In this document: positions 1 through 64,000 of the stretch, piece after piece
Position numbering within the stretch: the stretch's first letter is position 1
How the letters are laid out: each line of letters starts with the position of its first letter
From: Vogesella sp. XCS3
GTDB taxonomy: Bacteria > Pseudomonadota > Gammaproteobacteria > Burkholderiales > Chromobacteriaceae
Reading direction: 5' to 3'
Length of the DNA: 64,000 nt
NCBI RefSeq assembly: GCF_020616155.1
Contig: NZ_CP085530.1
Span: 619,501-683,500 of the forward strand
The notes under the pieces: generated by a model
Told to the model about the DNA's origin: nothing
Database searches by the model: none
What the model saw: the letters and a program-made list of their open reading frames with translations, nothing else
Program-made: the position numbers and the translations under genes

Positions 1-282
1 CGGCAGGGCTTCCAGTACCGCTTTTACGGCGGCGGGCAGGCCGCGCAGGCTCTTCAGTTTTTTCTTGTAGCCAGCCAGCTCGGCTGGGTTGGGCAGCTTG
101 CCGTGCACTAGCAGGTAGGCCACTTCTTCGAATTCACAGTGGGCGGCCAGGTCCAGGATGTCGTAGCCGCGGTAGTGCAGGTCGTTGCCGCTGCGGCCAA
201 CGGTGCACAGGGCGGTGTTGCCGGCCGCTACGCCGGACAGGGCGACGGATTTTTTCGGTTTGCCAATCACTACTTCACTCAT
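1..282 (-). CDS. prpC: 2-methylcitrate synthase, N-terminal part (cut by window edge)
   Basis: The first 94 codons of a minus-strand gene running off the left edge. The enzyme condenses propionyl-CoA with oxaloacetate in the methylcitrate cycle. The translation starts MSEVVIGKPKKSVALSGVAA and continues with GNTALCTVG and DLHYRGYDI, the N-terminal signature of the PrpC branch of citrate synthases. The start at 282 is preceded by an AGGAGA ribosome binding site. It lies 143 bases downstream of prpB on the same strand, the usual prpBC order. Catalytic His and Asp residues lie outside the window. A copy of the dispersed 9-mer (192-200) falls in codons for VGRS. Confidence 0.9.
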   Translation of the reverse strand, partial: MSEVVIGKPKKSVALSGVAAGNTALCTVGRSGNDLHYRGYDILDLAAHCEFEEVAYLLVHGKLPNPAELAGYKKKLKSLRGLPAAVKAVLEALP

Positions 283-425
283 GCCACTTCTCCTTTGTGC
301 TGCCGTTCCCGTATGCGGGCGGCCTGCTGTGTCATTGCGGCGGGGCCGCGATCGTGAACCGGGTGCAGGGCTGGCCAGACTCTCTGTGTTATGTGTGGCG
401 TGCGGCCAACCCTGCTAAAGGTGAT

Positions 426-1304
426 TTACTTGTTTTTGCCTTCGGCGAACAGGGCGTCCAGCTTTTGCTCGTAGTCGTGGTAGCCCAGGTGGTCGTACAA
501 GTCCATGCGGGTCTGCATGGTATCCACCACGTTTTTCTGGCTGCCGTCGCGGCGGATGGCGCCGTACACGTTCAGCGCGGCCTGGCTCATGGCGCGGAAG
601 GCGGACAGCGGGTACAGCACCAGGCCCACGCCGTTGGCGCCCAGCTCTTCGGTGGTGTACAGCGGGGTGGCGCCAAACTCGGTGATATTGGCCAGAATCG
701 GCACTTTTACGGCCTCGGCAAACTGCTTGTACATGGCCAGGTCGGTGATGGCTTCCGGGAAGATCATGTCGGCGCCGGCTTCCACGCAGGCCACGGCACG
801 CTCGATGGCAGCGTCCAGGCCTTCTACGGCGAGCGCGTCGGTGCGGGCCATGATCACCATGCCGTGTTTGCGGGCATCGACTGCAGCTTTGACACGGTCG
901 ACCATTTCTTCCTGGCTGACGATGGCTTTATTCGGGCGGTGGCCGCAGCGTTTCTGTTGCACCTGGTCTTCGATGTGCACGGCAGCAGCACCGGCTTTTT
1001 CCAGGCTGCGCACGGCGCGGGCGATGTTGAAGGCGCCGCCCCAGCCGGTATCGATGTCCACCAGCAGTGGCAGTTTGCTGGCGTCTGTAATGCGGCGCAC
1101 GTCGATCAGCACGTCTTCCAGTGTGGTGATGCCCAGGTCGGGAATGCCGCAGGAGCAGGCGGCTACGCCGCCGCCGGACAGGTATAGCGCTTTGAAGCCG
1201 CTATGCTCGGCCAGGCGAGCAGCGTAGGCGTTGACTGCGCCCACCACTTGCAGGGGTTTTTCTTGGGCTACCGCGTCGCGGAAGCGTTGACCGGGTGTCG
1301 TCAT
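426..1304 (-). CDS. prpB: 2-methylisocitrate lyase
   Basis: 292 residues, the usual length. It cleaves 2-methylisocitrate to pyruvate and succinate, the last step of propionate breakdown. It belongs to the ICL/PEP mutase TIM-barrel family. Visible are the metal-binding region [10 protein letters not shown] (about 81-89), HIEDQ (110-114) and the catalytic KRCGH loop (118-122; Cys120 is the expected catalytic residue). An AGGAG-type site precedes the ATG. It is followed by prpC, so it is the first visible gene of a prp operon; a PrpR-type regulator is not in the window. Isocitrate lyase is less likely because of the short length and the KRCGH context. Confidence 0.95.
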
Positions 1305-1343
1305 CTGGCGTCTCCTGCCTGTGTTCTGGGGTACTTGCGTGGC

Positions 1344-1372
1344 ATTCTAGCAAGTGCTTGGTTTTTTGATAA
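1344..1372 (-). promoter_or_regulatory. candidate sigma-70 promoter for prpB
   Basis: Read on the minus strand there is a -35-like TTATCA (1372-1367), a 17-base spacer and a -10-like TAGAAT (1349-1344). It ends 39 bases before the prpB start. Four and five of six consensus positions match. A sigma-54 site, expected if PrpR controls this operon, was not found with correct spacing. Confidence 0.4.
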
Positions 1373-1502
1373 GCGTTTTTTGTCTGGCAATCTGCCGGGC
1401 TGGGCGAGTGTGGCGCATTTGTCTGCCACATCTTGAAACACGGCGCGGCGGGCGCATCTGGTATATAGCCTGCTGCTTGCGTGTGCCTGTTTACTGGCGG
1501 GT

Positions 1503-1530
1503 GAACTTATTTTGACGTATGCAGGTCATA
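1503..1530 (+). promoter_or_regulatory. candidate sigma-E promoter of the rpoE operon
   Basis: GAACTT (1503-1508), 17 bases, then TCATA (1526-1530). This fits the known sigma-E consensus GGAACTT-N16/17-TCnnA. It lies about 70 bases upstream of rpoE, as expected for the autoregulated promoter of an rpoE-rseABC operon. Confidence 0.6.
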
Positions 1531-1603
1531 GCCTTGCCTTGCATCGGCGTGAGCCGCTACTAAACAAAACCAAGCAGGGCGAATCAGGGAGAAATTGATA
1601 ACG

Positions 1604-2203
1604 ATGAGTGATCGTGAACTCGACCAGCAGCTGGTGGAGAGGGCGCAGCGTGGTGAAAAGCGTGCTTTCGACCTGCTGGTGTCGAAGTATCAGCGGCGAT
1701 TGTCGCGCCTGTTGTCGCGCTTTATTCGTGACTCGGCCGATATCGAGGACGTGACGCAGGAGGCGTTTGTCAAAGCCTACCGCGCGCTGCCCTCGTTTCG
1801 TGGCGAGAGTGCTTTTTACACCTGGCTCTACCGTATTGGTATCAATACGGCGAAGAATTTCCTGACCTCTGCCGGCCGCCGGCCAGTGGTCAGCGCGGAG
1901 TTCGAGGATGAGGATGGCGAGAGTCTGGATATGGCTAGCCAGATACCGGACCACCACACCCCGGAAGCCGAGATGATGAATCAGCAGATACTCTCTGCCG
2001 TGAATGCGGCGGTGGAGCGTTTGCCTGAGGAGTTGCGCACAGCGATTAGCCTGCGAGAAATGGAAGGCTTGAGCTATGAGGAAATTGCCAGCGCAATGAA
2101 TTGCCCGATAGGCACGGTGCGCTCACGGATTTTCCGTGCGCGTGAAGCAATCGCGACCGAGTTGCGTCCTTTGCTGGATACAGCCAAGAACAAAAGATGG
2201 TGA
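1604..2203 (+). CDS. rpoE: RNA polymerase sigma-E factor (ECF group)
   Basis: 199 residues. It directs transcription of envelope-stress genes and is held at the membrane by RseA. Region 2 includes DVTQEAFVKAYRALPSF and AFYTWLYRIGINTAKN, close to E. coli RpoE; region 4 carries the helix-turn-helix LSYEEIASAMNCPIGTVRSR. The ATG at 1604 is chosen because AGGGAGA lies 11 bases upstream; an in-frame TTG at 1595 would be too close to it. The gene is followed by rseA, rseB, rseC and mucD, the full regulatory cascade. Likely autoregulated by the promoter at 1503-1530. Confidence 0.96.
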   Translation: MSDRELDQQLVERAQRGEKRAFDLLVSKYQRRLSRLLSRFIRDSADIEDVTQEAFVKAYRALPSFRGESAFYTWLYRIGINTAKNFLTSAGRRPVVSAEFEDEDGESLDMASQIPDHHTPEAEMMNQQILSAVNAAVERLPEELRTAISLREMEGLSYEEIASAMNCPIGTVRSRIFRAREAIATELRPLLDTAKNKRW

Positions 2204-2210
2204 GCAGATT

Positions 2211-2699
2211 ATGAAAGAAACCCTTTCTTCCCTGATGGATGGCGAACTGAGCGACAAGGACGCCGCTCAGGCCATGCAAATGCTGGGTAACGACGACCAG
2301 CTCAAGGCCGCCTGGCAGGAATATCACCTGATTGGTGATGCCCTGCGTGGCAATGCCCTGCTACAGGTGGACGTGCGCGAACAGGTATCGGTAGCACTGC
2401 AGGCCGAGCCTACCGTGCTGGCGCCACGTAACCTGGCGCGCAAGCCGGCCAGGCCGGTGGCACGCTTTGCCCTGGCGGCTTCGGTAGCGATGGCGGGCGT
2501 GGTGGGCTGGTACAGCTGGCAAGGCCAGCAGGCTGGCGATCCGGCCCTGATGGCGCAGGCGGTGCCCACGCCGAGTGCCCAGGTGCAAGTCGTGAATGCG
2601 GCCAACCAGTCTTATCTGGATGCGCATCAGGACATCAGCCTGAGCGATGGCCTGGCGCGTGCCAGCCTGGTGCAACCTGCGGCGAAAGGTCTGCATTGA
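2211..2699 (+). CDS. rseA: anti-sigma-E factor RseA
   Basis: 162 residues. The N-terminus (MKETLSSLMDGELSDKDAAQ) is the cytoplasmic sigma-binding domain of the RseA/MucA family. A hydrophobic segment around residues 84-103 (FALAASVAMAGVVGWYSW) is the single membrane span, followed by a short periplasmic tail. Regulated intramembrane proteolysis of this family releases sigma-E. It starts 7 bases after rpoE and overlaps rseB by one base (TGATG), so translation is coupled. The periplasmic part is short and rich in Ala, Gln and Val. Confidence 0.9.
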   Translation: MKETLSSLMDGELSDKDAAQAMQMLGNDDQLKAAWQEYHLIGDALRGNALLQVDVREQVSVALQAEPTVLAPRNLARKPARPVARFALAASVAMAGVVGWYSWQGQQAGDPALMAQAVPTPSAQVQVVNAANQSYLDAHQDISLSDGLARASLVQPAAKGLH

Positions 2700-3643
2700 T
2701 GCGTGTCATAGCTGCCTGTGTTGTAGCAGCCTTGCCGTTGGCCGCTTTGGCGGACGACGACTGGGCCTTGCTGGACAAAGCTGCCGAAGCGGCGGTAAAC
2801 CTGCCGCTGGCTGCCACCTATATGCACCAGCTCGGTGGCGAGCTGGAAACGTTCCGGCTGCAGCGTGTGGTGGAGTCCGGTGTGGTGCGCGAGCGGCGCG
2901 AATCGCTGGATGGCATGCCGCGCGAGATCGTAAGGGTGGGTAACGAGCTGACCTGTTACGCACCGGATGCCAAGTCGCTGAATGCGGCGAAGCTTAGTGC
3001 TATCAAGCTGTTTCCCGCTTTGCTGCCCGATAACGTGGAAGACTTGGCGCAGGGCTACCAGCTGGCTCGCGGCGGCATGGATCGTGTCGCACAGAAAGAC
3101 TGCCAGTGGTTGGTGCTGAAACCCAGGGACGTGGCCGGGCGCTACACCCAGCGTTTCTGTATCGACCCGCAAAGTGCGCTGCCGCTGAAAGTGGTGACGG
3201 CCACTGCCAAGGGCGAGGTGGTGGAGCAGTTTGCCTTTACCGAGCTGCAGCTGCAGCCGCCAAAGGATAAATCCCAGCTCAAGCCGCGTTACAAGCAAAG
3301 CCTGGCGCTGGGCAAGGTAGGTGGTGTGCAGCAGGGTATGCAGCCTATGCACGACATCAAGGGCTTGCCTAGTGGCTTTCGCATGGTGCGCTTTGTGAAC
3401 CGCCCGCTGCCCGGCCATGAAAAAGCCGTACAGCACTACGTGTTCTCTGACGGTTTTGCCAAGGTGTCGCTATTTGTCGAGGCGGCCAGCGGCGAGGGCG
3501 TCAACCAGAGCTCGGCCACCGCGCCCAACGGCATTGGCGTGGCCTCGCGCCAGAGCGGGGACATGTTGCTGACGGTGGTGGGCGATCTGCCCGAAGCCGG
3601 CCTGCAGTCCGTGCTGAAGAACATCCGCCTGACGGCACGGTAA
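2699..3643 (+). CDS. rseB: sigma-E negative regulator RseB/MucB
   Basis: 314 residues with a Sec signal peptide (about 1-19, ending ALA). The mature protein matches the MucB/RseB family, a periplasmic lipoprotein-sensing protein that binds RseA and shields it from DegS. Visible family stretches are YMHQLGGELETFRLQRVVES near the N-terminus and GLPSGFRMVRFVNRPLPG in the C-terminal domain. The ATG at 2699 overlaps the rseA stop; an in-frame TTG one codon upstream is less likely. It ends directly against rseC. Confidence 0.9.
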   Translation: MRVIAACVVAALPLAALADDDWALLDKAAEAAVNLPLAATYMHQLGGELETFRLQRVVESGVVRERRESLDGMPREIVRVGNELTCYAPDAKSLNAAKLSAIKLFPALLPDNVEDLAQGYQLARGGMDRVAQKDCQWLVLKPRDVAGRYTQRFCIDPQSALPLKVVTATAKGEVVEQFAFTELQLQPPKDKSQLKPRYKQSLALGKVGGVQQGMQPMHDIKGLPSGFRMVRFVNRPLPGHEKAVQHYVFSDGFAKVSLFVEAASGEGVNQSSATAPNGIGVASRQSGDMLLTVVGDLPEAGLQSVLKNIRLTAR

Positions 3644-4117
3644 ATGATAGAAACCGAAGCGCGCGTGCTGTCCGTGGAGCCCGGCTTTGCCTGGGTAGAA
3701 CCACGGCCGCACTCGCCCTGCGGGCAGTGCCATCCGGAGCACGGCTGCCGCTCTTTGCAAATGGCACGCATGTTTGCCTTGCGCGAGCCGCGCTTTCGGG
3801 TGCTGGACCCGCTGGGCGTTGCCCCGGGGCAGCGCGTGAATATCGCCGTCCCGGAGTCGGGGGTGTTGCGTAGTGCCGGCATGCTGTACGTGTTGCCAGT
3901 ACTGGCGCTGATCGCAGGCGCCATGTTGGGCAGCCGTTACGGCGACACCATTGCTGCGCTGCTGGCGCTGGTTTGTTTGTTGTTCACTTTGGGCTGTGTG
4001 CATCTTTATGCACGGCGCTTGGCGGCAGATGTCCGCTATCAGCCGCATATTGCCAGCCTTGTCGATGTTCAGACTGTTTCCATGGAGTTTGTCAAAACAT
4101 GCCGATCAAGAAGCTGA
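3644..4117 (+). CDS. rseC: sigma-E regulator RseC/MucC family membrane protein
   Basis: 157 residues. The N-terminal cytoplasmic part carries a Cys cluster (CGQCHPEHGC, about 26-35), and two hydrophobic segments follow (about 88-105 and 110-128), the RseC/MucC layout. RseC modestly modulates sigma-E activity in enterics; the family has also been linked to Rnf/Sox iron-sulfur maintenance. The ATG abuts the rseB stop codon and the 3' end overlaps mucD by 19 bases. Confidence 0.85.
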   Translation: MIETEARVLSVEPGFAWVEPRPHSPCGQCHPEHGCRSLQMARMFALREPRFRVLDPLGVAPGQRVNIAVPESGVLRSAGMLYVLPVLALIAGAMLGSRYGDTIAALLALVCLLFTLGCVHLYARRLAADVRYQPHIASLVDVQTVSMEFVKTCRSRS

Positions 4118-5523
4118 TTGTCTCTTCCATGATGGTGGCCGGCCTGCTGGGCGGCTCAGCCCCCCTGATGGCCGCCCCGCAACTGGCGCTGCCGGATTTC
4201 ACCCAGCTGGTGGAAAACCAGGGTCGTGCCGTCGTTAACATTCGTACCGTGCAAACCGTGCGTGAAGTGGTGCGTGACGTGCCGGAAGGCATGGAAAACG
4301 ACCCGTTTGCCGAATTTTTCCGCCGTTTTGCCCCGCCACAGCTGCGTGAGTACCGTACCGGTGGCATGGGTTCCGGCTTTATCCTGTCTGCCGACGGTTA
4401 TGTGCTGACCAATGCGCATGTGATCGCTGATGCCGACGAAATGATCGTGACGCTTAATGACAAGCGTGAGTACAAGGCCAAGGTGGTGGGCTCCGATGCC
4501 CGCACCGACGTGGCGTTGCTGAAAATCGACGCCACCGGCCTGCCGTTTGTGAAGCTGGGCAAGGTAGAGCAGCTCAAAGTGGGCGAGTGGGTGCTGGCCA
4601 TCGGCTCGCCGTTTGGCTTCGACAATACCGTTACCTCGGGCATCGTGTCGGCCAAGGGTCGTCATCTGCCAGATGAGTCTTACGTGCCGTTCATCCAGAC
4701 CGATGCGGCGGTCAACCCAGGCAACTCGGGCGGCCCACTGTTCAACCTCAAAGGCGAGGTAGTCGGTATCAACTCGCAGATTTACAGCCGCTCCGGCGGC
4801 TTCATGGGTATTTCGTTTGCCATTCCGGTAGACGTGGCGCTGGATGTGGCCGAGCAGCTCAAAAAGAACGGCAAGGTCAGCCGTAGCCGTATTGGTGTGT
4901 CAATCCAGGATGTGTCCAAGGAGTTGGCCGCATCTTTTGGTTTGCAGGATGCCCAGGGTGCGCTGATTACCTCGGTAGAAAAAGAAGGCCCGGCAGCCAA
5001 AGCTGGCGTACGCGCCGGCGATGTAGTCCTGCAGGTGGGCGGCAAGGCAGTGGATAGCAGCGAAGACCTGCCGCGCTTGTTGGGCGGGGTATTGCCTGGC
5101 AGTAAGGTGGAGCTGGGTGTGTGGCGTGGCCGCGCGCTGGTGAAAGTGGCGCTGGTGACGGCCGAAATGCAGGACGAAGACCCGCGTACGGCCGAGCGCG
5201 CCTACAAGGGCAAGCAGGAAGGCGGCCAGGATGAGGTTGGCACCACGACCGGTCTCGCCTTGCAAGCGGTAGCCCCGGCCTTGTTGCAGAAGCTTGGCGT
5301 GAAGTTTGGCCTGGCGGTGCGTGGCGCCACCGGCCCGGCACTGAAGGCCGGCATGCAGCAGGGTGATGTGATTGTCGGGGTGGGCGGGGAAGAGCTGCAG
5401 TCTGCCCGCCAGCTGGTGCAAGCCATCCAGGCAGTCAAGCCGGGTGATGCCTTGGCCTTGCGTGTGCTGCGTGACGGTGCGCCACTGTTTGTTGCCCTGA
5501 AACCCGAGAAGAAAACCCGTTGA
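4099..5523 (+). CDS. mucD: periplasmic serine endoprotease DegP/MucD (HtrA family)
   Basis: 474 residues. A signal peptide (about 1-26, ending LMAA) precedes a trypsin-like domain with the triad His107 (LTNAHVIA), Asp137 (ARTDVALLKID) and Ser210 (NPGNSGGP), followed by two PDZ domains (about 255-345 and 375-465). It degrades misfolded envelope proteins; in Pseudomonas mucD sits at the end of the same algU-mucABC operon. The start at 4099 lies inside rseC and gives a complete signal peptide; upstream in-frame starts would extend into rseC coding sequence. A dispersed 9-mer copy is at 4924. Confidence 0.95.
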   Translation: MPIKKLIVSSMMVAGLLGGSAPLMAAPQLALPDFTQLVENQGRAVVNIRTVQTVREVVRDVPEGMENDPFAEFFRRFAPPQLREYRTGGMGSGFILSADGYVLTNAHVIADADEMIVTLNDKREYKAKVVGSDARTDVALLKIDATGLPFVKLGKVEQLKVGEWVLAIGSPFGFDNTVTSGIVSAKGRHLPDESYVPFIQTDAAVNPGNSGGPLFNLKGEVVGINSQIYSRSGGFMGISFAIPVDVALDVAEQLKKNGKVSRSRIGVSIQDVSKELAASFGLQDAQGALITSVEKEGPAAKAGVRAGDVVLQVGGKAVDSSEDLPRLLGGVLPGSKVELGVWRGRALVKVALVTAEMQDEDPRTAERAYKGKQEGGQDEVGTTTGLALQAVAPALLQKLGVKFGLAVRGATGPALKAGMQQGDVIVGVGGEELQSARQLVQAIQAVKPGDALALRVLRDGAPLFVALKPEKKTR

Positions 5524-5774
5524 AAACCCTGACTTTATACTTTCGAGAGTACTGCAGCCTGTGCCACCAGATGCTGGCACAGCTGCAGCCGCTGCAGGCA
5601 CAGTACGGCTTTGATATCGATGTAATCGATGTGGATGCCGACCCGGTGCTGGAAGAGCGCTACAACGAACTGGTACCGGTTCTGGTGGATGGCGATACCG
5701 AAATCTGCCACTGGCACCTGGACGAGGCCAAGTTGGCCGCACGATTGGCTGCACACACGGGCGAAATCGGCTAA
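5520..5774 (+). CDS. glutaredoxin-like thioredoxin-fold protein
   Basis: 84 residues. The fold begins [15 protein letters not shown] with a CxxC at residues 12-15 and continues with a [14 protein letters not shown] strand and the cis-Pro region ELVPVLV. This matches the small glutaredoxin-like family (DUF836) often found before lepA in betaproteobacteria. Its redox partner is unknown. The start is TTG at 5520, overlapping the mucD stop (TTGA); no internal ATG would keep the CxxC strand. A dispersed 9-mer copy (5733-5741) encodes LAA. Confidence 0.8.
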
Positions 5775-5798
5775 AATCCGCGCCAGTGTTGAGTTAGC

Positions 5799-5827
5799 AA
5801 GGGCACATCTCGGTGCCCTTAATTTTT
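5799..5827 (+). terminator. intrinsic terminator or attenuator before lepA
   Basis: Perfect stem AAGGGCAC / GTGCCCTT (5799-5806, 5813-5820), a 6-base loop, then AATTTTT. It ends only 11 bases before the lepA ATG, so it either ends the rpoE operon or acts as a leader hairpin for lepA. Confidence 0.65.
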
Positions 5828-5838
5828 GCTGGATTCCG

Positions 5839-7631
<1,793 letters not shown>

Positions 7632-7632
<1 letters not shown>

Positions 7633-8591
7633 TGGGTTCGAATCTGGTCTGGATCTGGTCGGTGCTGGCAGTGGTTGGTGTGATGCTGATCCTGTTTTCC
7701 GGCAAGGATGCCGACGGCAAGTCCGCGTCTACCGAGTGGGGCTATCTGGCCGTACTGGGTGGCTGCTTTGGCCTGCTGTCCGGCTATATGACTTTCTCGG
7801 CCGTGATGCTGATCATCGTCCTGGTGACTGGCAGTATCTGGGCGCTGGACAAGTTCATGCTGGCACGCCGCCGCGAGCCGGGTGCCATGGTGCCGCACTA
7901 CATCGACTTCCCGCGCGGGTTTTTTCCCATCATCGCGGTGGTGTTCCTGTTGCGCTCCTTCCTGGCAGAGCCATTCCAGATTCCCTCCAGCTCCATGCGC
8001 CCCGGTCTGATCGTGGGTGACTTCATTCTGGTGAACAAATTCAGCTACGGCTTGCGGGTGCCGGTGCTGAACAACGTACTGGTACCGGTCGGCAAGGTAG
8101 CGCACGGCGATGTCGTGGTATTCAACTACCCCGAAGACGAAAAGGTTAACTTCATCAAACGCGTTATCGGGCTGCCGGGCGATGTAGTGAGCTACCGTGA
8201 CAAGCAGCTCACCATCAACGGCAAAGCGGTAGAGCATGTCAGCCAGGGCGAGCACCAGTACCTTGAAAAAGGGCTGATGATGGTGCAGACCCAGCAGTAC
8301 CAGGAGACTATCGAGGGCAAAACCTTCCGTACCCTGGTCGTGCCGGAAGCCCCGGCCTATATGCCGCAAGGCGTGCGCCAGTTTGCCGGCCGTGAAAACT
8401 GCGAATATGTCGAGAACGGCTTTACCTGCAAGGTACCGCAAGGGCAGTATTTCATGATGGGTGACAACCGGGATAACAGCGAAGACAGCCGCTACTGGGG
8501 GTTTGTGGAAGACCGCCTGCTAGTGGGCAAGGCTTTCCTGGTGTGGATGAACTTTGGCGACCTGAGCCGTATCGGCAGCCGCATTCATTAA
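7632..8591 (+). CDS. lepB: signal peptidase I
   Basis: 319 residues. It cleaves Sec and Tat signal peptides at the outer face of the inner membrane. Three hydrophobic N-terminal segments (about 5-22, 37-49, 55-70) and a fourth near 98-108 precede the catalytic region. Catalytic Ser121 lies in IPSSSMRPG and Lys176 in NFIKRVIGLPGD; the C-terminal box MGDNRDNSEDSRYWG is intact. Start codon overlaps the lepA stop. Confidence 0.97.
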
Positions 8592-8601
8592 GCGAGGCAC
8601 T

Positions 8602-8970
8602 ATGCGCAAGCAGCAGGGGTTTTCTTTACTGGTGGTAATGGCCATGGGTATCGTGGCTGCTACCGTGGTTCTGATGTTTCTCAAGATCGTGCCGGTGTAT
8701 TCCGAATACTATGCCGTCAAGGAAACACTGGACGCCATGGCGAAGACCCCGGGCAAGCCAGACTACGAGCTGCGCCGCGATTTTGCCAACCGCGCCGCGG
8801 TACAAGACATTGTCTCGCTGCGTGCCGATGATCTGGTGATCGTCAGCAGCCCCACCATCATTGGTGTGGGCGCGCGCTACACCCGTGAAGTACCTTTACG
8901 CGACCACGTGAAACTGGTCTTTGATTTTGAATATCAGGCAGGGGCACCTGTACTGAAAGACGCAAAATAA
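8602..8970 (+). CDS. DUF4845 membrane-anchored protein
   Basis: 122 residues. An N-terminal segment (QGFSLLVVMAMGIVAATVVLMF in part, residues 5-26) resembles a type IV pilin-like membrane anchor; the rest is a short extracytoplasmic alpha/beta domain. The DUF4845 family is regularly found between lepB and rnc in proteobacteria. Function unknown. The GFSLL start resembles a prepilin cleavage site, but there is no Glu at +5, so pilin processing is not claimed. Confidence 0.75.
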   Translation: MRKQQGFSLLVVMAMGIVAATVVLMFLKIVPVYSEYYAVKETLDAMAKTPGKPDYELRRDFANRAAVQDIVSLRADDLVIVSSPTIIGVGARYTREVPLRDHVKLVFDFEYQAGAPVLKDAK

Positions 8971-8973
8971 ACT

Positions 8974-9678
8974 GTGAGCAATCAAGACAACCGTTTCCGG
9001 CGCCTGACCCAGGCGCTGGATTATTTTTTTACGCAGCCAGCGCTTTTGCGCCAGGCGCTGACACACCGTAGCTTTGGCACGCCCAACAACGAGCGTTTCG
9101 AGTTTATCGGCGACAGCATCCTGAACTACACCGTAGCGCGCATGCTGTTCGACCGTTTTCCGCAGCTGAGCGAGGGCGAGCTGTCGCGCCTGCGTGCCAA
9201 CCTGGTCAACCAGAACACGCTGGCCGAGCTGGCGCACGAGCTGAAGCTGGGCGACTACCTGTACCTGGGTGAAGGCGAGCTGAAAAGCGGCGGTTACAAC
9301 CGGCCGTCCATTCTGGCCGATGCGCTGGAAGCCACCTTTGCGGCCATCAGCTTTGACGCTGACTTCATGGCGGCAGAGCAAGTGGTGCGTCGGCTGTACA
9401 CCAGCCGCGTGGCCGCCATCGACCCGACCAAGCACGCCAAAGATGCCAAGACCCGCCTGCAAGAAGCCTTGCAGGCACGCCGCCACACCCTGCCGCGCTA
9501 TACCATACTGCAGCAGAGCGGCGAGGCGCACGAGCAGAGCTTCCGCGTGCAGTGCGACCTGGCCGAGCTGTCCATCATGACCACCGGCGATGGCAACAGC
9601 CGCCGGGGTGCAGAACAGCAGGCTGCCGAAGCAGCATTGCTGCTGCTTGAACAACATTTTGCCGCTGGCAAGAAATAA
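8974..9678 (+). CDS. rnc: ribonuclease III
   Basis: 234 residues, GTG start 3 bases after the previous stop. It cleaves double-stranded RNA in rRNA and mRNA processing. The endonuclease domain carries the signature NERFEFIGDS (39-48; Glu43 and Asp47 are the catalytic metal ligands). The C-terminal double-stranded-RNA-binding domain (about 158-228) ends GNSRRGAEQQAAEAALLLLE. Gene order lepB-DUF4845-rnc-era is the standard one. rnc mRNA is often autoregulated by RNase III cleavage in its leader; no such leader hairpin is evident in this polycistronic position. Confidence 0.96.
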   Translation: MSNQDNRFRRLTQALDYFFTQPALLRQALTHRSFGTPNNERFEFIGDSILNYTVARMLFDRFPQLSEGELSRLRANLVNQNTLAELAHELKLGDYLYLGEGELKSGGYNRPSILADALEATFAAISFDADFMAAEQVVRRLYTSRVAAIDPTKHAKDAKTRLQEALQARRHTLPRYTILQQSGEAHEQSFRVQCDLAELSIMTTGDGNSRRGAEQQAAEAALLLLEQHFAAGKK

Positions 9679-9681
9679 ACC

Positions 9682-10572
9682 ATGACCGATATCACACACC
9701 GCTGCGGCTTTGTGGCCATCGTAGGGCGCCCGAACGTGGGCAAATCCACCCTGATGAACCACCTGATTGGCCAGAAGATCAGCATCACCTCCAAAAAAGC
9801 GCAAACCACCCGCCACCGCGTAAACGGTATCTATACCGAGCCGGCGGCGCAGTTTGTGTTTGTCGACACCCCCGGTTTCCAGACCTTTCACAAGGGCGCG
9901 CTGAACGAAACGCTGAACAAGAGCGTGAAAGACACGCTGGGTAGCGTGGACTGTGTGCTGTTCGTGCTGGAAGCCATGCGCTTTACCGGCGCCGACCGCG
10001 AAGTGATGGCGCTGCTGCCCAAAAACACCCCGGTCATGCTGGTGATCAACAAGCTGGACAAGGCCAAAGACCGCCTGCTGCTGTCGGCGTTCATCGAAGA
10101 GGTGCGTGCCGAGTTCGAATTTGCCGACGTGGAAGTGGTCAGCGCCAAGCACGGCCAGCGTCTGGCCGAGCTGCTGGACAAAGTCCGCCCGCACCTGCCC
10201 GAATCGGTACCGCTGTACCCGGAAGAAATGGTCACCGACAAGAGCCAGCGCTTCCTGGCCGGCGAGATCGTGCGCGAAAAGCTGTTCCGCTACCTGGGCG
10301 AAGAGCTGCCGTACGAAATGAACGTCGAAGTGGAATCGTTCGAAGTGGACGGCAGCATGTTCCGCATCCACGTGGCTGTGCTGGTGGACAAGGAAGGGCA
10401 GAAGCCCATCGTGATCGGCCGTGGTGGCGAGAAACTGAAAAAAATCTCCACCGAAGCGCGCCTGGACATGGAGCAGCTGTTCGACTGCAAGGTGTACCTG
10501 GAAGTCTGGGTAAAAGTGAAATCCGGCTGGGCCGACGACGTGCGCTTCCTGCGCGATTTCGGCCTGAACTAA
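9682..10572 (+). CDS. era: GTPase Era, 30S ribosome assembly
   Basis: 296 residues. GTPase motifs are GRPNVGKST (15-23), DTPGF (G3) and NKLD (G4). A C-terminal KH domain shows VIGRGGEKLKKI. Era binds the 3' end of 16S rRNA and gates 30S maturation. It starts 3 bases after rnc, so the pair is cotranscribed and probably translationally linked. Confidence 0.97.
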   Translation: MTDITHRCGFVAIVGRPNVGKSTLMNHLIGQKISITSKKAQTTRHRVNGIYTEPAAQFVFVDTPGFQTFHKGALNETLNKSVKDTLGSVDCVLFVLEAMRFTGADREVMALLPKNTPVMLVINKLDKAKDRLLLSAFIEEVRAEFEFADVEVVSAKHGQRLAELLDKVRPHLPESVPLYPEEMVTDKSQRFLAGEIVREKLFRYLGEELPYEMNVEVESFEVDGSMFRIHVAVLVDKEGQKPIVIGRGGEKLKKISTEARLDMEQLFDCKVYLEVWVKVKSGWADDVRFLRDFGLN

Positions 10573-10594
10573 GCCCCCGCCAAAGGTTGGCCGC

Positions 10595-10948
10595 ATGCTA
10601 GCACGCACCCCCGCACCGCCGTACTGGGCAGTGATATTCAGCAACCAGCGCACCGCCGCCGACGCTGACGGTTACGGCGTCACTGCCGAACAGATGGTAA
10701 CGCTGGCAGCCGGTCAGCCCGGTTTTCTGGGGGCAGAGAGCGCGCGCGGGGCCGACGGCTTTGGCATTACCGTATCGTACTGGCAAAGCGAGGCTGACAT
10801 TGCCGCCTGGCGTGCCCACGCCGAACACCGTGTGGCGATTGCCGCCGGTTTCGACCACTGGTACGCCTGCTTTGCTACCCGCGTGGCCTACGTTGGCCGC
10901 GACCACCTGTGGGACAAGCCCGCCAGCGATGCGCCAGGTCAAGGTTGA
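10595..10948 (+). CDS. antibiotic biosynthesis monooxygenase (ABM) fold protein
   Basis: 117 residues. The sequence YWAVIFSNQRT ... YGVTAEQMVTLAAGQPGFLG ... ITVSYWQSEADIAAWRAHAEH has the pattern of the dimeric alpha/beta ABM (heme-degrading or quinone monooxygenase-like) family. No specific substrate can be assigned. It lies between era and recO, normally adjacent, and overlaps recO by 20 bases, so it is cotranscribed with the operon. A dispersed 9-mer copy ends on the A of its start codon (10587-10595), leaving the ribosome binding site poorly defined. Confidence 0.75.
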   Translation: MLARTPAPPYWAVIFSNQRTAADADGYGVTAEQMVTLAAGQPGFLGAESARGADGFGITVSYWQSEADIAAWRAHAEHRVAIAAGFDHWYACFATRVAYVGRDHLWDKPASDAPGQG

Positions 10949-11684
10949 TCGCCAGCCGGCCTACGTGCTGCACACCCAGCCGTACCGCGAAACCAGTTTG
11001 CTGGTAGAGGTGCTCAGCCGCGACCACGGCCGCTTCACGCTGGTGGCGCGCGGCGCGCGCCGCCCGCGTTCCGACTTGCGCGGCCAACTGTTGCCGTTCC
11101 AGCCGCTGCAGCTGGCCTGGTTCGGCAAGGGCGAGTTGCGCACGCTGCACACCGTAGACTGGCGCGGCGGCGTGCCGCAGTTTGCCGGCCAGCGCCTGGT
11201 GTGCGGTTTCTATCTCAATGAATTGCTGCTGCGCCTGTCGCCGCGAGACGACCCGTCCCCCGAATTGTTCCAGCTGTACGACCGCACCGTGCGCGGCATG
11301 GCCCGTAGCGACAGCCTGCCCGACGTGTTGCGCCGCTTCGAGCTGAACCTGCTGACGGTGCTGGGCTATACCCCGCCGTGCAGCGAGGACGCCGCCGGCC
11401 AGCCGCTGCAGCCGGATGCCTATTACCTGTGCCGCTTCGGCGAGCTGCCGCAGCGCGTGGCTGTGCCCGACGCCGGCCCGCGCCAGCTGGTGGTGGCGGG
11501 CGCCAGCCTGCTGGCACTGGCCGTGGCCGACTTTTCCCTGCCGCACAGCCGCCGCGACGTGCGCGGCCTGCTGCGCTTGTATCTGGATGAATTGCTGGGG
11601 CCGGAACCACTGGCCACCCGCGAACTCTTAACCACGCTCTACGCGCTGCAAGAAGACAGCGCCCCAAGCCGGAGACCATCATGA
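10929..11684 (+). CDS. recO: DNA repair protein RecO
   Basis: 251 residues. RecO anneals single strands and loads RecA with RecR in the RecFOR pathway. The N-terminal OB-fold reads [20 protein letters not shown] followed by [12 protein letters not shown], typical of the family. The zinc-finger cysteines of some RecO proteins are not obvious here. The ATG at 10929 is favoured; it lies inside the preceding ABM gene, and the 3' end overlaps pdxJ by four bases (ATGA). Confidence 0.93.
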
Positions 11685-12415
11685 TTCTGCTAGGCGTCAA
11701 TATCGACCACGTTGCCACCCTGCGCCAGGCGCGTGGTACCCGTTTCCCCAGCCCGATCGAAGCCGCCCTGGTGGCCGAAACCAGCGGTGCCGATCTGATT
11801 ACCCTGCACCTGCGTGAAGATCGCCGCCATATCCAGGACCACGACGTGGACGCCATGCGCGCCACCATCAAGACCCGCATGAACCTGGAAATGGCGCTGA
11901 CCGACGAAATGCTGGCCAACGCGCTGCGCGTGAAGCCGGAAGACGTGTGCCTGGTGCCGGAAAAACGCGAAGAAGTTACCACCGAAGGCGGCCTAGACGT
12001 GATCCGCTACTTTGACGAAGTGCGCGAGTTCACCCGCCAGCTGAGCGATGCCGGCATTCGCGTATCCATCTTCATCGACCCGGACGTGAAGCAGATCCAG
12101 GCAGCCTGGGACGCCGGTGCCCGCGTGATCGAGCTGCACACCGGCGCCTACGCCCACGCCGACTTCCAGCACGAGGCGCAGCAGGCCGAGCTGGCGCGCA
12201 TCCGCGAAGCCGCCGTATTTGGCGATCACCTGGGCATGGTGGTGAACGCCGGTCACGGTTTGAATTACCACAATGTGAAGCCGATTGCGGCTATCCAGGA
12301 AATTGCCGAGCTGAACATCGGCCACGCCCTGGTGAGCCATGCCTTGATGGTGGGCTTTGCAAGTGCGGTGCGCGAAATGAAAGCGCTGATGATTGAAGGC
12401 CGCCAGGGGCTGTAA
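11681..12415 (+). CDS. pdxJ: pyridoxine 5'-phosphate synthase
   Basis: 244 residues, usual length. It condenses 1-deoxyxylulose 5-phosphate with aminoacetone 3-phosphate in DXP-dependent vitamin B6 synthesis. Family motifs are [17 protein letters not shown] (start), [24 protein letters not shown] with the catalytic Glu, and [13 protein letters not shown] near the C-terminus. Overlaps recO by 4 and acpS by 1 base, as in E. coli recO-pdxJ-acpS. Confidence 0.97.
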
Positions 12416-12810
12416 TGATTTACGGCATCGGCACCGATATGGCGCGCATCGCGCGCTTTCAGGTCATGCTGGACCGCTGGGGCCTGCGTGCCGGCCGCCG
12501 CTTGCTGGCGCCGGTAGAGCAGGCTGAGCTGGCCGCTGCGGCCAACCCGGCGCGCCTGCTAGCCAAGCGCTTTGCCGCCAAAGAGGCGCTGTCCAAGGCG
12601 CTGGGCACCGGCGTGCGCGAACCGGTGCTGCTGACCGCCATCGCCGTGAGCCACGACGCGCTGGGTAAACCGATGTTTGCCTTTGACGATGCGCTGCATG
12701 CGTTTCTGCGCGAGCGCGGCATCAGCCGCGTGCATTTGTCGATTACCGACGAGGCCGAGCACGCACTGGCTTTTGTGGTGTGTGAAACCGGCCTTGCGGC
12801 CAACCTATAG
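12415..12810 (+). CDS. acpS: holo-acyl carrier protein synthase
   Basis: 131 residues. It transfers phosphopantetheine from CoA to acyl carrier protein. The metal ligand Asp8 lies in [15 protein letters not shown] and the second motif is [16 protein letters not shown]. The start overlaps the pdxJ stop (TAATG). Two dispersed 9-mer copies lie in this gene (12537 and 12795). Confidence 0.95.
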
Positions 12811-12819
12811 AGTGGCACC

Positions 12820-13908
12820 ATGACTCAAACCGTTCTGCCGCGCGGCCCAGTAATGGCCGACGTTGCCGGCTTCCGCCTCAGCGACGATGAAAAACAACGC
12901 CTGTGTCACCCGCTGGTGGGCGGCGTCATCCTGTTCCGCCGCAACTTCGACAGTGTCGAGCAGCTGAAGGCACTGACCGCCGAGATTCGTGCGCTGCGCC
13001 AGCCAGAGCTGCTGATTGCCGTCGATCACGAAGGCGGCCGCGTGCAGCGGTTCCTGGCCGGCTTTACCCGCCTGCCGCCGATGCGGGTGCTGGGCGAGCT
13101 GTGGGACGCGCAAGGCCAGGCCGTGGCCGAAGCGGCAGCCGAGGAAACCGGCTATGTGCTGGCCGCCGAGCTGCGCGCCTGCGGCGTGGATCTGAGCTTC
13201 ACCCCGGTGCTGGACCTGGACTGGCAGCACTGCGCTGTCATCGGCAACCGCAGTTTCCATGGTGACCCGGCGGTAGTGATTGCGCTGGCCAGCGCGCTGC
13301 AGCGCGGCCTGAACCGTGGTGGTATGGGCAGCTGTGGCAAGCACTTTCCAGGCCACGGCTTTGTCGATGGCGACACCCACGTGGCCATGCCGCAGGACCC
13401 GCGTAGCCTGGACGATATCCGCGCTGCCGACCTGAAACCGTTTGCCGCCCTGGCCGCCAGCGGTATGAAGGCGGTGATGCCCGCGCACGTGATCTACCCG
13501 CAAGTGGACGACACCTCGGCCGGTTTCTCGCGCATCTGGCTGCAAGGCATCCTGCGCGGCGAGCTCGGTTTTGACGGCACCATTTTCAGCGACGACCTGA
13601 CCATGGAAGGCGCGGCCGGCGCCGGCGATATCGTGGCGCGTACCGAGCGCGCGTTTGCCGCCGGTTGCGATATGGCCCTGGTGTGTAACCGCCCCGACCT
13701 GGTGGACGATTTGCTGGCCAGGTTGGCCGCACCGGTGCAGCCACAGCTGGCGCAGCGCCTGCAGGCCATGGCCGGGCAGGGTGTGCCCGAGGAGTGGGAA
13801 GCGCGGGTAGCCGCTAGCGCGTTTGCTGACGTTGCCGCACGCGTAGGTGCGCTGGCCGTGCCGCCGCAGCAGTTGGCCGCAGCGCCGCAAGTAGGCGAGG
13901 CACACTAA
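12820..13908 (+). CDS. nagZ: beta-N-acetylhexosaminidase, GH3 family
   Basis: 362 residues. The cytoplasmic enzyme removes GlcNAc from recycled anhydro-muropeptides. Motifs are LLIAVDHEGGRVQRF, the catalytic His loop GKHFPGHGFVDGDTH and the nucleophile Asp in FSDDLTMEGA. No signal peptide is present. It closes the lepA-to-acpS operon, 9 bases after acpS, and is followed by hairpins. Codons AGG-TTG-GCC-GCA at 13720-13731 are set by a dispersed 9-mer copy. Confidence 0.95.
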   Translation: MTQTVLPRGPVMADVAGFRLSDDEKQRLCHPLVGGVILFRRNFDSVEQLKALTAEIRALRQPELLIAVDHEGGRVQRFLAGFTRLPPMRVLGELWDAQGQAVAEAAAEETGYVLAAELRACGVDLSFTPVLDLDWQHCAVIGNRSFHGDPAVVIALASALQRGLNRGGMGSCGKHFPGHGFVDGDTHVAMPQDPRSLDDIRAADLKPFAALAASGMKAVMPAHVIYPQVDDTSAGFSRIWLQGILRGELGFDGTIFSDDLTMEGAAGAGDIVARTERAFAAGCDMALVCNRPDLVDDLLARLAAPVQPQLAQRLQAMAGQGVPEEWEARVAASAFADVAARVGALAVPPQQLAAAPQVGEAH

Positions 13909-13971
13909 GCCACTCGGCAGGGTGGCTTTGATACAACAAGGCCTGTCTGCGTTGGCAGGCAGGCCTTGTTG
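13907..13971. terminator. two hairpins between convergent nagZ and MCP genes
   Basis: First stem AAGCCAC / GTGGCTT (13907-13913, 13922-13928). Second stem CAACAAGGCCTG / CAGGCCTTGTTG (13934-13945, 13960-13971), 12 perfect pairs. Neither has a long T run, but the position between convergent genes suggests bidirectional termination. Confidence 0.55.
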
Positions 13972-14009
13972 CATGTCAGCAGCCCGCAGGGGCGGGTGTG
14001 GCCGCGCGA

Positions 14010-15269
14010 TCAGAACAGCTCGATATCGCCGGTATCGTTACTGCCGCCGCTTGCCAGCTGCATTTCGCTCGGGCGGGCTCGGGTGCGGCGTTGGTCGTTC
14101 CATTGCTTTTCATGCATGTGCAGGCGTGCCAGCGAGGTGCGCAGCTTGGCGGCCAGGTTGCGCAGGTCATCCGGTGATACCGCGTGGATGCGGCTGCAGT
14201 CCAGTGCGTCCTGGTTCAGCTGGATCAGGATGTCGCCGGATACTTTCGAGTCTTGTACAGCCTGTGCCTGCATGCTGACTGCGTTGCCGATTTCGTCGGC
14301 CGAGGCGTTGATCTCGCGAATGGAGCGCGTGATGCTGTCCAGCTTTTCGCGCGAGGTGTCTGCGTGGGTGGCGGCAAAATCGGCACGCTCTAGCGAGGTA
14401 CTCATGGCACTGACAACTTTTTCGGTGCCGCGTTGTACATCGCCCATGATGTTCTGTACCTGCTGGGTGGCTTCCTGGGTGCGGTGCGCCAGCTTGCGGA
14501 CCTCGTCAGCTACCACGGCAAAGCCACGGCCGCTTTCGCCGGCGCGCGCGGCCTCGATAGCGGCATTCAGTGCCAGCAGGTTGGTCTGGTCGGCAATGTC
14601 CTTGATGGAAGACAGAATGCCATCGATATTGCCTGACGCTTGCGCCAGCGCGCGTACATCGCGGGTGGCTTCTTCCAGCAGGCTGGCGACATCGGTAACG
14701 CCATTGATCACGATCAGCGTGGCTTCGCGGCTTTCACCCATATGCTGCTCGGCATGTTGCGCTGCAGCAGTTATTTGTTCCAGGTCCACGCGCAAGCGCT
14801 CGGCCTGTTCTATCATGCGGGAAATGGCGCCAATCAGTACCTGGCCATGGCTGGATTGCAGCAGGTTTTTCTGCAGGATGGCGCTATAGGTATCGGTGAG
14901 CTCTTGCGACATGGGTATCAGCCGTGCGCTGGAACCCAGTACCTGGGTGAAAATATCGTCCAGCTCTTCCAGTAACTGGTTGAAATGGCGGCTGCAGCCT
15001 TCCCAGTCCGGGCTGGTGGCCAGGTCCAGCGTCTTGCTGAAGTCGATAGGCTCTTGTTTCAGCGACTGCAGGTGCTGGCGAAAGATGCGGGCCGGCCTGA
15101 TGAAGTGTTTCTGGATGCGCCAGGCCAGGGTAGCCATCACGGCCAGGCCGGTTAGCAAGCCGGCAAGCACACTTGTCATGCCGCTTTCCGGCAAGAGCAG
15201 GGTCAGGGCTGGAAGCAGTAGCAGCGGGATAAGTGCAGGCGCAATCAGACGAATCAGCGTAGCTTTCAT
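14010..15269 (-). CDS. methyl-accepting chemotaxis-type signal transducer
   Basis: 419 residues. Two hydrophobic segments sit close together at the N-terminus (about 8-27 and 30-48), leaving almost no periplasmic sensor domain. A HAMP-like or linker region follows, then the cytoplasmic signalling hairpin with the near-invariant tip [19 protein letters not shown]. There is no NWETF-type CheR-docking pentapeptide at the C-terminus (ends DIELF). It probably senses a membrane or cytoplasmic cue and signals to CheA/CheW. No che genes are nearby. Confidence 0.9.
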
Positions 15270-15306
15270 GTTCTTCTCGGGATGGCTGATGCCACGGTTG
15301 TACCAT

Positions 15307-15372
15307 CAGTGTAAGTAAACACTGTTTGGCAAATGTGACACATGATTTTATGCAAAGTATACCCTTGTATAC
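15307..15372 (+). promoter_or_regulatory. repeats in the divergent promoter region
   Basis: Between the divergent genes at 14010-15269 and 15410-16402 there is an inverted repeat CAGTGT-N6-ACACTG (15307-15324) and a doubled GTATAC hexamer spaced by four bases (15357-15362, 15367-15372). Either could be an operator. No convincing -35/-10 pair was fixed. Confidence 0.3.
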
Positions 15373-15409
15373 GTAGGGTTTTGAAAGCAATTGAGCAGGA
15401 ATTTTGACG

Positions 15410-16402
15410 ATGCAGAAGTTTTTACGCTGGCTGGCGGTTGGGGTGAGCGATCGCTTCGCCAGCCGCGAAGTGCAAGATGCAGTAGACCTGCTGATTGCCG
15501 AAGTAGAGCCCAAGGTCAAGCTGCTGCCCAGTGGGCGGCGCCAGCTACGCCGAGGCGTGCGACATATGTTGGCCCAGTTGCAGGAAGTTGGCCGCCTGCT
15601 GCCCGAGCCGCTGGACTTGAGCCCAGCCGGCTATAGCAGTGACCGGCGCGTAGGCTTGCTGTTCGCCTCGCCACAAAGCCTGTGTGATAGCTTGCGTGCC
15701 AGTGATGCCATCAAGGCGCATCTGGCCAGCCCGCAGTCGCCACAGCAGCTGCAAGTCATGCTGGTGATGCAGCTGAACGAGGAAACAAGGCTGGGCAGCC
15801 AGCTGCTGCCGGATGGCAGTGTGCGCAGCGACGTGCCCCAGCGCGTATTGTGCTTCGAGCGGCACCGCTTTATTGCCGCCAGCGCCAGTCACGAAGATTT
15901 GCTACACGATGCCCGCCAGCAGGCTTATGGCCTGCTGTGCCGCAACCTGGCGTATGGCATCAGTCAGGCGGAAAGCGAACGACGCCTGCTGGAGGTGGAA
16001 CGCCGTGCCCTGCAGCTGCAACTGCAGCACAAAACCAATGTACTCAATGCCGAGGCCCTGAACCTGCATGGCAGCATGACGCCGGCGCAAATGGCCGAGC
16101 GCCTGGCGCAGGTGGAACAGGCGTTGGCCGCATCGCAGCTGGTGGCATCGCTGCAGGGCAAGCTCAAGCTGATACGGCAGGTGATCGAGGCGCCGGATGA
16201 CTTTGTGCGTGCCAGCCTGGAAACCGCCTGGGTAGACCGCATGGGCGTGGTGCTGTCGCCCGCCGAGGGTGGCCAGCAGCTGGACTACACCAATATCGAA
16301 ATGGGCTACCTGCAGCGCCGCCGTCGGGTGGTGTTTGCGGCCAACCTTAGCCGTGCCGATCTACGCGAATGGCAGCAACGCTGGCCTGCGCTGGAAAGCT
16401 GA
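15410..16402 (+). CDS. conserved-looking protein of unknown function, 330 residues
   Basis: Not recognised. It is soluble, with no signal peptide or membrane span. A helical central part (about 180-260) has heptad-like Leu, Gln and Glu content (ERRLLEVERRALQLQLQHK) that could form a coiled coil. The end is Arg-rich (YLQRRRRVVFAANLSRADL). The ATG at 15410 follows AGCAGGA at good spacing; a TTG six bases upstream is less likely. Its TGA is the left half of a TGATCA palindrome whose other strand is the stop codon of the convergent phosphatase gene. Codon use resembles its neighbours. Two dispersed 9-mer copies (16124, 16336) lie inside. Confidence 0.7.
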   Translation: MQKFLRWLAVGVSDRFASREVQDAVDLLIAEVEPKVKLLPSGRRQLRRGVRHMLAQLQEVGRLLPEPLDLSPAGYSSDRRVGLLFASPQSLCDSLRASDAIKAHLASPQSPQQLQVMLVMQLNEETRLGSQLLPDGSVRSDVPQRVLCFERHRFIAASASHEDLLHDARQQAYGLLCRNLAYGISQAESERRLLEVERRALQLQLQHKTNVLNAEALNLHGSMTPAQMAERLAQVEQALAASQLVASLQGKLKLIRQVIEAPDDFVRASLETAWVDRMGVVLSPAEGGQQLDYTNIEMGYLQRRRRVVFAANLSRADLREWQQRWPALES

Positions 16403-17590
16403 TCAGCCGTCACACACAATCAGCGGTACCTGCATTTCTGCCGCCGATAGCCCGCCATGGTTGCCCAGCAATGGCGGGCGTTTTTCATCGTTCACCATCT
16501 GTAACAGCCCCCAGTTTTCTTTCATCAGCAGGACAAAGTCCCCGGCGCGCTCTGCCAGCAGCGGGTGGTGTGGCGCCGGGCCAAACCAGCCGTGCGCGAT
16601 GACATCTTGCGCTGGCAAACACCAGGCGATATGGCCCAGCGTGCGTTCGAAAGCGGTGCGGAAGGCATCTGCCTGGCCAGTTTTGACATGGCAGATGGCT
16701 GCCCGCGGCTCACCACTCAATGGCTGGCGTAGCAGCGCTGCCAGCGCCGGGTAGTCGTTCAGAAACAATAGCCGTTCCGGCGGGATGTCGATCTGGCCAT
16801 GGTCTGCCGTGATCACCAGCTTGCAGCGGGCGGGCAGCGTGGCAGCCAGCTCGGCGCAGTGCTGCTGCAGGCGTGCCAGCAGCGCTTGTGCTTTGGGGTG
16901 GGTGGTACCTTTGCCGTGCATCAGCGAATCCAGGTCGGGGATGTAGGCGTAAACGAACTTGCGCTCGGGCGTGGCTGCCAGCTCCGCCAGGCTGGCGAAC
17001 AGCTCGGCATAGGCGCGCCACGGCAGGTGCCGTGCCTGGCCGCCGTGATGGCGGCTGTAGTGCGAATCGGCAATGTACTGCGGCTGCAGCATGTAGTGCT
17101 GTCTGCCGCGGCCTTGCAAGGCTGATGGCTGGCTATAAAGCCGCGTAGCCAGGGTGTCGCTATCGGGCGCCTCGCCACTGGCCCAATGGCTACGCAGCGG
17201 CAGCGGGGTGGCAATGCAGCTGGCCTCCGGCGCCCAGACATGCCACGCCAGCAGGCTGTGCTGGCTGGGCGGCACGCCACTCATCAGCGTGGTTATGGCA
17301 GCCGTAGTGGTGCTGGGGAAGACCGACGACAGCGTGGCGCATTGCTGTTGTTGCAGCCAGCCACCCGGCGCCAGGGCATCAAGCTGGGCGCAGCCCATGC
17401 CGTCTATCAGTAGCAGAATGACCGTGTCGCAGTCTTCCAGCGCGCCCAGTGCCAGGTGCTGCAGCGGCGGGCACCTGCTGTTGCCATGCAGGCGTGCGGC
17501 CAGGTTGGCCAGGCTGTGCTGGTAATCGGGTAGCTGGCACTGCGCCAGCAGGCTGTCGGGTAGTTGGCTCACTGTTGTGCTTTCGTGCAT
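16403..17590 (-). CDS. alkaline phosphatase superfamily hydrolase (nucleotide pyrophosphatase-like)
   Basis: 395 residues. The metal and nucleophile framework of type I phosphodiesterases is intact: LLLIDGMG (Asp63), VFPSTTTAAITT (nucleophile Thr at 94 or 95), YIPDLDSLMHGKG, ITADHGQID and GNHGGLS. No signal peptide is seen, so it probably acts in the cytoplasm on nucleotides or phosphodiesters; the exact substrate is unknown. It is convergent with the preceding gene with no space for a terminator. Confidence 0.8.
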   Translation of the reverse strand: MHESTTVSQLPDSLLAQCQLPDYQHSLANLAARLHGNSRCPPLQHLALGALEDCDTVILLLIDGMGCAQLDALAPGGWLQQQQCATLSSVFPSTTTAAITTLMSGVPPSQHSLLAWHVWAPEASCIATPLPLRSHWASGEAPDSDTLATRLYSQPSALQGRGRQHYMLQPQYIADSHYSRHHGGQARHLPWRAYAELFASLAELAATPERKFVYAYIPDLDSLMHGKGTTHPKAQALLARLQQHCAELAATLPARCKLVITADHGQIDIPPERLLFLNDYPALAALLRQPLSGEPRAAICHVKTGQADAFRTAFERTLGHIAWCLPAQDVIAHGWFGPAPHHPLLAERAGDFVLLMKENWGLLQMVNDEKRPPLLGNHGGLSAAEMQVPLIVCDG

Positions 17591-17638
17591 GTGTTTATAG
17601 TGTCGGTTTTACCTTGTCTGGCAGGTTTTGTAAGCATC

Positions 17639-18007
17639 ATGAGTGATTTGCGTGTGAGCTGTACCGAGTGCGGCGCGTGCTGTTCTGCGTTTCGCGTGTC
17701 TTTCCACCGCAGCGAGTTGGCCGCAGATGGGCAGCCTGGCGTGCCTGCGGACATGGCCGTGCACGAGGTAGGCAATACCTGGCGCATGGCGGGTACCGAC
17801 GATAGTGCTGCCGACGGCCAGCCGCCGCGCTGTGTGGCACTGTGTGGCACGGTAGGCGAGGCGGTGAGCTGCCGCATCTACGACCAGCGTCCGTCGCCCT
17901 GTCGCGAGTTTGGCGCGCTGGCCAGCGTGGGCATTTACGAAGCCGCCTGTAACCGCGCCCGCGCCCGCCATGGCTTGCCACGGCTGAAGGTGGACGATAG
18001 CTGGTGA
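17639..18007 (+). CDS. YkgJ family cysteine cluster protein
   Basis: 122 residues. The N-terminal CTECGACCSAFRVSFH (Cys8, 11, 14, 15) and later CRIYDQRPSPCREF match the zinc- or iron-binding YkgJ family (CxxCxxCC plus distal Cys). Function is unsettled; some relatives modify or bind metal. The ATG at 17639 is chosen because the Cys motif must lie close to the N-terminus. A dispersed 9-mer copy (17717) encodes LAA. Confidence 0.85.
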   Translation: MSDLRVSCTECGACCSAFRVSFHRSELAADGQPGVPADMAVHEVGNTWRMAGTDDSAADGQPPRCVALCGTVGEAVSCRIYDQRPSPCREFGALASVGIYEAACNRARARHGLPRLKVDDSW

Positions 18008-18174
18008 AGCATGGTGCGCTGCGGTTTGCCGGCTAGTGTTTGCGCGGGAGGCGCGGTAAAAGAACTGGATGCCACTATACTGACAACTAGCTTGTGTTGC
18101 GGCATGGCATACGCTGATTCGCCTGTAGTGATTTGCTCCCCCTTGGGAGCGCCACCAATACTGAACCACACAGT

Positions 18175-19311
18175 ATGAATCTAAGCTCAAGCAAACAATG
18201 GCAGCAGCTTGTCTGGTCTTGGCTGCAGATGGGCGTGGATCCGGCGCTGAGCGGTGCTTTGCGCCGGCGGCAATATATTACCAATGCGGTGCCAGCCCTG
18301 GTGCTGACCATGGCGCTGTTCTACGCGGTGCTGTTTTGTTTGCTAGGCAATAGCGCCCTGGCGGCCATCAGCCTGAAAGCGATGGTGATACCACTGCTTG
18401 GCATGGTCTGGTTTCACTGGCAGCAGCGGTGTGGCCGGCCACCGCACTACTGGAAAGCCTGCCTTATTTGCCAGGCCACTGTGCTGGCCGGCATCCTGGG
18501 TGGCCAAGGCACGCAAATTGGCGGTCATTATTACTTTCTACTGTTTTTCCTGACAGCGCCGCTGGTTGTCCCTACCCATGACAAGCGGGGCATGGCCATA
18601 GTCTGTGCTATCTGCGTTAGCTGGTTCTGTTTGTTTGAACTGCACCCTTGGCCATCCAGTATTGCAGTGCAGGCGCTTGGCCCGGCGACGATCAAGCTGC
18701 TTTACCTGTCGGTTTTGTTGTCTGGCTCGGTGGTTCTGTTTGTGGCGCTGCTGGCCGGAGAATATTTTTCCGAGCTGCTGGAGCGGCGAATCCAGCAAAT
18801 GGCCAGCACCGACGAGCTGACCGGCCTGGGTAATCGTCGCGTTTTTTACCAGGTACTGGCGCAATGGCAGGCGGCCTATCACTGTGAGCAACGCCCATTT
18901 TGCGTGGCGATGCTGGATATCGATCACTTCAAAAACATCAACGACACGTATGGCCATGAGGCTGGCGACCAGGTCTTGCGCGCGCTGTCCATGCTGCTGC
19001 GGCAAGGCGTTTCCCAGGAGGATGTCGTGTGCCGCATCGGCGGCGAAGAATTTGCCGTTTTACTGGCTGGCCACACGCTTGAGCAGGCGCGCATGGTGTG
19101 TGAAGCGCTCAGGCAACGCATTGCTGCAACGCCTATTCGCGCAGCTGGCACCCAGCTGCAGGTGACCGTGAGCCTGGGCGTGGGGCAGTGCAAGGGGCCG
19201 GACTGTCTGGCGGGGATAGACCGGGCACTGTATGCCGCCAAACACGCCGGCCGCAATGCAGTGCATCTGCATCAAGCCGGTGTGGCAGAGCCAAACCAGG
19301 CGCAAGTGTGA
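18175..19311 (+). CDS. membrane-bound diguanylate cyclase (GGDEF)
   Basis: 378 residues. Six or so hydrophobic segments (about 38-190) precede a GGDEF domain that begins ASTDELTGLGNRRVF. The substrate site is DIDHFKNINDTYGHEAGD and the active-site motif is GGEEF in CRIGGEEFAVLL, so the enzyme should make cyclic di-GMP. No RxxD inhibitory site is evident just upstream of GGEEF. The ATG at 18175 is preferred to an upstream TTG. A terminator follows at 19401. Confidence 0.92.
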   Translation: MNLSSSKQWQQLVWSWLQMGVDPALSGALRRRQYITNAVPALVLTMALFYAVLFCLLGNSALAAISLKAMVIPLLGMVWFHWQQRCGRPPHYWKACLICQATVLAGILGGQGTQIGGHYYFLLFFLTAPLVVPTHDKRGMAIVCAICVSWFCLFELHPWPSSIAVQALGPATIKLLYLSVLLSGSVVLFVALLAGEYFSELLERRIQQMASTDELTGLGNRRVFYQVLAQWQAAYHCEQRPFCVAMLDIDHFKNINDTYGHEAGDQVLRALSMLLRQGVSQEDVVCRIGGEEFAVLLAGHTLEQARMVCEALRQRIAATPIRAAGTQLQVTVSLGVGQCKGPDCLAGIDRALYAAKHAGRNAVHLHQAGVAEPNQAQV

Positions 19312-19400
19312 GCAGGGTTTGCAGGCGCTGTGGTGTGCACCCGGTGGTTTGGCCGCTGGCCAATGCAGGCCGACTTGGTGGGATGCGGCAAGCAAAAATA

Positions 19401-19425
19401 AACCCCAGCACAGGCTGGGGTTTTT
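19401..19425. terminator. bidirectional intrinsic terminator
   Basis: AACCCCAGC / GCTGGGGTT stem with a short loop and TTTTT on the plus side; A-rich flank on the other side. It lies between the convergent GGDEF gene and the iron cluster. Confidence 0.85.
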
Positions 19426-19443
19426 CATGGCGCGAGCACGTGG

Positions 19444-20520
19444 CTAGCTGTACGCCAGGCTCAGGTGGTTATCCCATTTAACCGGGAAGCGCTGGCTGCG
19501 GCGCGGGTCGATCTGCAGGGTCTGGCTGTCTATCCACACGATCTCGCCCAGCTCGTTGCTGGTAATGAAGTGGCGCTGGTCGCGGCTAAGCGCGATGCCG
19601 GCCGGTTTGGTGAGCGCCACCAGCCCCAGGTAGCTGCCCTTGCCGTCCCAGAACACCACCGCATCGCCTTTGGTGGCGGTGCAGGCGATGCGGTTGGCCC
19701 CGGCGGCCACGCTGGCAGCGTAGCCGTTGCTGGCCAAGGCTAGCGTATCGGGTGTATCCAGCAGGCGCAGGCCCAGCTCGGCGTTCCAGATGGCCACTAG
19801 CGGCGCGGCACCTTCGCCTTCGTACTGCAGCGCTACGGCAAAGTCGCGCTGGTTGATGCGGGCCAGGTGGCGCAGCGACAGGCGCTTGTCGTCCAGTGTG
19901 TAGCTGGCAATGCTGCGGCCTTGTGCCGGGTCCACGATATCGATCTGCGGCTTCATATTGTTGCGGTTCAGCTTGATGCGGCCGCTTTCCGGCAGTGTCA
20001 GGATGCCGCCGTTGGCCACCAGGATACCGCCATCGTCCAGCGCCTTTAGCTCGTGCGGGCCGATACCACCGGTGGGCATTTCGCGCAGTGGTTGCAGGGT
20101 GTGTGCGTCGCGCTCGGTCAGCAGGCCGTTGCCGTTATCGATATCGTTGTCGGTGGTGTATAGCTTGCCGTGCGCCAGAATGCCGTGGCCAAAGCCGTGG
20201 CGGTTGTCCGGGTAGTCGTACCACGCCAGCTGCTGGCCGTTGCGCCAGTTGAAGCGGGCGATCTGGTAGCCGGGGCGGCGGGCAAATACCAGGCATTCGC
20301 CAGGGCGCGCCAGGTCCAGCTCCAGGTGGTGGCCGCGCTCGGGCAGCGTCAGCAAGCCGCTGGCACCGGCCAGGCCGGCACGGTGCTGGTTGCGGCCAAC
20401 GTCGCAGGCCGAGATGATGGCCGGCTGGTCTGCTTCGCCAGCCCAGCTGCGCAGCGGTAGTGCGGCCAGGGTAAGCGCGCCGGCTTGCAGCAGCTGGCGG
20501 CGGGTAAGCTTAGTCGCCAT
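19444..20520 (-). CDS. DUF1513 protein of the iron-uptake cluster (Tat-exported)
   Basis: 358 residues. The N-terminus LTRRQLLQAGALTLAALPL is a twin-arginine-type signal. The body has beta-propeller-like repeats (GGIGPHELKALDDGGILVA, DLARPGECLVFARRPGYQ) typical of DUF1513. Relatives occur beside imelysin and DUF1111 genes in Fur-regulated clusters, so a periplasmic role in iron acquisition is inferred; the biochemical activity is not established. Last gene of the cluster; its start overlaps the upstream imelysin gene by 11 bases. Confidence 0.85.
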   Translation of the reverse strand: MATKLTRRQLLQAGALTLAALPLRSWAGEADQPAIISACDVGRNQHRAGLAGASGLLTLPERGHHLELDLARPGECLVFARRPGYQIARFNWRNGQQLAWYDYPDNRHGFGHGILAHGKLYTTDNDIDNGNGLLTERDAHTLQPLREMPTGGIGPHELKALDDGGILVANGGILTLPESGRIKLNRNNMKPQIDIVDPAQGRSIASYTLDDKRLSLRHLARINQRDFAVALQYEGEGAAPLVAIWNAELGLRLLDTPDTLALASNGYAASVAAGANRIACTATKGDAVVFWDGKGSYLGLVALTKPAGIALSRDQRHFITSNELGEIVWIDSQTLQIDPRRSQRFPVKWDNHLSLAYS

Positions 20521-21520
20521 CGGATTCGTTAAAGCTCAAGGTGATGTCCAGGGTATGGGCTACCGGGCCTTCTATCTGGGCCAGCAGTTTTTCCAGTGCC
20601 TGCGCGGCAGGCTTTTCGCGGCTGCTATTGCCGTTTTGTGCCAGATTTTCTGGCAGTTTTTCCAGTGCGGCGGCCACCGCCAGCGTGGCGTCTTGCAGGG
20701 CCCGGGCTTGCGCTGGCTGGCCTTTGGCTTGTAGCAGGCTGCTAATGCCAGGCTGGGTCTGGTTGCCGGCAAGCACGGTTTGCAGCAGGCTGAACTGGGC
20801 TTTCAGCAGGGCGCGGCCTTCACCGCTACGCTGCGCGTTCACCAGCTCGGTTTTTTGCTGCGGCAGGCGCGAGATTTCCTTGTGCATCTCGTTGACGCCG
20901 GCCAGGGTCAGGTTGATGACCTCTTCCAGTGGCTGGCTGGCGCTGGCGTACTGGGCGCCGGGTTGGCCGTTACGGCTCAGGTTGGCCGCAAAGTCTTGCC
21001 AGGCTTGTAGCAGCGCCGGGGTGTGGCCGGCAATCTCCTGGCCATTCTGTTGCAGCCAGGCGCATCGTGCGGCATCGCCCAGGTTTTTCTGTTGCGAGAA
21101 CAGCTGGTATTCGATGGCGGCAAAGCCTTTAGCGGCGGCGCCAGCTTCTTCATAGCTGTCTTTGCTGCGGCCCAGGTTTTCGCTAACCGCTTGTTCGATC
21201 AGTGCGGCGCGTGCTGGTTTGAAGGCAATGACGCGCTGGCTGCGTAGCTCGGCGGTTGGCCCCCAGTTCAGTGGGGCAACGGCCATCCAGCTGCGGTAAC
21301 TTTGTCGCCATTGTTCGCGTGCACTGGCCAGGTTGGCTGCACTGTTGTCCTGGCATAGTTTGGCCAGGCTCTGGTTTAACGCCTGGCTTTGCTGGTTCAG
21401 TGTGCTGTAGCGGGGCAGCAGGGTGTGCTGTGCGAGGCTGTCGATGAATGTCTGCTCGGCACTGGCGGCGTGGGCGAGCGGTGCGGCCAGTAGCAGGGTG
21501 GCCAGCAGGGTGCGGGACAT
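20510..21520 (-). CDS. imelysin-family periplasmic protein, variant motif
   Basis: 336 residues with a signal peptide (about 1-18, ending AHA). The fold is helical, with SWMAVAPLNWGPTAELRSQR and GFAAIEYQLF matching the shorter imelysin-like copy found in these clusters. The hallmark GxHxxE of imelysins is GFAAIE here: the Gly and Glu remain but the His is Ala. It may bind metal differently or play a structural role. Third gene of the minus-strand cluster. Confidence 0.8.
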   Translation of the reverse strand: MSRTLLATLLLAAPLAHAASAEQTFIDSLAQHTLLPRYSTLNQQSQALNQSLAKLCQDNSAANLASAREQWRQSYRSWMAVAPLNWGPTAELRSQRVIAFKPARAALIEQAVSENLGRSKDSYEEAGAAAKGFAAIEYQLFSQQKNLGDAARCAWLQQNGQEIAGHTPALLQAWQDFAANLSRNGQPGAQYASASQPLEEVINLTLAGVNEMHKEISRLPQQKTELVNAQRSGEGRALLKAQFSLLQTVLAGNQTQPGISSLLQAKGQPAQARALQDATLAVAAALEKLPENLAQNGNSSREKPAAQALEKLLAQIEGPVAHTLDITLSFNESDGD

Positions 21521-21538
21521 GCTGTTTCCTTCGTGTGC

Positions 21539-21563
21539 GCCGGGCCCGTGAGCCGGGCCCGGC
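21539..21563 (-). promoter_or_regulatory. GC-rich intercistronic hairpin
   Basis: Stem GCCGGGCCC / GGGCCCGGC (21539-21547, 21555-21563), nine perfect pairs, between the DUF1111 gene and the second imelysin gene. No T run follows. It may stabilise or partly attenuate the message. Confidence 0.4.
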
Positions 21564-21582
21564 TGGTGTGTGCTTGGCTGGC

Positions 21583-22998
21583 TTACAGCGAATTCAGGAA
21601 GCGCAGCACGGCGTCTCGGTCGGCTTTGCTGAAGCTGGCAAAGCGCTGCTTGGCAGCTTCGGCTTCACCACCATGCCACATGATGGCCTCGGTCAGGTTG
21701 CGTGCGCGGCCATCGTGCAGGTACTGGGTGTGGCCGTTTACGTCCATGAACTGGCCAATGCCCCACAGCGGCGGCGTTTTCCATTCGCGCCCGTCTGCCA
21801 GGCCGTCCGGGCGATTATCCGCCAGGCCAGGGCCCATGTCGTGCAGCAGCAGGTCGGTGTACGGGCTGATTTTCTGCCCGGACATTTCCGGCAGGCCCGC
21901 CAGTTTGCCGGTGGTATAGCTTGGCGTGTGGCAGGTGGTGCACTGTGCCTGGCTGAACAGCAGCTTGCCGCGGCGTACTTCCAGGGTGTCGGCATCGCGC
22001 TGTGCCGGTACCGCCAGGGTGCGGCTATAGAAGATGACGGCGTCCATCTTGCTGGCGTTGATTTCCGGCTGGCCTCCGTGCGGGGCTTTCAGACAGTCAC
22101 GCTGCGATGGCATGCATTCTTCTTTGGGGAATTTGGGCGAGGTAATGCCGATATCGCCATTGAATGCCCCCGCGGCCTGGTGGGCGATGGTGGCGACGTT
22201 GGCTTTCCAGCCAAAGCGGCCCAGCATGGTTTTGCCGGCATAAGCGTCGTGCACGTAGTTTGGCTTGCCGCTAATGCCCTGGCCGGCAGCGGCCTGCGCT
22301 TTGGCGTTAGCCCGAATGTCTTTTTCGCTAATGGCTTCCAGCAGACCCAGGCCTATCATTTGCGGAGCGATGCGTGGCGAAATCTGTACTTGCGGGTGCA
22401 GCGGGCCGTAACCCAGCTCGGTGAGCTGGTAGTCGGGCTGGCGCAGGCTATAGCTTTCGCCGTCGGCAAAGCGGCCAACTTGCTCGGTGTAGCGGATGGC
22501 CACTTTGCCTTCCGGTTTTACCCCTGGGATGGCGTCGTTATTGAACTGGCCACCGTAGTTGGGTTCCGGCAAGGTGCTGCCGTTTTTGCCCGGGATGGAC
22601 AGGCGGAACAGCAAGGCCAGCGGTTGCTCGGCTTGCAGGCCGTTCTCGAAATTGGGCGTGGCGCCACGGCCATCCAGCGCGTGACAGGCGCCGCAGGAGC
22701 GGGCGATGAAATGCGGGCCCAAACCATCGCGCGCGGTGGTGGACGATGGTGCCTCTACCCAGGCTTTCTTGAAGAAGGAGTTGCCGATGAAAAACTGCGT
22801 CTGGCGGTCGCTGGCCATATTGGCCGCAGGCAGCGAGAAAGCATTGCGGCCAACCTCGTACACGGTGGTGTTGCCGCCCAGTTTTTCATCGCCATCCTGG
22901 TAAGGGGCCACTTCTTGTGCCGCTGTAAAACCCAATGTGCCCAGAATTGCAGCCGCGCCACCCAGTGTGGCTGCAAGGGAGAGATATTTCTTTTGCAT
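21583..22998 (-). CDS. di-heme thiol oxidoreductase family protein (DUF1111)
   Basis: 471 residues with a signal peptide (about 1-27). Two CxxCH heme c sites are present: CGACH (102-106) and CTTCH (about 356-360), in a peroxidase/oxidoreductase-like c-type cytochrome frame (DUF1111). In imelysin clusters it is thought to be a periplasmic redox partner, perhaps changing the state of iron; this is inference. A dispersed 9-mer pair occurs in opposite orientations at 22820 and 22845. Confidence 0.88.
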   Translation of the reverse strand: MQKKYLSLAATLGGAAAILGTLGFTAAQEVAPYQDGDEKLGGNTTVYEVGRNAFSLPAANMASDRQTQFFIGNSFFKKAWVEAPSSTTARDGLGPHFIARSCGACHALDGRGATPNFENGLQAEQPLALLFRLSIPGKNGSTLPEPNYGGQFNNDAIPGVKPEGKVAIRYTEQVGRFADGESYSLRQPDYQLTELGYGPLHPQVQISPRIAPQMIGLGLLEAISEKDIRANAKAQAAAGQGISGKPNYVHDAYAGKTMLGRFGWKANVATIAHQAAGAFNGDIGITSPKFPKEECMPSQRDCLKAPHGGQPEINASKMDAVIFYSRTLAVPAQRDADTLEVRRGKLLFSQAQCTTCHTPSYTTGKLAGLPEMSGQKISPYTDLLLHDMGPGLADNRPDGLADGREWKTPPLWGIGQFMDVNGHTQYLHDGRARNLTEAIMWHGGEAEAAKQRFASFSKADRDAVLRFLNSL

Positions 22999-23022
22999 GG
23001 TATTTTCCGGTCAATGCAAATA

Positions 23023-23044
23023 CCCGCCTGCGGCTGCAGGCGGG
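23023..23044 (-). promoter_or_regulatory. GC-rich intercistronic hairpin
   Basis: Stem CCCGCCTG / CAGGCGGG (23023-23030, 23037-23044) between the first imelysin gene and the DUF1111 gene. There is no T tract in the direction of transcription, so processing or message stability is more likely than strong termination. Confidence 0.4.
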
Positions 23045-23068
23045 GTGGTGGGTGGTGGTGAGAACGGC

Positions 23069-24205
23069 TTAGCCGTTAACGTTCAGCTTCTTGATGCCCA
23101 GTGCTTTTGCGGCTTCTACCAGGCTGGTGGCCTGCTTTTTCAGCGCGGCAACCGTGGCTTGCACGCGGCTACGGCCTTCTTTTTTCACGATTTCCTGGTC
23201 GAACGGTGCCTGGATACCTTCGGCAGCCTTCAGGGTAGCTTCCATGTCGGCAGTTACACGCTCGGCGGCTTTGGCGTTGCTGGTGGCGACCAGGTCGCGC
23301 AGGCTGGCGCCTTTTACCACGCTACCGTCCACGCGCTTGTATTCGCCCAGCCAGATATTCTGGATGCCCTTGGCGTTGGTGATCACGTCGCGATGGGTGT
23401 TGTCGGAGAAGCAGCTGTGTTCGTCTTCCTGGTTGCGGCTATCCAGTGCCACCTCCATGCGCTCGCCGGCTAGCTCGGCGCGCGACAGTACGCCAATGCC
23501 CACCATGATCTGGCGGATGGCGTCCGGGTTCTTGGCAAACTTGGCGCGGTAGTTGTTGCTGCCCGGCTTCCACTGGCTGGTGACGCTGGCCAGGTCGTCC
23601 ACCAGCAATTCGGCGGCGACTTTCAGGTATTCGCGGCGGCGGTCAGCGTTGGGTGCCTTGCCATCGACAAAGTCGGTAAAGCTGCGTTTACCCGGGCCGG
23701 CTACGTCAAAGTCCTGGCCCCACAGCAGGAATTCGATGGCATGGTAGCCGGTAGAAACGTTTTCTTCACCGCCGCGCTCGTTCAGCGACGACAGTTTTTC
23801 TTTGGTGATGGCGACTTTGCGGTTGTTGATGATGCCTGCGTTCGGTTTGCCTTTCACGCCATCGATATAGGCCTCGTCCAGTGGCCAGGCGTTGATCTGG
23901 CCTTCCGGGCCTTTGGCGTCGTCGATCGGGCCACCATAAAAGCGGAAAGCTTCGGTCTGGCCGTATGGCTCGCGAGCGGCCAGCCAGGCTTTGCGCGCTT
24001 TGGCCAGGGTGTCTTCGGATGGGGCTGCAGCGAAGGCATCTACGGCTGCTTTCAGTTCACGCGCGCCTTGCAGCGAATCTTCGTAGCTGGCAAAAACGAT
24101 CTGGCTATAGGTTTCTACCACGCTGGTACGGGTAACGTCTGCAGCGAAAGCCGCAGGGGCGAGCAGGGCAGAACCAAGGGCGAGTGCAAGCAGTGTCTGG
24201 CGCAT
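23069..24205 (-). CDS. imelysin (iron-regulated periplasmic protein)
   Basis: 378 residues with a Sec signal peptide (about 1-21, ending FAA). The imelysin GxHxxE motif is intact: Gly153, His155 and Glu158 in GYHAIEFLLWG. Also visible are WLAAREPYGQTEAFRFYGGP and DNTHRDVITNAKGIQN. Family members (IrpA, EfeO M75 domain) are iron-regulated and probably bind iron in the periplasm. It is the promoter-proximal gene of a four-gene minus-strand cluster behind a Fur-type palindrome. Confidence 0.92.
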   Translation of the reverse strand: MRQTLLALALGSALLAPAAFAADVTRTSVVETYSQIVFASYEDSLQGARELKAAVDAFAAAPSEDTLAKARKAWLAAREPYGQTEAFRFYGGPIDDAKGPEGQINAWPLDEAYIDGVKGKPNAGIINNRKVAITKEKLSSLNERGGEENVSTGYHAIEFLLWGQDFDVAGPGKRSFTDFVDGKAPNADRRREYLKVAAELLVDDLASVTSQWKPGSNNYRAKFAKNPDAIRQIMVGIGVLSRAELAGERMEVALDSRNQEDEHSCFSDNTHRDVITNAKGIQNIWLGEYKRVDGSVVKGASLRDLVATSNAKAAERVTADMEATLKAAEGIQAPFDQEIVKKEGRSRVQATVAALKKQATSLVEAAKALGIKKLNVNG

Positions 24206-24244
24206 GAACGTGAATCTCTTTATTGGTTGTAAAAAGTAGTACTG

Positions 24245-24261
24245 ATGATAAGTATTATCAT
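24245..24261 (-). promoter_or_regulatory. Fur-box-like palindrome
   Basis: ATGATAA-GTA-TTATCAT, perfect 7-base arms, 40 bases upstream of the imelysin start. It resembles the GATAATGATAATCATTATC Fur consensus and fits iron repression of the cluster. Confidence 0.7.
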
Positions 24262-24395
24262 TTGAGTAGTCAATTGGCTTGGGTGGCGCTTTATTTTGGC
24301 TTGCAGGGGCTTTTTATTGGTGTGGCGCTGGGTGATGTGCAGCCTTCGTGGTATCCTTGCGCCCCTTTTTTTGCACAGTGACCCGTCACCGTTAC

Positions 24396-24755
24396 ATGCG
24401 AGACCCTTGCGATCACTACACTATCGACCTGATTGGCGGCACGCGCGCCAAGCCCGGGCGCAAGCCGCTGGGCGAGCGCGCCATGACGCCGGCAGAGCGC
24501 AAGCGCCGCAGCCGCGAGCTGCGCCGCAACCGTTTGCAGGAGCTATCCGTGACGGTGGAGCTTTCGCGTGATGCGCAAAAGGCGCTGGATAAAATGATCG
24601 AGTGGTGGGGGGTGAGCAAGAAGGAAGCCATCAACCGTGCCATGCTGATTGCCTGCCAGTCGCAAACCGGGCGCACGGGCACGTTGTTCGAATTCGATGC
24701 CGAGTTCCTGCTGCCGCAGCCGGTGAAAAAACGCAGCCGTAAAAAAGCCGAATAG
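24396..24755 (+). CDS. small basic DNA-binding-like protein (ribbon-helix-helix type)
   Basis: 119 residues from ATG 24396. The N-terminal third is very basic (PGRKPLGERAMTPAERKRRS), followed by LSVTVELSRDAQKALDKMIE and a helix-turn-helix-like WGVSKKEAINRAMLIACQ. This strand-then-two-helix pattern fits ribbon-helix-helix regulators of the RepB/CopB or antitoxin sort. The tail is Lys/Arg-rich. The start is uncertain (GTG at 24348 also possible). It precedes the recombinase/KfrA block, but a direct link is only inferred. Confidence 0.6.
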   Translation: MRDPCDHYTIDLIGGTRAKPGRKPLGERAMTPAERKRRSRELRRNRLQELSVTVELSRDAQKALDKMIEWWGVSKKEAINRAMLIACQSQTGRTGTLFEFDAEFLLPQPVKKRSRKKAE

Positions 24756-24768
24756 GCAGTGTGCTAGC

Positions 24769-24800
24769 AAAAAAGCCAGTCGATTATGACTGGCTTTTTT
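24769..24800. terminator. bidirectional intrinsic terminator
   Basis: AAAAAAGCCAGTC / GACTGGCTTTTTT with a six-base loop, 13 perfect pairs. It serves the ribbon-helix-helix gene and the convergent recombinase. Confidence 0.92.
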
Positions 24801-24831
24801 TATTACTACTTTTACTGCTACGCAGTGTGCC

Positions 24832-25929
24832 TTAATCGCTTTTCTTTTTTTCGCTGTCTGTAGGGATGGCGGGCAGGTTCTGCATGGCGGAGTGGCGGGT
24901 ATCGTCTTCGCTATGCAGGTAGCGCCGCGTGGTCTGTATGCTGCCATGGCGCAGGTTCTGGCTCACCATCAGCAAGCTAATGCCGGCATCCAGCTGGTGC
25001 GTGGCGGCAGTATGGCGCAGCCAGTGGGTGCTGGCTTGCTGCAAGGTTGGCCGCATGGTGTCGGGTGCCAGTTCGGCTGCGCGCCGCAGAATCTCTTTTA
25101 TCAATAGATAGAGTGCCTTATCGCTAATGCCTTGTTGTGCGCCGCGGCCATCGCCTAGCCGGCACAGTAGCGGCGTATCTTCCTGGTTGCCGGGCAGTGG
25201 GCTCAAGCCCAGGTGTTGCCGATAGCGTTGCAGTGCCGCTAGCAAGGGCGGGCTGACGGGTATGTCGCCAGCGCCGGTTTTGCCGTGCACACGCCACCAC
25301 CAGTTGCCGCGTTTCAGATGTATATCGCCCATACGCGCCGAGCTGGCTTCGCTGCGGCGCGCGCCACTGTAATACAGCAAGCTGAATGCCCAGATGGCAC
25401 GTTCGCGGTGTGCCATCTGCCGTGGCGAATTGGCCGGCAGTGCTTGCAGGGTGTGGCAAATATGCGCCCAGCAGTCAGCGTCAAAAAAACGGCCATTTTC
25501 TACTGTGCGGCGTTGTCGCGGGGCTTTGTGCAGCCGGAAGGGGTTGCCGTTCAGGTGGCCTGCATGGTTCAGGTAGCTGTACAGGCCGCCCAGGATGGTA
25601 AAGGCGTGCTCGATGCTGCTGGCGGAGAGTGGCCCTGTGAGTGGGCGCCATTGCGGGTGGCTGCGCGGTACGGCAGGCCCTATCCATTGCGCTGCAGGGT
25701 GGGGGTGCGCCAGAAATCGCCGATAGTCGTGGACATCTTCCCTTTTTACCTCGGCCAAGCCTTGTTGCCGGCTACCCAGCCATAGCAAAAAGCGCTCGGC
25801 CTCTTTGCGATAGCTGCGCAGGGTGGCGGGGCGTTGGGTGTATTCCGCCAGCCAGACCAGTACCGCTTCGGTATCGCTATTGGCGCTGATCAGGCTGTTT
25901 TGCGGGGTGGGGGTGAGTTCCGGCAGCAA
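24832..25929 (-). CDS. tyrosine-type site-specific recombinase/integrase
   Basis: 365 residues. An N-terminal SAM-like core-binding domain (about 20-140) precedes the catalytic domain. All catalytic positions are present: Arg in YSGARRSEA, Lys in HGKTGAG, His-x-x-Arg in HWLRHTAAT, His in LRHGSIQTTRRYLH and the nucleophile Tyr. The usual LGH before the second His is LRH. It differs from the XerC at 39111 and is longer than Xer proteins. It is transcribed away from the KfrA-like gene, sharing a 142-base AT-rich region. Confidence 0.88.
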   Translation of the reverse strand: MLPELTPTPQNSLISANSDTEAVLVWLAEYTQRPATLRSYRKEAERFLLWLGSRQQGLAEVKREDVHDYRRFLAHPHPAAQWIGPAVPRSHPQWRPLTGPLSASSIEHAFTILGGLYSYLNHAGHLNGNPFRLHKAPRQRRTVENGRFFDADCWAHICHTLQALPANSPRQMAHRERAIWAFSLLYYSGARRSEASSARMGDIHLKRGNWWWRVHGKTGAGDIPVSPPLLAALQRYRQHLGLSPLPGNQEDTPLLCRLGDGRGAQQGISDKALYLLIKEILRRAAELAPDTMRPTLQQASTHWLRHTAATHQLDAGISLLMVSQNLRHGSIQTTRRYLHSEDDTRHSAMQNLPAIPTDSEKKKSD

Positions 25930-25955
25930 TTTTTGCGGCTTTCATTGGTAAAAAA

Positions 25956-25979
25956 TTCCGATAAGTATAATTATCGGAA
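25956..25979. promoter_or_regulatory. perfect inverted repeat before the recombinase gene
   Basis: TTCCGATAA-N6-TTATCGGAA, nine-base arms, 27 bases from the recombinase start. A probable operator in the divergent region; a recombination half-site pair is an alternative, since tyrosine recombinases act on 9-13 base arms around 6-8 base spacers. Confidence 0.5.
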
Positions 25980-26010
25980 AAACACTTGGCAAATCATTAA
26001 AAATTACATG

Positions 26011-26049
26011 TATTACGTAATAAATATTACGAAATAAAAAAGGTATAAT
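26011..26049 (+). promoter_or_regulatory. KfrA-like gene promoter with palindrome
   Basis: TATTACGTAATA (26011-26022) is a perfect 12-base palindrome and the ATTACG half repeats nearby. A perfect -10 TATAAT is at 26044-26049, 22 bases before the chosen ATG. No good -35 was found, which suits a regulated promoter. KfrA proteins of plasmids bind their own promoter palindromes. Confidence 0.45.
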
Positions 26050-26071
26050 GCGTAAAAATCAGGAGGTGGTT

Positions 26072-27130
26072 ATGGATATCTATGCACGTATCCGACAGGT
26101 GGCGTTTGACATGGTGGCGGAGGGGGAGTGGCCTACGGTGGTAGAGGTGCGGGCACGACTAGGGACTGGCTCGAATACCACTATCAACAACACGCTAAAG
26201 CAGTGGCGGCAGGAGTTTCTGTCGCGCATGGCAACCAGCGTACGCCGGCCCGATTGGCCGCCGGCGCTGGCGGATGCGTTTGGCCAGCTATGGCAAAAGG
26301 CTTGTGATGTGGCGGAAGAGAATCTGGCCACGCTGCGTGAAGAGGTCAGCCTCAAGCTGGAGCAGGTGGTGGCCGAGTTGGCCGCAGCGCAGCGCGAGCT
26401 GGATGCGCGCGCAGATCAGTTGACCAACCTTTCTACCGAGCTTGTGCAGCAGCGCGAGCAGGGGCAGCAGGCCAGGCAGCAACTGGCGGAGGAGCAAGGG
26501 CGGCGACAGGCGCTAGAGGAGAGTTTGTCTGGCCTGGCGACATCGCTGGATGAGGCGCGTGCGCAAACTCTGCAGCAACAAAAGGAAGCGGACGAGCGGG
26601 TGGCAGCGCTAGAAGCACGCCAGGAGGCGCGTGTGCAGCAGCTGGCTGTTGAAGCGGCGCAGCGCGAGGCGCTGGCGTACGAGCGCTTTGAAGGCATGCG
26701 CGTACGTTTGTACGAGCAGGTCGAGGAAGAGCGTGCGCAAATGAAGCAGCGCATGCAGCTGCTGGAGCAGCAGCTGGCAGCGGCTACGCAGCAGCTGGAT
26801 GGCTTGCGGCGTCAGCAGCAACAGCAGCAAGCGGACAGTGCGCGCGAGCTGGGCAAGGCGGCGGCAATGCAAGAAGCTGCGACGCAGCGTGAGACGCAGC
26901 TGCAGCAGGCGTGTCAGCAGTGGCAGCAGGCAGATGTGGAGCGCCAGCAGCAATTGATGGCGCTGGCGGCAGAGGCATCGGCCCTGCGTACCGAGCTGTT
27001 GATCGTGCGCGAGCAGCGCATGCCGCAATTGCTGCAATGGCTGCTGCTGCATCGCGAACAGTTGGCTGCACTGCCGGCAGACGAGGCGGCAGTGCAGCTG
27101 GCAGGCTGGCTGGGGCTATCAGCCGAATAG
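26072..27130 (+). CDS. KfrA-like DNA-binding coiled-coil protein
   Basis: 352 residues. The N-terminal 100 residues match the KfrA N-terminal DNA-binding domain (VRQVAFDMVAEGEWPTVVEV-like opening, then RLGTGSNTTINNTLKQWR). Nearly all the rest (about 105-320) is Gln/Glu/Ala-rich coiled coil. Plasmid KfrA proteins are alpha-helical repressors and partition accessories. The start at 26072 is fixed by AGGAGG five bases upstream; an upstream in-frame ATG at 26048 would place that site inside the gene. It is divergent from a recombinase and overlaps msrC by 12 bases at its 3' end. Confidence 0.8.
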   Translation: MDIYARIRQVAFDMVAEGEWPTVVEVRARLGTGSNTTINNTLKQWRQEFLSRMATSVRRPDWPPALADAFGQLWQKACDVAEENLATLREEVSLKLEQVVAELAAAQRELDARADQLTNLSTELVQQREQGQQARQQLAEEQGRRQALEESLSGLATSLDEARAQTLQQQKEADERVAALEARQEARVQQLAVEAAQREALAYERFEGMRVRLYEQVEEERAQMKQRMQLLEQQLAAATQQLDGLRRQQQQQQADSARELGKAAAMQEAATQRETQLQQACQQWQQADVERQQQLMALAAEASALRTELLIVREQRMPQLLQWLLLHREQLAALPADEAAVQLAGWLGLSAE

Positions 27131-27604
27131 GCGGCTAAAGCGCGCGCAGATTTGTTCCAGTGCTACGCGGTCGCTCTCGTCGAACGACGCCAGCTCGATG
27201 GAGTCGACATCCAGCACGGCGCGTACGGTGCCGCTTGCGTCCAGCAGGGGGATGACGATTTCCGAGCGTGACAGTGACGAGCAGGCGATATGGCCAGGGA
27301 AGGCATCTACGTCTGGCACCACGAGCGTGGTGGCTTGTTGCCACGCACTGCCGCACACTCCTTTACCTTTGCGGATGCGCGTGCAGGCGATGGGACCCTG
27401 GAAGGGGCCGAGCACCAGTTCTTCGCTTTTTACCAGATAAAAGCCGGTCCACAGCCAGCCAAAGGTATGGTGTATCGCGGCGGCAGTATTGGCCATGGCG
27501 GCAATCAGGTCGTCTTCGCTATCGATCAGGGCAAAAGCCTGCGGTAGCAGGGTGGCGTAGCGCTCGGCCTTGGTCTGGCCGTCGATGATCAGGTTTTCAG
27601 CCAT
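27119..27604 (-). CDS. msrC: free methionine-(R)-sulfoxide reductase (GAF domain)
   Basis: 161 residues. A single GAF domain contains the fRMsr signature: CTRIRKGKGVCGSAW and FPGHIACSS with three conserved Cys, then SEIVIPLLDASG. It reduces free Met-R-sulfoxide, probably with thioredoxin. The ATG at 27604 is preferred because AGGA lies six bases upstream; an ATG two codons earlier would abut it. Convergent with the KfrA-like gene. Confidence 0.88.
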   Translation of the reverse strand: MAENLIIDGQTKAERYATLLPQAFALIDSEDDLIAAMANTAAAIHHTFGWLWTGFYLVKSEELVLGPFQGPIACTRIRKGKGVCGSAWQQATTLVVPDVDAFPGHIACSSLSRSEIVIPLLDASGTVRAVLDVDSIELASFDESDRVALEQICARFSRLFG

Positions 27605-27644
27605 GCTCATTCCTGGGTAAGGTGGAGGGCTGGGCAGCATAGCA

Positions 27645-27675
27645 AAAAAGCCGGCAATGTGTTCACCGGCTTTTT
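27645..27675. terminator. intrinsic terminator
   Basis: AAAAAGCCGG / CCGGCTTTTT (27645-27654, 27666-27675) upstream of msrC; one of two near-identical hairpins in the 224-base gap between msrC and phaB. Confidence 0.7.
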
Positions 27676-27783
27676 GTTTGCCCTGCTTTGTGTGTGCAGG
27701 CTTGCTCGCTTTGGCGGGGTGGGTTGCCTGTGCGGCTGCCTTGGCGCTGCGGCCGTGCGATCACATCTTTCGCAGTGGCCGCA

Positions 27784-27811
27784 AAAAAGCCGGCATATTT
27801 GCCGGCTTTTT
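27784..27811 (-). terminator. intrinsic terminator of phaB
   Basis: AAAAAGCCGGC / GCCGGCTTTTT (27784-27794, 27801-27811), 18 bases past the phaB stop on its strand and A/T-tracted on both sides. Confidence 0.88.
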
Positions 27812-27828
27812 ACATGCCTAGAAAAGGC

Positions 27829-28566
27829 TTACATCATATGTTGGCCGCCGTTGATGGCGAAGTCGGCACCAGTAATGAAGCCGGCGATATCGCTAGCCAG
27901 ATAATTTACCAGGCCGGCAATTTCTTCCGGCTGGCCGAGGCGGCCTACCGGGATCTGGGCAATGATCTTGTTGCGTACATCTTCCGGCACAGCCATGACC
28001 ATGTCCGTGCCGATATAGCCCGGGCTGATGGTATTGACGGTAATGCCTTTACGGGCTACTTCTTGCGCCAGTGCCATGGTGAAGCCGTGCATGCCGGCTT
28101 TGGCGGCAGAGTAGTTGGTTTGGCCAAACTGACCCTTCTGGCCATTGATGGACGAAATGTTGATGACGCGGCCAAAGCCACGTTCCAGCATGGCATCCAC
28201 TACAGGTTTGCACACGTTGAACAATGAATCCAGGTTGGTGCTGATGACGGCATCCCAGTCGGCTTTACCCAGTTTGCGGAAGCTGCTGTCACGGGTGATG
28301 CCCGCGTTGTTTACCAGTACGTCTACCGGGCCGATGTCGGCAGTAATCTTGGCGATGGCCGCCTGGCAGGAGTCGAAATCGCTCACGTCGCATTGTACGG
28401 CGTGTACATCAAAGCCCAGGCCTTTCATGTCGGCAGTCCATGCCTGTTCTTTGCCGGGGCGGCTGTAGGTGGTTACCACGGTGTGGCCGGATTGTGCGAG
28501 GGCTTTGCAAATGGCCGTGCCAATGCCGCCCATGCCGCCGGTAACCAGTGCAATTCGTTTTGTCAT
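27829..28566 (-). CDS. phaB: acetoacetyl-CoA reductase
   Basis: 245 residues, the usual PhaB length. NADPH-dependent reduction of acetoacetyl-CoA to (R)-3-hydroxybutyryl-CoA for polyhydroxybutyrate. SDR motifs: TGGMGGIG near the start, NNAG, and the Ser-Tyr-Lys triad in NISSINGQKGQFGQTNYSAA plus K. An AGGAG site precedes ATG 28566. phaA and phaC are not in the window, so this copy is separate from any synthase operon seen here. FabG is a less likely alternative. Confidence 0.88.
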   Translation of the reverse strand: MTKRIALVTGGMGGIGTAICKALAQSGHTVVTTYSRPGKEQAWTADMKGLGFDVHAVQCDVSDFDSCQAAIAKITADIGPVDVLVNNAGITRDSSFRKLGKADWDAVISTNLDSLFNVCKPVVDAMLERGFGRVINISSINGQKGQFGQTNYSAAKAGMHGFTMALAQEVARKGITVNTISPGYIGTDMVMAVPEDVRNKIIAQIPVGRLGQPEEIAGLVNYLASDIAGFITGADFAINGGQHMM

Positions 28567-28588
28567 GGTGCTGACTCCTTGTCTGTAT

Positions 28589-28610
28589 GTAATGTGGGTA
28601 TACACATTAC
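28589..28610. promoter_or_regulatory. perfect inverted repeat upstream of phaB
   Basis: GTAATGTG-N6-CACATTAC, eight-base perfect arms, 23 bases before the phaB start. Operator or 5' leader hairpin; the binding protein is unknown. Confidence 0.5.
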
Positions 28611-28689
28611 CGTTGAAATTTTTCTTCTGGGTGACAGATTAGAGTCAGTACCATGAAATGTAAATGGTGTTTTCCCTTGTTGATATTAT

Positions 28690-29559
28690 TTAATTTGCAT
28701 TTTGTGCGTGGGTAACCAGTTTCTGTAGCAATGCCAGCCTGGCCGGTGCGATATGGCCATCGTCACAAGCTTGCTTGATGGCGCAGGATGGCTCCATGCG
28801 GTGCGTACAGTTGTGAAAGCGGCATTGGCCAATAAACGGCCGCACTTCGGGGAATAGCCCCGGCAGCTCGGTGGCGCCAAGGTGCCCCAGGCCAAATTCT
28901 TGCAGGCCTGGTGAATCGATCAGGTGGCTTTCGCTGTCCAGATGGTACAGCGCAGCGTGGGTGGTGGTGTGCTTGCCGGAGTCCAGTGCGACGGAGATGT
29001 CCCCAACGCGTGCCGCGGCTTCGGGGAGCAGGGCGTTGGTCAGGGTGGATTTTCCCATGCCGGATTGTCCGACAAGAACGCTGGTGTGGCCTTGCAGTAA
29101 CGGGCGTAGCTCGGCGGCACCATCCAGTGCGCTGACGACTGCCAGCTTGTAGCCCAGCTTTTCATAGGCTTGCAGTTTTTCCAGCCACGCGCCGGTTTCG
29201 GGTAAATCGCGTTTGTTCACCAGGATAACCGGGTCGATATCGGCGGCTTCTGCGGCGAGCAGGCAGCGGTTGAGCAGTTCTTCGTTCGGGCTGGGAACGG
29301 CGGCGGTCACAAAGATGATACGGCTAACGTTGGCCGCGATCAGTTTGGTACGCCAGTCGTCCTGGCGGTATAGCAAGCTGCTGCGCTCGTCTACCGATTC
29401 AATCACGGCCTGCTCGTCGTTGATGATGCTCAGTTGCACAAAGTCGCCACAGGCAAAGTCCACGCGTTTGCCACGGCTGGTGCAGTCGTAAGTGCGGTCG
29501 GCGGTTTCTACAATGAAACGGCGGCCGTAGCTGCGGATGATCTGGCCTTGCTGCTTCAT
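28690..29559 (-). CDS. rsgA: small ribosomal subunit biogenesis GTPase RsgA
   Basis: 289 residues. An N-terminal OB-fold precedes a circularly permuted GTPase: NKRD (G4) comes before GQSGMGKST (G1) and DSPGLQEFGL (G3). The zinc site is CRFHNCTHRMEPSC plus an upstream Cys. It helps late 30S maturation. It is last in a minus-strand trio with phhB and the M48 peptidase, overlapping phhB by four bases. Confidence 0.95.
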   Translation of the reverse strand: MKQQGQIIRSYGRRFIVETADRTYDCTSRGKRVDFACGDFVQLSIINDEQAVIESVDERSSLLYRQDDWRTKLIAANVSRIIFVTAAVPSPNEELLNRCLLAAEAADIDPVILVNKRDLPETGAWLEKLQAYEKLGYKLAVVSALDGAAELRPLLQGHTSVLVGQSGMGKSTLTNALLPEAAARVGDISVALDSGKHTTTHAALYHLDSESHLIDSPGLQEFGLGHLGATELPGLFPEVRPFIGQCRFHNCTHRMEPSCAIKQACDDGHIAPARLALLQKLVTHAQNAN

Positions 29560-29882
29560 GCGCGGGGGAGCAGGGCTTCTGCTTTGGCGGCGCAGATGAA
29601 ATCGTTCAGCGTCAGGCCGCCGGCGTCGTGGGTGCTGAAGCGCACCACGGCGCGGTTATAGTGCACCGACATGTCGGGGTGGTGGTCTTCTGCGTGGGCT
29701 ACCCAGGCCAGGGCGTTCACGAAGGCCATGGTTTTGTAGTAGTCGTCAAACATGAAGGTCTTGACCAGTTCGATGCCGTCTACTTGCCACTGTGGCAGGT
29801 GGCCCAGCAGTTCGCTGACAGTTTGCTGGCTAAGTGGGTGGGCGCCGTGTTGCGCTTCGCAGTGCAGCTCGAGCAGATTCAT
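29556..29882 (-). CDS. phhB: pterin-4a-carbinolamine dehydratase
   Basis: 108 residues. The active-site motif VAHAEDHHPDMSVHYNRAVV is intact, with the expected His triplet. It regenerates dihydrobiopterin after aromatic amino acid hydroxylation; no hydroxylase gene is in the window. ATGA overlaps at both ends with the M48 peptidase and rsgA. Confidence 0.93.
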   Translation of the reverse strand: MNLLELHCEAQHGAHPLSQQTVSELLGHLPQWQVDGIELVKTFMFDDYYKTMAFVNALAWVAHAEDHHPDMSVHYNRAVVRFSTHDAGGLTLNDFICAAKAEALLPRA

Positions 29883-31123
29883 GTTGTGGTTCCTTGCAGA
29901 TGGGCGATACGCAGGCTCGCCGGTGGGTGGGAGTCGTAAAACGCGGAGTGTAGCGGGTCTGGCGTGAGCGTGCTTGCATTGTCACGATAGAGCTTGATCA
30001 GTGCGCTTTGCAGGGCACTGGCAGAGCTGTTGGCTGCGGCGTAGTCATCCGCTTCATATTCTTGCCTGCGCGACAGCAGGCTGCCCAGTGGGGCCAGCAA
30101 AAAGGCAAAGCTGGGGGCGCACAGCAGGAAGAGCAGCAGCGAGTTGGCCGCATTGCCCTGGCTGACATTCAGCCCGCTGTGAAAATCACTGTTGTGCATC
30201 AGCATGGCAAAAACCGCCAGGAAAAGCAGTGTGCTGATAAAGGTCAGTGCCAAGCGTGTGCGGATGTGGCCATGGTGGAAGTGGCCTAGCTCGTGTGCCA
30301 GCACCGCTTCGATTTCATCGGCATCCAGCTGTTCGAGCAGCGTGTCAAAAAAGACGATGCGTTTGTTTTTGCCCAAGCCGGTAAAGTAGGCATTGCCATG
30401 AGCAGAGCGTCGAGAGCCGTCCATGACATACAGACCGCTGCTGGTGAAGCCGCAGCGTTGAAGTAATGTTTGTATACGGCTTTGTAGGGCAGAGTCTTGC
30501 AGTGCGGTAAAACGGTTAAAGCGCGGAGCAATAAAGGTGGGGTAAGCCCAGCTCAGCAGCAGGACAAAGCTGCACCACGCCAGCCATGTCCATACCCAGA
30601 AATACGGGCCGCCGTGTGCCAGCAGCCACAATGCCGCAGCCAGTACGGGGCTGCCGATAAGCATGGCTAGCAATGCACCGCGTAGCAGGTCGGTGGCAAA
30701 CAGTGCCGGGGTGGTGCGATTGAAGCCGAAGCGCCGCTCCAGCACGAAAGTACGATATAGCGACAGTGGCAACCCGGCGCAGCTGCTGGCCAGCAGGCAC
30801 AGGCCTATGGTGGCCATGCCTGCCAGCAGGGGGGTGTCAAACCAGTAGCCGCTAACTTGTGCGGCCAGTGTGATGCCGCCGCCAAACGTCAACAGCAGCA
30901 CGATCGCCGTATCCAGTAACAGGCTGGCTATATGCAGTTTGCTGCGGCCGCAAGTGTAATCGGCTGCTTTCTGATGGGCTTCCAGCGTAATGCTGTGGGC
31001 AAAACTGGCGGGTACCTGCTGGCGGTGGCGGCGCACGTGGCGTATCTGGCGCTGCGCGAGCCAGGCTTGTACGGCAAGGCTGCTTAGCAGGGCTAGCAGG
31101 GTGGCCCATGAAAATGCATTCAT
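29879..31123 (-). CDS. M48 family membrane zinc metalloprotease (Ste24-like)
   Basis: 414 residues with about six hydrophobic spans. The zinc site HELGHFHHGH (about 278-287) and distal Glu in EYEADDYAA fit the M48A CAAX prenyl protease 1 family. Bacterial members act in membrane protein quality control; substrate unknown. The ATG at 31123 is chosen over an adjoining TTG. It leads the M48-phhB-rsgA group and is divergent from orn. A dispersed 9-mer copy is at 30144. Confidence 0.88.
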   Translation of the reverse strand: MNAFSWATLLALLSSLAVQAWLAQRQIRHVRRHRQQVPASFAHSITLEAHQKAADYTCGRSKLHIASLLLDTAIVLLLTFGGGITLAAQVSGYWFDTPLLAGMATIGLCLLASSCAGLPLSLYRTFVLERRFGFNRTTPALFATDLLRGALLAMLIGSPVLAAALWLLAHGGPYFWVWTWLAWCSFVLLLSWAYPTFIAPRFNRFTALQDSALQSRIQTLLQRCGFTSSGLYVMDGSRRSAHGNAYFTGLGKNKRIVFFDTLLEQLDADEIEAVLAHELGHFHHGHIRTRLALTFISTLLFLAVFAMLMHNSDFHSGLNVSQGNAANSLLLFLLCAPSFAFLLAPLGSLLSRRQEYEADDYAAANSSASALQSALIKLYRDNASTLTPDPLHSAFYDSHPPASLRIAHLQGTTT

Positions 31124-31187
31124 CAAGTGCGTTTGCCCTGTGTGGGGTAAATGTCAGAAAATAGCTGAATTTTGAAAGAAGCTCATT

Positions 31188-31733
31188 ATGCCGCAAGATC
31201 CTACGCACCTCATCTGGCTGGACATGGAAATGACCGGCCTTAACCCGGATGGCGACCGCATTATCGAAGTAGCCATGATTATCACCGACGGCCAGCTGAA
31301 TGTTGTGGCCGAGTCGCCAGTTATCGCAGTGCATCAGCCAGACAGCGTGCTGGATGCCATGGACGACTGGAACAAGAATACGCACGGCAAGTCTGGCCTG
31401 GTGGCCCGCGTGAAGGCGTCCGCCGTGAGCGAGGCGCAGGCCGAGCAGCTGCTGCTGGACTTCTTGCAGCAGTACGTGCCGGCCGGCAAGTCTCCCATGT
31501 GCGGCAATACCATCTGCCAGGATCGCCGGTTCATGGCGCGCTGGATGCCGCAGCTGGAAGCGTACTTCCACTACCGCAATCTGGATGTTTCCACGCTAAA
31601 GGAGCTGTGCAAACGCTGGCGGCCGGAGATTGCCAAGGGCGTCGTGAAGAAAGGCAAGCACGAAGCGCTGGCTGACATTCTGGAGTCCATTGAAGAACTG
31701 CGCTACTACCGCGAACATTTCCTGAAAGTGTAA
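31188..31733 (+). CDS. orn: oligoribonuclease
   Basis: 181 residues. It degrades 2-5 mer RNAs, including pGpG from cyclic di-GMP turnover. DEDDh motifs: [20 protein letters not shown] (Asp12 and Glu14), the central [14 protein letters not shown] and a C-terminal HEALADI. Divergent from the M48 gene and 9 bases upstream of pgi. Confidence 0.97.
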
Positions 31734-31742
31734 CGCCTGCTC

Positions 31743-33395
31743 ATGTCTACCGACCGTATCTGCATTAACGAGCAGCCTGTCTGGGCGCGCTTGCATCAGC
31801 ACCAGCGTGCCACGCGGCACTTGCACATGAAGGAACTGTTTGCGCAGGATCCGCAGCGCTTTGATCGCTACTCCCTTCGGCTTGATGGCCTGATGCTGGA
31901 CTACTCCAAGAATCGCGTCACCGATCGTACGCTGGAATTGTTGCAAGAGCTGGCGCAGGCGGCAGACCTGCCGGGCTGGATGGGCAAGATGCGGGTGGGT
32001 GAGCGCATCAATATCAGCGAAAAGCGCGCCGTGCTGCATAGCGCTTTGCGCTTGCCGAAGCAGGCCAGCCTAGTGCTGGATGGTGAGGATGTCGTGCCTG
32101 CCGTGCATGACGTGCTGGCGCGAATGGCGTCTTTCGCACAGCGGGTGCGCTCTGGCGAATGGCTGGGTTTTCGCGGCCAACGTGTGCGCCAGGTGGTAAA
32201 TATCGGTATTGGTGGCTCGGATCTGGGGCCGCTGATGGTGGCCGAGGCGCTCAAGCCTTATGCCGATCCGGCGTTGACATTTCACTATGTGTCCAATGTG
32301 GACGGGCAGCATCTGGCGCAAGTCCTGCAACAGTGCGACCCGGCTACCACGCTGTTTATCGTCGCGTCCAAATCGTTTGCTACGCCAGAAACACTGCTGA
32401 ACGCCCAGTCGGCCAGGCGCTGGTTTCTGCAGCATGCTGGCGAGGCGGATATCGCACGCCATTTTGTGGCGGTATCGACCAATGCCCAGGCAGTGCGGGA
32501 TTTTGGTATCGATACAGCCAATATGTTTGGCTTCTGGGACTGGGTGGGCGGGCGTTACTCGGTTTGGTCTGCCATTGGCTTGCCTGTGATGCTGCAGATC
32601 GGCCCCGAGCGCTTTGCCGAATTTCTGGCCGGAGGCGCGCGGATGGACGAGCATTTTTTCCATACGCCGTTTGAGCGCAATATTCCGGTGCTACTAGGCC
32701 TGATCGGCATCTGGTACAACACATTCTATGGCGCGCATACCCACGCCATCATGCCGTACGACCACGGCCTGCGCCGTTTACCGGCGCATATCCAGCAGAT
32801 GGATATGGAGTCGAATGGCAAGCGGGTGGGGCGCTATGGCGAACGCCTGGATTTTGACACCGGCCCGGTCATCTGGGGTGAAGAGGGGGTGAATAGCCAG
32901 CATGCATTCTTCCAGCTCTTGCACCAGGGCACGCGCCTGGTGCCTTGTGACTTCATCATTGCCATGAATACGCATTATCCGATGGGAGATCAGCACCGTG
33001 TGCTGGTGGCCAACTGCTTAGCGCAAACCGAGGCGCTGATGCGCGGTAAAACCGAGGCGGAAGTGCTGCTGGAGTTGGGCGATCTTGCGGGTGACGAGCT
33101 GGATGTGTTGTTGCCGCAGAAGCTGTTTCCGGGTAACCAGCCTAGCAACACCATCGCGCTGGATAAGGTGACACCTTATAACCTGGGCATGTTGCTGGCC
33201 ATGTACGAGCATAAGGTGTTCGTGCAAGGGGTGATCTGGGGGGTGAACTCGTTTGATCAGTGGGGCGTGGAGTATGGCAAGCAATTGGCTAGCCGTTTGC
33301 TGGGCGAGCTGGCATCCGGCCAAGTGGCGGCTCATGATGCGTCTACGAATGGTTTGATGCGGCACTACCTGGAAACTTGTCATGACAAAGCATGA
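31743..33395 (+). CDS. pgi: glucose-6-phosphate isomerase
   Basis: 550 residues. It interconverts glucose 6-phosphate and fructose 6-phosphate. Signatures VNIGIGGSDLGPLM, the serine-rich sugar-phosphate loop VASKSFATPET, and the catalytic-Glu and His stretches (FWDWVGGRYSVWSAIG; GLRRLPAHIQQ) are present. It overlaps pncC by 14 bases. Confidence 0.97.
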   Translation: MSTDRICINEQPVWARLHQHQRATRHLHMKELFAQDPQRFDRYSLRLDGLMLDYSKNRVTDRTLELLQELAQAADLPGWMGKMRVGERINISEKRAVLHSALRLPKQASLVLDGEDVVPAVHDVLARMASFAQRVRSGEWLGFRGQRVRQVVNIGIGGSDLGPLMVAEALKPYADPALTFHYVSNVDGQHLAQVLQQCDPATTLFIVASKSFATPETLLNAQSARRWFLQHAGEADIARHFVAVSTNAQAVRDFGIDTANMFGFWDWVGGRYSVWSAIGLPVMLQIGPERFAEFLAGGARMDEHFFHTPFERNIPVLLGLIGIWYNTFYGAHTHAIMPYDHGLRRLPAHIQQMDMESNGKRVGRYGERLDFDTGPVIWGEEGVNSQHAFFQLLHQGTRLVPCDFIIAMNTHYPMGDQHRVLVANCLAQTEALMRGKTEAEVLLELGDLAGDELDVLLPQKLFPGNQPSNTIALDKVTPYNLGMLLAMYEHKVFVQGVIWGVNSFDQWGVEYGKQLASRLLGELASGQVAAHDASTNGLMRHYLETCHDKA

Positions 33396-33882
33396 GCTGG
33401 CTGCGGCGCTGGGCCGCAGCTTGGCCGCAGCCGGACAACGCGTGACGGTGGCTGAATCCTGCACCGGTGGTGGCGTGGCCTCGGCACTGACTGCGATCCC
33501 CGGCAGCTCTGCCTGGTTTGATCTTTCAGTGGTGACGTACAGCAACGAAGCCAAGCAGCGCTTGCTCGGTGTGCCAGAGACTGTCTTGCAGGCGCATGGT
33601 GCAGTCAGTTTGCCGGTGGCAGCCGCCATGGCGGAGGGCGCGCGCAAGCTGGCGGGGGCAGACTGGGCCATGTCGGTTACCGGCATTGCCGGGCCGGGGG
33701 GCGGTACGGCCGAGAAGCCGGTGGGGACGGTTTGCTTTGGCCTGGCGCATGCGGCCGGTACCGAGGTTGCGCGTTGCCACTTTGATGGTGACCGTGATGC
33801 GGTGCGTGAACAGGCGGTATTGTGGGTGCTGCGTTTTTTGTTGAGCTGTCTTTCCGGGCAGGAGCCAGCCGCAGCGCGCTGA
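33382..33882 (+). CDS. pncC: nicotinamide-nucleotide amidohydrolase (CinA C-terminal domain)
   Basis: 166 residues; a stand-alone CinA-C domain. Motifs VAESCTGGGVASALTAIPGSS and SVTGIAGPGGGTAEKPVGTV are those of PncC. It converts NMN to NaMN in pyridine-nucleotide recycling. It starts inside pgi. A dispersed 9-mer copy (33421) encodes LAA. Confidence 0.92.
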   Translation: MTKHELAAALGRSLAAAGQRVTVAESCTGGGVASALTAIPGSSAWFDLSVVTYSNEAKQRLLGVPETVLQAHGAVSLPVAAAMAEGARKLAGADWAMSVTGIAGPGGGTAEKPVGTVCFGLAHAAGTEVARCHFDGDRDAVREQAVLWVLRFLLSCLSGQEPAAAR

Positions 33883-33923
33883 AACATGCTTTTCGATTGG
33901 TATTTTGGCGATGATTATGCAAA

Positions 33924-33959
33924 ATCACAGATGTGATCTTGCGTGGCTGTGCGTATAAT
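33924..33959 (+). promoter_or_regulatory. candidate promoter and operator for the BMP gene
   Basis: A perfect -10 TATAAT at 33954-33959 is preceded by the palindrome ATCACA-GA-TGTGAT (33924-33937), covering the -35 position. The -35 itself is weak (ATGTGA). A regulator binding there could repress or activate the importer. Confidence 0.45.
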
Positions 33960-34107
33960 CACGCCCCTGCTCGCATAATCCAAGCAGGTCTGTTGTCAAG
34001 AATGCGACGGCATACTTGCTTTGTAATACGTTGACCGTGTGTGGCGAGAAAATTATCGCTACTATGAGCCAACCACTAAACTGACACGACGTTGGGAGAG
34101 ACATCTC

Positions 34108-35112
34108 ATGCAAATTACCAAGAAAAAGAGCCTGGCCGTTGCTGCTGCAACCCTGATGGCTGCAGCTTCCTCCAGTTTTGCTTTCACCCCTGCCGTGGTT
34201 TACGACCAGGCCGGCAAGTTTGACAAAAGCTTTAACGAAGCTGCCTACACTGGCGCAGAGCGTTTCAAGAAGGCCACTGGTGTAGCTTACCGTGAAGCAC
34301 AAATCGCCAACGAAGCGCAGAAAGAACAAGTACTGCGTAACCTGGCGCGCAAGAATGTAGATCTGGTAATTGCTGTGGGTTTCTCCTTTACCCAGGCTGT
34401 TCAGACCGTGGCTGCCGAATTCCCGAAAGTGAAATTCGCGATTGTTGACGATGTGGCCAAGGGCGACAACGTGCAGTCCGTCATCTTCAAGGAACAGGAA
34501 GGCTCCTACCTGGTTGGTATGGCGGCTACCCTGGCTTCCAAGTCCAAGAAAGTCGGTTTCATCGGTGGTATGGACGTGCCGCTGATCCGCGCATTCGGTT
34601 GTGGTTATACCCAAGGTGCCAAGGCAGCTGATGCCAAGGTAGAAGTGGTATCCAACATGACCGGCACCACTCCGCAAGCGTTTAACGACCCGGCACGTGG
34701 TGGCGAGCTGGCTCGCAGCCAGTTTGACCGTGGCGTAGACGTGGTCTTCCACGCTGCAGGCGGTACCGGCATGGGTGTGCTGCAAGCTGCCAAAGACAAG
34801 AACAAGCTGGGTATCGGTGTGGATTCCAACCAGAACCACCTGTTCCCGGGCTTTGTGCTGACTTCCATGCTCAAGCGTGTGGACAATGCTGTTTACCAGC
34901 TGATGCTGGACGGCCAGAAAGGCACCTGGAAAGCAGGCGTGGTGACCATGGGCCTGAAAGAGGGTGGTGTGGATTGGGCGCTGGATGCGAACAACCGCAA
35001 ACTGATCTCCAAAGACATCGAAACCAAAGTGAACCAAGCCAAGAAAGACATCATTTCTGGCAAGGTAAAAGTGGTTGACTACCGCGCTGGCAATAGCTGC
35101 CCGGTAAAATAA
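34108..35112 (+). CDS. BMP family substrate-binding protein of a nucleoside-type ABC importer
   Basis: 334 residues. It has a Sec signal peptide (about 1-25, ending SFA) without a lipobox Cys, so it is a soluble periplasmic protein. The body is Bmp/PnrA-like: FDKSFNEAAYTGAERF, VGFSFTQAVQTVAAEFP, VGFIGGMDVPLIRAFGCGY and GIGVDSNQNHLFPGFVLTSM. The family binds purine nucleosides. GGGAGAG precedes ATG 34108. The ATPase and two permeases follow after a strong hairpin, so the binding protein may be made in excess. Confidence 0.92.
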   Translation: MQITKKKSLAVAAATLMAAASSSFAFTPAVVYDQAGKFDKSFNEAAYTGAERFKKATGVAYREAQIANEAQKEQVLRNLARKNVDLVIAVGFSFTQAVQTVAAEFPKVKFAIVDDVAKGDNVQSVIFKEQEGSYLVGMAATLASKSKKVGFIGGMDVPLIRAFGCGYTQGAKAADAKVEVVSNMTGTTPQAFNDPARGGELARSQFDRGVDVVFHAAGGTGMGVLQAAKDKNKLGIGVDSNQNHLFPGFVLTSMLKRVDNAVYQLMLDGQKGTWKAGVVTMGLKEGGVDWALDANNRKLISKDIETKVNQAKKDIISGKVKVVDYRAGNSCPVK

Positions 35113-35144
35113 TGTTGTAATCGTCTGTTTGATCCAGACGACTT

Positions 35145-35182
35145 GTGCGGCAAGCAGTTCATTCTGCTTGCCGCACTTTATT
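35145..35182 (+). terminator. strong hairpin after the BMP gene
   Basis: GTGCGGCAAGCAG / CTGCTTGCCGCAC, 13 perfect pairs with a six-base loop, then TTTATT. A smaller hairpin (TCGTCTG / CAGACGA) lies just before it at 35121-35141. Confidence 0.85.
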
Positions 35183-35445
35183 GTGTCTGTCGCGGCGGGA
35201 TGGTGAGGCTGGCCGCGGCCGGATATCGCCCCAGGCCGGTTGGCAGGGTTGGCAAAGCGTTTCCGCCTGTTGACGTTGGTCTGGCAGGGGGGAGGTACAG
35301 CGGTCTGCGAAAGCGGGCCGTTGTCTGATTATTCGAGTTTCCATTTATTGTGCGCGGTGGGCCTGTCTGCTTTGCCGCACTTTGTCACGGCTGTATTTTG
35401 CCGTAACGCTATGGGAATGGCATTTTAACCGAGAGCGAGATCACT
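35183..35445 (+). other. intergenic stretch before the ABC ATPase gene
   Basis: Part of a 333-base gap. No convincing gene is seen. Near its end an inverted repeat ACGGC-N8-GCCGT overlaps a weak -35-like TTGTCA (35382), so a secondary promoter for the transporter genes is possible but not shown. Confidence 0.4.
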
Positions 35446-36969
35446 ATGGCCGAATTAGCCATCGAGCTCATTGGCGTTAACAAACACTTCGGTGAAGTGC
35501 ACGCCAATAAGAACATTACTTTCGGAGTTCGCAAAGGTACGGTTCACGGCATTATTGGCGAGAACGGTGCCGGCAAATCCACGCTGATGAGCATTATCTA
35601 CGGCTACTATCAGGCGGATTCCGGAACAATCAAGATTAACGGCAAGGCCGAGCGCATTCGTTCGTCGCATGCGGCTATCGGCTTGGGTATCGGCATGGTG
35701 CATCAGCATTTCATGCTGGTGGACCCGTTTACCGTGCTGGAAAACATTGTGCTGGGTGCCGAGGGCGGCATGACGCTGGACGGTAGCCTGGCTGCGGCGC
35801 GTACCCATTTGCAAAAGCTGAACCAGGATTACGGCCTGCAAGTCGACCCTGATGCGATTGTGGGCGAGCTGGGCGTGGGCACGCAGCAACGTGTGGAAAT
35901 CCTGAAAACGCTGTATCGCGGTGCTGACGTGCTGATCCTGGATGAGCCGACCGCCGTGCTGACGCCGCAAGAGGCCGACGACCTGTTCCGCATCCTGCGC
36001 CTGCTGCGCGAGCAGGGCAAAACGGTGATCCTGATTACGCACAAACTGCGCGAGGTGATGGACATTACCGACGATGTTACGGTGATGCGTGCTGGCGAGA
36101 TTGTGGGGCAGGTGCGTACTGCCGACGTTACCAAGGAAGACCTGGCCGACTTGATGGTTGGCCGCAAGGTGAACATGCACCTTGATAAGGTCGCTGCCGT
36201 GCCGGGCGAGAAGGTGTTGAGTGTTGCCGGCCTGAATCTGGTAGACGGCCGGGGCGTGGCGCTGCTGAAAGATATCAGCTTCGATCTGCATGCCGGCGAG
36301 ATTGTCGGTATTGCCGGGGTGTCCGGTAATGGCCAGTCCGAGCTGCTGGAAGTGCTGTCCGGCATGCGTGACGCGACGTCTGGCTCGGTGCAGTTCAAGG
36401 GTAAAGAGCTGGTTACGCTGAAAACACGCGAGCCGAAGGCCGCTGCGTATCGCAAGCTAGGTATTGCGCACATTCCGGAAGACCGTTCGCGCGAGGGCAT
36501 GGTGAAGGACTTCATGACCTTCGAGAACGCCATCCTGGGTTATCACGACGACCCGAGCGTGCGCCGTGGTTTCCTGTTTAACCGCAAGGCGATCATCGAG
36601 CGTTGCCGTCGTTTTATCGACGAGTTTGATGTGCGCCCGGCGCTGACGCACCGCCGTATCGGCCTGTTCTCGGGTGGTAACCAGCAGAAAGTGATTCTGG
36701 CGCGTGAAATTCACGCCAATCCGGACTTGCTGCTGATTGGCCAGCCTACGCGCGGCGTGGACATCGGCGCGATCGAGTTCATCCACAAGCGCCTGATGCA
36801 GCTGCGTGACGAGGGCAAGGCGTTGTTGCTGGTGTCGGTGGAGCTGGACGAGATCATGGCCTTGAGTGACCGCATTATCGTAATGAACGGTGGTGCCATT
36901 TCCGGCGAGCTGCCGGCGGCAGAAGCGACCGCCACCTCGCTGGGTTTGTTGATGGGGGGACATAAATGA
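35446..36969 (+). CDS. ABC importer ATPase, two nucleotide-binding domains (nucleoside type)
   Basis: 507 residues, the length of RbsA/NupA-type double ATPases. Domain 1: Walker A GENGAGKST, signature-region LGVGTQQRVEI, Walker B ILDEPTAVLTP. Domain 2 begins GVSGNGQSELLEVL (a degenerate Walker A, normal for this group) and has LFSGGNQQKVILAREI. It energises uptake of the BMP protein's ligand with the two permeases that follow. Overlaps the next gene by four bases. Confidence 0.93.
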   Translation: MAELAIELIGVNKHFGEVHANKNITFGVRKGTVHGIIGENGAGKSTLMSIIYGYYQADSGTIKINGKAERIRSSHAAIGLGIGMVHQHFMLVDPFTVLENIVLGAEGGMTLDGSLAAARTHLQKLNQDYGLQVDPDAIVGELGVGTQQRVEILKTLYRGADVLILDEPTAVLTPQEADDLFRILRLLREQGKTVILITHKLREVMDITDDVTVMRAGEIVGQVRTADVTKEDLADLMVGRKVNMHLDKVAAVPGEKVLSVAGLNLVDGRGVALLKDISFDLHAGEIVGIAGVSGNGQSELLEVLSGMRDATSGSVQFKGKELVTLKTREPKAAAYRKLGIAHIPEDRSREGMVKDFMTFENAILGYHDDPSVRRGFLFNRKAIIERCRRFIDEFDVRPALTHRRIGLFSGGNQQKVILAREIHANPDLLLIGQPTRGVDIGAIEFIHKRLMQLRDEGKALLLVSVELDEIMALSDRIIVMNGGAISGELPAAEATATSLGLLMGGHK

Positions 36970-38066
36970 GTCAGCCAGCCAATATGCCGCGCTGGGCCAG
37001 CTTGTGGCTGATGCCGCTGCTGAACCTGCTTGCGGCGCTGTTTGTATCGGGTCTGGTGATTGCACTGATCGGTGAAGACCCGATCGAGTGCCTGAAGCTG
37101 ATGATCAACGGCGCGTTTGGTTATCCGGAAGGTATCGGTTACACGCTGTTTTACACCACCAGTTTCATCTTTACCGGCCTGGCGGTAGCGGCAGCGTTTC
37201 ACGCCGGCCTGTTCAATATCGGTGGTGAAGGCCAGATGTATCTGGCCGGCCTGGGTGTTACCCTGGTGTGCCTGCAGTTTGATTTCTTGCCGGCCTACGT
37301 GGTGATTCCATTGGCCATGTTGGCCGCCATCGTGTTTGGCGGGGCTTGGGCATTGGTGCCGGGTTATCTGCAAGCCAAGCGTGGTAGCCACATTGTGGTA
37401 ACCACCATTATGTTCAACTTTATTGCCAGCTCGCTGATGACTTGGTTGCTGGTAGACAAGTTGCGCATGGCAGGTTCGCAAACCCCCGCAACACGCGAGT
37501 TTGCCCAGAACGCCTGGGTGCCGATGCTGCACGAGCTGTTTGCCCCGCTGGGTTTCGAACTGCCCAATACACCGCTGAATGCCAGCTTTTTCCTGGCGCT
37601 GGTGGCGCTGGTGTTGTTCTATCTGGTGGTATGGCATAGCCCGAAAGGCTTTGTGACCCGTACGGTGGGCCTGAATGAAAAAGCAGCCCGCTATGCCGGT
37701 ATTCCGGTCGACAAGGTTGTGATCGCCGTGATGTGCGTGTCTGGTGCGCTGGCCGGTCTGGCTGCTATCAACGAGCTGCTGGGTTCTACCCATCGCATGA
37801 ATATGGGTTTCACCAACGGTATCGGCTTTGTCGGTATTGCGGTGGCGCTGATGGGCCGTAACCATCCGGTAGGCATTTTGCTGTCTGCGCTACTGTTTGG
37901 TGCGCTAACCCAAGGTGGCCTGGACCTGTCGTTCGAGAAGCCGGCCATTACGCGAGAGATGATCATCTTCACCCAAGGCTTGATCATCCTGTTCTGCGGT
38001 GCGCTGGAAAACCTGTTCCAGACCCCGTTGTCGGCTGCGTTCAAACGCATCCTGAAGAACCAGTAA
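36966..38066 (+). CDS. ABC importer permease 1 (nucleoside type)
   Basis: 366 residues with about eight to ten membrane spans. The BPD_transp_2 signature FHAGLFNIGGEGQMYLAGL is clear. It pairs with the following permease as a heterodimer in YufPQ/NupPQ-type uptake. Start overlaps the ATPase stop. Confidence 0.92.
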   Translation: MSQPANMPRWASLWLMPLLNLLAALFVSGLVIALIGEDPIECLKLMINGAFGYPEGIGYTLFYTTSFIFTGLAVAAAFHAGLFNIGGEGQMYLAGLGVTLVCLQFDFLPAYVVIPLAMLAAIVFGGAWALVPGYLQAKRGSHIVVTTIMFNFIASSLMTWLLVDKLRMAGSQTPATREFAQNAWVPMLHELFAPLGFELPNTPLNASFFLALVALVLFYLVVWHSPKGFVTRTVGLNEKAARYAGIPVDKVVIAVMCVSGALAGLAAINELLGSTHRMNMGFTNGIGFVGIAVALMGRNHPVGILLSALLFGALTQGGLDLSFEKPAITREMIIFTQGLIILFCGALENLFQTPLSAAFKRILKNQ

Positions 38067-38076
38067 GGAGTACAGC

Positions 38077-39024
38077 ATGGACATGATTTTTAGTGTGCTG
38101 GACGCCACGCTGCGTGTGAGTACCCCGCTGGTGCTGGCGGCACTGGCCGGTCTGTTCTCCGAGCGCTCTGGCGTGGTGGATCTGGCACTGGAAGGCAAGA
38201 TGCTGGCCGCAGCATTTGCTGCCGCCTGCGTGGCGTATATTGCTCAATCCCCGTGGGTAGGGCTGGGTGCTGGCATTGCCGCAGGGATGGCGGTGGCCAT
38301 GCTGCATGGTGTGGTGTCGATTACCTATAACGGTAACCAGCTGATTTCCGGTGTGGCCATCAATATGATGGTGTCCGGTGTGACGCCTGTACTGGCCTTG
38401 GCCTGGTTCCAGCAAGGCGGCCGCACGCCGACCTTGTCGGACGACGCGCGTTTTACCGCTATCGAGCTGCCGTTTTCCGATGCTATCGCCCACAGTCCGA
38501 TGTTGAAGACCTTCTTTGGCCACAACATTCTGGTGTACCTGGCACTGCTGCTGATTTTTGTGGTGAGCTGGGTGGTATACAAGAGCCGCTTTGGCTTGCG
38601 TCTGCGTGCCGTGGGTGAAAACCCGCATGCTGCCGATGCAGCAGGTATCAGCGTGAAGGGTGTGCGCTATATGGCGCAGGCCATTGGTGGCGCGCTGTGC
38701 GGTGTGGCCGGTGCTTACCTGGTGCTGGCGCAAACTGGCGCGTTCATCCAAGATATGACGGCCGGTAAAGGCTATCTGGCGCTGGCGGCGCTGATTTTTG
38801 GCAAGTGGCGCCCTTGGTCTGCGGTATTGGGTTGCCTGATTTTTGCCTTCACCGATGCGATCCAGATTCGCCTGCAGGGTGTGGAGCTGCCGCTGATTGG
38901 CAGTATTCCGGATGCCTTTATCCAGGCGCTGCCGTACGTGCTGACGGTAGTGTTGCTGGCAGGCTTCATGGGCCGTGCCGTGGCACCCAAAGCCATTGGC
39001 GTGCCTTTCGTGAAATCACGCTAA
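38077..39024 (+). CDS. ABC importer permease 2 (nucleoside type)
   Basis: 315 residues, mostly hydrophobic. FSERSGVVDLALEGKMLAAA is the counterpart of the NIGGEG loop in permease 1, and GVRYMAQAIGGALCGVAGAY is typical of this half. AAGGAG precedes the ATG. Last gene of the importer operon; a terminator follows at 39044. Confidence 0.92.
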   Translation: MDMIFSVLDATLRVSTPLVLAALAGLFSERSGVVDLALEGKMLAAAFAAACVAYIAQSPWVGLGAGIAAGMAVAMLHGVVSITYNGNQLISGVAINMMVSGVTPVLALAWFQQGGRTPTLSDDARFTAIELPFSDAIAHSPMLKTFFGHNILVYLALLLIFVVSWVVYKSRFGLRLRAVGENPHAADAAGISVKGVRYMAQAIGGALCGVAGAYLVLAQTGAFIQDMTAGKGYLALAALIFGKWRPWSAVLGCLIFAFTDAIQIRLQGVELPLIGSIPDAFIQALPYVLTVVLLAGFMGRAVAPKAIGVPFVKSR

Positions 39025-39043
39025 GTTGGCCGCAAGCCAAGAC

Positions 39044-39073
39044 AAAACCCCCTGCTATTCGCAGGGGGTTTTT
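39044..39073. terminator. bidirectional intrinsic terminator
   Basis: AAAACCCCCTGC / GCAGGGGGTTTT with five-base loop and TTTTT. Between the importer operon and convergent xerC. A dispersed 9-mer copy (39026) lies directly before it. Confidence 0.92.
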
Positions 39074-39110
39074 CTTTGGGCGCGGCGCCCCCGGGTGGAT
39101 TTGTACGACG

Positions 39111-40007
39111 TTACTGCTTGTCTTTGTCATCCAGCTTGGCGCGCGGGTGTGCGGTGTCGTACACCTTGGCCAGATGCTGAAAGTCCAGGCTGGTGTAGAT
39201 CTGGGTGGTGGCCAGATTGGCGTGGCCTAGTAGCTCTTGCACCGCGCGCAGGTCGCCGGAGGACTGCAGCATGTGGCTGGCAAACGAGTGGCGCAGCATG
39301 TGCGGGTGCACATGCTGTTCGCTACCGCTGTGCAGCGCCCAGCGTTCCAGCCGACGGGCCAGCTGGCGGCTACTGATGCGTACACCTTTGCTGGAGACAA
39401 ACAGCGCTTCTTCGCCATCCGCCGCTTGTCGCAAGGGCAGCCAGCGCTGTAGCGCGGCAACGGCCTGCTTGCCGATGGGTAATATGCGCTCGCGGTTGCC
39501 TTTGCCTTGTACTTTCAGTAGCGCTTCGCGTAGATCGATGTCGGCCAGGTTGATCGATACGGTTTCGGAGAGGCGCAGCCCGGACGAATACATCAGCTCG
39601 AAGATTGCGGCGTCGCGTATTTCTCGCTCGTCTTCGGCAGGGGTGTCCAGCAGCTGCATGGCACTGTCCACGCTCAGGGTCTTGGGCAGGCGCTGCCCGG
39701 CGCGTGGGGCACGCACGCCGGCGCAAGGGTTGGCCGCCAGCCATTCGCGCCGGATCATCCACTCGAACAGGCTGCGCCAGGTCGAGAGCATGCGCGCCAG
39801 CGTGCGTGGGGATAGGCCGTGGCGTCGCAACTGGCCCAGGGCGCGCTGTATGGCCGGGCCATCGGTATGCTCGGGCTGGGTGCTGCCCAGCAGTTGGGCG
39901 AGCTTGGTGAGGTCCCGCCGGTAGGCGATGCGGGTGTGTTCGCTGCGTGCGGCCAACCTTAGCTGGTCGTCGTAGGCATCAATCAGGGCTTGCCAGTGTG
40001 CGTCCAT
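39111..40007 (-). CDS. xerC: tyrosine recombinase XerC
   Basis: 298 residues, standard Xer length. It resolves chromosome dimers at dif with XerD and FtsK. Catalytic residues are in SSGLRLSET (Arg), GKGNRERI (Lys), HMLRHSFASHM (His, Arg), LGHANLATTQIYT (His and Tyr nucleophile). The start overlaps the stop of the upstream MoxR gene by one base, an unusual partner. Two dispersed copies or near-copies lie near its ends (39026, 39948). Confidence 0.93.
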   Translation of the reverse strand: MDAHWQALIDAYDDQLRLAARSEHTRIAYRRDLTKLAQLLGSTQPEHTDGPAIQRALGQLRRHGLSPRTLARMLSTWRSLFEWMIRREWLAANPCAGVRAPRAGQRLPKTLSVDSAMQLLDTPAEDEREIRDAAIFELMYSSGLRLSETVSINLADIDLREALLKVQGKGNRERILPIGKQAVAALQRWLPLRQAADGEEALFVSSKGVRISSRQLARRLERWALHSGSEQHVHPHMLRHSFASHMLQSSGDLRAVQELLGHANLATTQIYTSLDFQHLAKVYDTAHPRAKLDDKDKQ

Positions 40008-40858
40008 TAGCCGCGCCGCATTTTCGCCATCTGCATCAGGCGCTCGAAGAAGTGCATGTCTTGCTCGTTTTTCAGCAGTGCGCCAGCCATGGGAGGTGGT
40101 GTGTTGCTGTCGCGGTGCTGTTGCAGCAGCTGTTCGCTGATGCCTTCGCTGTCCAGCAGTTTCAGCCAGTCCAGCAGCTCTGAGGTAGTAGGCTTCTTTT
40201 TCAGCCCGTTCATGTCACGAATGCCGGTGAATACTTCCAGTGCTTCGCGAACCAGCTGCTGGCGGATGTCGGGGTAGTGCACCTGGATGATTTGCTGCAG
40301 GGTGTCGCGGTCCGGAAAGCGGATGTAGTGAAAGAAGCAGCGGCGCAGGAAAGCGTCCGGCAGCTCTTTTTCGTTATTGGAGGTAATGATGATGATGGGG
40401 CGGTGGCGCGCTTTGATGAATTCTTGTGTTTCGTGCACAAAGAACTCCATCTGGTCCAGCTCGCGCAGCAGGTCGTTGGGGAATTCGATGTCTGCCTTGT
40501 CGATTTCATCGATCAGCAATACCGCTTGCTCTTCGCTGGCAAAGGCTTGCCATAGCTTGCCCTGGCGGATGTAGTTGCGGATATCGTGCACTTTGTCGTC
40601 GCCCAGCTGCGAATCGCGCAGGCGCGACACGGCATCGTACTCGTACAGGCCGTGCTGCGCCTTGGTGGTGGATTTGATCGGCCAGATGATCAGCTGTTTG
40701 CCCAGGGCGCTGGCGATTTCTTCGGCCAGCATGGTCTTGCCGGTGCCGGGCTCGCCTTTTACCAGTAGCGGGCGCTGCAGGGTAATGGCGGCATTCACTG
40801 CCATCATCAGATCATCGGTGGCGATGTAGTTGTCGGTGCCGTTAAAGCGGGTTTTCAT
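40007..40858 (-). CDS. MoxR-family AAA+ ATPase
   Basis: 283 residues. Walker A GEPGTGKT (about 36-43), Walker B VLLIDEIDKAD, sensor 1 IITSNNEKELPDAFLRRCFF. MoxR ATPases are chaperones that usually pair with a VWA protein; none follows here, and the next genes on the strand are xerC and, upstream, a TerB-like gene. The binding of DNA or a metalloprotein client cannot be told from sequence. Confidence 0.88.
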   Translation of the reverse strand: MKTRFNGTDNYIATDDLMMAVNAAITLQRPLLVKGEPGTGKTMLAEEIASALGKQLIIWPIKSTTKAQHGLYEYDAVSRLRDSQLGDDKVHDIRNYIRQGKLWQAFASEEQAVLLIDEIDKADIEFPNDLLRELDQMEFFVHETQEFIKARHRPIIIITSNNEKELPDAFLRRCFFHYIRFPDRDTLQQIIQVHYPDIRQQLVREALEVFTGIRDMNGLKKKPTTSELLDWLKLLDSEGISEQLLQQHRDSNTPPPMAGALLKNEQDMHFFERLMQMAKMRRG

Positions 40859-40928
40859 GGTTTAGCCTGTGTATTGTTGTTATGAAATGCAAACAGCCGC
40901 CTGGCGGCGGCTGCTGTTGATGGCTGGC

Positions 40929-41345
40929 TCAGTTTTTGGCCAGCTCGGCCTGGAGGTCGTCCAGGGTAATGTGCCAGTAGTGCATCATGTGGCGCAGCAG
41001 CAGCATTTCCGGATCACTGATTGTATTGTCCGATTTGCAAATGTCCAGCGCCAGGGCGCAGCAGATAACGCGTTTGCTGCGTTCGCTGACGCCATCCAGG
41101 ATGACATTGGTGCGCTCGGAGGCCAGCAGGTGGATGGTGCCGTCTTCTTCTGCCTCGTCGGAAATGTCATCGCAGTAGTCTACCAGTACCTTGATGAAGT
41201 CCTTGCGGCTCAGGCCCAGTAGCTCATAGACATGCAGGTTTTCCAGTGTCTCGATCTCGCGTGGGTCCATATTGCCATCGGTAATCATGAACATGGCAAG
41301 AATGCGTGCCAGGGCTTCCGGGCTGTTTGGCGCGTACTTTTTCAT
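40929..41345 (-). CDS. TerB-like protein
   Basis: 138 residues, all helical and acidic. The pattern RILAMFMITDGNMDPREIETLE then SKRVICCALALDICKSDN resembles the TerB/DjlA-N metal-linked helical domain, with Asp/Glu-rich loops. Role unknown; TerB proteins are associated with stress and tellurite resistance systems, but no other ter genes are present. It lies 70 bases upstream of the MoxR gene on the same strand. Confidence 0.6.
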   Translation of the reverse strand: MKKYAPNSPEALARILAMFMITDGNMDPREIETLENLHVYELLGLSRKDFIKVLVDYCDDISDEAEEDGTIHLLASERTNVILDGVSERSKRVICCALALDICKSDNTISDPEMLLLRHMMHYWHITLDDLQAELAKN

Positions 41346-41357
41346 GGCGCGTTTCCT

Positions 41358-41789
41358 TTATTGTGTAGCTGCCAGCCTGGCGGTAAATGCCGCGGGGGCC
41401 GGGGAGACTTTTCGTTGTTGATAGTCAAAAAACACCACGCCTGTTTTGATGCGCAGAGCCTCTTGTTGCGTTCGGGTGCTGCGGGCGCTGTAGACGATGT
41501 CGAAGCCGTACTTGTTGTGGTCTGCCAGACCCAGCTCGAAATGGAGTACATCGCCATGAAACACTTCTGCCATGTACATTACCGCAGCGTCACTAACGAT
41601 AATACCGAAGCCTTCGATATTTAGCTCGGTGTAATCGAGAGATTTGAGCCAGCGCAAGCGTACTTCGTGTGCCAGGCGCAACGCCGCATCGTTGCCCATG
41701 TGGCCACCGTAGTTGATGTCGGCGATAGCAAGCTGCAGTTCGGTGCGGAACAAAATACTCTGTGGTAGATCTAGTTGGATACGAGCCAT
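41358..41789 (-). CDS. hotdog-fold acyl-CoA thioesterase (4HBT type)
   Basis: 143 residues. The 4HBT pattern IADINYGGHMGNDAALRLAH is the YbgC-like active-site region (Asp-x-x-xx-H), followed by EVFHGDVLHFELGL and KTGVVFFDYQQRKV. It probably hydrolyses an acyl-CoA; the chain is unknown. Twelve bases upstream of the TerB-like gene, so possibly cotranscribed with it. Confidence 0.8.
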   Translation of the reverse strand: MARIQLDLPQSILFRTELQLAIADINYGGHMGNDAALRLAHEVRLRWLKSLDYTELNIEGFGIIVSDAAVMYMAEVFHGDVLHFELGLADHNKYGFDIVYSARSTRTQQEALRIKTGVVFFDYQQRKVSPAPAAFTARLAATQ

Positions 41790-41830
41790 GCGCTTGTCCT
41801 TATTTCGGTAATGTAATACTGCGCTTGCTG

Positions 41831-41871
41831 TTAATCTTTATCAATGCCTGCGCAGGTGCTTGGGCTAGACT
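41831..41871 (+). promoter_or_regulatory. FNR/ANR box and -10 of the uspA-like gene
   Basis: TTAAT-CTTT-ATCAA (41831-41844) matches the FNR consensus TTGAT-N4-ATCAA at nine of ten positions. A -10-like TAGACT is at 41866-41871. A start near 41879 would centre the box at -41.5, the class II activator position. Confidence 0.6.
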
Positions 41872-41898
41872 TGAAAAACACGTGAGACAGGAGGCTAT

Positions 41899-42351
41899 AT
41901 GTATCAGCGTATTTATATTCCGGTAGATGACAGCGCTACATCGGCACTGGCGTTGGCAGAAGCGTGCAAGCTAGCCAAAGAGGTGGGTGCTGTGGTGCGC
42001 TTGGTGCACGTGGTGGATCTGGCGCAGTTTGGCTGGGGTGGGGCCGAGTTTCTGGATGCGGCTGAGCTGCAAGGCGCCATCAAGCAGGCTGGGGAGCAGG
42101 TATTGGCTGCGTGTCATGCCAAGGTGGTGGCGCAGGGGTTGGCGGTGGAATCCCGCATTCTGGAAAGCTGGGGCGACCGCATTGCAAGTGTCATCGTCGA
42201 GGATGCCAATAGCTGGGGTGCCGACCTGATGGTGATGGGTACGCACGGGCTGGGTGGCTTGCTGCATTTGCTGATGGGGAGTGTGGCAGAAGGTGTGCTG
42301 AAGCAGGCTGATGTGCCGGTGCTCTTGGTGCGCAACCCGGGTGAGGATTGA
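41899..42351 (+). CDS. universal stress protein, UspA family
   Basis: 150 residues. The ATP-binding loop reads VMGTHGLGGLLHLLMGSVAE, the G-2x-G-9x-G(S/T) motif, so it is probably of the nucleotide-binding subtype. An AGGAGG-like site precedes the ATG. The FNR-type box upstream suggests induction at low oxygen, as for several Usp genes in Pseudomonas. Confidence 0.93.
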   Translation: MYQRIYIPVDDSATSALALAEACKLAKEVGAVVRLVHVVDLAQFGWGGAEFLDAAELQGAIKQAGEQVLAACHAKVVAQGLAVESRILESWGDRIASVIVEDANSWGADLMVMGTHGLGGLLHLLMGSVAEGVLKQADVPVLLVRNPGED

Positions 42352-42372
42352 CCGGGTAGCTTATCAGGCATA

Positions 42373-42403
42373 AAAAAACCCCGTCCGGCTGGACGGGGTT
42401 TTT
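42373..42403. terminator. bidirectional intrinsic terminator
   Basis: AAAAACCCCGTCC / GGACGGGGTTTTT with a four-base loop; between uspA and the convergent HTH gene. Confidence 0.93.
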
Positions 42404-42416
42404 ATTGTACTGAAGA

Positions 42417-42743
42417 TCAGGCTTCGGCAGTATCTGCGCTGCCTTCGGTCTGGGCATCCATGCGGGCACGCACGGCTTTGCGCAGGCTCTTGTACAGGTC
42501 AGGGTGAGTCTCTTTCAGGTATTCCACGATTTCGAAATCTTCGCGACGTACTTTTGTCAGGTCGATTTGCTCAACATGAACCAGACGCAGCAGCTCGCGT
42601 ACTGGTTTTGGCATGTTGCGGCCGCTTTCGTAGCGGCTGCCGCCAGACTGGGTAACGCCGATGCGGCTCCAGAATTCTTGCTGGTTCAGACCCAGTTTGC
42701 GGCGGATTTCACGTGGATTGGCGATTTTGTCAAACAGTTTCAT
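42417..42743 (-). CDS. helix-turn-helix transcriptional regulator (XRE-like)
   Basis: 108 residues. An HTH lies at about 13-45 (REIRRKLGLNQQEFWSRIGV, then QSGGSRYESGRNMPKPV). The C-terminal half is charged helix. Targets unknown; likely autoregulated, since TTTTGAT(C/T)(A/G)A repeats lie in its promoter region. Confidence 0.85.
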   Translation of the reverse strand: MKLFDKIANPREIRRKLGLNQQEFWSRIGVTQSGGSRYESGRNMPKPVRELLRLVHVEQIDLTKVRREDFEIVEYLKETHPDLYKSLRKAVRARMDAQTEGSADTAEA

Positions 42744-42851
42744 AGCGTTCCTCGCTTCTGTTCAATTCAGGAATCCGGATGTGATCCGGGTGACGTTTTA
42801 AAGATGAAACTATGGAACAAGGTCATTGCCGAGTCCCTTTATGTACTGCAT

Positions 42852-42938
42852 ATGATAGCAGTATTTTTAATCGATCAAAAGAAAAATGCTCTAGGGATTG
42901 TCAATAGATTTTGATCAACAAATTTAGTTCAATCAAAA
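42852..42938 (-). promoter_or_regulatory. promoter region of the HTH gene with repeats
   Basis: On the minus strand a -35-like TTTGAT (42879-42874), 16-base spacer and -10-like TATCAT (42857-42852). Repeats of TTTTGAT(C/T)(A/G)A are at 42871-42880, 42909-42918 and 42929-42938, the middle one containing palindrome TTGATCAA. The stretch is AT-rich. No gene is seen between 42744 and 42975. Confidence 0.4.
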
Positions 42939-42975
42939 TTTGTGAAGCAGAGGAACGCATAAAGCAGAGGGGGAG

Positions 42976-43075
42976 GGGTGGCGAGCCTGAACCCCGGCAC
43001 TTGCACTAAGTAACTGTGGCTGCTTCCTTCCGGACCTGACCAGGTTGGCTACCGTACAATGCGGGGGGGCCCGCC
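42976..43075 (-). ncRNA. ffs: 4.5S signal recognition particle RNA
   Basis: The minus strand contains CAGGTCAGGTCCGGAAGG then AAGCAGCC, the conserved SRP RNA domain IV tetraloop region bound by Ffh. The ends pair as GGCGGGCC with GGCTCGCC, closing a long hairpin of about 96-100 bases. This is the bacterial short SRP RNA. The exact 3' end is uncertain by a few bases. Confidence 0.95.
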
Positions 43076-43223
43076 ATAGAGAGAGCGAATAATACATGGC
43101 TTGGGCCCGGCTGCCAAGCCTGTTGCGGCATTTAGCCCGAAATGGTGGTGCTGTAGTGGTTTGCATGCCTGTGGCAATTGGGTATGCTCCTGATAGCCCA
43201 TCACCTGTTATGAGGTACCCGAC

Positions 43224-44396
43224 ATGAACTGCCTGCCTGCTACCGAAGCCATTTTATCCCGATTGTTATCGTTCGACACTACCAGCCGTGGCTCAAATCT
43301 GGCGCTTATTGAGTGGGTGGCAGGCTGGCTTGAGCAGTATGGTGTGCTTAGTACGCTCACATTTAATGATGAAAAAACCAAGGCGAATTTGTTCGCCCAT
43401 TTGGGCGATACGTCGCTGCCTGCGGTGGTGCTGTCGGGGCATACCGATGTGGTGCCGGTAGATGGCCAGCAATGGCACTATCCCCCCTTTGACATGACGG
43501 TTCATGATGGCTTGGTTTACGGCCGCGGTAGCGCGGACATGAAAGGGTTTATTGCGTGCGTGTTGGCCGCAGTGCCGCGCTGGCAGCAGCTGGCCGCTGA
43601 CGGGGTAATGACACGTAGCCTTGGCATTGCGCTTTCGTACGACGAAGAGATCGGTTGTCTGGGGGTAGGCCGGCTGATTGATGACTTGCTGGCGCGCCAG
43701 GTGCCGGTGGCGGGTTGCATTATCGGCGAGCCCACCATGATGCGCCCGGTGATTGCGCACAAGGGTATTGCACATTATCGCGTGCATGTGCGCGGCCGCG
43801 CAGCGCATTCATCACTTACCCCGCAAGGCGTAAATGCAATCGAGTACGCGGCACGGCTGGTAACGCATATCCGCAAGCTGGCCGATGCTGAACAGTCCTT
43901 TGGCAGCCGCCACCCGCTGTACGATGTGCCGTTTGCCACGCTGCAAACCGGGCTGATCAAGGGTGGTAATGCGGCCAACATCGTGCCCAAGGACTGCGAG
44001 TTTGTGTTTGAGGTGCGTTGGTTGCCGGGCGATGTGCACGAGCGCTTTGTGGCGTCGGTCAAAGACTATGCGCAGGTGCTGCTGGCAGAGATGCAGCAAG
44101 TAGCACCAGAGGCAGATATCCAGTTTGAAGCATTGGTCAATTGCCCGCCGTTTGAATACTCGCCAGGTAGCGAAATTACCCGCCATGTGGAGGCGCTATG
44201 CCTGGGTTGCAGCCATGATGCCGTGGCGTATACCACCGAGGCCGGGCGCTTTCACGAGGCCGGCATCCCCTGTGTGGTGTGCGGGCCGGGTTCGATCGAA
44301 CAGGCGCACCGCCCGGACGAGTTTGTCAGCCAGGCGCAGCTGGCTGCTTGCGATGCCTGGCTCGACCAGCTGTTCTTGCGCCTGAAACAGGCGTAA
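43224..44396 (+). CDS. argE: acetylornithine deacetylase
   Basis: 390 residues, M20 metallopeptidase family. It releases ornithine from N-acetylornithine. Metal ligands: His and Asp in LSGHTDVVPVDG, Asp in YGRGSADMKGF, Glu-Glu in SYDEEIGCLGVG, Glu in IIGEPTMM, and a late His in EQAHRPDEF. The dimerisation lid carries RGRAAHSSLTPQGVNAIEYA. ArgE is favoured over DapE by length and the GCLGVGR context. Confidence 0.9.
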   Translation: MNCLPATEAILSRLLSFDTTSRGSNLALIEWVAGWLEQYGVLSTLTFNDEKTKANLFAHLGDTSLPAVVLSGHTDVVPVDGQQWHYPPFDMTVHDGLVYGRGSADMKGFIACVLAAVPRWQQLAADGVMTRSLGIALSYDEEIGCLGVGRLIDDLLARQVPVAGCIIGEPTMMRPVIAHKGIAHYRVHVRGRAAHSSLTPQGVNAIEYAARLVTHIRKLADAEQSFGSRHPLYDVPFATLQTGLIKGGNAANIVPKDCEFVFEVRWLPGDVHERFVASVKDYAQVLLAEMQQVAPEADIQFEALVNCPPFEYSPGSEITRHVEALCLGCSHDAVAYTTEAGRFHEAGIPCVVCGPGSIEQAHRPDEFVSQAQLAACDAWLDQLFLRLKQA

Positions 44397-44467
44397 AGCG
44401 GCGGCAAACTACTTTACGCCCGGCGCGTCCAGCCTCAGAATCGCGGCTCCCGATAAGGGGCCGAGTA

Positions 44468-44497
44468 CCCGCCCTGTCACAAGCAGGGCGGGTTTGT
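44468..44497 (+). terminator. intrinsic terminator of argE
   Basis: CCCGCCCTG / CAGGGCGGG (44468-44476, 44484-44492), then TTTGTTATT. Confidence 0.85.
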
Positions 44498-44522
44498 TAT
44501 TGGTTTTGACGTTGGACAGTAT

Positions 44523-45911
44523 ATGAAGAACGATACAAGACCCGCAGCACCACAGACTGCGGGCAATAGCCGGGACGCCTTCACCTCCAGCTTTGGCGTG
44601 TTGGCAGCAACGCTGGGCTCAGCCGTGGGGCTGGGCAATATCTGGAAGTTTCCCTACGTTACCGGTGCCAATGGCGGTGCCAGCTTCCTGGTGGTGTATG
44701 TGCTGGCGACCTTGCTGGTCGGCCTGCCGGTGATGATTGCCGAAATCATGCTGGGCCGCCGGGCCAAGGCAGATGCAGTGACCACGCTGCGTACGCTGGC
44801 CCCTGCAGGCCAGCCGTGGTGGCTGATTGGCGGTTTTGGCGTGATCGCTGCGTTCCTGATCATGTCGTTCTATTCCGAAGTGGCTGCGTGGGTATTTGCC
44901 TATGTGTTCAAGGCACTGCGTGGTGACATTCTGTCCAGCGACCCGGCTGTTACGTCGGCGGCGTTTGGCGCGCTGATCAGCGACCCGCTGCAGTCGCTGC
45001 TGTGGCAGTGGGCTGTGCTGCTGATGATTGGCGGCATTTTGCTGATGGGCGTGGCCAAAGGTATCGAGGCGGTCACCAAAAAACTGATGCCGGTACTGTT
45101 TTTGCTGCTGCTGGTGATTTGCGCGCGTAGCCTGATGTTGCCAGGCGCCATGGCTGGGCTGTCTTTCCTGTTTACCCCGGACTGGAGCAAAATCACCGGT
45201 GAAGTGGTGCTGGTAGCCATGGGCCTGGCCTTTTTCAAGCTGTCCATCGGCATGGGTACCATGATGACCTACGGCAGCTATTTCCGTGATGACCAGAATA
45301 TTCCTGCCACCACCCTGCGCGTAATGAGTGCCGACCTGTTTGTGTCCATGCTGGCCGGTATTGCCATTTTCCCGGCGGTATTCAGCTTCGGTTTCAAGCC
45401 GGAAGCCGGCCCGTCCTTGCTGTTCATCACCATTCCGGCCGTGTTTGCCAGCATGCCGATGGGCCACCTGTTCATGGTGCTGTTCTTTGTGCTGGCCGCC
45501 GTGGCGGCGACTGGCGCCATGCTGTCCATTCTGGAAGTGCCGGTATCCGTGATGGCGGGCCGCTTGGGTGTGTCGCGCAAGAAAGCTACGCTGATCAACC
45601 TGCTGTTGCTGGCGCTGATTGGTGCCACCTGCGCGCTGTCCAATAGCCTGCTGGCCGATGTCAAGCCGTTCGGCATGACCTTCTTCGACCTGTTTGACTT
45701 CATCTCGTCGTATATCCTGATGCCACTGGGCGGTATCTTCATCTGCCTGTTTGTGTCCTGGGTATGGGGCAAGGGCAATATGACTGCCGCACTGAGTAAT
45801 GATGGCCGACTGGCCAATGGCAAGGTGGTTGCCGGCCTGTATGTGCTGTTGAAGTTTGTGACCCCGCTGCTGATCTTGCTGGTGATGCTCAAGGGTTTGG
45901 GTTTGCTGTAA
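44523..45911 (+). CDS. sodium-dependent transporter, NSS/SNF family
   Basis: 462 residues, about 12 membrane spans. TM1 is LGSAVGLGNIWKFPYVTGAN, the sodium and substrate-binding unwound helix of LeuT-like transporters. It imports an amino acid or amine with Na+; the substrate cannot be told. Ends before a terminator built from two copies of the dispersed 9-mer. Confidence 0.93.
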   Translation: MKNDTRPAAPQTAGNSRDAFTSSFGVLAATLGSAVGLGNIWKFPYVTGANGGASFLVVYVLATLLVGLPVMIAEIMLGRRAKADAVTTLRTLAPAGQPWWLIGGFGVIAAFLIMSFYSEVAAWVFAYVFKALRGDILSSDPAVTSAAFGALISDPLQSLLWQWAVLLMIGGILLMGVAKGIEAVTKKLMPVLFLLLLVICARSLMLPGAMAGLSFLFTPDWSKITGEVVLVAMGLAFFKLSIGMGTMMTYGSYFRDDQNIPATTLRVMSADLFVSMLAGIAIFPAVFSFGFKPEAGPSLLFITIPAVFASMPMGHLFMVLFFVLAAVAATGAMLSILEVPVSVMAGRLGVSRKKATLINLLLLALIGATCALSNSLLADVKPFGMTFFDLFDFISSYILMPLGGIFICLFVSWVWGKGNMTAALSNDGRLANGKVVAGLYVLLKFVTPLLILLVMLKGLGLL

Positions 45912-45934
45912 CGCTGGTGTGTTGCCAGCTAGTT

Positions 45935-45967
45935 AAAGGTTGGCCGCAGTGTGCGGCCAACCTTTTT
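45935..45967 (+). terminator. terminator formed by two inverted copies of the dispersed motif
   Basis: AAAGGTTGGCCGCA (45935-45948), a GTG loop, TGCGGCCAACCTTT (45952-45965) and a T-rich tail. Fourteen perfect pairs. Each arm is a full copy of the window-wide motif. Confidence 0.93.
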
Positions 45968-45986
45968 GTTTATTCCGGGAGATAGC

Positions 45987-46349
45987 ATGAAGATAGTGCG
46001 CGTCAGCGAGCAGCATTGCGTGCCGCAACAAGACAGACCGAACCCGCAGCGTCTGGTGGCGGGTAACCCGCTGCGGCATACCTGGCCGGTGTATGAGTCG
46101 GCTGACGGTGTATGTGCGGCCGGTATCTGGGCTTGCGAGACCGGTGCCTGGCGGATTGCCTTTGCCGATAACAAGCACGAATTCTTTGCCGTGATCAGCG
46201 GCTGCGTGTGCCTGACAGACGAAGCCGGCCACGCCGAGACATTCGGCCCCGGCGAGGCGGCTGTGATTCCGGCTGGCTTTCGCGGCGAGTTTCGCGTGCT
46301 GCAGCCGGTGCGCAAGTACTACGTGATCGTCACTGCCGCGGCAACCTAG
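45987..46349 (+). CDS. cupin-fold protein (EutQ-like/DUF861)
   Basis: 120 residues. A single small cupin barrel: EFFAVISGCVCLTDEAGHAE and GPGEAAVIPAGFRGEF are the two cupin motifs. The metal ligands of classical cupins are only partly conserved, so it may be a non-metal sensor or isomerase. ATG 45987 has GGGAGA upstream. It overlaps the convergent membrane-protein gene by four bases. Confidence 0.8.
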   Translation: MKIVRVSEQHCVPQQDRPNPQRLVAGNPLRHTWPVYESADGVCAAGIWACETGAWRIAFADNKHEFFAVISGCVCLTDEAGHAETFGPGEAAVIPAGFRGEFRVLQPVRKYYVIVTAAAT

Positions 46350-46618
46350 TCGCGCTGGTAGGCGTCGGGGTCGACCGGTGGGGTGTCAAAGCCGTTGATG
46401 TCTCTGGCCGGTTTGTTCAGCTGCAGCAGGATCAGGCCGTTCAGCCCGCCAAAAAACCACGCTAGCAGGAAAAATACCGAATAAGCACTGAGCTCGTCGC
46501 GGAATAGCTGTTTGCCGTGCAATGCCAGTTCGTAGGGGTCGAATACCGAAAAAAAGCAGGTGGTGGCCAGCAGTGCAGTCAGGAAGGATGGCCATAGAAC
46601 CAGGATAAGTTTGCGCAT
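46346..46618 (-). CDS. small inner-membrane protein
   Basis: 90 residues with two hydrophobic spans (about 4-25 and 46-66) and a short polar tail rich in Asp and Pro. Not recognised beyond a small conserved membrane protein pattern (FFSVFDPYELALHGKQL). Confidence 0.65.
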   Translation of the reverse strand: MRKLILVLWPSFLTALLATTCFFSVFDPYELALHGKQLFRDELSAYSVFFLLAWFFGGLNGLILLQLNKPARDINGFDTPPVDPDAYQRD

Positions 46619-46668
46619 GGGTTGCTCCTTTATCTGCCGGGGGGGTGCCGCCTATTATAGGACAAATG

Positions 46669-46698
46669 AAAAAAGCCGCGCAGTGCGCGGCTTTTTTT
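46669..46698. terminator. intrinsic terminator of dctP
   Basis: AAAAAAGCCGCGC / GCGCGGCTTTTTT with a three-base loop. It lies 10 bases past the dctP stop on that strand and also faces the small membrane gene. Confidence 0.9.
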
Positions 46699-46708
46699 GT
46701 TGCCAGGC

Positions 46709-47797
46709 TTACTTCACCTTGTTGGCATACATGAAGTTTTCCAGCTTGTTCTCGGCCAGGTTGAACCAGCCGTGCTGCAAGGTGCGGAACTTCTTCCACT
46801 CGGTATAGATTTTCTTGAAATCCGGGTTGGTGGTGGCTTCCTTCTCGTACAGCTCGAAGGCCGTTTTCTGTGCGGCTTTCATGATGTCGGCAGGGAATTG
46901 GTGCAGCTTGGTACCTTTTTGCAGCAGGCTCACCAGTGCCACCGGGTTCTTGGCGTCGTATTCAGCTTGCATGCTGATGTTGGCTTCGGCAGCGGCAACT
47001 TCAAAGGCGGCTTTGTAGTCGGCTGGCAGCTTGTCCCATTCTTTCTTGGATACATAGAAAGACAGGTTCGGACCCGGCTCCCAGAAGCCCGGGTAGTAGT
47101 AGTGCTTGGCCACTTTGTAGAAGCCCAGCTTTTCATCATCGTACGGGCCTACCCACTCGGTAGCGTCGATGGTGCCTTTTTCCAGCGCCGGGTAGATGTC
47201 ACCACCGGCCAGGGTTTGCGGTACGGCGCCCAGGGCGGCCATGATCTCGCCGCCAAAGCCCGGGATACGCATTTTCAGGCCTTTGAGATCGGCCAGGGAT
47301 TTCACTTCTTTACGGAACCAGCCACCCATCTGGGTGCCGGTATTGCCACCCGGGAAGTTCACCACATTGTACTTGGCAAAGAACTCTCGCATCAGCGCCA
47401 TGCCGCCGCCGTAGTACAGCCAGGCATTTTGCTGGCGGGAAGTCAGGCCGAAAGGCAGGGCGGTATCAAAGGCAAAAGCCTTGTTTTTGCCCACATAGTA
47501 GTAGCTGGCGGTGTGGCCACACTCTACGGTGCCGTTTTGCACGGCATCCAGCACCTGGGTGCCCGGTACGATCTCGCCGCCAGGGAAGCTGCGGATCTGG
47601 AATTTGCCGCCGGTCAGCTCGGCTACGCGCTTGCCCAGCTGTTCTGCTGCGCCATAAATGGTGTCCAGGCTTTTCGGGAAGCTGGATGCCAGGCGCCAGC
47701 GTACGGTTGGGCCATCGGCCGCCATGGCAGGTGCCGCAACGGCAGCGGTGGCCAGGCCGGCTGCGCCGGCTTTCTTCAGGAACGAGCGTCTTTCCAC
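46709..47797 (-). CDS. dctP: TRAP transporter substrate-binding protein (DctP family)
   Basis: 362 residues with a Tat-like signal (ERRSFLKKAGAAGLATAAV, cut near AMA). The mature protein begins VRWRLASSFPKSLDTIYG and resembles the alpha-keto-acid-type binders (TakP), with EWVGPYDDEKLGFY and MRIPGFGGEIMAALG. It delivers a carboxylate to DctQM. Downstream of dctM on the minus strand, 138 bases away. Confidence 0.9.
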   Translation of the reverse strand: MERRSFLKKAGAAGLATAAVAAPAMAADGPTVRWRLASSFPKSLDTIYGAAEQLGKRVAELTGGKFQIRSFPGGEIVPGTQVLDAVQNGTVECGHTASYYYVGKNKAFAFDTALPFGLTSRQQNAWLYYGGGMALMREFFAKYNVVNFPGGNTGTQMGGWFRKEVKSLADLKGLKMRIPGFGGEIMAALGAVPQTLAGGDIYPALEKGTIDATEWVGPYDDEKLGFYKVAKHYYYPGFWEPGPNLSFYVSKKEWDKLPADYKAAFEVAAAEANISMQAEYDAKNPVALVSLLQKGTKLHQFPADIMKAAQKTAFELYEKEATTNPDFKKIYTEWKKFRTLQHGWFNLAENKLENFMYANKVK

Positions 47798-47935
47798 AGT
47801 GATCTCCTTGTGTTGTTTACTGCTGTGCTCTCAGGCTTTGTGGTTTGCCTGAAAATCTATTTGTTGCCGGATACTCTGTCCAGCAGCTTGTTTCGATAGA
47901 GGCGACATGACATCTGTCGCCCCATTTTGTGTGGT

Positions 47936-49429
47936 TTATTTGCCTGTCAGCTCTTTGAGCAGGTCGTCAGACTGGCTGCTTTCCGGTGCCGAGGCTTCAC
48001 TGCCGGATGCGTCGGCTGCCGGGATGTCTGCCGGTAGCTCGGCCGATGGCGCGTTATCCATCTGCTGCATGATGGCCGCGGCGTCTTCGGCATTGGTTTT
48101 CACTTCTTCATGCAGCGAGCCGGTGACCAGTTTCGGGAAGGCAATCAGCAAGCCCACCATCACCATCTGGATCAGCACGTAAGGCACGGCACCCCAGTAA
48201 ATCTGCGTGCTCTTGACTTCTTTGGGGGCCACGCTGCGCAGGTAGAACAGGGCAAAGCCGAACGGCGGGTGCATGAAGGAGGTCTGCATGTTCACCCCCA
48301 GAATCACGCCAAACCAGATCAGATTGATGTCCAGGCTCTGCGCTACCGGTGCCAGCAGTGGTACCAGGATGAAGGCGATCTCGAAGAAGTCCAGGAAGAA
48401 CGCCAGGAAGAACACCATGATGTTGACGACAATCAGGAAGCCGGTAGCGCCGCCAGGCAAGCCGGTCAGCAGGTGTTCTACCCACTGGTCGCCGTTCACG
48501 CCCAGGAAGGCGATACGGAATACGCGGGCGCCGATCAGGATGAACACCACAAAGGTGGACAGCTTGACGGTGGAATCCATCGCCTGTTGCAGCAGCTTCA
48601 TGTCCAGGCGCTTGTTCATCAGCGCCAGGATGATGGCACCCACTGCGCCCATGGCGCCGCCTTCGGTGGGGGTGGCAATACCCAGGAAGATGGTGCCCAG
48701 TACCAGGAAGATCAGCAGCAGTGGCGGAATCATCACCAGTACCACACGCTTGGCCAGATTAAAGCCGCGCAGGGTACGGGCTTCAGGCGGCAGAGCCGGT
48801 GCCCACTGCGGTTTGAACAGCGTAACCATGAAGATGAACAGGGCGTAGAACAGGCACAGCAGCAGGCCAGGGGCCATGGCGCCTGCGTACATATCACCTA
48901 CCGAAGTGCCCAGCTGGTCGGCCAGCACGATCAGCACCAGCGACGGCGGGATGATCTGTGCCAGGGTGCCGGATGCGGCAATCACACCGGTAGCGATGCG
49001 CGTGTCGTAGCCGTAGCGCAGCATGATGGGCAGCGAGATCAGGCCCATGGAGATCACCGACGCGGCAACCACGCCGGTAGTGGCTGCCAGCAGGGCGCCG
49101 ACAAAGATTACTGCGTAGGCCAGACCGCCACGCACCGAGCCAAAGAGTTGGCCGATGGTGTCCAGCATGTCTTCTGCCATGCCGGAACGTTCCAGTATCA
49201 AGCCCATGAAGGTAAAGAACGGTATCGCCAGCAGCGTATCGTTACGCATGATGTCGTATACCTGGTTGGGCAGGGCTTGCAGCAGCTCGGGGCGCAGCAG
49301 TTCAAAGTGGATGCCGATCCAGCTGAATAGCAGGCCGACGGCGCCCAGGGCAAAGGCTACCGGATAGCCGATCAGCAAAAAACCGATCAGCGAACAGAAC
49401 ATGATGGGGGCTAGCATGTCGAGGCTCAT
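47936..49429 (-). CDS. dctM: TRAP transporter large permease (DctM)
   Basis: 497 residues. About 12 spans of the DctM/IT superfamily (FMGLILERSGMAEDMLDTIGQLFG; TTGVVAASVISMG). It forms the sodium-driven channel. A C-terminal tail of about 60 residues (from roughly 437), Ala/Glu/Asp/Ser-rich, is longer than usual for the family and has no predicted function. Start overlaps dctQ by four bases. Confidence 0.92.
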   Translation of the reverse strand: MSLDMLAPIMFCSLIGFLLIGYPVAFALGAVGLLFSWIGIHFELLRPELLQALPNQVYDIMRNDTLLAIPFFTFMGLILERSGMAEDMLDTIGQLFGSVRGGLAYAVIFVGALLAATTGVVAASVISMGLISLPIMLRYGYDTRIATGVIAASGTLAQIIPPSLVLIVLADQLGTSVGDMYAGAMAPGLLLCLFYALFIFMVTLFKPQWAPALPPEARTLRGFNLAKRVVLVMIPPLLLIFLVLGTIFLGIATPTEGGAMGAVGAIILALMNKRLDMKLLQQAMDSTVKLSTFVVFILIGARVFRIAFLGVNGDQWVEHLLTGLPGGATGFLIVVNIMVFFLAFFLDFFEIAFILVPLLAPVAQSLDINLIWFGVILGVNMQTSFMHPPFGFALFYLRSVAPKEVKSTQIYWGAVPYVLIQMVMVGLLIAFPKLVTGSLHEEVKTNAEDAAAIMQQMDNAPSAELPADIPAADASGSEASAPESSQSDDLLKELTGK

Positions 49430-49977
49430 ACCGGCTCCTTGTGTACGTCAGTATTTTTCTCGGATGGGTCGGCAATCAGACCCTGCAGGAAAGCGACGCG
49501 CTTGATGACTTCGGACAAGCCTTGCGCCAGTAGCAGCGAGAAGCCCACCGGAATCAGCAGGAACACAGGCCAGCGGATCAGGCCGCCGGCGTCGGACGAC
49601 ATTTCGCCGCTTACCCAGGCTTTTTCGAACAGCGGCCAGCCGTACATGATCAGGATGATGCAGACCGGCATCAGGAACAGCAGGGTCCCGACAATATCGA
49701 TGATGGCCTGGCCACGCTTGGATAGCTTGCTGGCCAGTAGGTCGATGCGGATATGTTCGTTCTTTTGCAGGGTGTAGGCCGCAGCCAGCAGGAATACTGC
49801 CGAGAACAGATACCACTGGATTTCGAGGAAGCCGTTGGAGCTGATGTCGAACGCTTTGCGAACGACAGCGTTTCCGGCGCTGATGAGCACGACAACAAGC
49901 ACAAGCCACGACGCGGCCTGGCCCATGCGTGCGTTGACCGCGTCTATCAGACGCGACAAGGCAAGCAGTGAATGCAC
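49426..49977 (-). CDS. dctQ: TRAP transporter small permease (DctQ)
   Basis: 183 residues with four membrane spans. LEIQWYLFSAVFLLAAAYTL and the HIRIDLL motif are the DctQ signature. First gene of the minus-strand TRAP operon. Confidence 0.9.
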   Translation of the reverse strand: MHSLLALSRLIDAVNARMGQAASWLVLVVVLISAGNAVVRKAFDISSNGFLEIQWYLFSAVFLLAAAYTLQKNEHIRIDLLASKLSKRGQAIIDIVGTLLFLMPVCIILIMYGWPLFEKAWVSGEMSSDAGGLIRWPVFLLIPVGFSLLLAQGLSEVIKRVAFLQGLIADPSEKNTDVHKEPV

Positions 49978-50109
49978 TGGTTTTCTCCTGTGTAGTGTTT
50001 TTGCAGCTTTGGCTGCTTTTTATCAGCCTTCTCCAAGGCTGCTACCGTTTTCGGTTGCTGCTATCAAAGCACAGGGCGTGGCGGTTGCAAAGTACAAACG
50101 GGTAGGGGA

Positions 50110-50679
50110 TTACCCTTGGTTGCCCGGCTGGCTACGCTTTAGCTGTAACCGTAGGCAATCGTGACGGGTGTGGATGGCGGCAATGCGCCAGCCTGACAAG
50201 GGCTGGTGGCCCAGAACGGTGGCGTTCAGCCAGTGCTGTACGGCGGGGATGTCGCGCCAGTGCAGGGTGAGGTATTGCCGGTCAATGACTAGCCATGGCA
50301 GCGGTGCGGCCAACCTTTGCAGCAGGCGCGTAGCCAGCCCGCTATTGGCCGCCAGGCTGGCCACTTTGCCTAGCAGGTGCCCACGCAAACTGGGCTGGCT
50401 GTCATCAGCTTGCAGGCGGTAGCGTAGGCGCAGGCTGTCGTTGTCTGAGGTAACGGGGTCGGGCTGGCAATGCAGCTGCAAGATGGTGGGGGTAGGGTGC
50501 TGTATTTTCAGCCAGAACACTGCGCCGTATTCGTCCAGTAGAAGGTCTTCGATGGTCAGTTCGTCGCTGTCCAGCCAGCTTTTGAGCTGTTTTAGTAGCA
50601 GGGCGGCGGGCAGGCTGATGCCGTCGCGGTGCAGGCGCGGGCGGTAGCGTTGCCAGTTTTGCCAGCGCTGGTGCCACAT
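50110..50679 (-). CDS. hypothetical soluble protein, 189 residues
   Basis: Not recognised. No signal peptide. It is rich in Leu, Arg and Trp, with HRDGISLPAALLLKQLKSWL near the start, then DELTIEDLLLDEYGAVFWLK. Codons AGG-TTG-GCC-GCA (near 50305-50315) follow the dispersed motif, as in two other genes. Three bases from the NlpC/P60 gene on the same strand, so probably cotranscribed with it and uup. Confidence 0.6.
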   Translation of the reverse strand: MWHQRWQNWQRYRPRLHRDGISLPAALLLKQLKSWLDSDELTIEDLLLDEYGAVFWLKIQHPTPTILQLHCQPDPVTSDNDSLRLRYRLQADDSQPSLRGHLLGKVASLAANSGLATRLLQRLAAPLPWLVIDRQYLTLHWRDIPAVQHWLNATVLGHQPLSGWRIAAIHTRHDCLRLQLKRSQPGNQG

Positions 50680-50682
50680 GGC

Positions 50683-51225
50683 TCAGTCGAACAGGGTGCG
50701 CGCGCCCTCGTAGCGGGCGGCAAAGTAGCTGTTATCCAGGCGGTCGACACGAATCACGCTATTGCTGCGTGGCGCATGGACGAATTTGCCGTCACCAATA
50801 TAAATGCCCATATGTGAAAACGGCTTGCCCAGCGTATTGAAGAACACCAGGTCGCCTACGCGCATACGGCTATTATCGATGGGGCGTGCCAGGCTGGCGA
50901 TCTGTGCGGCATTGTGCGGTAGTTTTACCTTGGCGGCATTCTGGTAGATGTAGGCCACCATGCCGCTGCAGTCCAGGCCGGCTTCCGGGTTGCTGCCGCC
51001 AAATTTGTAGTCGATGTCCAGCAGGCTCAGGCTGTACATCAGTATTTCGCGCCCGGCGCCATCAGCTTGCAGGCCGGCCAGGCTGATACCGGGGCGGCCT
51101 GCAGGTTTGGGCGGCTTTTTCGGGGCGGGCGGGGCGCTGGCGCAACCCGCCAGTACCAGCGCCGTGGCCAGTAGCACCAGCCCCTGGCGGCTGGCTAGCT
51201 GCGCGAGGATGGTGCGTTTCATCAT
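50683..51225 (-). CDS. NlpC/P60 family lipoprotein endopeptidase
   Basis: 180 residues. The lipobox LVLAGC gives a lipidated Cys28. The NlpC/P60 catalytic Cys86 (LDCSGMV), His138 (FSHMG) and His150 (KFVHAP) are present. It probably cleaves peptide stems in the cell wall (spr/MepS-like DL-endopeptidase). Overlaps uup by four bases. Confidence 0.92.
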   Translation of the reverse strand: MMKRTILAQLASRQGLVLLATALVLAGCASAPPAPKKPPKPAGRPGISLAGLQADGAGREILMYSLSLLDIDYKFGGSNPEAGLDCSGMVAYIYQNAAKVKLPHNAAQIASLARPIDNSRMRVGDLVFFNTLGKPFSHMGIYIGDGKFVHAPRSNSVIRVDRLDNSYFAARYEGARTLFD

Positions 51226-53141
51226 GCCTGCTTGGCCTCCAGTGCTTCCCAGCGTTCCAGTTTTTCCAGTAGCAGCAGGTCGATTTCCTCGATGCGAGCC
51301 TGCCAGCCGCGTGCTTCCAGCGGGGCGCTGCGGTAGGCGTTGGGGTCGAGCAGTTTTTCATTCAACTGGGCTTGTTCGCTTTCCAGGTCGGCGATCTCTT
51401 GTGGCAGACGCTCCAGCTCGCGTTTTTCGTTAAAGCTGAGCTTTTGTGTGCGGGCGCTACGATCACGTTCCGGCTTGGCGTCCGGGTTGGCCGCATGATT
51501 GTCTTTGCGCGCCGGGGCTTCCTGCTTCATGGCGGCCATGCGTGCTTTGGTGTCTACCCAGTCCTGATAGCCGCCCGGGTATTCTTCCAGCCGGCCTTCG
51601 CCTTCAAACGCAATGACCTGGGTGACGACGTTATCCAGGAAGGCGCGGTCGTGGCTCACCACAAATACGGTGCCGGTGTATTGCTCGATCAGCTCTTCCA
51701 GCAGCTCCAGGGTGTCGATGTCCAGGTCGTTGGTGGGTTCGTCCAGCACCAGCACGTTGGCCGGGCGGGTAAACAGGCGGGCCAGTAGCAGGCGGTTGCG
51801 CTCGCCACCGGACAGCGAGCGCACCGGGCTGCGCGAGCGCTGCGGCGAGAACAGGAAGTCTTCCAGGTAGCTCATCACGTGCTTTTTCTGGCCGCAGATG
51901 TCTACAAAGTCGTTGCCCTGACTGATGATGTCGGCCACGCTGGTTTCTTCGTCCAGCTGGGTGCGGAACTGGTCGAAGTAGGCCACTTCCAGCTTGCTGC
52001 CGCGTTTGATGCTGCCGCTGTCGGCTTCCAGCTCGCCCAGGATCAGCTTGAGTAGCGTGGTTTTGCCCGCGCCATTGGGGCCGATCAGGCCGATTTTGTC
52101 GCCGCGCAAAATGCGGCTGGTAAAGTTCTTGATCAGCGTGCGGCCTTCAAAACCCTTGCTGACGTGCTCCAGCTCGGCCACCAGCTTGCCGGAGCGCTCG
52201 CCGGCGTCCAGCTGGAAGTTCACCTGGCCCACGCGTTCGCGGCGGGAGGCGCGCTGGCGGCGGATTTCTTCCAGCCGACGTACACGGCCCTCGTTGCGGG
52301 TGCGGCGCGCTTCGATGCCTTTGCGGATCCACACCTCTTCCTGGGCGTGAAATTTGTCGAAAATGCGGTTTTGTTCTTCTTCTACGGCCAGTTCTTCGGC
52401 TTTGCGCACCTGGTAGGCGCCAAAGCTACCCGGATAGCTGCGCAGCAGGCCGCGATCCAGCTCGATGATGCGGGTGGCGATGTTGTCCAGGAAGCGGCGA
52501 TCGTGGGTGATCAGCAGCACGCTGCCGGCAAAATTCTTGATCAGGCCTTCCAGCCACTCGATGGCGCTCATGTCCAGGTGGTTGGTGGGTTCGTCCAGCA
52601 GCAGCACGTCGGGGCGCGAGGCCAGCGCGCGCGCCAGGGCGACGCGCTTTTTCCAGCCGCCGGACAGCTCGCTCACCAGCGTGTCGGCATTCAGGCCCAG
52701 GTGGGACAGGGTGGTGCTGATCAGGGCGTCGAACTGCCAGCCGTCGTGGGCTTCCAGCGCGTGCTGGATGTCGGTCATGCGTGCCAGCACGTCTTCATGG
52801 TTGGCCGCAGGGTCCGAGAGCTGCTGCGTCAGGTGGTGGTAGTCGGTCAGCAGGGCTTTGAGCGCGCCCAGGCCTTCGGCGACGGCTTCGAATACGGTGT
52901 GCCCGTCGGTAAATACCGGTTCTTGCGGTACGTAGGCTACCTTGATATCGCTTTGCTGGATGATGCGGCCATCGTCCAGCTTGACGGTGCCGGCAATGGC
53001 TTTCAGCAACGATGATTTGCCAGCGCCGTTGCGGCCGATCAGGCCGACGACCTCGCCGCTTTCCAGCGAGAAATCCACTTTGTCCAGCAGGGCGTGGTGC
53101 CCGAAGGCGAGGCAAGCGTTATCTACGGTAATCAGGGCCAT
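51222..53141 (-). CDS. uup: ABC-F ATPase Uup
   Basis: 639 residues, two ABC domains with no membrane part. Walker A GLIGRNGAGKSS and GLIGPNGAGKTT; signatures LSGGWKKR and LSGGERNR; Walker B LLLDEPTNHLD and LVLDEPTNDLD. The C-terminal extension after about 545 is the Uup coiled-coil domain (ELERLPQEIADLESEQAQLN). It acts on DNA or ribosomes and limits transposon excision in E. coli. Copies of the dispersed motif at 51487 and 52801. Confidence 0.93.
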   Translation of the reverse strand: MALITVDNACLAFGHHALLDKVDFSLESGEVVGLIGRNGAGKSSLLKAIAGTVKLDDGRIIQQSDIKVAYVPQEPVFTDGHTVFEAVAEGLGALKALLTDYHHLTQQLSDPAANHEDVLARMTDIQHALEAHDGWQFDALISTTLSHLGLNADTLVSELSGGWKKRVALARALASRPDVLLLDEPTNHLDMSAIEWLEGLIKNFAGSVLLITHDRRFLDNIATRIIELDRGLLRSYPGSFGAYQVRKAEELAVEEEQNRIFDKFHAQEEVWIRKGIEARRTRNEGRVRRLEEIRRQRASRRERVGQVNFQLDAGERSGKLVAELEHVSKGFEGRTLIKNFTSRILRGDKIGLIGPNGAGKTTLLKLILGELEADSGSIKRGSKLEVAYFDQFRTQLDEETSVADIISQGNDFVDICGQKKHVMSYLEDFLFSPQRSRSPVRSLSGGERNRLLLARLFTRPANVLVLDEPTNDLDIDTLELLEELIEQYTGTVFVVSHDRAFLDNVVTQVIAFEGEGRLEEYPGGYQDWVDTKARMAAMKQEAPARKDNHAANPDAKPERDRSARTQKLSFNEKRELERLPQEIADLESEQAQLNEKLLDPNAYRSAPLEARGWQARIEEIDLLLLEKLERWEALEAKQA

Positions 53142-53287
53142 AATGTATTCGGGGGGTACGGGGCAATTGCAATGGCGGCAATTGTAGCATGAGCACGTGT
53201 TTGCCCTTCGCCTGCCGCCTTGTGGCTGCTACAATGCGCGCCAACTTGAAGCCTGCCTGCCGGCGGGTATCTGTGAAAGGATTCGCC

Positions 53288-53644
53288 ATGTATTTTGTTG
53301 ACCGATCGGTAGCCGTAATCAAACCCAAAGCCCCGTTTCTGGCGTGGCTCAACGCCGTGCCGGACAACGACATGATCGAGCTGACACTGGATGCACTGCG
53401 CGCCGACAGTACCGTAATCCTGCTGCCGGAGTTCGACGAGCCGGAAGAGGCAGTAGCGCATGTAGACGAGATTTTCGAGCAGCTGTTCCGCCTGGAGCTG
53501 GCCTCCTGGTACGAGGACGAATCACTGTGGCCGCAAGACCGCTCGCTGAAAACGTTCTGGGAATGGTTTGATGTCGAGATCCACTCCACGCTGCTGGATA
53601 CCGTGGACGCCGACATCATGAACTCGCCGGTTGACCCTGCCTGA
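53288..53644 (+). CDS. small acidic conserved protein of unknown function
   Basis: 118 residues. Strongly acidic (FDEPEEAVAHVDEIFEQLF), with Trp-rich LASWYEDESLWPQDRSLK. No membrane span or metal motif. Start at 53288 gives GAAAGGA upstream. Directly before a YgfX-like gene on the same strand. Family unknown to me. Confidence 0.6.
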   Translation: MYFVDRSVAVIKPKAPFLAWLNAVPDNDMIELTLDALRADSTVILLPEFDEPEEAVAHVDEIFEQLFRLELASWYEDESLWPQDRSLKTFWEWFDVEIHSTLLDTVDADIMNSPVDPA

Positions 53645-53657
53645 TTGGTAGCTGCGG

Positions 53658-54092
53658 ATGCACCGCACGCACATTCCGCCTTTTGCGGCCAATCTGGCTA
53701 CCAGCTGGCTGGCTTGCGGGGTATTGCTGCTGATGTGGCTGGTTTTGCTGGCGGCGCTAAGCGTGCTGGATGGCCAGTCCCGGCTGGTCTTGCTGCTGTG
53801 TGGTGTGATGGCCAGTGTGTCCTTGCTGCGCAGTAGCGGTATGGCCGGGCGGCGCGGCAGCTTTTCGGTAGATGCCCGCGGTGCCTGCCATCTGCAGCTG
53901 CTGCGGGTGGCCGTGTTGCCCGCCAGTGTGGCGCTACCCTGGCTGGTGCTGCTGCGCGGCAGAACGGCCGATAAAAAAGATCTGACCCTGCTGGTGTGGC
54001 GCGATGCCGTGCCGGCAGACACGCACCGGGCGCTGCGTGTGTACGTGCAGTGGTGCCGCACGGCAGCGGCCAACCTTGCTGAAGAAGAGTAG
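53658..54092 (+). CDS. YgfX-like membrane protein
   Basis: 144 residues with two close hydrophobic spans (about 18-36 and 40-56). The tail LTLLVWRDAVPADTHRALRV resembles YgfX/CptA (toxCPA) family proteins, usually near sdhE or other partners. Here it lies before folC, 13 bases after the small acidic gene. Assignment is tentative. A dispersed 9-mer copy is at 53684 and a near copy close to the 3' end. Confidence 0.5.
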   Translation: MHRTHIPPFAANLATSWLACGVLLLMWLVLLAALSVLDGQSRLVLLLCGVMASVSLLRSSGMAGRRGSFSVDARGACHLQLLRVAVLPASVALPWLVLLRGRTADKKDLTLLVWRDAVPADTHRALRVYVQWCRTAAANLAEEE

Positions 54093-54095
54093 AGA

Positions 54096-55385
54096 ATGAG
54101 TACGAACACCCCACCGAATCGTGACAGCAGCCTGCAAGCGTGGCTGCAGTATCAGGAAGGCCTGCATACGTCGGCCATTGATATGGGCTTGGCCAGGGTG
54201 TCGGCTGTACGGGATGCCATGGGTTTGCAGCCTGATTTCCCTGTGATTATCGTGGGCGGCACCAATGGCAAGGGCTCAGTCTGCGCCATGCTATCCACCA
54301 TGCTCAGCCGTGGTGGTTTCAAGGTGGGGACGTACACCTCGCCGCATATCATTCGTTACAACGAACGTATCGCCATCGACATGCGGCCGGTGGCGGATCA
54401 GCGCATCGTGGACAGCTTTGCTGCCATTAATGACGCGCGTGGTGATACCTCGCTGAGCTATTTCGAGTTTGGCACGCTGGCAGCCATGCATACCTTCATG
54501 GCCGAAGGCGTTGACGTGGCCGTGCTGGAAGTAGGGCTGGGCGGTCGACTGGATGCGGTGAACATTTTCGAGCCTGCCGTTTCGGTGGTGGTGAGCGTGG
54601 ATCTGGATCACCAGGCCTACCTGGGTGATACGCGCGAGCTGGTGGGGTTTGAAAAAGCCGGTATTTTCCGTGCCGGCAAAGTGGCGATCTGTGCCGACCC
54701 CAACCCGCCGCAAAGCTTGCTGGAACACGCTGCGCAGCTGGGGGCTGATCTCAAACTGGTGGGGCGCGATTTTGGTATCACCCGCATGGACAACCAGTGG
54801 TCTTTCCATATGGGCGATGTGCACAAGCACGCGCTGCCTATTCCTGCCCTGCGTGGTGAATACCAGATGGTGAATGCCGCGGCTGCATTGGCGGCGCTGG
54901 AGGCGGTGAAGGCCTGGCTGCCGGTAGGTATCGGCGCGATCAAGCGCGGGCTGCTGGAGGTGGACTGGCCCGGTCGCTTCCAGGTCTTGCCTGGCCGCCC
55001 GCTGACCATTCTTGACGTTGGCCATAATCCGCACGCAGCGCGTGCCCTGGCGGATAGCTTGAAGCGCATGGCGTTTGCCAGCCAGCGTATTGCCGTCTTC
55101 TCCATGCTGGCCGATAAAGATATGGCTGCCGTGGTGGGCTTATTGAAAGACGAATTTGATGTGTGGCTGGTGGGCGGGCTGGACATGCCGCGCGGCCGCA
55201 GTGCCGATGATATCGCCAGCGAGCTGGAAGCCTTGGGTGTCAGGGGGGTAAGCCGTTACGAAACGGTACCTTTGGCCTGGGATGCAGCCTTATCGCAAGC
55301 CGGCGAGAATGATAGAATTGTCGTATTTGGCTCATTCCACACCGTGGCCGAGGTGATGGAACATCGCCTTCACCGCGCATCATAA
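54096..55385 (+). CDS. folC: bifunctional dihydrofolate synthase / folylpolyglutamate synthase
   Basis: 429 residues, Mur ligase family. The P-loop GGTNGKGSVCAML (about 55-67), YTSPHIIRYNERI, the omega-loop glycine-rich VLEVGLGGRLDAVN and the His-containing DVGHNPHAAR are all present. It adds glutamate to dihydropteroate and to folates. It starts 3 bases after the YgfX-like gene and leads the folC-SPOR-cvpA run. Confidence 0.95.
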   Translation: MSTNTPPNRDSSLQAWLQYQEGLHTSAIDMGLARVSAVRDAMGLQPDFPVIIVGGTNGKGSVCAMLSTMLSRGGFKVGTYTSPHIIRYNERIAIDMRPVADQRIVDSFAAINDARGDTSLSYFEFGTLAAMHTFMAEGVDVAVLEVGLGGRLDAVNIFEPAVSVVVSVDLDHQAYLGDTRELVGFEKAGIFRAGKVAICADPNPPQSLLEHAAQLGADLKLVGRDFGITRMDNQWSFHMGDVHKHALPIPALRGEYQMVNAAAALAALEAVKAWLPVGIGAIKRGLLEVDWPGRFQVLPGRPLTILDVGHNPHAARALADSLKRMAFASQRIAVFSMLADKDMAAVVGLLKDEFDVWLVGGLDMPRGRSADDIASELEALGVRGVSRYETVPLAWDAALSQAGENDRIVVFGSFHTVAEVMEHRLHRAS

Positions 55386-55394
55386 GGACACCTG

Positions 55395-56279
55395 ATGGCA
55401 CTTTCCACCCATGACGAACTGCTGTTGCTGCGCAAGCGGGCGCGCCGCCGCCTGGTGGGCGCCATTGTGATGGTGAGCTTGTCGACAGCGGTGCTGTGGA
55501 ATGTGGTGGATGCCTTGCCGGAGCAGGCCATGAAGCCGGAGGCGGTGGATATTACCGGCCTGCAGGCTGCCTCGCAGCCAGCCGCCGTAGTGGCGCCAAC
55601 GCCACCGCCTGCCGTGGCATCGCAGCCGGTGACCGACTTGCTGGCCACCTTGCCACCGGATGAGCCTGAGGCCGCCTCGCAGCCGGCGGTAAAGCCGCCA
55701 GTGGCGCTGGCCAAGCCGCCTGTGGCACCGCCGGTGCCGGCCGTTATTGCCCCTGCGCCAGCTGTGGCGCCTATTGCCAAGCCCGAGGTGAAGCCGGAGA
55801 CCAAGCCATTGCCCAAGCCTGAGCTGCCTGTGGAGCCTAAACCGCAGGCCAAGCCCAAAGCGGAGGTCAAGGCCGAAGCCAAAGTCGAGCCTAAACCTGT
55901 AGCCAAGGAGCCGGCAAAAGACAGCAAGCCCAAGCCTGCCGCCGAGAAAAAAGCTGCCGACCCGATGGCCATTCTGGAAGGCCGCGAGTCTGCCCATGCC
56001 GAGCCGGCCAAACCGGCAAAAGATAATGCAGCGGATGCGTCGCCAAGCAAGAAATTCAGTATTCAGCTAGCGGCGCTGTCCGACCCGCAAAAAGTGGATG
56101 CTTTGCGCAGCAGGTTGGCCGCAGCCGGCGTCAGCGCCCGTTTCAGCAAGGTGCAAACCAGCAAGGGCGAGGTTACCCGCGTGCGCGTAGGGCCGTTCAA
56201 GTCGCGTGAAGAGGCGGATGCTGCCATGCGTCGCCTCAGCAAGGCCGGTGTTACCGGCATTGTGGTGGGGGCGGAATGA
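55395..56279 (+). CDS. SPOR-domain membrane protein (DedD-like)
   Basis: 294 residues. One span (about 20-38), a long Pro/Ala/Lys/Val-rich linker (about 60-210, many KP and PA repeats), and a C-terminal SPOR domain (FSIQLAALSDPQKVDALRSR ... RVRVGPFKSREEADAAMRRL). SPOR domains bind glycan strands lacking stem peptides at the division septum. Overlaps cvpA by four bases. folC-dedD-cvpA-purF is a standard gene order. A dispersed motif copy sets AGG-TTG-GCC-GCA at 56112-56123. Confidence 0.9.
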   Translation: MALSTHDELLLLRKRARRRLVGAIVMVSLSTAVLWNVVDALPEQAMKPEAVDITGLQAASQPAAVVAPTPPPAVASQPVTDLLATLPPDEPEAASQPAVKPPVALAKPPVAPPVPAVIAPAPAVAPIAKPEVKPETKPLPKPELPVEPKPQAKPKAEVKAEAKVEPKPVAKEPAKDSKPKPAAEKKAADPMAILEGRESAHAEPAKPAKDNAADASPSKKFSIQLAALSDPQKVDALRSRLAAAGVSARFSKVQTSKGEVTRVRVGPFKSREEADAAMRRLSKAGVTGIVVGAE

Positions 56280-56761
56280 CCTGGCTGGACTACCTGATTC
56301 TGGCGTTGATTGCCGGCTCTATCATGTTGTCACTGTTTCGCGGGTTGGCCGCAGAGGTGCTTTCGCTGTTTTCCTGGCTGATTGCGTTCTGGGCGGCGCG
56401 CAGCCTGTCGCCGCTGGTTGCCGAATTCATGCCTTTACCCGGTGATGGCTTGCGCCTGGTAGCGGCATTCCTGCTGTTGCTGGTGGGCGTCTGGTTGCTG
56501 GCGGGTGTCTTGCGTGCCTCGCTCACCGTGATGCTGGATGCGGTAGGCCTGGGTGGCGTGAACCGCTTCATGGGTGCTGTGTTTGGTCTGGTGCGCGGTA
56601 TGTTGCTGGTGACGGTGGTGATGATTATGGGCGGTTTGAGCAATTTGCCGCAGTCGCCAGGCTGGCAGAATGCCTTGCTGGTGGCGCCGTTCCAGGCAGT
56701 GGCTTTGGCTGCCAAGCCATGGTTGCCGGATACGCTGGCGCAGAAAATGAAGTTTACTTAG
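56276..56761 (+). CDS. cvpA: CvpA family membrane protein
   Basis: 161 residues, four membrane spans, matching the colicin V production accessory family (LDYLILALIAGSIMLSLFRG, FWAARSLSPLVAEFM, GLVRGMLLVTVVMIMGGLS). CvpA is needed for envelope robustness in enterics. Immediately followed by a hairpin and purF. A dispersed motif copy at 56345. Confidence 0.9.
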   Translation: MTWLDYLILALIAGSIMLSLFRGLAAEVLSLFSWLIAFWAARSLSPLVAEFMPLPGDGLRLVAAFLLLLVGVWLLAGVLRASLTVMLDAVGLGGVNRFMGAVFGLVRGMLLVTVVMIMGGLSNLPQSPGWQNALLVAPFQAVALAAKPWLPDTLAQKMKFT

Positions 56762-56771
56762 TTTGCTATAG

Positions 56772-56810
56772 AGGGGTGATGATGCGTCGGCGTCATCACC
56801 CCTTGTTTTT
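56772..56810 (+). terminator. hairpin between cvpA and purF
   Basis: AGGGGTGATGA / TCATCACCCCT (56772-56782, 56793-56803), then TGTTTTT. It ends 24 bases before the purF ATG, so it may act as an attenuator or terminator with a downstream promoter. Confidence 0.7.
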
Positions 56811-56834
56811 ACTCGTGTAGTCTGGGGATTAACT

Positions 56835-58385
56835 ATGTGTGGAATTCTTGGGGTGGTAGGTCAGACACCCGTAAACCAGCTGTTGTATGACGGTCTGCAG
56901 CTGTTGCAGCACCGCGGTCAGGACGCAGCCGGTATTGTTACGGCCAACGGTAAGACCTTTCACATGCACAAGGGCAGCGGCCTGGTGCGGGATGTGTTCC
57001 GTACCCGCAATATGCGCTCCTTGCAGGGCAATGCCGGTATCGGCCACGTGCGCTACCCCACCGCCGGTTCGGCTTCTTGCCTGGCCGAGGCGCAGCCTTT
57101 TTACGTGAACTCGCCGTTCGGCATTGTGCTGGCACACAACGGCAACCTCACCAATACCGACGAGCTGAAGTCGGATATGTACCGCAACGATCTGCGCCAC
57201 ATCAACACCAACTCCGACTCGGAAGTGCTGCTGAACGTGTTTGCGCACGAAATTGCCGCGCGTGTGGAAGGTGCTTCGCTGACGGCGGATGCTGTATTTG
57301 GTGCCGTGGAGGCCGTACACCGCCGCGTGAAGGGGGCTTATGCTGTCGTGGCCATGATCGCTGGTTACGGCCTGGTGGCGTTCCGTGATCCGCACGGCAT
57401 TCGGCCTTTGATCATGGGTTGCAACGAGGTGGATAACCGCACCGAGTACATGTTTGCTTCCGAGTCGGTGGCGCTGGATTGTTCCGGTTTCAAGGTGCTG
57501 CGCGATGTGCTGCCGGGCGAGTGCGTATATGTACGCTTTGACGGCGAGATGCAGTCCAGGGTGTGTGCCGAGAAAACCCAGCTGGCGCCGTGCCTGTTCG
57601 AATACGTGTACTTTGCCCGCCCGGATTCGGTGATTGACGGCGTGTCGGTTTACCAGTCGCGCCTGGTGATGGGCGAGATGCTGGCAGAGAAAATTCGCCG
57701 CCAGTATCAGGATATGGAAATCGACGTGGTTATCCCGATTCCGGATTCCAGCCGCCAGAGTGCTCTGCAGCTGGCCAACGCGCTGGGCCTGCCGTACCGC
57801 GAAGGCTTCATCAAGAACCGTTATATTGGCCGCACCTTCATCATGCCGGGCCAGGCGGTACGCAAGAAGTCTGTTCGCCAGAAACTGAACCCCGTGCCGA
57901 TGGAGTTTGCCGGCCGTAACGTGCTGCTGGTGGACGATTCCATCGTGCGCGGTACTACCTCCAAAGAGATTGTGCAGATGGCGCGCGATTCCGGTGCCAA
58001 GAAGGTGTTCTTTGCCTCGGCAGCCCCGGCAGTACGCTTCCCGAACGTTTACGGTATCGACATGCCGACGCGTGCCGAGTTGCTGGCTACCGGCCGCAAC
58101 GAGACGCAAATTGCGGCCGAAATCGGTGCCGATGCGGTGATCTACCAGGATCTGGAAGCGCTGGAGCAGGCGGTTCACAGCCTGAATCGCGAACTCAATG
58201 TGTTTGAGGCGTCTTGCTTTAGCGGTTGCTACATTACCGGTGATATCAACGAAGCCTATCTGGATGCGATCGAGGCAGCGCGTGGCAAGAGCAAGCCCGC
58301 AGGCAAAGAGGCCAAAGAGGGCGAAGATGCCGGCAGCCAGATGGTCGATCTCAACCTGAACGTGGCTGAACAAAACCTGATGTAA
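56835..58385 (+). CDS. purF: amidophosphoribosyltransferase
   Basis: 516 residues. First committed step of purine synthesis. The N-terminal nucleophile Cys2 begins MCGILGVVGQTPVNQ; HRGQDAAGI follows. The PRPP-binding region is LLVDDSIVRGTTSKEIV. Sequence NADG and the Ntn fold are intact. It follows cvpA after a hairpin and precedes a motif-built terminator. Confidence 0.96.
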   Translation: MCGILGVVGQTPVNQLLYDGLQLLQHRGQDAAGIVTANGKTFHMHKGSGLVRDVFRTRNMRSLQGNAGIGHVRYPTAGSASCLAEAQPFYVNSPFGIVLAHNGNLTNTDELKSDMYRNDLRHINTNSDSEVLLNVFAHEIAARVEGASLTADAVFGAVEAVHRRVKGAYAVVAMIAGYGLVAFRDPHGIRPLIMGCNEVDNRTEYMFASESVALDCSGFKVLRDVLPGECVYVRFDGEMQSRVCAEKTQLAPCLFEYVYFARPDSVIDGVSVYQSRLVMGEMLAEKIRRQYQDMEIDVVIPIPDSSRQSALQLANALGLPYREGFIKNRYIGRTFIMPGQAVRKKSVRQKLNPVPMEFAGRNVLLVDDSIVRGTTSKEIVQMARDSGAKKVFFASAAPAVRFPNVYGIDMPTRAELLATGRNETQIAAEIGADAVIYQDLEALEQAVHSLNRELNVFEASCFSGCYITGDINEAYLDAIEAARGKSKPAGKEAKEGEDAGSQMVDLNLNVAEQNLM

Positions 58386-58398
58386 TGTGTATATAACG

Positions 58399-58429
58399 AC
58401 AAGGGTTGGCCGCAGCGGCCAACCCTTGT
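58399..58429 (+). terminator. terminator built on the dispersed motif
   Basis: ACAAGGGTTGGCCGC / GCGGCCAACCCTTGT, 15-base complementary arms around a single A. The left arm has a full 9-mer, the right arm one mismatch. T-rich but interrupted tail. Confidence 0.75.
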
Positions 58430-58472
58430 TATCGTTTGGTTTTGTATTCAATCGCCCGTGTCGAGAATAAAC

Positions 58473-59654
58473 ATGTCCAGTGATGACCCTTGTCTGAGCC
58501 TGCACCCTGAAACCCTGGCCATCCGGGCTGGTCGCGAGACTAGCGAATACCGCGAACATAGCCAGAGCCTGCAGCTTACTTCCAGTTTTACCTTTGACAG
58601 CGCAGCCCAGGCTGCCGCCATGTTCCTGGGTGAAATCGACGGCTTTACCTACTCCCGCTTTACCAACCCCACCGTGTCGGCATTCCAGCAGCGCCTTGCC
58701 GCCATGGAAGGCGCCGAGCGTGCGGTAGCGACCTCTACCGGCATGGCGGCAATTCAGGCCACCATGCTGACGCTGCTGAAAAGTGGCGATCACATCGTTT
58801 CTTCGCGCAGCCTGTTTGGTTCCACCATCAACCTGTTCAATGGGGTGCTGGCCAAGTTTGGCGTAGAAACCAGCTATGTGGATGCGGCCAACCTGGACGC
58901 CTGGCGCGCGGCCATCAAGCCCAATACCAAGGTGTTTTTCCTGGAGACACCCTCCAACCCGCTTACTGATCTGGCGGACATCGCGGCAGTGGCCGCTATC
59001 GCACATGAGGCAGGGGCCTTGCTGGTAGTGGATAACTGTTTCTGCTCGCCAGCGCTGCAACAGCCCATCAAGCTGGGTGCTGACCTGGTCGTGCATTCGG
59101 CTACCAAATACCTGGACGGCCACGGCCGCGTGATGGGTGGTGCGGTGGTGGGGAGCGACAAGCTGGTCGAGCAGGTGTACCTGCACGTTCGTACAGCTGG
59201 ACCATCGCTGGCACCATTCAATGCCTGGGTATTGCTATCCGGGCTGGAGACGCTGCACCTGCGCATGGAAAAGCACTCCGCCAACGCGCTGGCACTGGCG
59301 CAGTGGCTGCAGCAACAGCCTGCCGTGGAAAAGGTGTTCTACCCGGGCTTGCCCGACCATCCGCACTACGAGTTGGCACAGCGCCAGCAGAAAAGTGGCG
59401 GGGCGGTGCTGTCGTTCCAGGTAAAAGGCGGGCGAGAAGCTGCCTGGAAGGTAGTAGATGCCATCCAGCTGATTTCCCGTACGGCCAACCTTGGGGACGT
59501 CAAAACCACACTGACCCACCCGGCATCTACTACTCATGCGCGTATTACCCCGGAGGCTCGTGCCAATGCGGGCATTACCGAAGGTTTGCTGCGTGTGGCG
59601 GTGGGGTTGGAGCACATAGAAGACCTGAAAGCAGATTTGCTGCGCGGTCTGTAA
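58473..59654 (+). CDS. metZ: O-succinylhomoserine sulfhydrylase
   Basis: 393 residues from ATG 58473 (a GTG five codons upstream is possible). PLP enzyme of the Cys/Met metabolism family; it makes homocysteine directly from O-succinylhomoserine and sulfide. The PLP Lys is in HSATKYLDGHGR; the opening ETLAIRAGRETSEYREHSQS is MetZ-like rather than MetB or MetC. Follows purF, as in Pseudomonas and many beta-proteobacteria. Confidence 0.92.
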   Translation: MSSDDPCLSLHPETLAIRAGRETSEYREHSQSLQLTSSFTFDSAAQAAAMFLGEIDGFTYSRFTNPTVSAFQQRLAAMEGAERAVATSTGMAAIQATMLTLLKSGDHIVSSRSLFGSTINLFNGVLAKFGVETSYVDAANLDAWRAAIKPNTKVFFLETPSNPLTDLADIAAVAAIAHEAGALLVVDNCFCSPALQQPIKLGADLVVHSATKYLDGHGRVMGGAVVGSDKLVEQVYLHVRTAGPSLAPFNAWVLLSGLETLHLRMEKHSANALALAQWLQQQPAVEKVFYPGLPDHPHYELAQRQQKSGGAVLSFQVKGGREAAWKVVDAIQLISRTANLGDVKTTLTHPASTTHARITPEARANAGITEGLLRVAVGLEHIEDLKADLLRGL

Positions 59655-59676
59655 AGAAACAGTTGTTTCAATCAAG

Positions 59677-59707
59677 CGGCAGTCTAAACTGAAGACTGCC
59701 GTTTTTT
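59677..59707. terminator. intrinsic terminator of metZ
   Basis: CGGCAGTCT / AGACTGCCG (59677-59685, 59693-59701), then TTTTTT. Confidence 0.9.
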
Positions 59708-59743
59708 GATTCCGAAAATTATAAAGGCGAGGCGATGCAAATC

Positions 59744-59786
59744 TTGACATGCGTCAATTTTAAACGTAAGTTTCAAACGCTTGTTC
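59744..59786 (+). promoter_or_regulatory. promoter and PsrA-type operator of the tetR-like gene
   Basis: A consensus -35 TTGACA (59744-59749), itself part of TTGAC-N4-GTCAA. A weak -10 TAAGTT is 17 bases on. Just after is CAAAC-GCT-TGTTC (59774-59786), a degenerate match to the PsrA motif G/CAAAC-N2-4-GTTTG/C. Confidence 0.4.
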
Positions 59787-59793
59787 TAAAGTC

Positions 59794-60480
59794 ATGATGA
59801 GCAAGGCGACGCAATTACTTACCCCGATCAAGGTGCAAGACAGCATGGAAGTGAATAAACCCGATACGGCGACACGGATTCTGGACGTCGCAGAACGTCT
59901 GTTCGTTGAGCACGGTTTCGAGGCCACCTCGCTTCGCATGATTACACAGCAGGCAGAGGTCAATCTGGCTGCGGTGAATTACCACTTTGGTTCCAAGGAT
60001 GCCCTGTTCGAGTCGGTATTCATGCGCCGTATTGGCCCCTTTGTAGCGGCCTGTCTGGCAGAGCTGGATACCCTTGAGCAGTCTGGACAAGCACTGACAG
60101 CCGAGCAACTGGTGGTGAGCTTTATCCGCCCGTGCCTGGCGCTGTCTAAAGACCCTGCGAGGGGCGGGGCGCTGTTTGTCCGGCTGATGTCGCGCACGCT
60201 GGTAGAGAATCACCGCCTGCTGCGCGAAGCACTGAATCAGCAGTACAGTATTTTTGTACAGCGCTATACCAGTGCATTTCAGCGTGCATTACCCCAGTTT
60301 GGGGCCGAAGATATCGCATGGCGCATGCATTTCGCTTTCAGCGTAATGTTCAATGCCTTTGCAGGTAATGATGTGTTGAAGATTTTTGTCCGTAGCCAAG
60401 TGGTTACCGCCCGCGACCCGGACATGATCGTGAAACACCTGGTACCTTTTGTCGTGGCAGGGTTGACGGCGCCCATCTGA
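59794..60480 (+). CDS. PsrA-like TetR family regulator
   Basis: 228 residues if the first ATG is used; ATG 59845 would give 211 and keep the same DNA-binding helix. The HTH is ATRILDVAERLFVEHGF then TSLRMITQQAEVNLAAVNYH, very close to Pseudomonas PsrA. PsrA represses fatty-acid degradation genes and is relieved by long-chain fatty acids. Here it is next to fadE, a thioesterase and fadL. Confidence 0.85.
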   Translation: MMSKATQLLTPIKVQDSMEVNKPDTATRILDVAERLFVEHGFEATSLRMITQQAEVNLAAVNYHFGSKDALFESVFMRRIGPFVAACLAELDTLEQSGQALTAEQLVVSFIRPCLALSKDPARGGALFVRLMSRTLVENHRLLREALNQQYSIFVQRYTSAFQRALPQFGAEDIAWRMHFAFSVMFNAFAGNDVLKIFVRSQVVTARDPDMIVKHLVPFVVAGLTAPI

Positions 60481-60517
60481 TTGACTTTTCACAGGGTCAA
60501 CACGAGGGTTAACCATA

Positions 60518-62971
60518 ATGACATCTGCCGTTATTCTCGTCCTGCTGATTGGCGCGCTGGCTTACTTCCGCGCGCCTGTCATTGCCTGGACTATCGCCAT
60601 CGCAGGCTGGATCGCCAGCCTGCAGTTCGCCTGGGGTTGCCAGGTTCCTGTTGCCGTATGGGCCGTTTTCGGCGTCATTGCGGCAGTACTGAACCTTACC
60701 CCGCTGCGCCGAGCCGTGTTTACCGGCCCGGTGTTCTCCATCTTCAAGAAGATTACCCCTGCCATGTCCCAGACAGAGCAGGAAGCGATCAACGCCGGTA
60801 CCGTGTGGTGGGATCGCGACCTGTTCTCCGGCAAGCCGGACTGGAACCGTCTGCTGTCCTTCCCGGATCCTAAGCTCACCGCCGAAGAACAGGCTTTCAT
60901 TGATGGCCCGACCGAAGCGCTGTGCAAAATGATCGACGACTGGAAGATCACGCACGAGCTGAAAGATCTGCCGCCAGAAGTGTGGCAGTTCATCAAAGAC
61001 CAGGGTTTCCTGGGCATGATCGTCAAAAAGAAATATGGCGGTCTGGAATTCTCCAACTACGCACACGCCAAGGTGGTGACCAAGATCGCTACCCGCGGTG
61101 GTACGGCGGCAGTATCTGTTATGGTGCCGAACTCGCTCGGCCCTGGTGAGCTGCTGCAACACTACGGCACTGAGGCGCAGAAAGACTACTACCTGCCGCG
61201 TCTGGCTAAAGGTGTGGATGTGCCGTGCTTTGCCTTGACCAGCCCGTACGCTGGCTCTGATGCGGGTGCCATCCCTGACTTTGGCGTGGTATGCCGTGGT
61301 AGCTATACCGACCCGCGCAGCGGCCAACATCACGAGAATGTACTGGGTATCCGCGTGAGCTGGGAAAAACGCTGGATCACCTTGGCGCCGGTTGCCACCG
61401 TGCTGGGCCTGGCGTTCAAAATGTATGATCCGGATCACCTGCTGGGTGACAAGGAAGACATTGGTATCACTTGCGCGCTGGTGCCTACCGAGCACGAGGG
61501 TGTGTGCATTGGCCGCCGTCACTTCCCGGGTGGGGCTGCCTTCATGAACGGCCCGACCTGGGGTAAGGATGTGTTCATTCCGCTGGAGTGGATCATCGGT
61601 GGCCGTGAGTTCGCCGGCCAAGGCTGGCGCATGCTGGTCGAATGCCTGTCGGTTGGCCGCTGCATCTCGCTGCCGGCCATGTCGGTTGCTTCCGGCAAGG
61701 TCGCTTCCTACACCACTGGCGCTTATGCCCGTATCCGTGACCAGTTCGGCTTGTCTATCGGCAAGTTTGAAGGTGTAGATGAAGCCATGGCGCGTATCGG
61801 TGGCTTTACCTACCAGATGGAAGCATCGCAAGACCTGGCGCTGACCGGCCTGGATATTGGCGAGAAACCATCCGTGTTGTCTGCCGTGCTGAAGTACCAC
61901 AATACCGAGCGCATGCGCAAAACGCTGAATGATGCGATGGACGTGCATGGCGGCAAGGCTGTGGTGCTGGGTCCGCGTAACTATCTGGCACGTGCTTATC
62001 AGGCGATTCCGATTGCCATCACGGTAGAGGGCGCCAACATCCTGACGCGCTCCATGATCATCTATGGTCAGGGTGCCATCCGTTGCCATCCGTTTGTGCT
62101 GCGTGAAATGAAAGCCGCCATGGCTAATGATGGCGCCGAGTTTGACAAGGCCATTACTGGCCATATCAACTTCGTGATCAGCAACGTATTCCGTTCGCTG
62201 TGGATGGGTCTGACGGGTGCCAAGTTTGTTGGCAGCCCGAAGAGTGGGGATGTGGCAACGTACTACAAACAGCTGACACGTTTCTCCAGCGCTTTTGCCC
62301 TGCTGTCCGATATGGCCATGTTCAGTCTGGGTGGCTCGCTGAAGTTCCGCGAAAAACTGTCTGCCCGTCTGGGTGACATGCTGTCCAATCTGTACATTGC
62401 TTCTGCTTGCCTGAAGCGCTTCGAGCGTGATGGCGCCCAGAAGGAAGACCTGCCGGTACTGAAGTGGGCGGTAGAGACGGCTTTGTACGACCTGCAACAG
62501 GCGATGGACGGCTTCCTGGCTAATCTGCCAAGCCGCATGTTGGCCGCAGTGCTGCGCAAGGTGATCTTCCCGTGGGGTCTTACCCTGAAGCCAGCCAGCG
62601 ATCGTATCGGCACCCAGGTTGCCCGTAGCTTGATGGAGCTGGGCCCGACGCGTACTCGCCTGACCAAGGGCATGTTTTTTTCTGCTGATGAAACCGACCC
62701 GGTAGGTGTGCTGGAGCCGGCACTGAAGGCGATGCTGGAAACCGAACCGGTAGAGCAGAAACTGCGCAAGCTGGGTCGCGATGGCAAGTTCAAGACCATC
62801 ACCGCGCGTGAGCGCCTGGCGGAAGCGCTGGCCAGTGGCATCATCACTCAGCCAGAGTTCGACGCGGTAACGCGTGCACGCAAACTCAAGCGTGACGTCA
62901 TCATGGTGGACGACTTCGACATGAAGATGGAGCACCACGACGAGCAATTGCTGCAGCGACTGATTTTCTGA
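60518..62971 (+). CDS. fadE: acyl-CoA dehydrogenase FadE
   Basis: 817 residues, FadE length (about 800), with the N-terminal hydrophobic segments (about 4-30, 42-60) of FadE, then the acyl-CoA dehydrogenase domain (TSPYAGSDAGAIPDFG; GGVGFQ-like GRNYLARAYQ), and DUF1974 C-terminal part. It carries out the first step of beta-oxidation. GAGGG lies upstream of ATG 60518. A dispersed motif copy is at 62540. Confidence 0.93.
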   Translation: MTSAVILVLLIGALAYFRAPVIAWTIAIAGWIASLQFAWGCQVPVAVWAVFGVIAAVLNLTPLRRAVFTGPVFSIFKKITPAMSQTEQEAINAGTVWWDRDLFSGKPDWNRLLSFPDPKLTAEEQAFIDGPTEALCKMIDDWKITHELKDLPPEVWQFIKDQGFLGMIVKKKYGGLEFSNYAHAKVVTKIATRGGTAAVSVMVPNSLGPGELLQHYGTEAQKDYYLPRLAKGVDVPCFALTSPYAGSDAGAIPDFGVVCRGSYTDPRSGQHHENVLGIRVSWEKRWITLAPVATVLGLAFKMYDPDHLLGDKEDIGITCALVPTEHEGVCIGRRHFPGGAAFMNGPTWGKDVFIPLEWIIGGREFAGQGWRMLVECLSVGRCISLPAMSVASGKVASYTTGAYARIRDQFGLSIGKFEGVDEAMARIGGFTYQMEASQDLALTGLDIGEKPSVLSAVLKYHNTERMRKTLNDAMDVHGGKAVVLGPRNYLARAYQAIPIAITVEGANILTRSMIIYGQGAIRCHPFVLREMKAAMANDGAEFDKAITGHINFVISNVFRSLWMGLTGAKFVGSPKSGDVATYYKQLTRFSSAFALLSDMAMFSLGGSLKFREKLSARLGDMLSNLYIASACLKRFERDGAQKEDLPVLKWAVETALYDLQQAMDGFLANLPSRMLAAVLRKVIFPWGLTLKPASDRIGTQVARSLMELGPTRTRLTKGMFFSADETDPVGVLEPALKAMLETEPVEQKLRKLGRDGKFKTITARERLAEALASGIITQPEFDAVTRARKLKRDVIMVDDFDMKMEHHDEQLLQRLIF

Positions 62972-62988
62972 TGCACTAGTATGTAGGC

Positions 62989-63052
62989 AGGGTGGGCTTG
63001 CGCCCACCCTCCTGCCGATGTCATTTTGCCAGCAGGGTGACATCGGGAGGGG
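62989..63052 (+). promoter_or_regulatory. tandem hairpins, second buries the thioesterase SD
   Basis: First hairpin AGGGTGGGC / GCCCACCCT (62989-62997, 63002-63010), nine pairs. Second CCGATGTCA / TGACATCGG (63015-63023, 63038-63046), nine pairs, which extends with CTCCT-like pairing to the Shine-Dalgarno GGGAGGGG (63045-63052) before ATG 63058. A possible translational switch. Confidence 0.5.
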
Positions 63053-63057
63053 TAGAC

Positions 63058-63435
63058 ATGCAAAACAACCCGAATGAACCAGGGCGCCAGCCGGTACTGC
63101 GCCTGCGCGCCGAACCTCGTAGTACCAACGCCCATGGCCGAGTACAGGCTGGCTGGCTCATGCACCAGATTGATCTGGCTGGTGCCACCTTTGCCGAGCG
63201 TAGTGCCAAAGGTGCGGTGACCACGGTGGCGGTCAACGCTTTTCAGTTTGCACATCCTATTCATGTCGGGGATGTGGTGTCCATTTACGCCAGCTGTCTG
63301 CGCCTGGGTCAGAAGTCGGTAACGCTAAAGCTGGAGGTAGAGGCCGAGCGCATGTCCGGCGAGGTGGTGATCATTACCGATCTGATAGCTACCTATGTAG
63401 CAATAGATGCCGAGGGCTGCTCACGCCTGATTTGA
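63058..63435 (+). CDS. acyl-CoA thioesterase (hotdog fold, YciA-like)
   Basis: 125 residues. HGRVQAGWLMHQIDLAGATF is the hotdog catalytic region of YciA-type acyl-CoA hydrolases; KGAVTTVAVNAFQFAHPIHV follows. The GGGAGGGG site is directly upstream. Eighty-six bases after fadE, so probably part of its transcript. Confidence 0.85.
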   Translation: MQNNPNEPGRQPVLRLRAEPRSTNAHGRVQAGWLMHQIDLAGATFAERSAKGAVTTVAVNAFQFAHPIHVGDVVSIYASCLRLGQKSVTLKLEVEAERMSGEVVIITDLIATYVAIDAEGCSRLI

Positions 63436-63461
63436 TGCATTGTATGTTTCACGATAATAAT

Positions 63462-63475
63462 GAAACAACCGTTTG
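63462..63475 (+). promoter_or_regulatory. PsrA-type operator before fadL
   Basis: GAAAC-AACC-GTTTG matches the published PsrA motif G/CAAAC-N2-4-GTTTG/C exactly. It is 116 bases upstream of the fadL-like start. Confidence 0.55.
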
Positions 63476-63590
63476 GAACGAATGCTCGAAAGTGCTGGAA
63501 ATACTTATCTAGTCTGGTAGTATCAATGTTAGATCGACGCTACAGTACGATCACAACAGCATGACAAACAATGCACAGAGGGAATGACAC

Positions 63591-64000
63591 ATGAAACTGA
63601 AACACCTCAGCCTGTCCGTGATGATGATGGGTGCCTCCGCTGCCGTTATGGCATCCGGCTACCATTTTGGTACCCAGTCGGTTAGCGCGCAATCTACTGC
63701 CAATGCCAGCGCTGCCGAAGCTGCTGATGCTTCTACCATTTTCTACAACGCTGCCGGCATGACCAAGCTGGAAGGGACAAACTTTTCCGGCGCCATGAAC
63801 CTGGTAATGCCTAGCGTCAAGTACAGCAATGCAAGTGCTACTTACCCTACGGCTGCTGTGTCCCCGTATAACTCCACAGTCAAGGGGTCGACCAGTGGCA
63901 CCATCACGGATGACTTGATTGCTGTTCCGCATCTATATGCTACCCACAAGCTAAACGACAAGGTGGCTGTTGGTGTTGGTATCTATGTGCCATTCGCTTC
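63591..64000 (+). CDS. fadL: OmpP1/FadL-family outer membrane protein, N-terminal part (cut by window edge)
   Basis: The first 136 codons and part of the next. A signal peptide (about 1-22, ending MASG) precedes the FadL pattern ASTIFYNAAGMTKLEG, the N-terminal hatch region. It imports long-chain fatty acids through the outer membrane. A PsrA-type operator is upstream. GAGGGA precedes ATG 63591. Confidence 0.88.
   Translation, partial: MKLKHLSLSVMMMGASAAVMASGYHFGTQSVSAQSTANASAAEAADASTIFYNAAGMTKLEGTNFSGAMNLVMPSVKYSNASATYPTAAVSPYNSTVKGSTSGTITDDLIAVPHLYATHKLNDKVAVGVGIYVPFA

Follow-up and report, generated by a model that had tools for sequence, protein, structure and literature searches.

A repeated CCG-core word as a probable DNA uptake sequence of Vogesella, with related dialects in sister genera

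Introduction

The window analysed here, the whole stretch of 64,000 nucleotides from Vogesella sp. XCS3 (NZ_CP085530.1, positions 619,501 to 683,500), is crowded with copies of one short word, which raises the question of whether a word without the CTG core of the known DNA uptake sequences (DUS) can serve the same purpose. The initial annotation had read it as serving uptake or recombination in a lineage distinct from the classical Neisseriaceae, and this view was supported by our computational tests. In the sections of Frye et al. 2013 (PMC3630211) cited here, all eight DUS dialects carry CTG at +6 to +8 and A at +10, the DUS system is dated after the split from Chromobacterium, no ComP was findable in C. 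violaceum, and Pseudogulbenkiania NH8B is listed without an obvious DUS; the Pseudogulbenkiania strain searched by us was P. subflava. The CTG core was restated in 2025 in the cited part of PMC12061091.

Results

The observation of an over-represented word is confirmed, with small corrections. The window contains 38 copies of the 9-mer TTGGCCGCA, 24 on the plus and 14 on the minus strand, where 37 (23 and 14) had been counted, and its computed chance expectation is 2.2 and not about one; none of 100 dinucleotide shuffles of the window reached 38 copies. The full 12-mer AGGTTGGCCGCA occurs 13 times, as had been stated, against an expected 0.02. GG precedes the 9-mer in 21 of the 38 copies, again as reported, and at least one G does so in 34, so that these 34 are copies of the 10-mer GTTGGCCGCA. 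The leading over-represented 9-mers are parts of AGGTTGGCCGCA. GTTGGCCGCA, a 10-mer preceded by a semi-conserved AG, describes the unit better, and the copies are listed below in these terms.

Copies in the window (9-mer, TTGGCCGCA without a leading G; 10-mer, GTTGGCCGCA; 12-mer, AGGTTGGCCGCA)
192..201, minus, 10-mer, in gene, VGR frame
401..410, minus, 10-mer, intergenic
2597..2606, minus, 10-mer, in gene, antisense, AAN
4923..4932, plus, 10-mer, in gene, LAA
5732..5741, plus, 10-mer, in predicted gene, LAA
10584..10595, plus, 12-mer, intergenic, just 3' of era
12537..12546, minus, 10-mer, in gene, antisense, AAN
12795..12806, minus, 12-mer, in gene, antisense, AAN
13720..13731, plus, 12-mer, in frame AGG-TTG-GCC-GCA
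13872..13881, plus, 10-mer, in gene, LAA
16123..16132, plus, 10-mer, in gene, LAA
16336..16347, minus, 12-mer, in gene, antisense, AAN
17716..17725, plus, 10-mer, in gene, LAA
20391..20400, minus, 10-mer, in gene, VGR
20979..20990, plus, 12-mer, in gene, antisense, AAN
22820..22828, plus, 9-mer, in gene, inverted partner of 22845
22845..22856, minus, 12-mer, in gene, VGR, inverted partner of 22820
25044..25055, plus, 12-mer, in gene, antisense, RPT
26377..26386, plus, 10-mer, in gene, LAA
30143..30152, plus, 10-mer, in gene, antisense, AAN
33421..33429, plus, 9-mer, intergenic
36157..36166, plus, 10-mer, in gene, VGR
39025..39034, plus, 10-mer, intergenic
39948..39959, minus, 12-mer, in frame AGG-TTG-GCC-GCA
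43562..43571, plus, 10-mer, in gene, LAA
43970..43979, minus, 10-mer, in gene, antisense, AAN
45937..45948, plus, 12-mer, left arm of intergenic inverted pair
45952..45963, minus, 12-mer, right arm, 14-bp stem into T-run, terminator-like
50305..50316, minus, 12-mer, in frame AGG-TTG-GCC-GCA
51486..51495, plus, 10-mer, in Uup-like gene, antisense, AAN
52800..52809, plus, 10-mer, in Uup-like gene, antisense, AAN
53684..53692, minus, 9-mer, in gene
56112..56123, plus, 12-mer, in frame AGG-TTG-GCC-GCA
56344..56353, plus, 10-mer, in gene, LAA
57826..57834, plus, 9-mer, in gene
58405..58414, plus, 10-mer, intergenic
58883..58894, minus, 12-mer, in gene, antisense, AAN
62539..62548, plus, 10-mer, in gene, LAA

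The abundance of the word extends to the genome, where the 10-mer occurs 2,279 times (1173+1106 by strand; reversed control 8+3 = 11) and the 12-mer 799 times (410+389; reversed control 0), and relatives carry the word too. The count is far over expectation, and the word is confined neither to a single protein motif nor to one strand or one arm of replication. The copies had been placed in several frames and in both gene orientations, and indeed all six reading frames were found. In a sample of 418 copies, 316 lie inside genes, in every frame, and 102 between genes, where the density is 2.4-fold higher. The 5' pair reads A in 66% at -2 and G in 77% at -1 among the intergenic copies, and A in 54% and G in 54% among all 418.

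Biased use of codons or codon pairs, or base composition, could in principle yield such a word, and the genic copies do fall mostly in the few permissive frames LAA, AAN and VGR, with no excess in the WPQ frame. We give this explanation next to no credence, given the intergenic copies and their excess, a departure in the codon test, and the rare codons TTG (11%) and GCA (11%) that the word forces. Such forcing had been noted in the window from three in-frame AGG-TTG-GCC-GCA runs; there are four (starts 13720, 39948, 50305 and 56112). A contrast word, CGAGCTGG, displays the pattern of a codon effect, with 266 of 292 copies in one sense frame and 5 intergenic. Chance and composition were ruled out by the shuffles, the expected counts and the codon test, and codon-pair bias by the codon test and the contrast word.

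The arrangement of some copies would fit a dispersed element, either a mobile one (REP, MITE) or a terminator whose stem is shared. Two terminator-like hairpins had been proposed in the window, of which the pair at 45937-45963 holds up, being intergenic and folding as a terminator with a 14-bp stem and a T-run, whereas the inverted pair 22820/22845 is not a terminator because it lies inside a predicted gene. Among intergenic close pairs in the sample, 16 are inverted and 1 direct (random, 2.6 each), and 15 of the 16 lie 3' of at least one neighbouring gene, as do 73% of random intergenic places; the tie to gene ends is weak. Against such an element, close pairs number only 23 in the sample, the 316 genic copies occupy every frame, and the flanks approach background past about -4 and +13, so that shared sequence ends within a few bases of the word, well short of that in REP or MITE elements. 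A mobile repeat was ruled out by the genic copies and these flanks, and we regard the element as a whole as a very improbable source of the word.

The word might also serve the genome in some other way than uptake, as a Chi-like recombination hotspot or a site for chromosome segregation or nucleoid organisation. Thousands of evenly spread copies (about 1.6 kb apart for the 10-mer on the chromosome), a tight consensus and near absence from the 165-kb second contig would suit this role. Whereas Chi and FtsK words have a marked polarity, the Vogesella word lacks the strong replichore bias of Chi and KOPS, with 220 copies on the G-rich strand and 185 on the C-rich strand, a balance that ruled out a replication-oriented word. 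Inverted pairs, genus-specific last two letters and similarity to DUS letters would be unexpected for such sites, and a non-uptake role therefore appears quite improbable. The word is almost missing from one prophage module as well. Separately, megablast against plasmids returned three matches of about 50 bases each.

An uptake word remains the preferred reading, and its relation to known DUS was read from the letters in register. The Vogesella word reads AGG.TG.C.G.A, as in some Neisseriaceae DUS, and 10 of the 12 letters of AGGTTGGCCGCA occur at the same position in some known dialect. With G at +5 and C at +7, however, its core is CCG and not the CTG of the eight DUS dialects. The initial annotation had noted the missing CTG; GCCGTCTGAA, which it had not seen either, is absent from the window (0 copies). 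Membership in the canonical CTG-DUS is ruled out by CCG at +6 to +8.

The CA spelling was found in all 13 Vogesella genomes searched (12 others and this one). Pseudogulbenkiania, Gulbenkiania, JH1-16 and one Aquitalea lineage use GTTGGCCGAA, and GTTGGCCGAG is another dialect among the sister genera; the CA, AA and AG dialects all have CCG at +6 to +8, the AG dialect with G at +10. Dialects are constant within species and fit the phylogeny, with exceptions: Aquitalea is mixed, the word being present in one of four genomes of genus g6, and Crenobacter oryzisoli has two dialects (AA 579 and AG 165 in whole-genome counts). The dialects were not found in the Chromobacterium, most of the Aquitalea and the Craterilacuibacter genomes searched. 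No intermediate dialects appeared in loci of basal Neisseriaceae and their neighbours, short loci in which weak words could be missed: the same method recovered the known DUS of N. elongata, Stenoxybacter and Snodgrassella CFCC 13594 and missed, in a single 20-kb locus, the C. oryzisoli word known from whole-genome counts. Seven duplicates or near-duplicates of named loci were left out of the locus tree, in which some taxa are represented by Era only. Between species the word is mostly intact or carries at least two altered bases; variants with one change are rare.

A ComP-like minor pilin, which the initial annotation had advised looking for, is encoded in the genome. It is a type IV prepilin with a predicted ComP fold, and its best PDB matches are Neisseria ComP by both sequence and predicted fold, with ComP 5hz7 ranked first by Foldseek and VIA. 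Against NCBIfam the ComP-like proteins matched nothing more specific than generic pilin models. PF16732 (ComP_DUS) was rejected as receptor evidence on its own: 39 of 41 relatives match it whether they carry the word or not, and its best match in G000 is a PilE-type pilin that is closest to Pseudomonas PilE; a Neisseria-ComP soluble-domain HMM was needed. In Vogesella and in genera g2-g5 this model scored 31.6-70.4 bits, against 10.4 for the PilE-type paralogue. The comparison covered extracted pilins only, so its g10 value (18.6) belongs to a different pilin from the better g10 candidate, in genome G021, which scores 76 bits with the A3 model; A3 scores of included sequences are inflated because that model holds the word-less G018 and several word-bearing sequences. 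Structure alignment A2 used 40 of 48 proteins.

The homologue shares with ComP the motif K-x5/6-W-P-x-L, which follows the helix and whose W and L do not vary across the 14 rows, and a C-terminal Cys pair aligned with C118-C139, and lacks C76-C125 and the long DD-region loop, as compared with the ComP structures (PDB 2M3K, 5HZ7, 2NBA) in the cited part of PMC4906244. It thus has one disulfide Cys pair where ComP has two: the ten family rows of alignment A3 show the C118/C139-type pair only, one of them with an extra helix Cys, and lack the four-Cys DD region, whereas the 4 Neisseriaceae rows have four Cys. The homologue also occurs in genomes of the genus Chromobacterium.

These features leave some room for an uptake word read by another pilin, either the FimT-like one encoded just upstream, adjoining the comP homologue, or the PilE-type one at C1:112200, the ComP homologue then being an ordinary minor pilin. 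The homologue does persist in 11 of the 14 family genomes that lack the word and has no second disulfide, and FimT is a DNA-uptake pilin in other bacteria according to the cited part of PMC8897410; the neighbour is called FimT-like from its sequence, with no NCBIfam match at 1e-5. However, among the pilins compared, the ComP homologue group is nearest to Neisseria ComP by HMM, Foldseek and VIA, and the PilE-type paralogue is nearest to Pseudomonas PilE. We consider a different receptor unlikely.

Discussion

Taken at sequence level, AG-GTTGGCCGCA is very probably the DNA uptake sequence of Vogesella, a self-recognition tag in natural transformation that would work like the DUS of Neisseriaceae. 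As in these, a 10-mer follows two semi-conserved bases, the copies number about 10^3 and lie on both strands, they are enriched between genes and form inverted pairs, the dialects are set at genus level, and the genome encodes a ComP-family pilin. It differs in its CCG core and in belonging to a sister family, where Pseudogulbenkiania subflava is among the carriers. On a chromosome tagged at the spacing given above, a surface-exposed ComP-family type IV minor pilin would bind the word on extracellular DNA, and the tagged (kin) DNA would be pulled through PilQ and handed to ComEC. Recombination of this DNA may then restore intact words and purge damaged ones, with which the comparative data are consistent; words would build up on both strands where coding permits and stay scarce on the second contig and the prophage.

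The uptake signal sequences (USS) of Pasteurellaceae are also short self-marking words spread across the genome. Hin-USS has a T-rich extension, which is lacking in the flanks of the Vogesella word. The letters are unrelated as well, the USS cores being AAGTGCGGT and ACAAGCGGT, as quoted in the cited part of PMC3630211.

The family-wide form AGGTTGGCCG(AA/AG/CA) is best read as a branch of the DUS language with a CCG core, and the CCG-core and CTG-core dialects probably share a common ancestry through the ComP receptor. The word was probably lost several times, in Chromobacterium, in crown Aquitalea, in Craterilacuibacter with Crenobacter intestini, and in the Paludibacterium group. We lean, with some reserve, towards an origin of DUS-guided transformation before the Neisseriaceae: the ancestor shared with the sister family would already have paired a ComP-type receptor with an AGG..G.C.GAA word, with one branch moving to the CTG core and a two-disulfide ComP, and the other keeping a single-disulfide ComP and a CCG core, which diversified into the CA, AA and AG dialects with repeated loss of the word and retention of the pilin. 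Were this so, CTG would be one solution of a co-evolving receptor and not a universal core.

A second set of dialects, with CCG in place of CTG, in a sister family with a simpler ComP homologue amounts to a natural experiment in the recognition of DNA words by pilins, combining three closely related dialects with a putative receptor that has no DD region and with several apparent losses. Little-studied genera thereby become testable natural-transformation systems, and a map of word density could be used to spot imported DNA.

A literature search with the exact letters of GTTGGCCGAA gave, among the matches listed, titles unrelated to the subject. This dialect may nevertheless be among the over-represented Pseudogulbenkiania 10-mers in Table S1D of Frye et al., where it would have gone unrecognised as a DUS.

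Abundance and letter constraint

The 64-kb window, which spans C1:619501-683500, contained 38 copies of TTGGCCGCA against 2.2 expected, and 13 of the 12-mer AGGTTGGCCGCA against 0.02 expected; the over-representation claimed in the initial annotation therefore holds, although its count of 37 was one short. Throughout the genome (3.89 Mb, two contigs) the 12-mer occurred 799 times (410 forward and 389 reverse) and its reversed control never, while the 10-mer GTTGGCCGCA occurred 2,279 times (1173 and 1106 by strand), against 11 for the reversed control. A 681-kb chromosome sample, comprising the window and 31 stretches, held 133 copies of AGGTTGGCCGCA, with 0.27 expected.

In this sample, single changes at positions 2-7 of the 10-mer reduced the counts to 0-1.7 times expectation, and those at positions 8 and 9 gave 0.5-5.2 times expectation, on counts of 10 or fewer. 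A C variant was retained at position 1 (26 copies, 4.7 times expectation), and other letters were tolerated at position 10 (G 92, C 62, T 31). The preference at positions -1 and -2 was graded; intergenic copies favored A at -3 (60%), A at -2 (66%) and G at -1 (77%), and their flanks past about -4 and +13 were near background.

Placement and codon use

With a simple gene finder, 627 predicted genes accounted for 88% of the 681-kb sample. Of 418 copies 102 were intergenic, a density of 1.25 per kb compared with 0.53 per kb within genes, where all six frame and orientation classes were occupied and three held most copies. The word overrides codon usage: it encoded 118 of 630 LAA tripeptides in the sample (4.2 expected), 190 of 231 AAN (23.6), 77 of 104 VGR (3.6), 11 of 22 RPT (0.16) and 5 of 8 CGQ (1.1); only WPQ showed no excess of the word spelling (6 of 13, with 5.6 expected). 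The in-frame run AGG-TTG-GCC-GCA, previously reported three times, is indeed present, in four places. By contrast, the word CGAGCTGG lay in a single frame in 266 of 292 copies of the Vogesella sample, with 5 intergenic; this word and TCGTCCAGC, also over-represented in this genome, are nearly always read in one frame and have the appearance of codon or protein effects.

Close intergenic pairs were inverted in 16 cases and direct in 1, where random placement gave 2.63 and 2.65, and the maximum of inverted pairs in 2,000 random placements was 10. Fifteen of the 16 lay 3' of at least one neighboring gene, as did 73% of random intergenic places. Both inverted pairs initially described as terminator-like hairpins exist, but one is inside a gene. 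Orientation relative to local GC skew was 220:185, and the copies were spread a little more evenly than a Poisson process would give (variance/mean 0.87).

Conservation between species

In about 21 kb aligned around era from eight Vogesella-clade sequences, and with 170 non-alignable sites excluded, 321 word sites were identical, 15 had a single change and 208 had two to eight; that is, sites were mostly either intact or altered at several bases. Since each pair was counted both ways and the species are related, the following percentages are descriptive: in close pairs 82.7% of word sites were intact and 3.3% had one change (n=150), compared with 36.8% and 29.0% of nearby 10-mers in the same codon phase (n=2,933), and in distant pairs the values were 50.0% and 2.5% (n=394) compared with 21.8% and 26.3% (n=7,488). 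In three closer genomes, third codon positions were better conserved inside words than outside (0.98/0.82, 0.91/0.75 and 0.84/0.70). In four more distant species, by contrast, third positions hardly differed, and conservation at first and second positions was lower inside words than outside. Word sites turn over across longer distances.

Relation to known DUS and putative receptor

Judged from sequence, the word very likely functions like a DUS, with a proposed role in uptake. Membership in the published CTG-core set was ruled out, as the core test failed. In register, AGGTTGGCCGAA shared 9 of 12 positions with the DUS AGGCTGCCTGAA and AGGTCGTCTGAA, and Vogesella's own CA form (dialects being named by their last two letters) shared 8 of 12 with known DUS; 10 of the 12 letters occur at the same position in some known dialect, G(+5) and C(+7) being new. 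The 9/12 match was equalled by 367 of 100,000 composition shuffles in register and by 225 of 20,000 when either strand and offsets of -3 to 3 were allowed; for the 8/12 match these numbers were 1,802 and 1,694, and because shuffles reach 8/12 so often, the CA spelling alone is weak evidence of DUS kinship.

According to PMC3630211, the CTG core is common to all DUS dialects, Pseudogulbenkiania NH8B and Chromobacterium have no obvious DUS, and the origin of DUS is placed after the split from C. violaceum; PMC12061091 restates the eight dialects and their CTG. Our literature search found no paper combining 'DNA uptake sequence' with Vogesella and none with the 12-mer letters, and 'uptake sequence' with Pseudogulbenkiania returned PMC3630211 only.

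The best match of the putative receptor by sequence and fold was the ComP family, with the DD region absent, and this ComP homologue may be the reader of the word. The homologue match in P. subflava (G022:C22:201548-201862) contains one TAG, which appears to be the gene's own stop codon at the match end, since the gene read from a separate stretch (L281) has the identical end coordinate. A second prepilin cluster (G000:C1:2519491-2529126) adjoins a putative RND-type efflux pump, so labeled by reading the sequence; no link between this cluster and the word was seen.

Distribution in the family

Comparison with named records places the genome in Vogesella: over a 3.9-kb piece around era it shared 94% identity with 'Beta proteobacterium L13' and 89% with V. 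urethralis. The 12-mer was present in 13 of 13 same-genus genomes, including our own (680 to 1,095 copies); the CA form had 0 to 15 copies in 24 other family genomes and 0 to 5 in 24 genomes from other families. Among 35 named genomes, all seven of the Vogesella clade carried the CA form (1,871-2,442 copies). Five genomes had the AA form in abundance: Gulbenkiania mobilis (1,245), Pseudogulbenkiania subflava (893), 'Neisseriaceae bacterium JH1-16' (2,168), an Aquitalea-labelled MAG (1,368 10-mers) and Crenobacter oryzisoli (579, plus 165 AG). In the 23 others, which include four Chromobacterium, AP218F, three Aquitalea, Craterilacuibacter, C. intestini, Paludibacterium and Neisseriaceae, none of the three forms exceeded 55 copies, and reversed controls reached 40.

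Nine sister genera were sampled at 200 kb each, or at 120-140 kb for three of them: GTTGGCCGAA was the top word or one of the top words in four and GTTGGCCGAG was found in one, and the remaining four samples showed no such word. Other repeats ranked alongside the word in the g2 sample, and a tandem repeat topped the 12-mers of g10. A search with AGGTTGGCCGMR separated 23 of 37 family genomes with the word (88 to 1,173 copies) from 14 without it (2 to 22). It was present in one of four genomes of the Aquitalea genus; G017, of the Aquitalea group, had 421 matches, and this genome and the MAG bear the AA word, unlike the other Aquitalea tested.

An Era+Rnc tree united the family (local support 0.994) and put it next to Neisseriaceae; lineages with the word were basal and those lacking it nested, and supports of the deeper within-family splits ranged from 0.76 up. 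As the tree rests on two genes, the number of losses is indicative only.

Word-poor DNA and other repeats

The second contig (C2, 164.5 kb; G+C 0.52 compared with 0.61) had four 10-mers, where chromosomal density predicts 101 and its own composition 0.85; C2 is a candidate plasmid, probably acquired. The poorest sampled chromosomal stretch (G000:C1:1480001-1500000) held 4 copies in 20 kb, its last 13 kb being word-free, and the second-poorest (L053) held 5. The last 11 kb of the former contain 12 predicted genes; of nine scanned, eight resemble proteins of phage tails or baseplates and the ninth a phage DNA methyltransferase. Roughly positions 8717-19998 of this stretch make up a contractile-tail prophage module for tail and baseplate, from which the word is absent.

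The leading repeated words in the Chromobacterium-genus stretches (L129-L138) were pieces of the repeat TTTCTAAGCTGCC...GGCAGTGAAC, which we take to be a type I-F CRISPR repeat. In the Aquitalea-genus stretches (L119-L128) the top words were built of the 6-base unit CTCTGT and probably belong to one tandem array.
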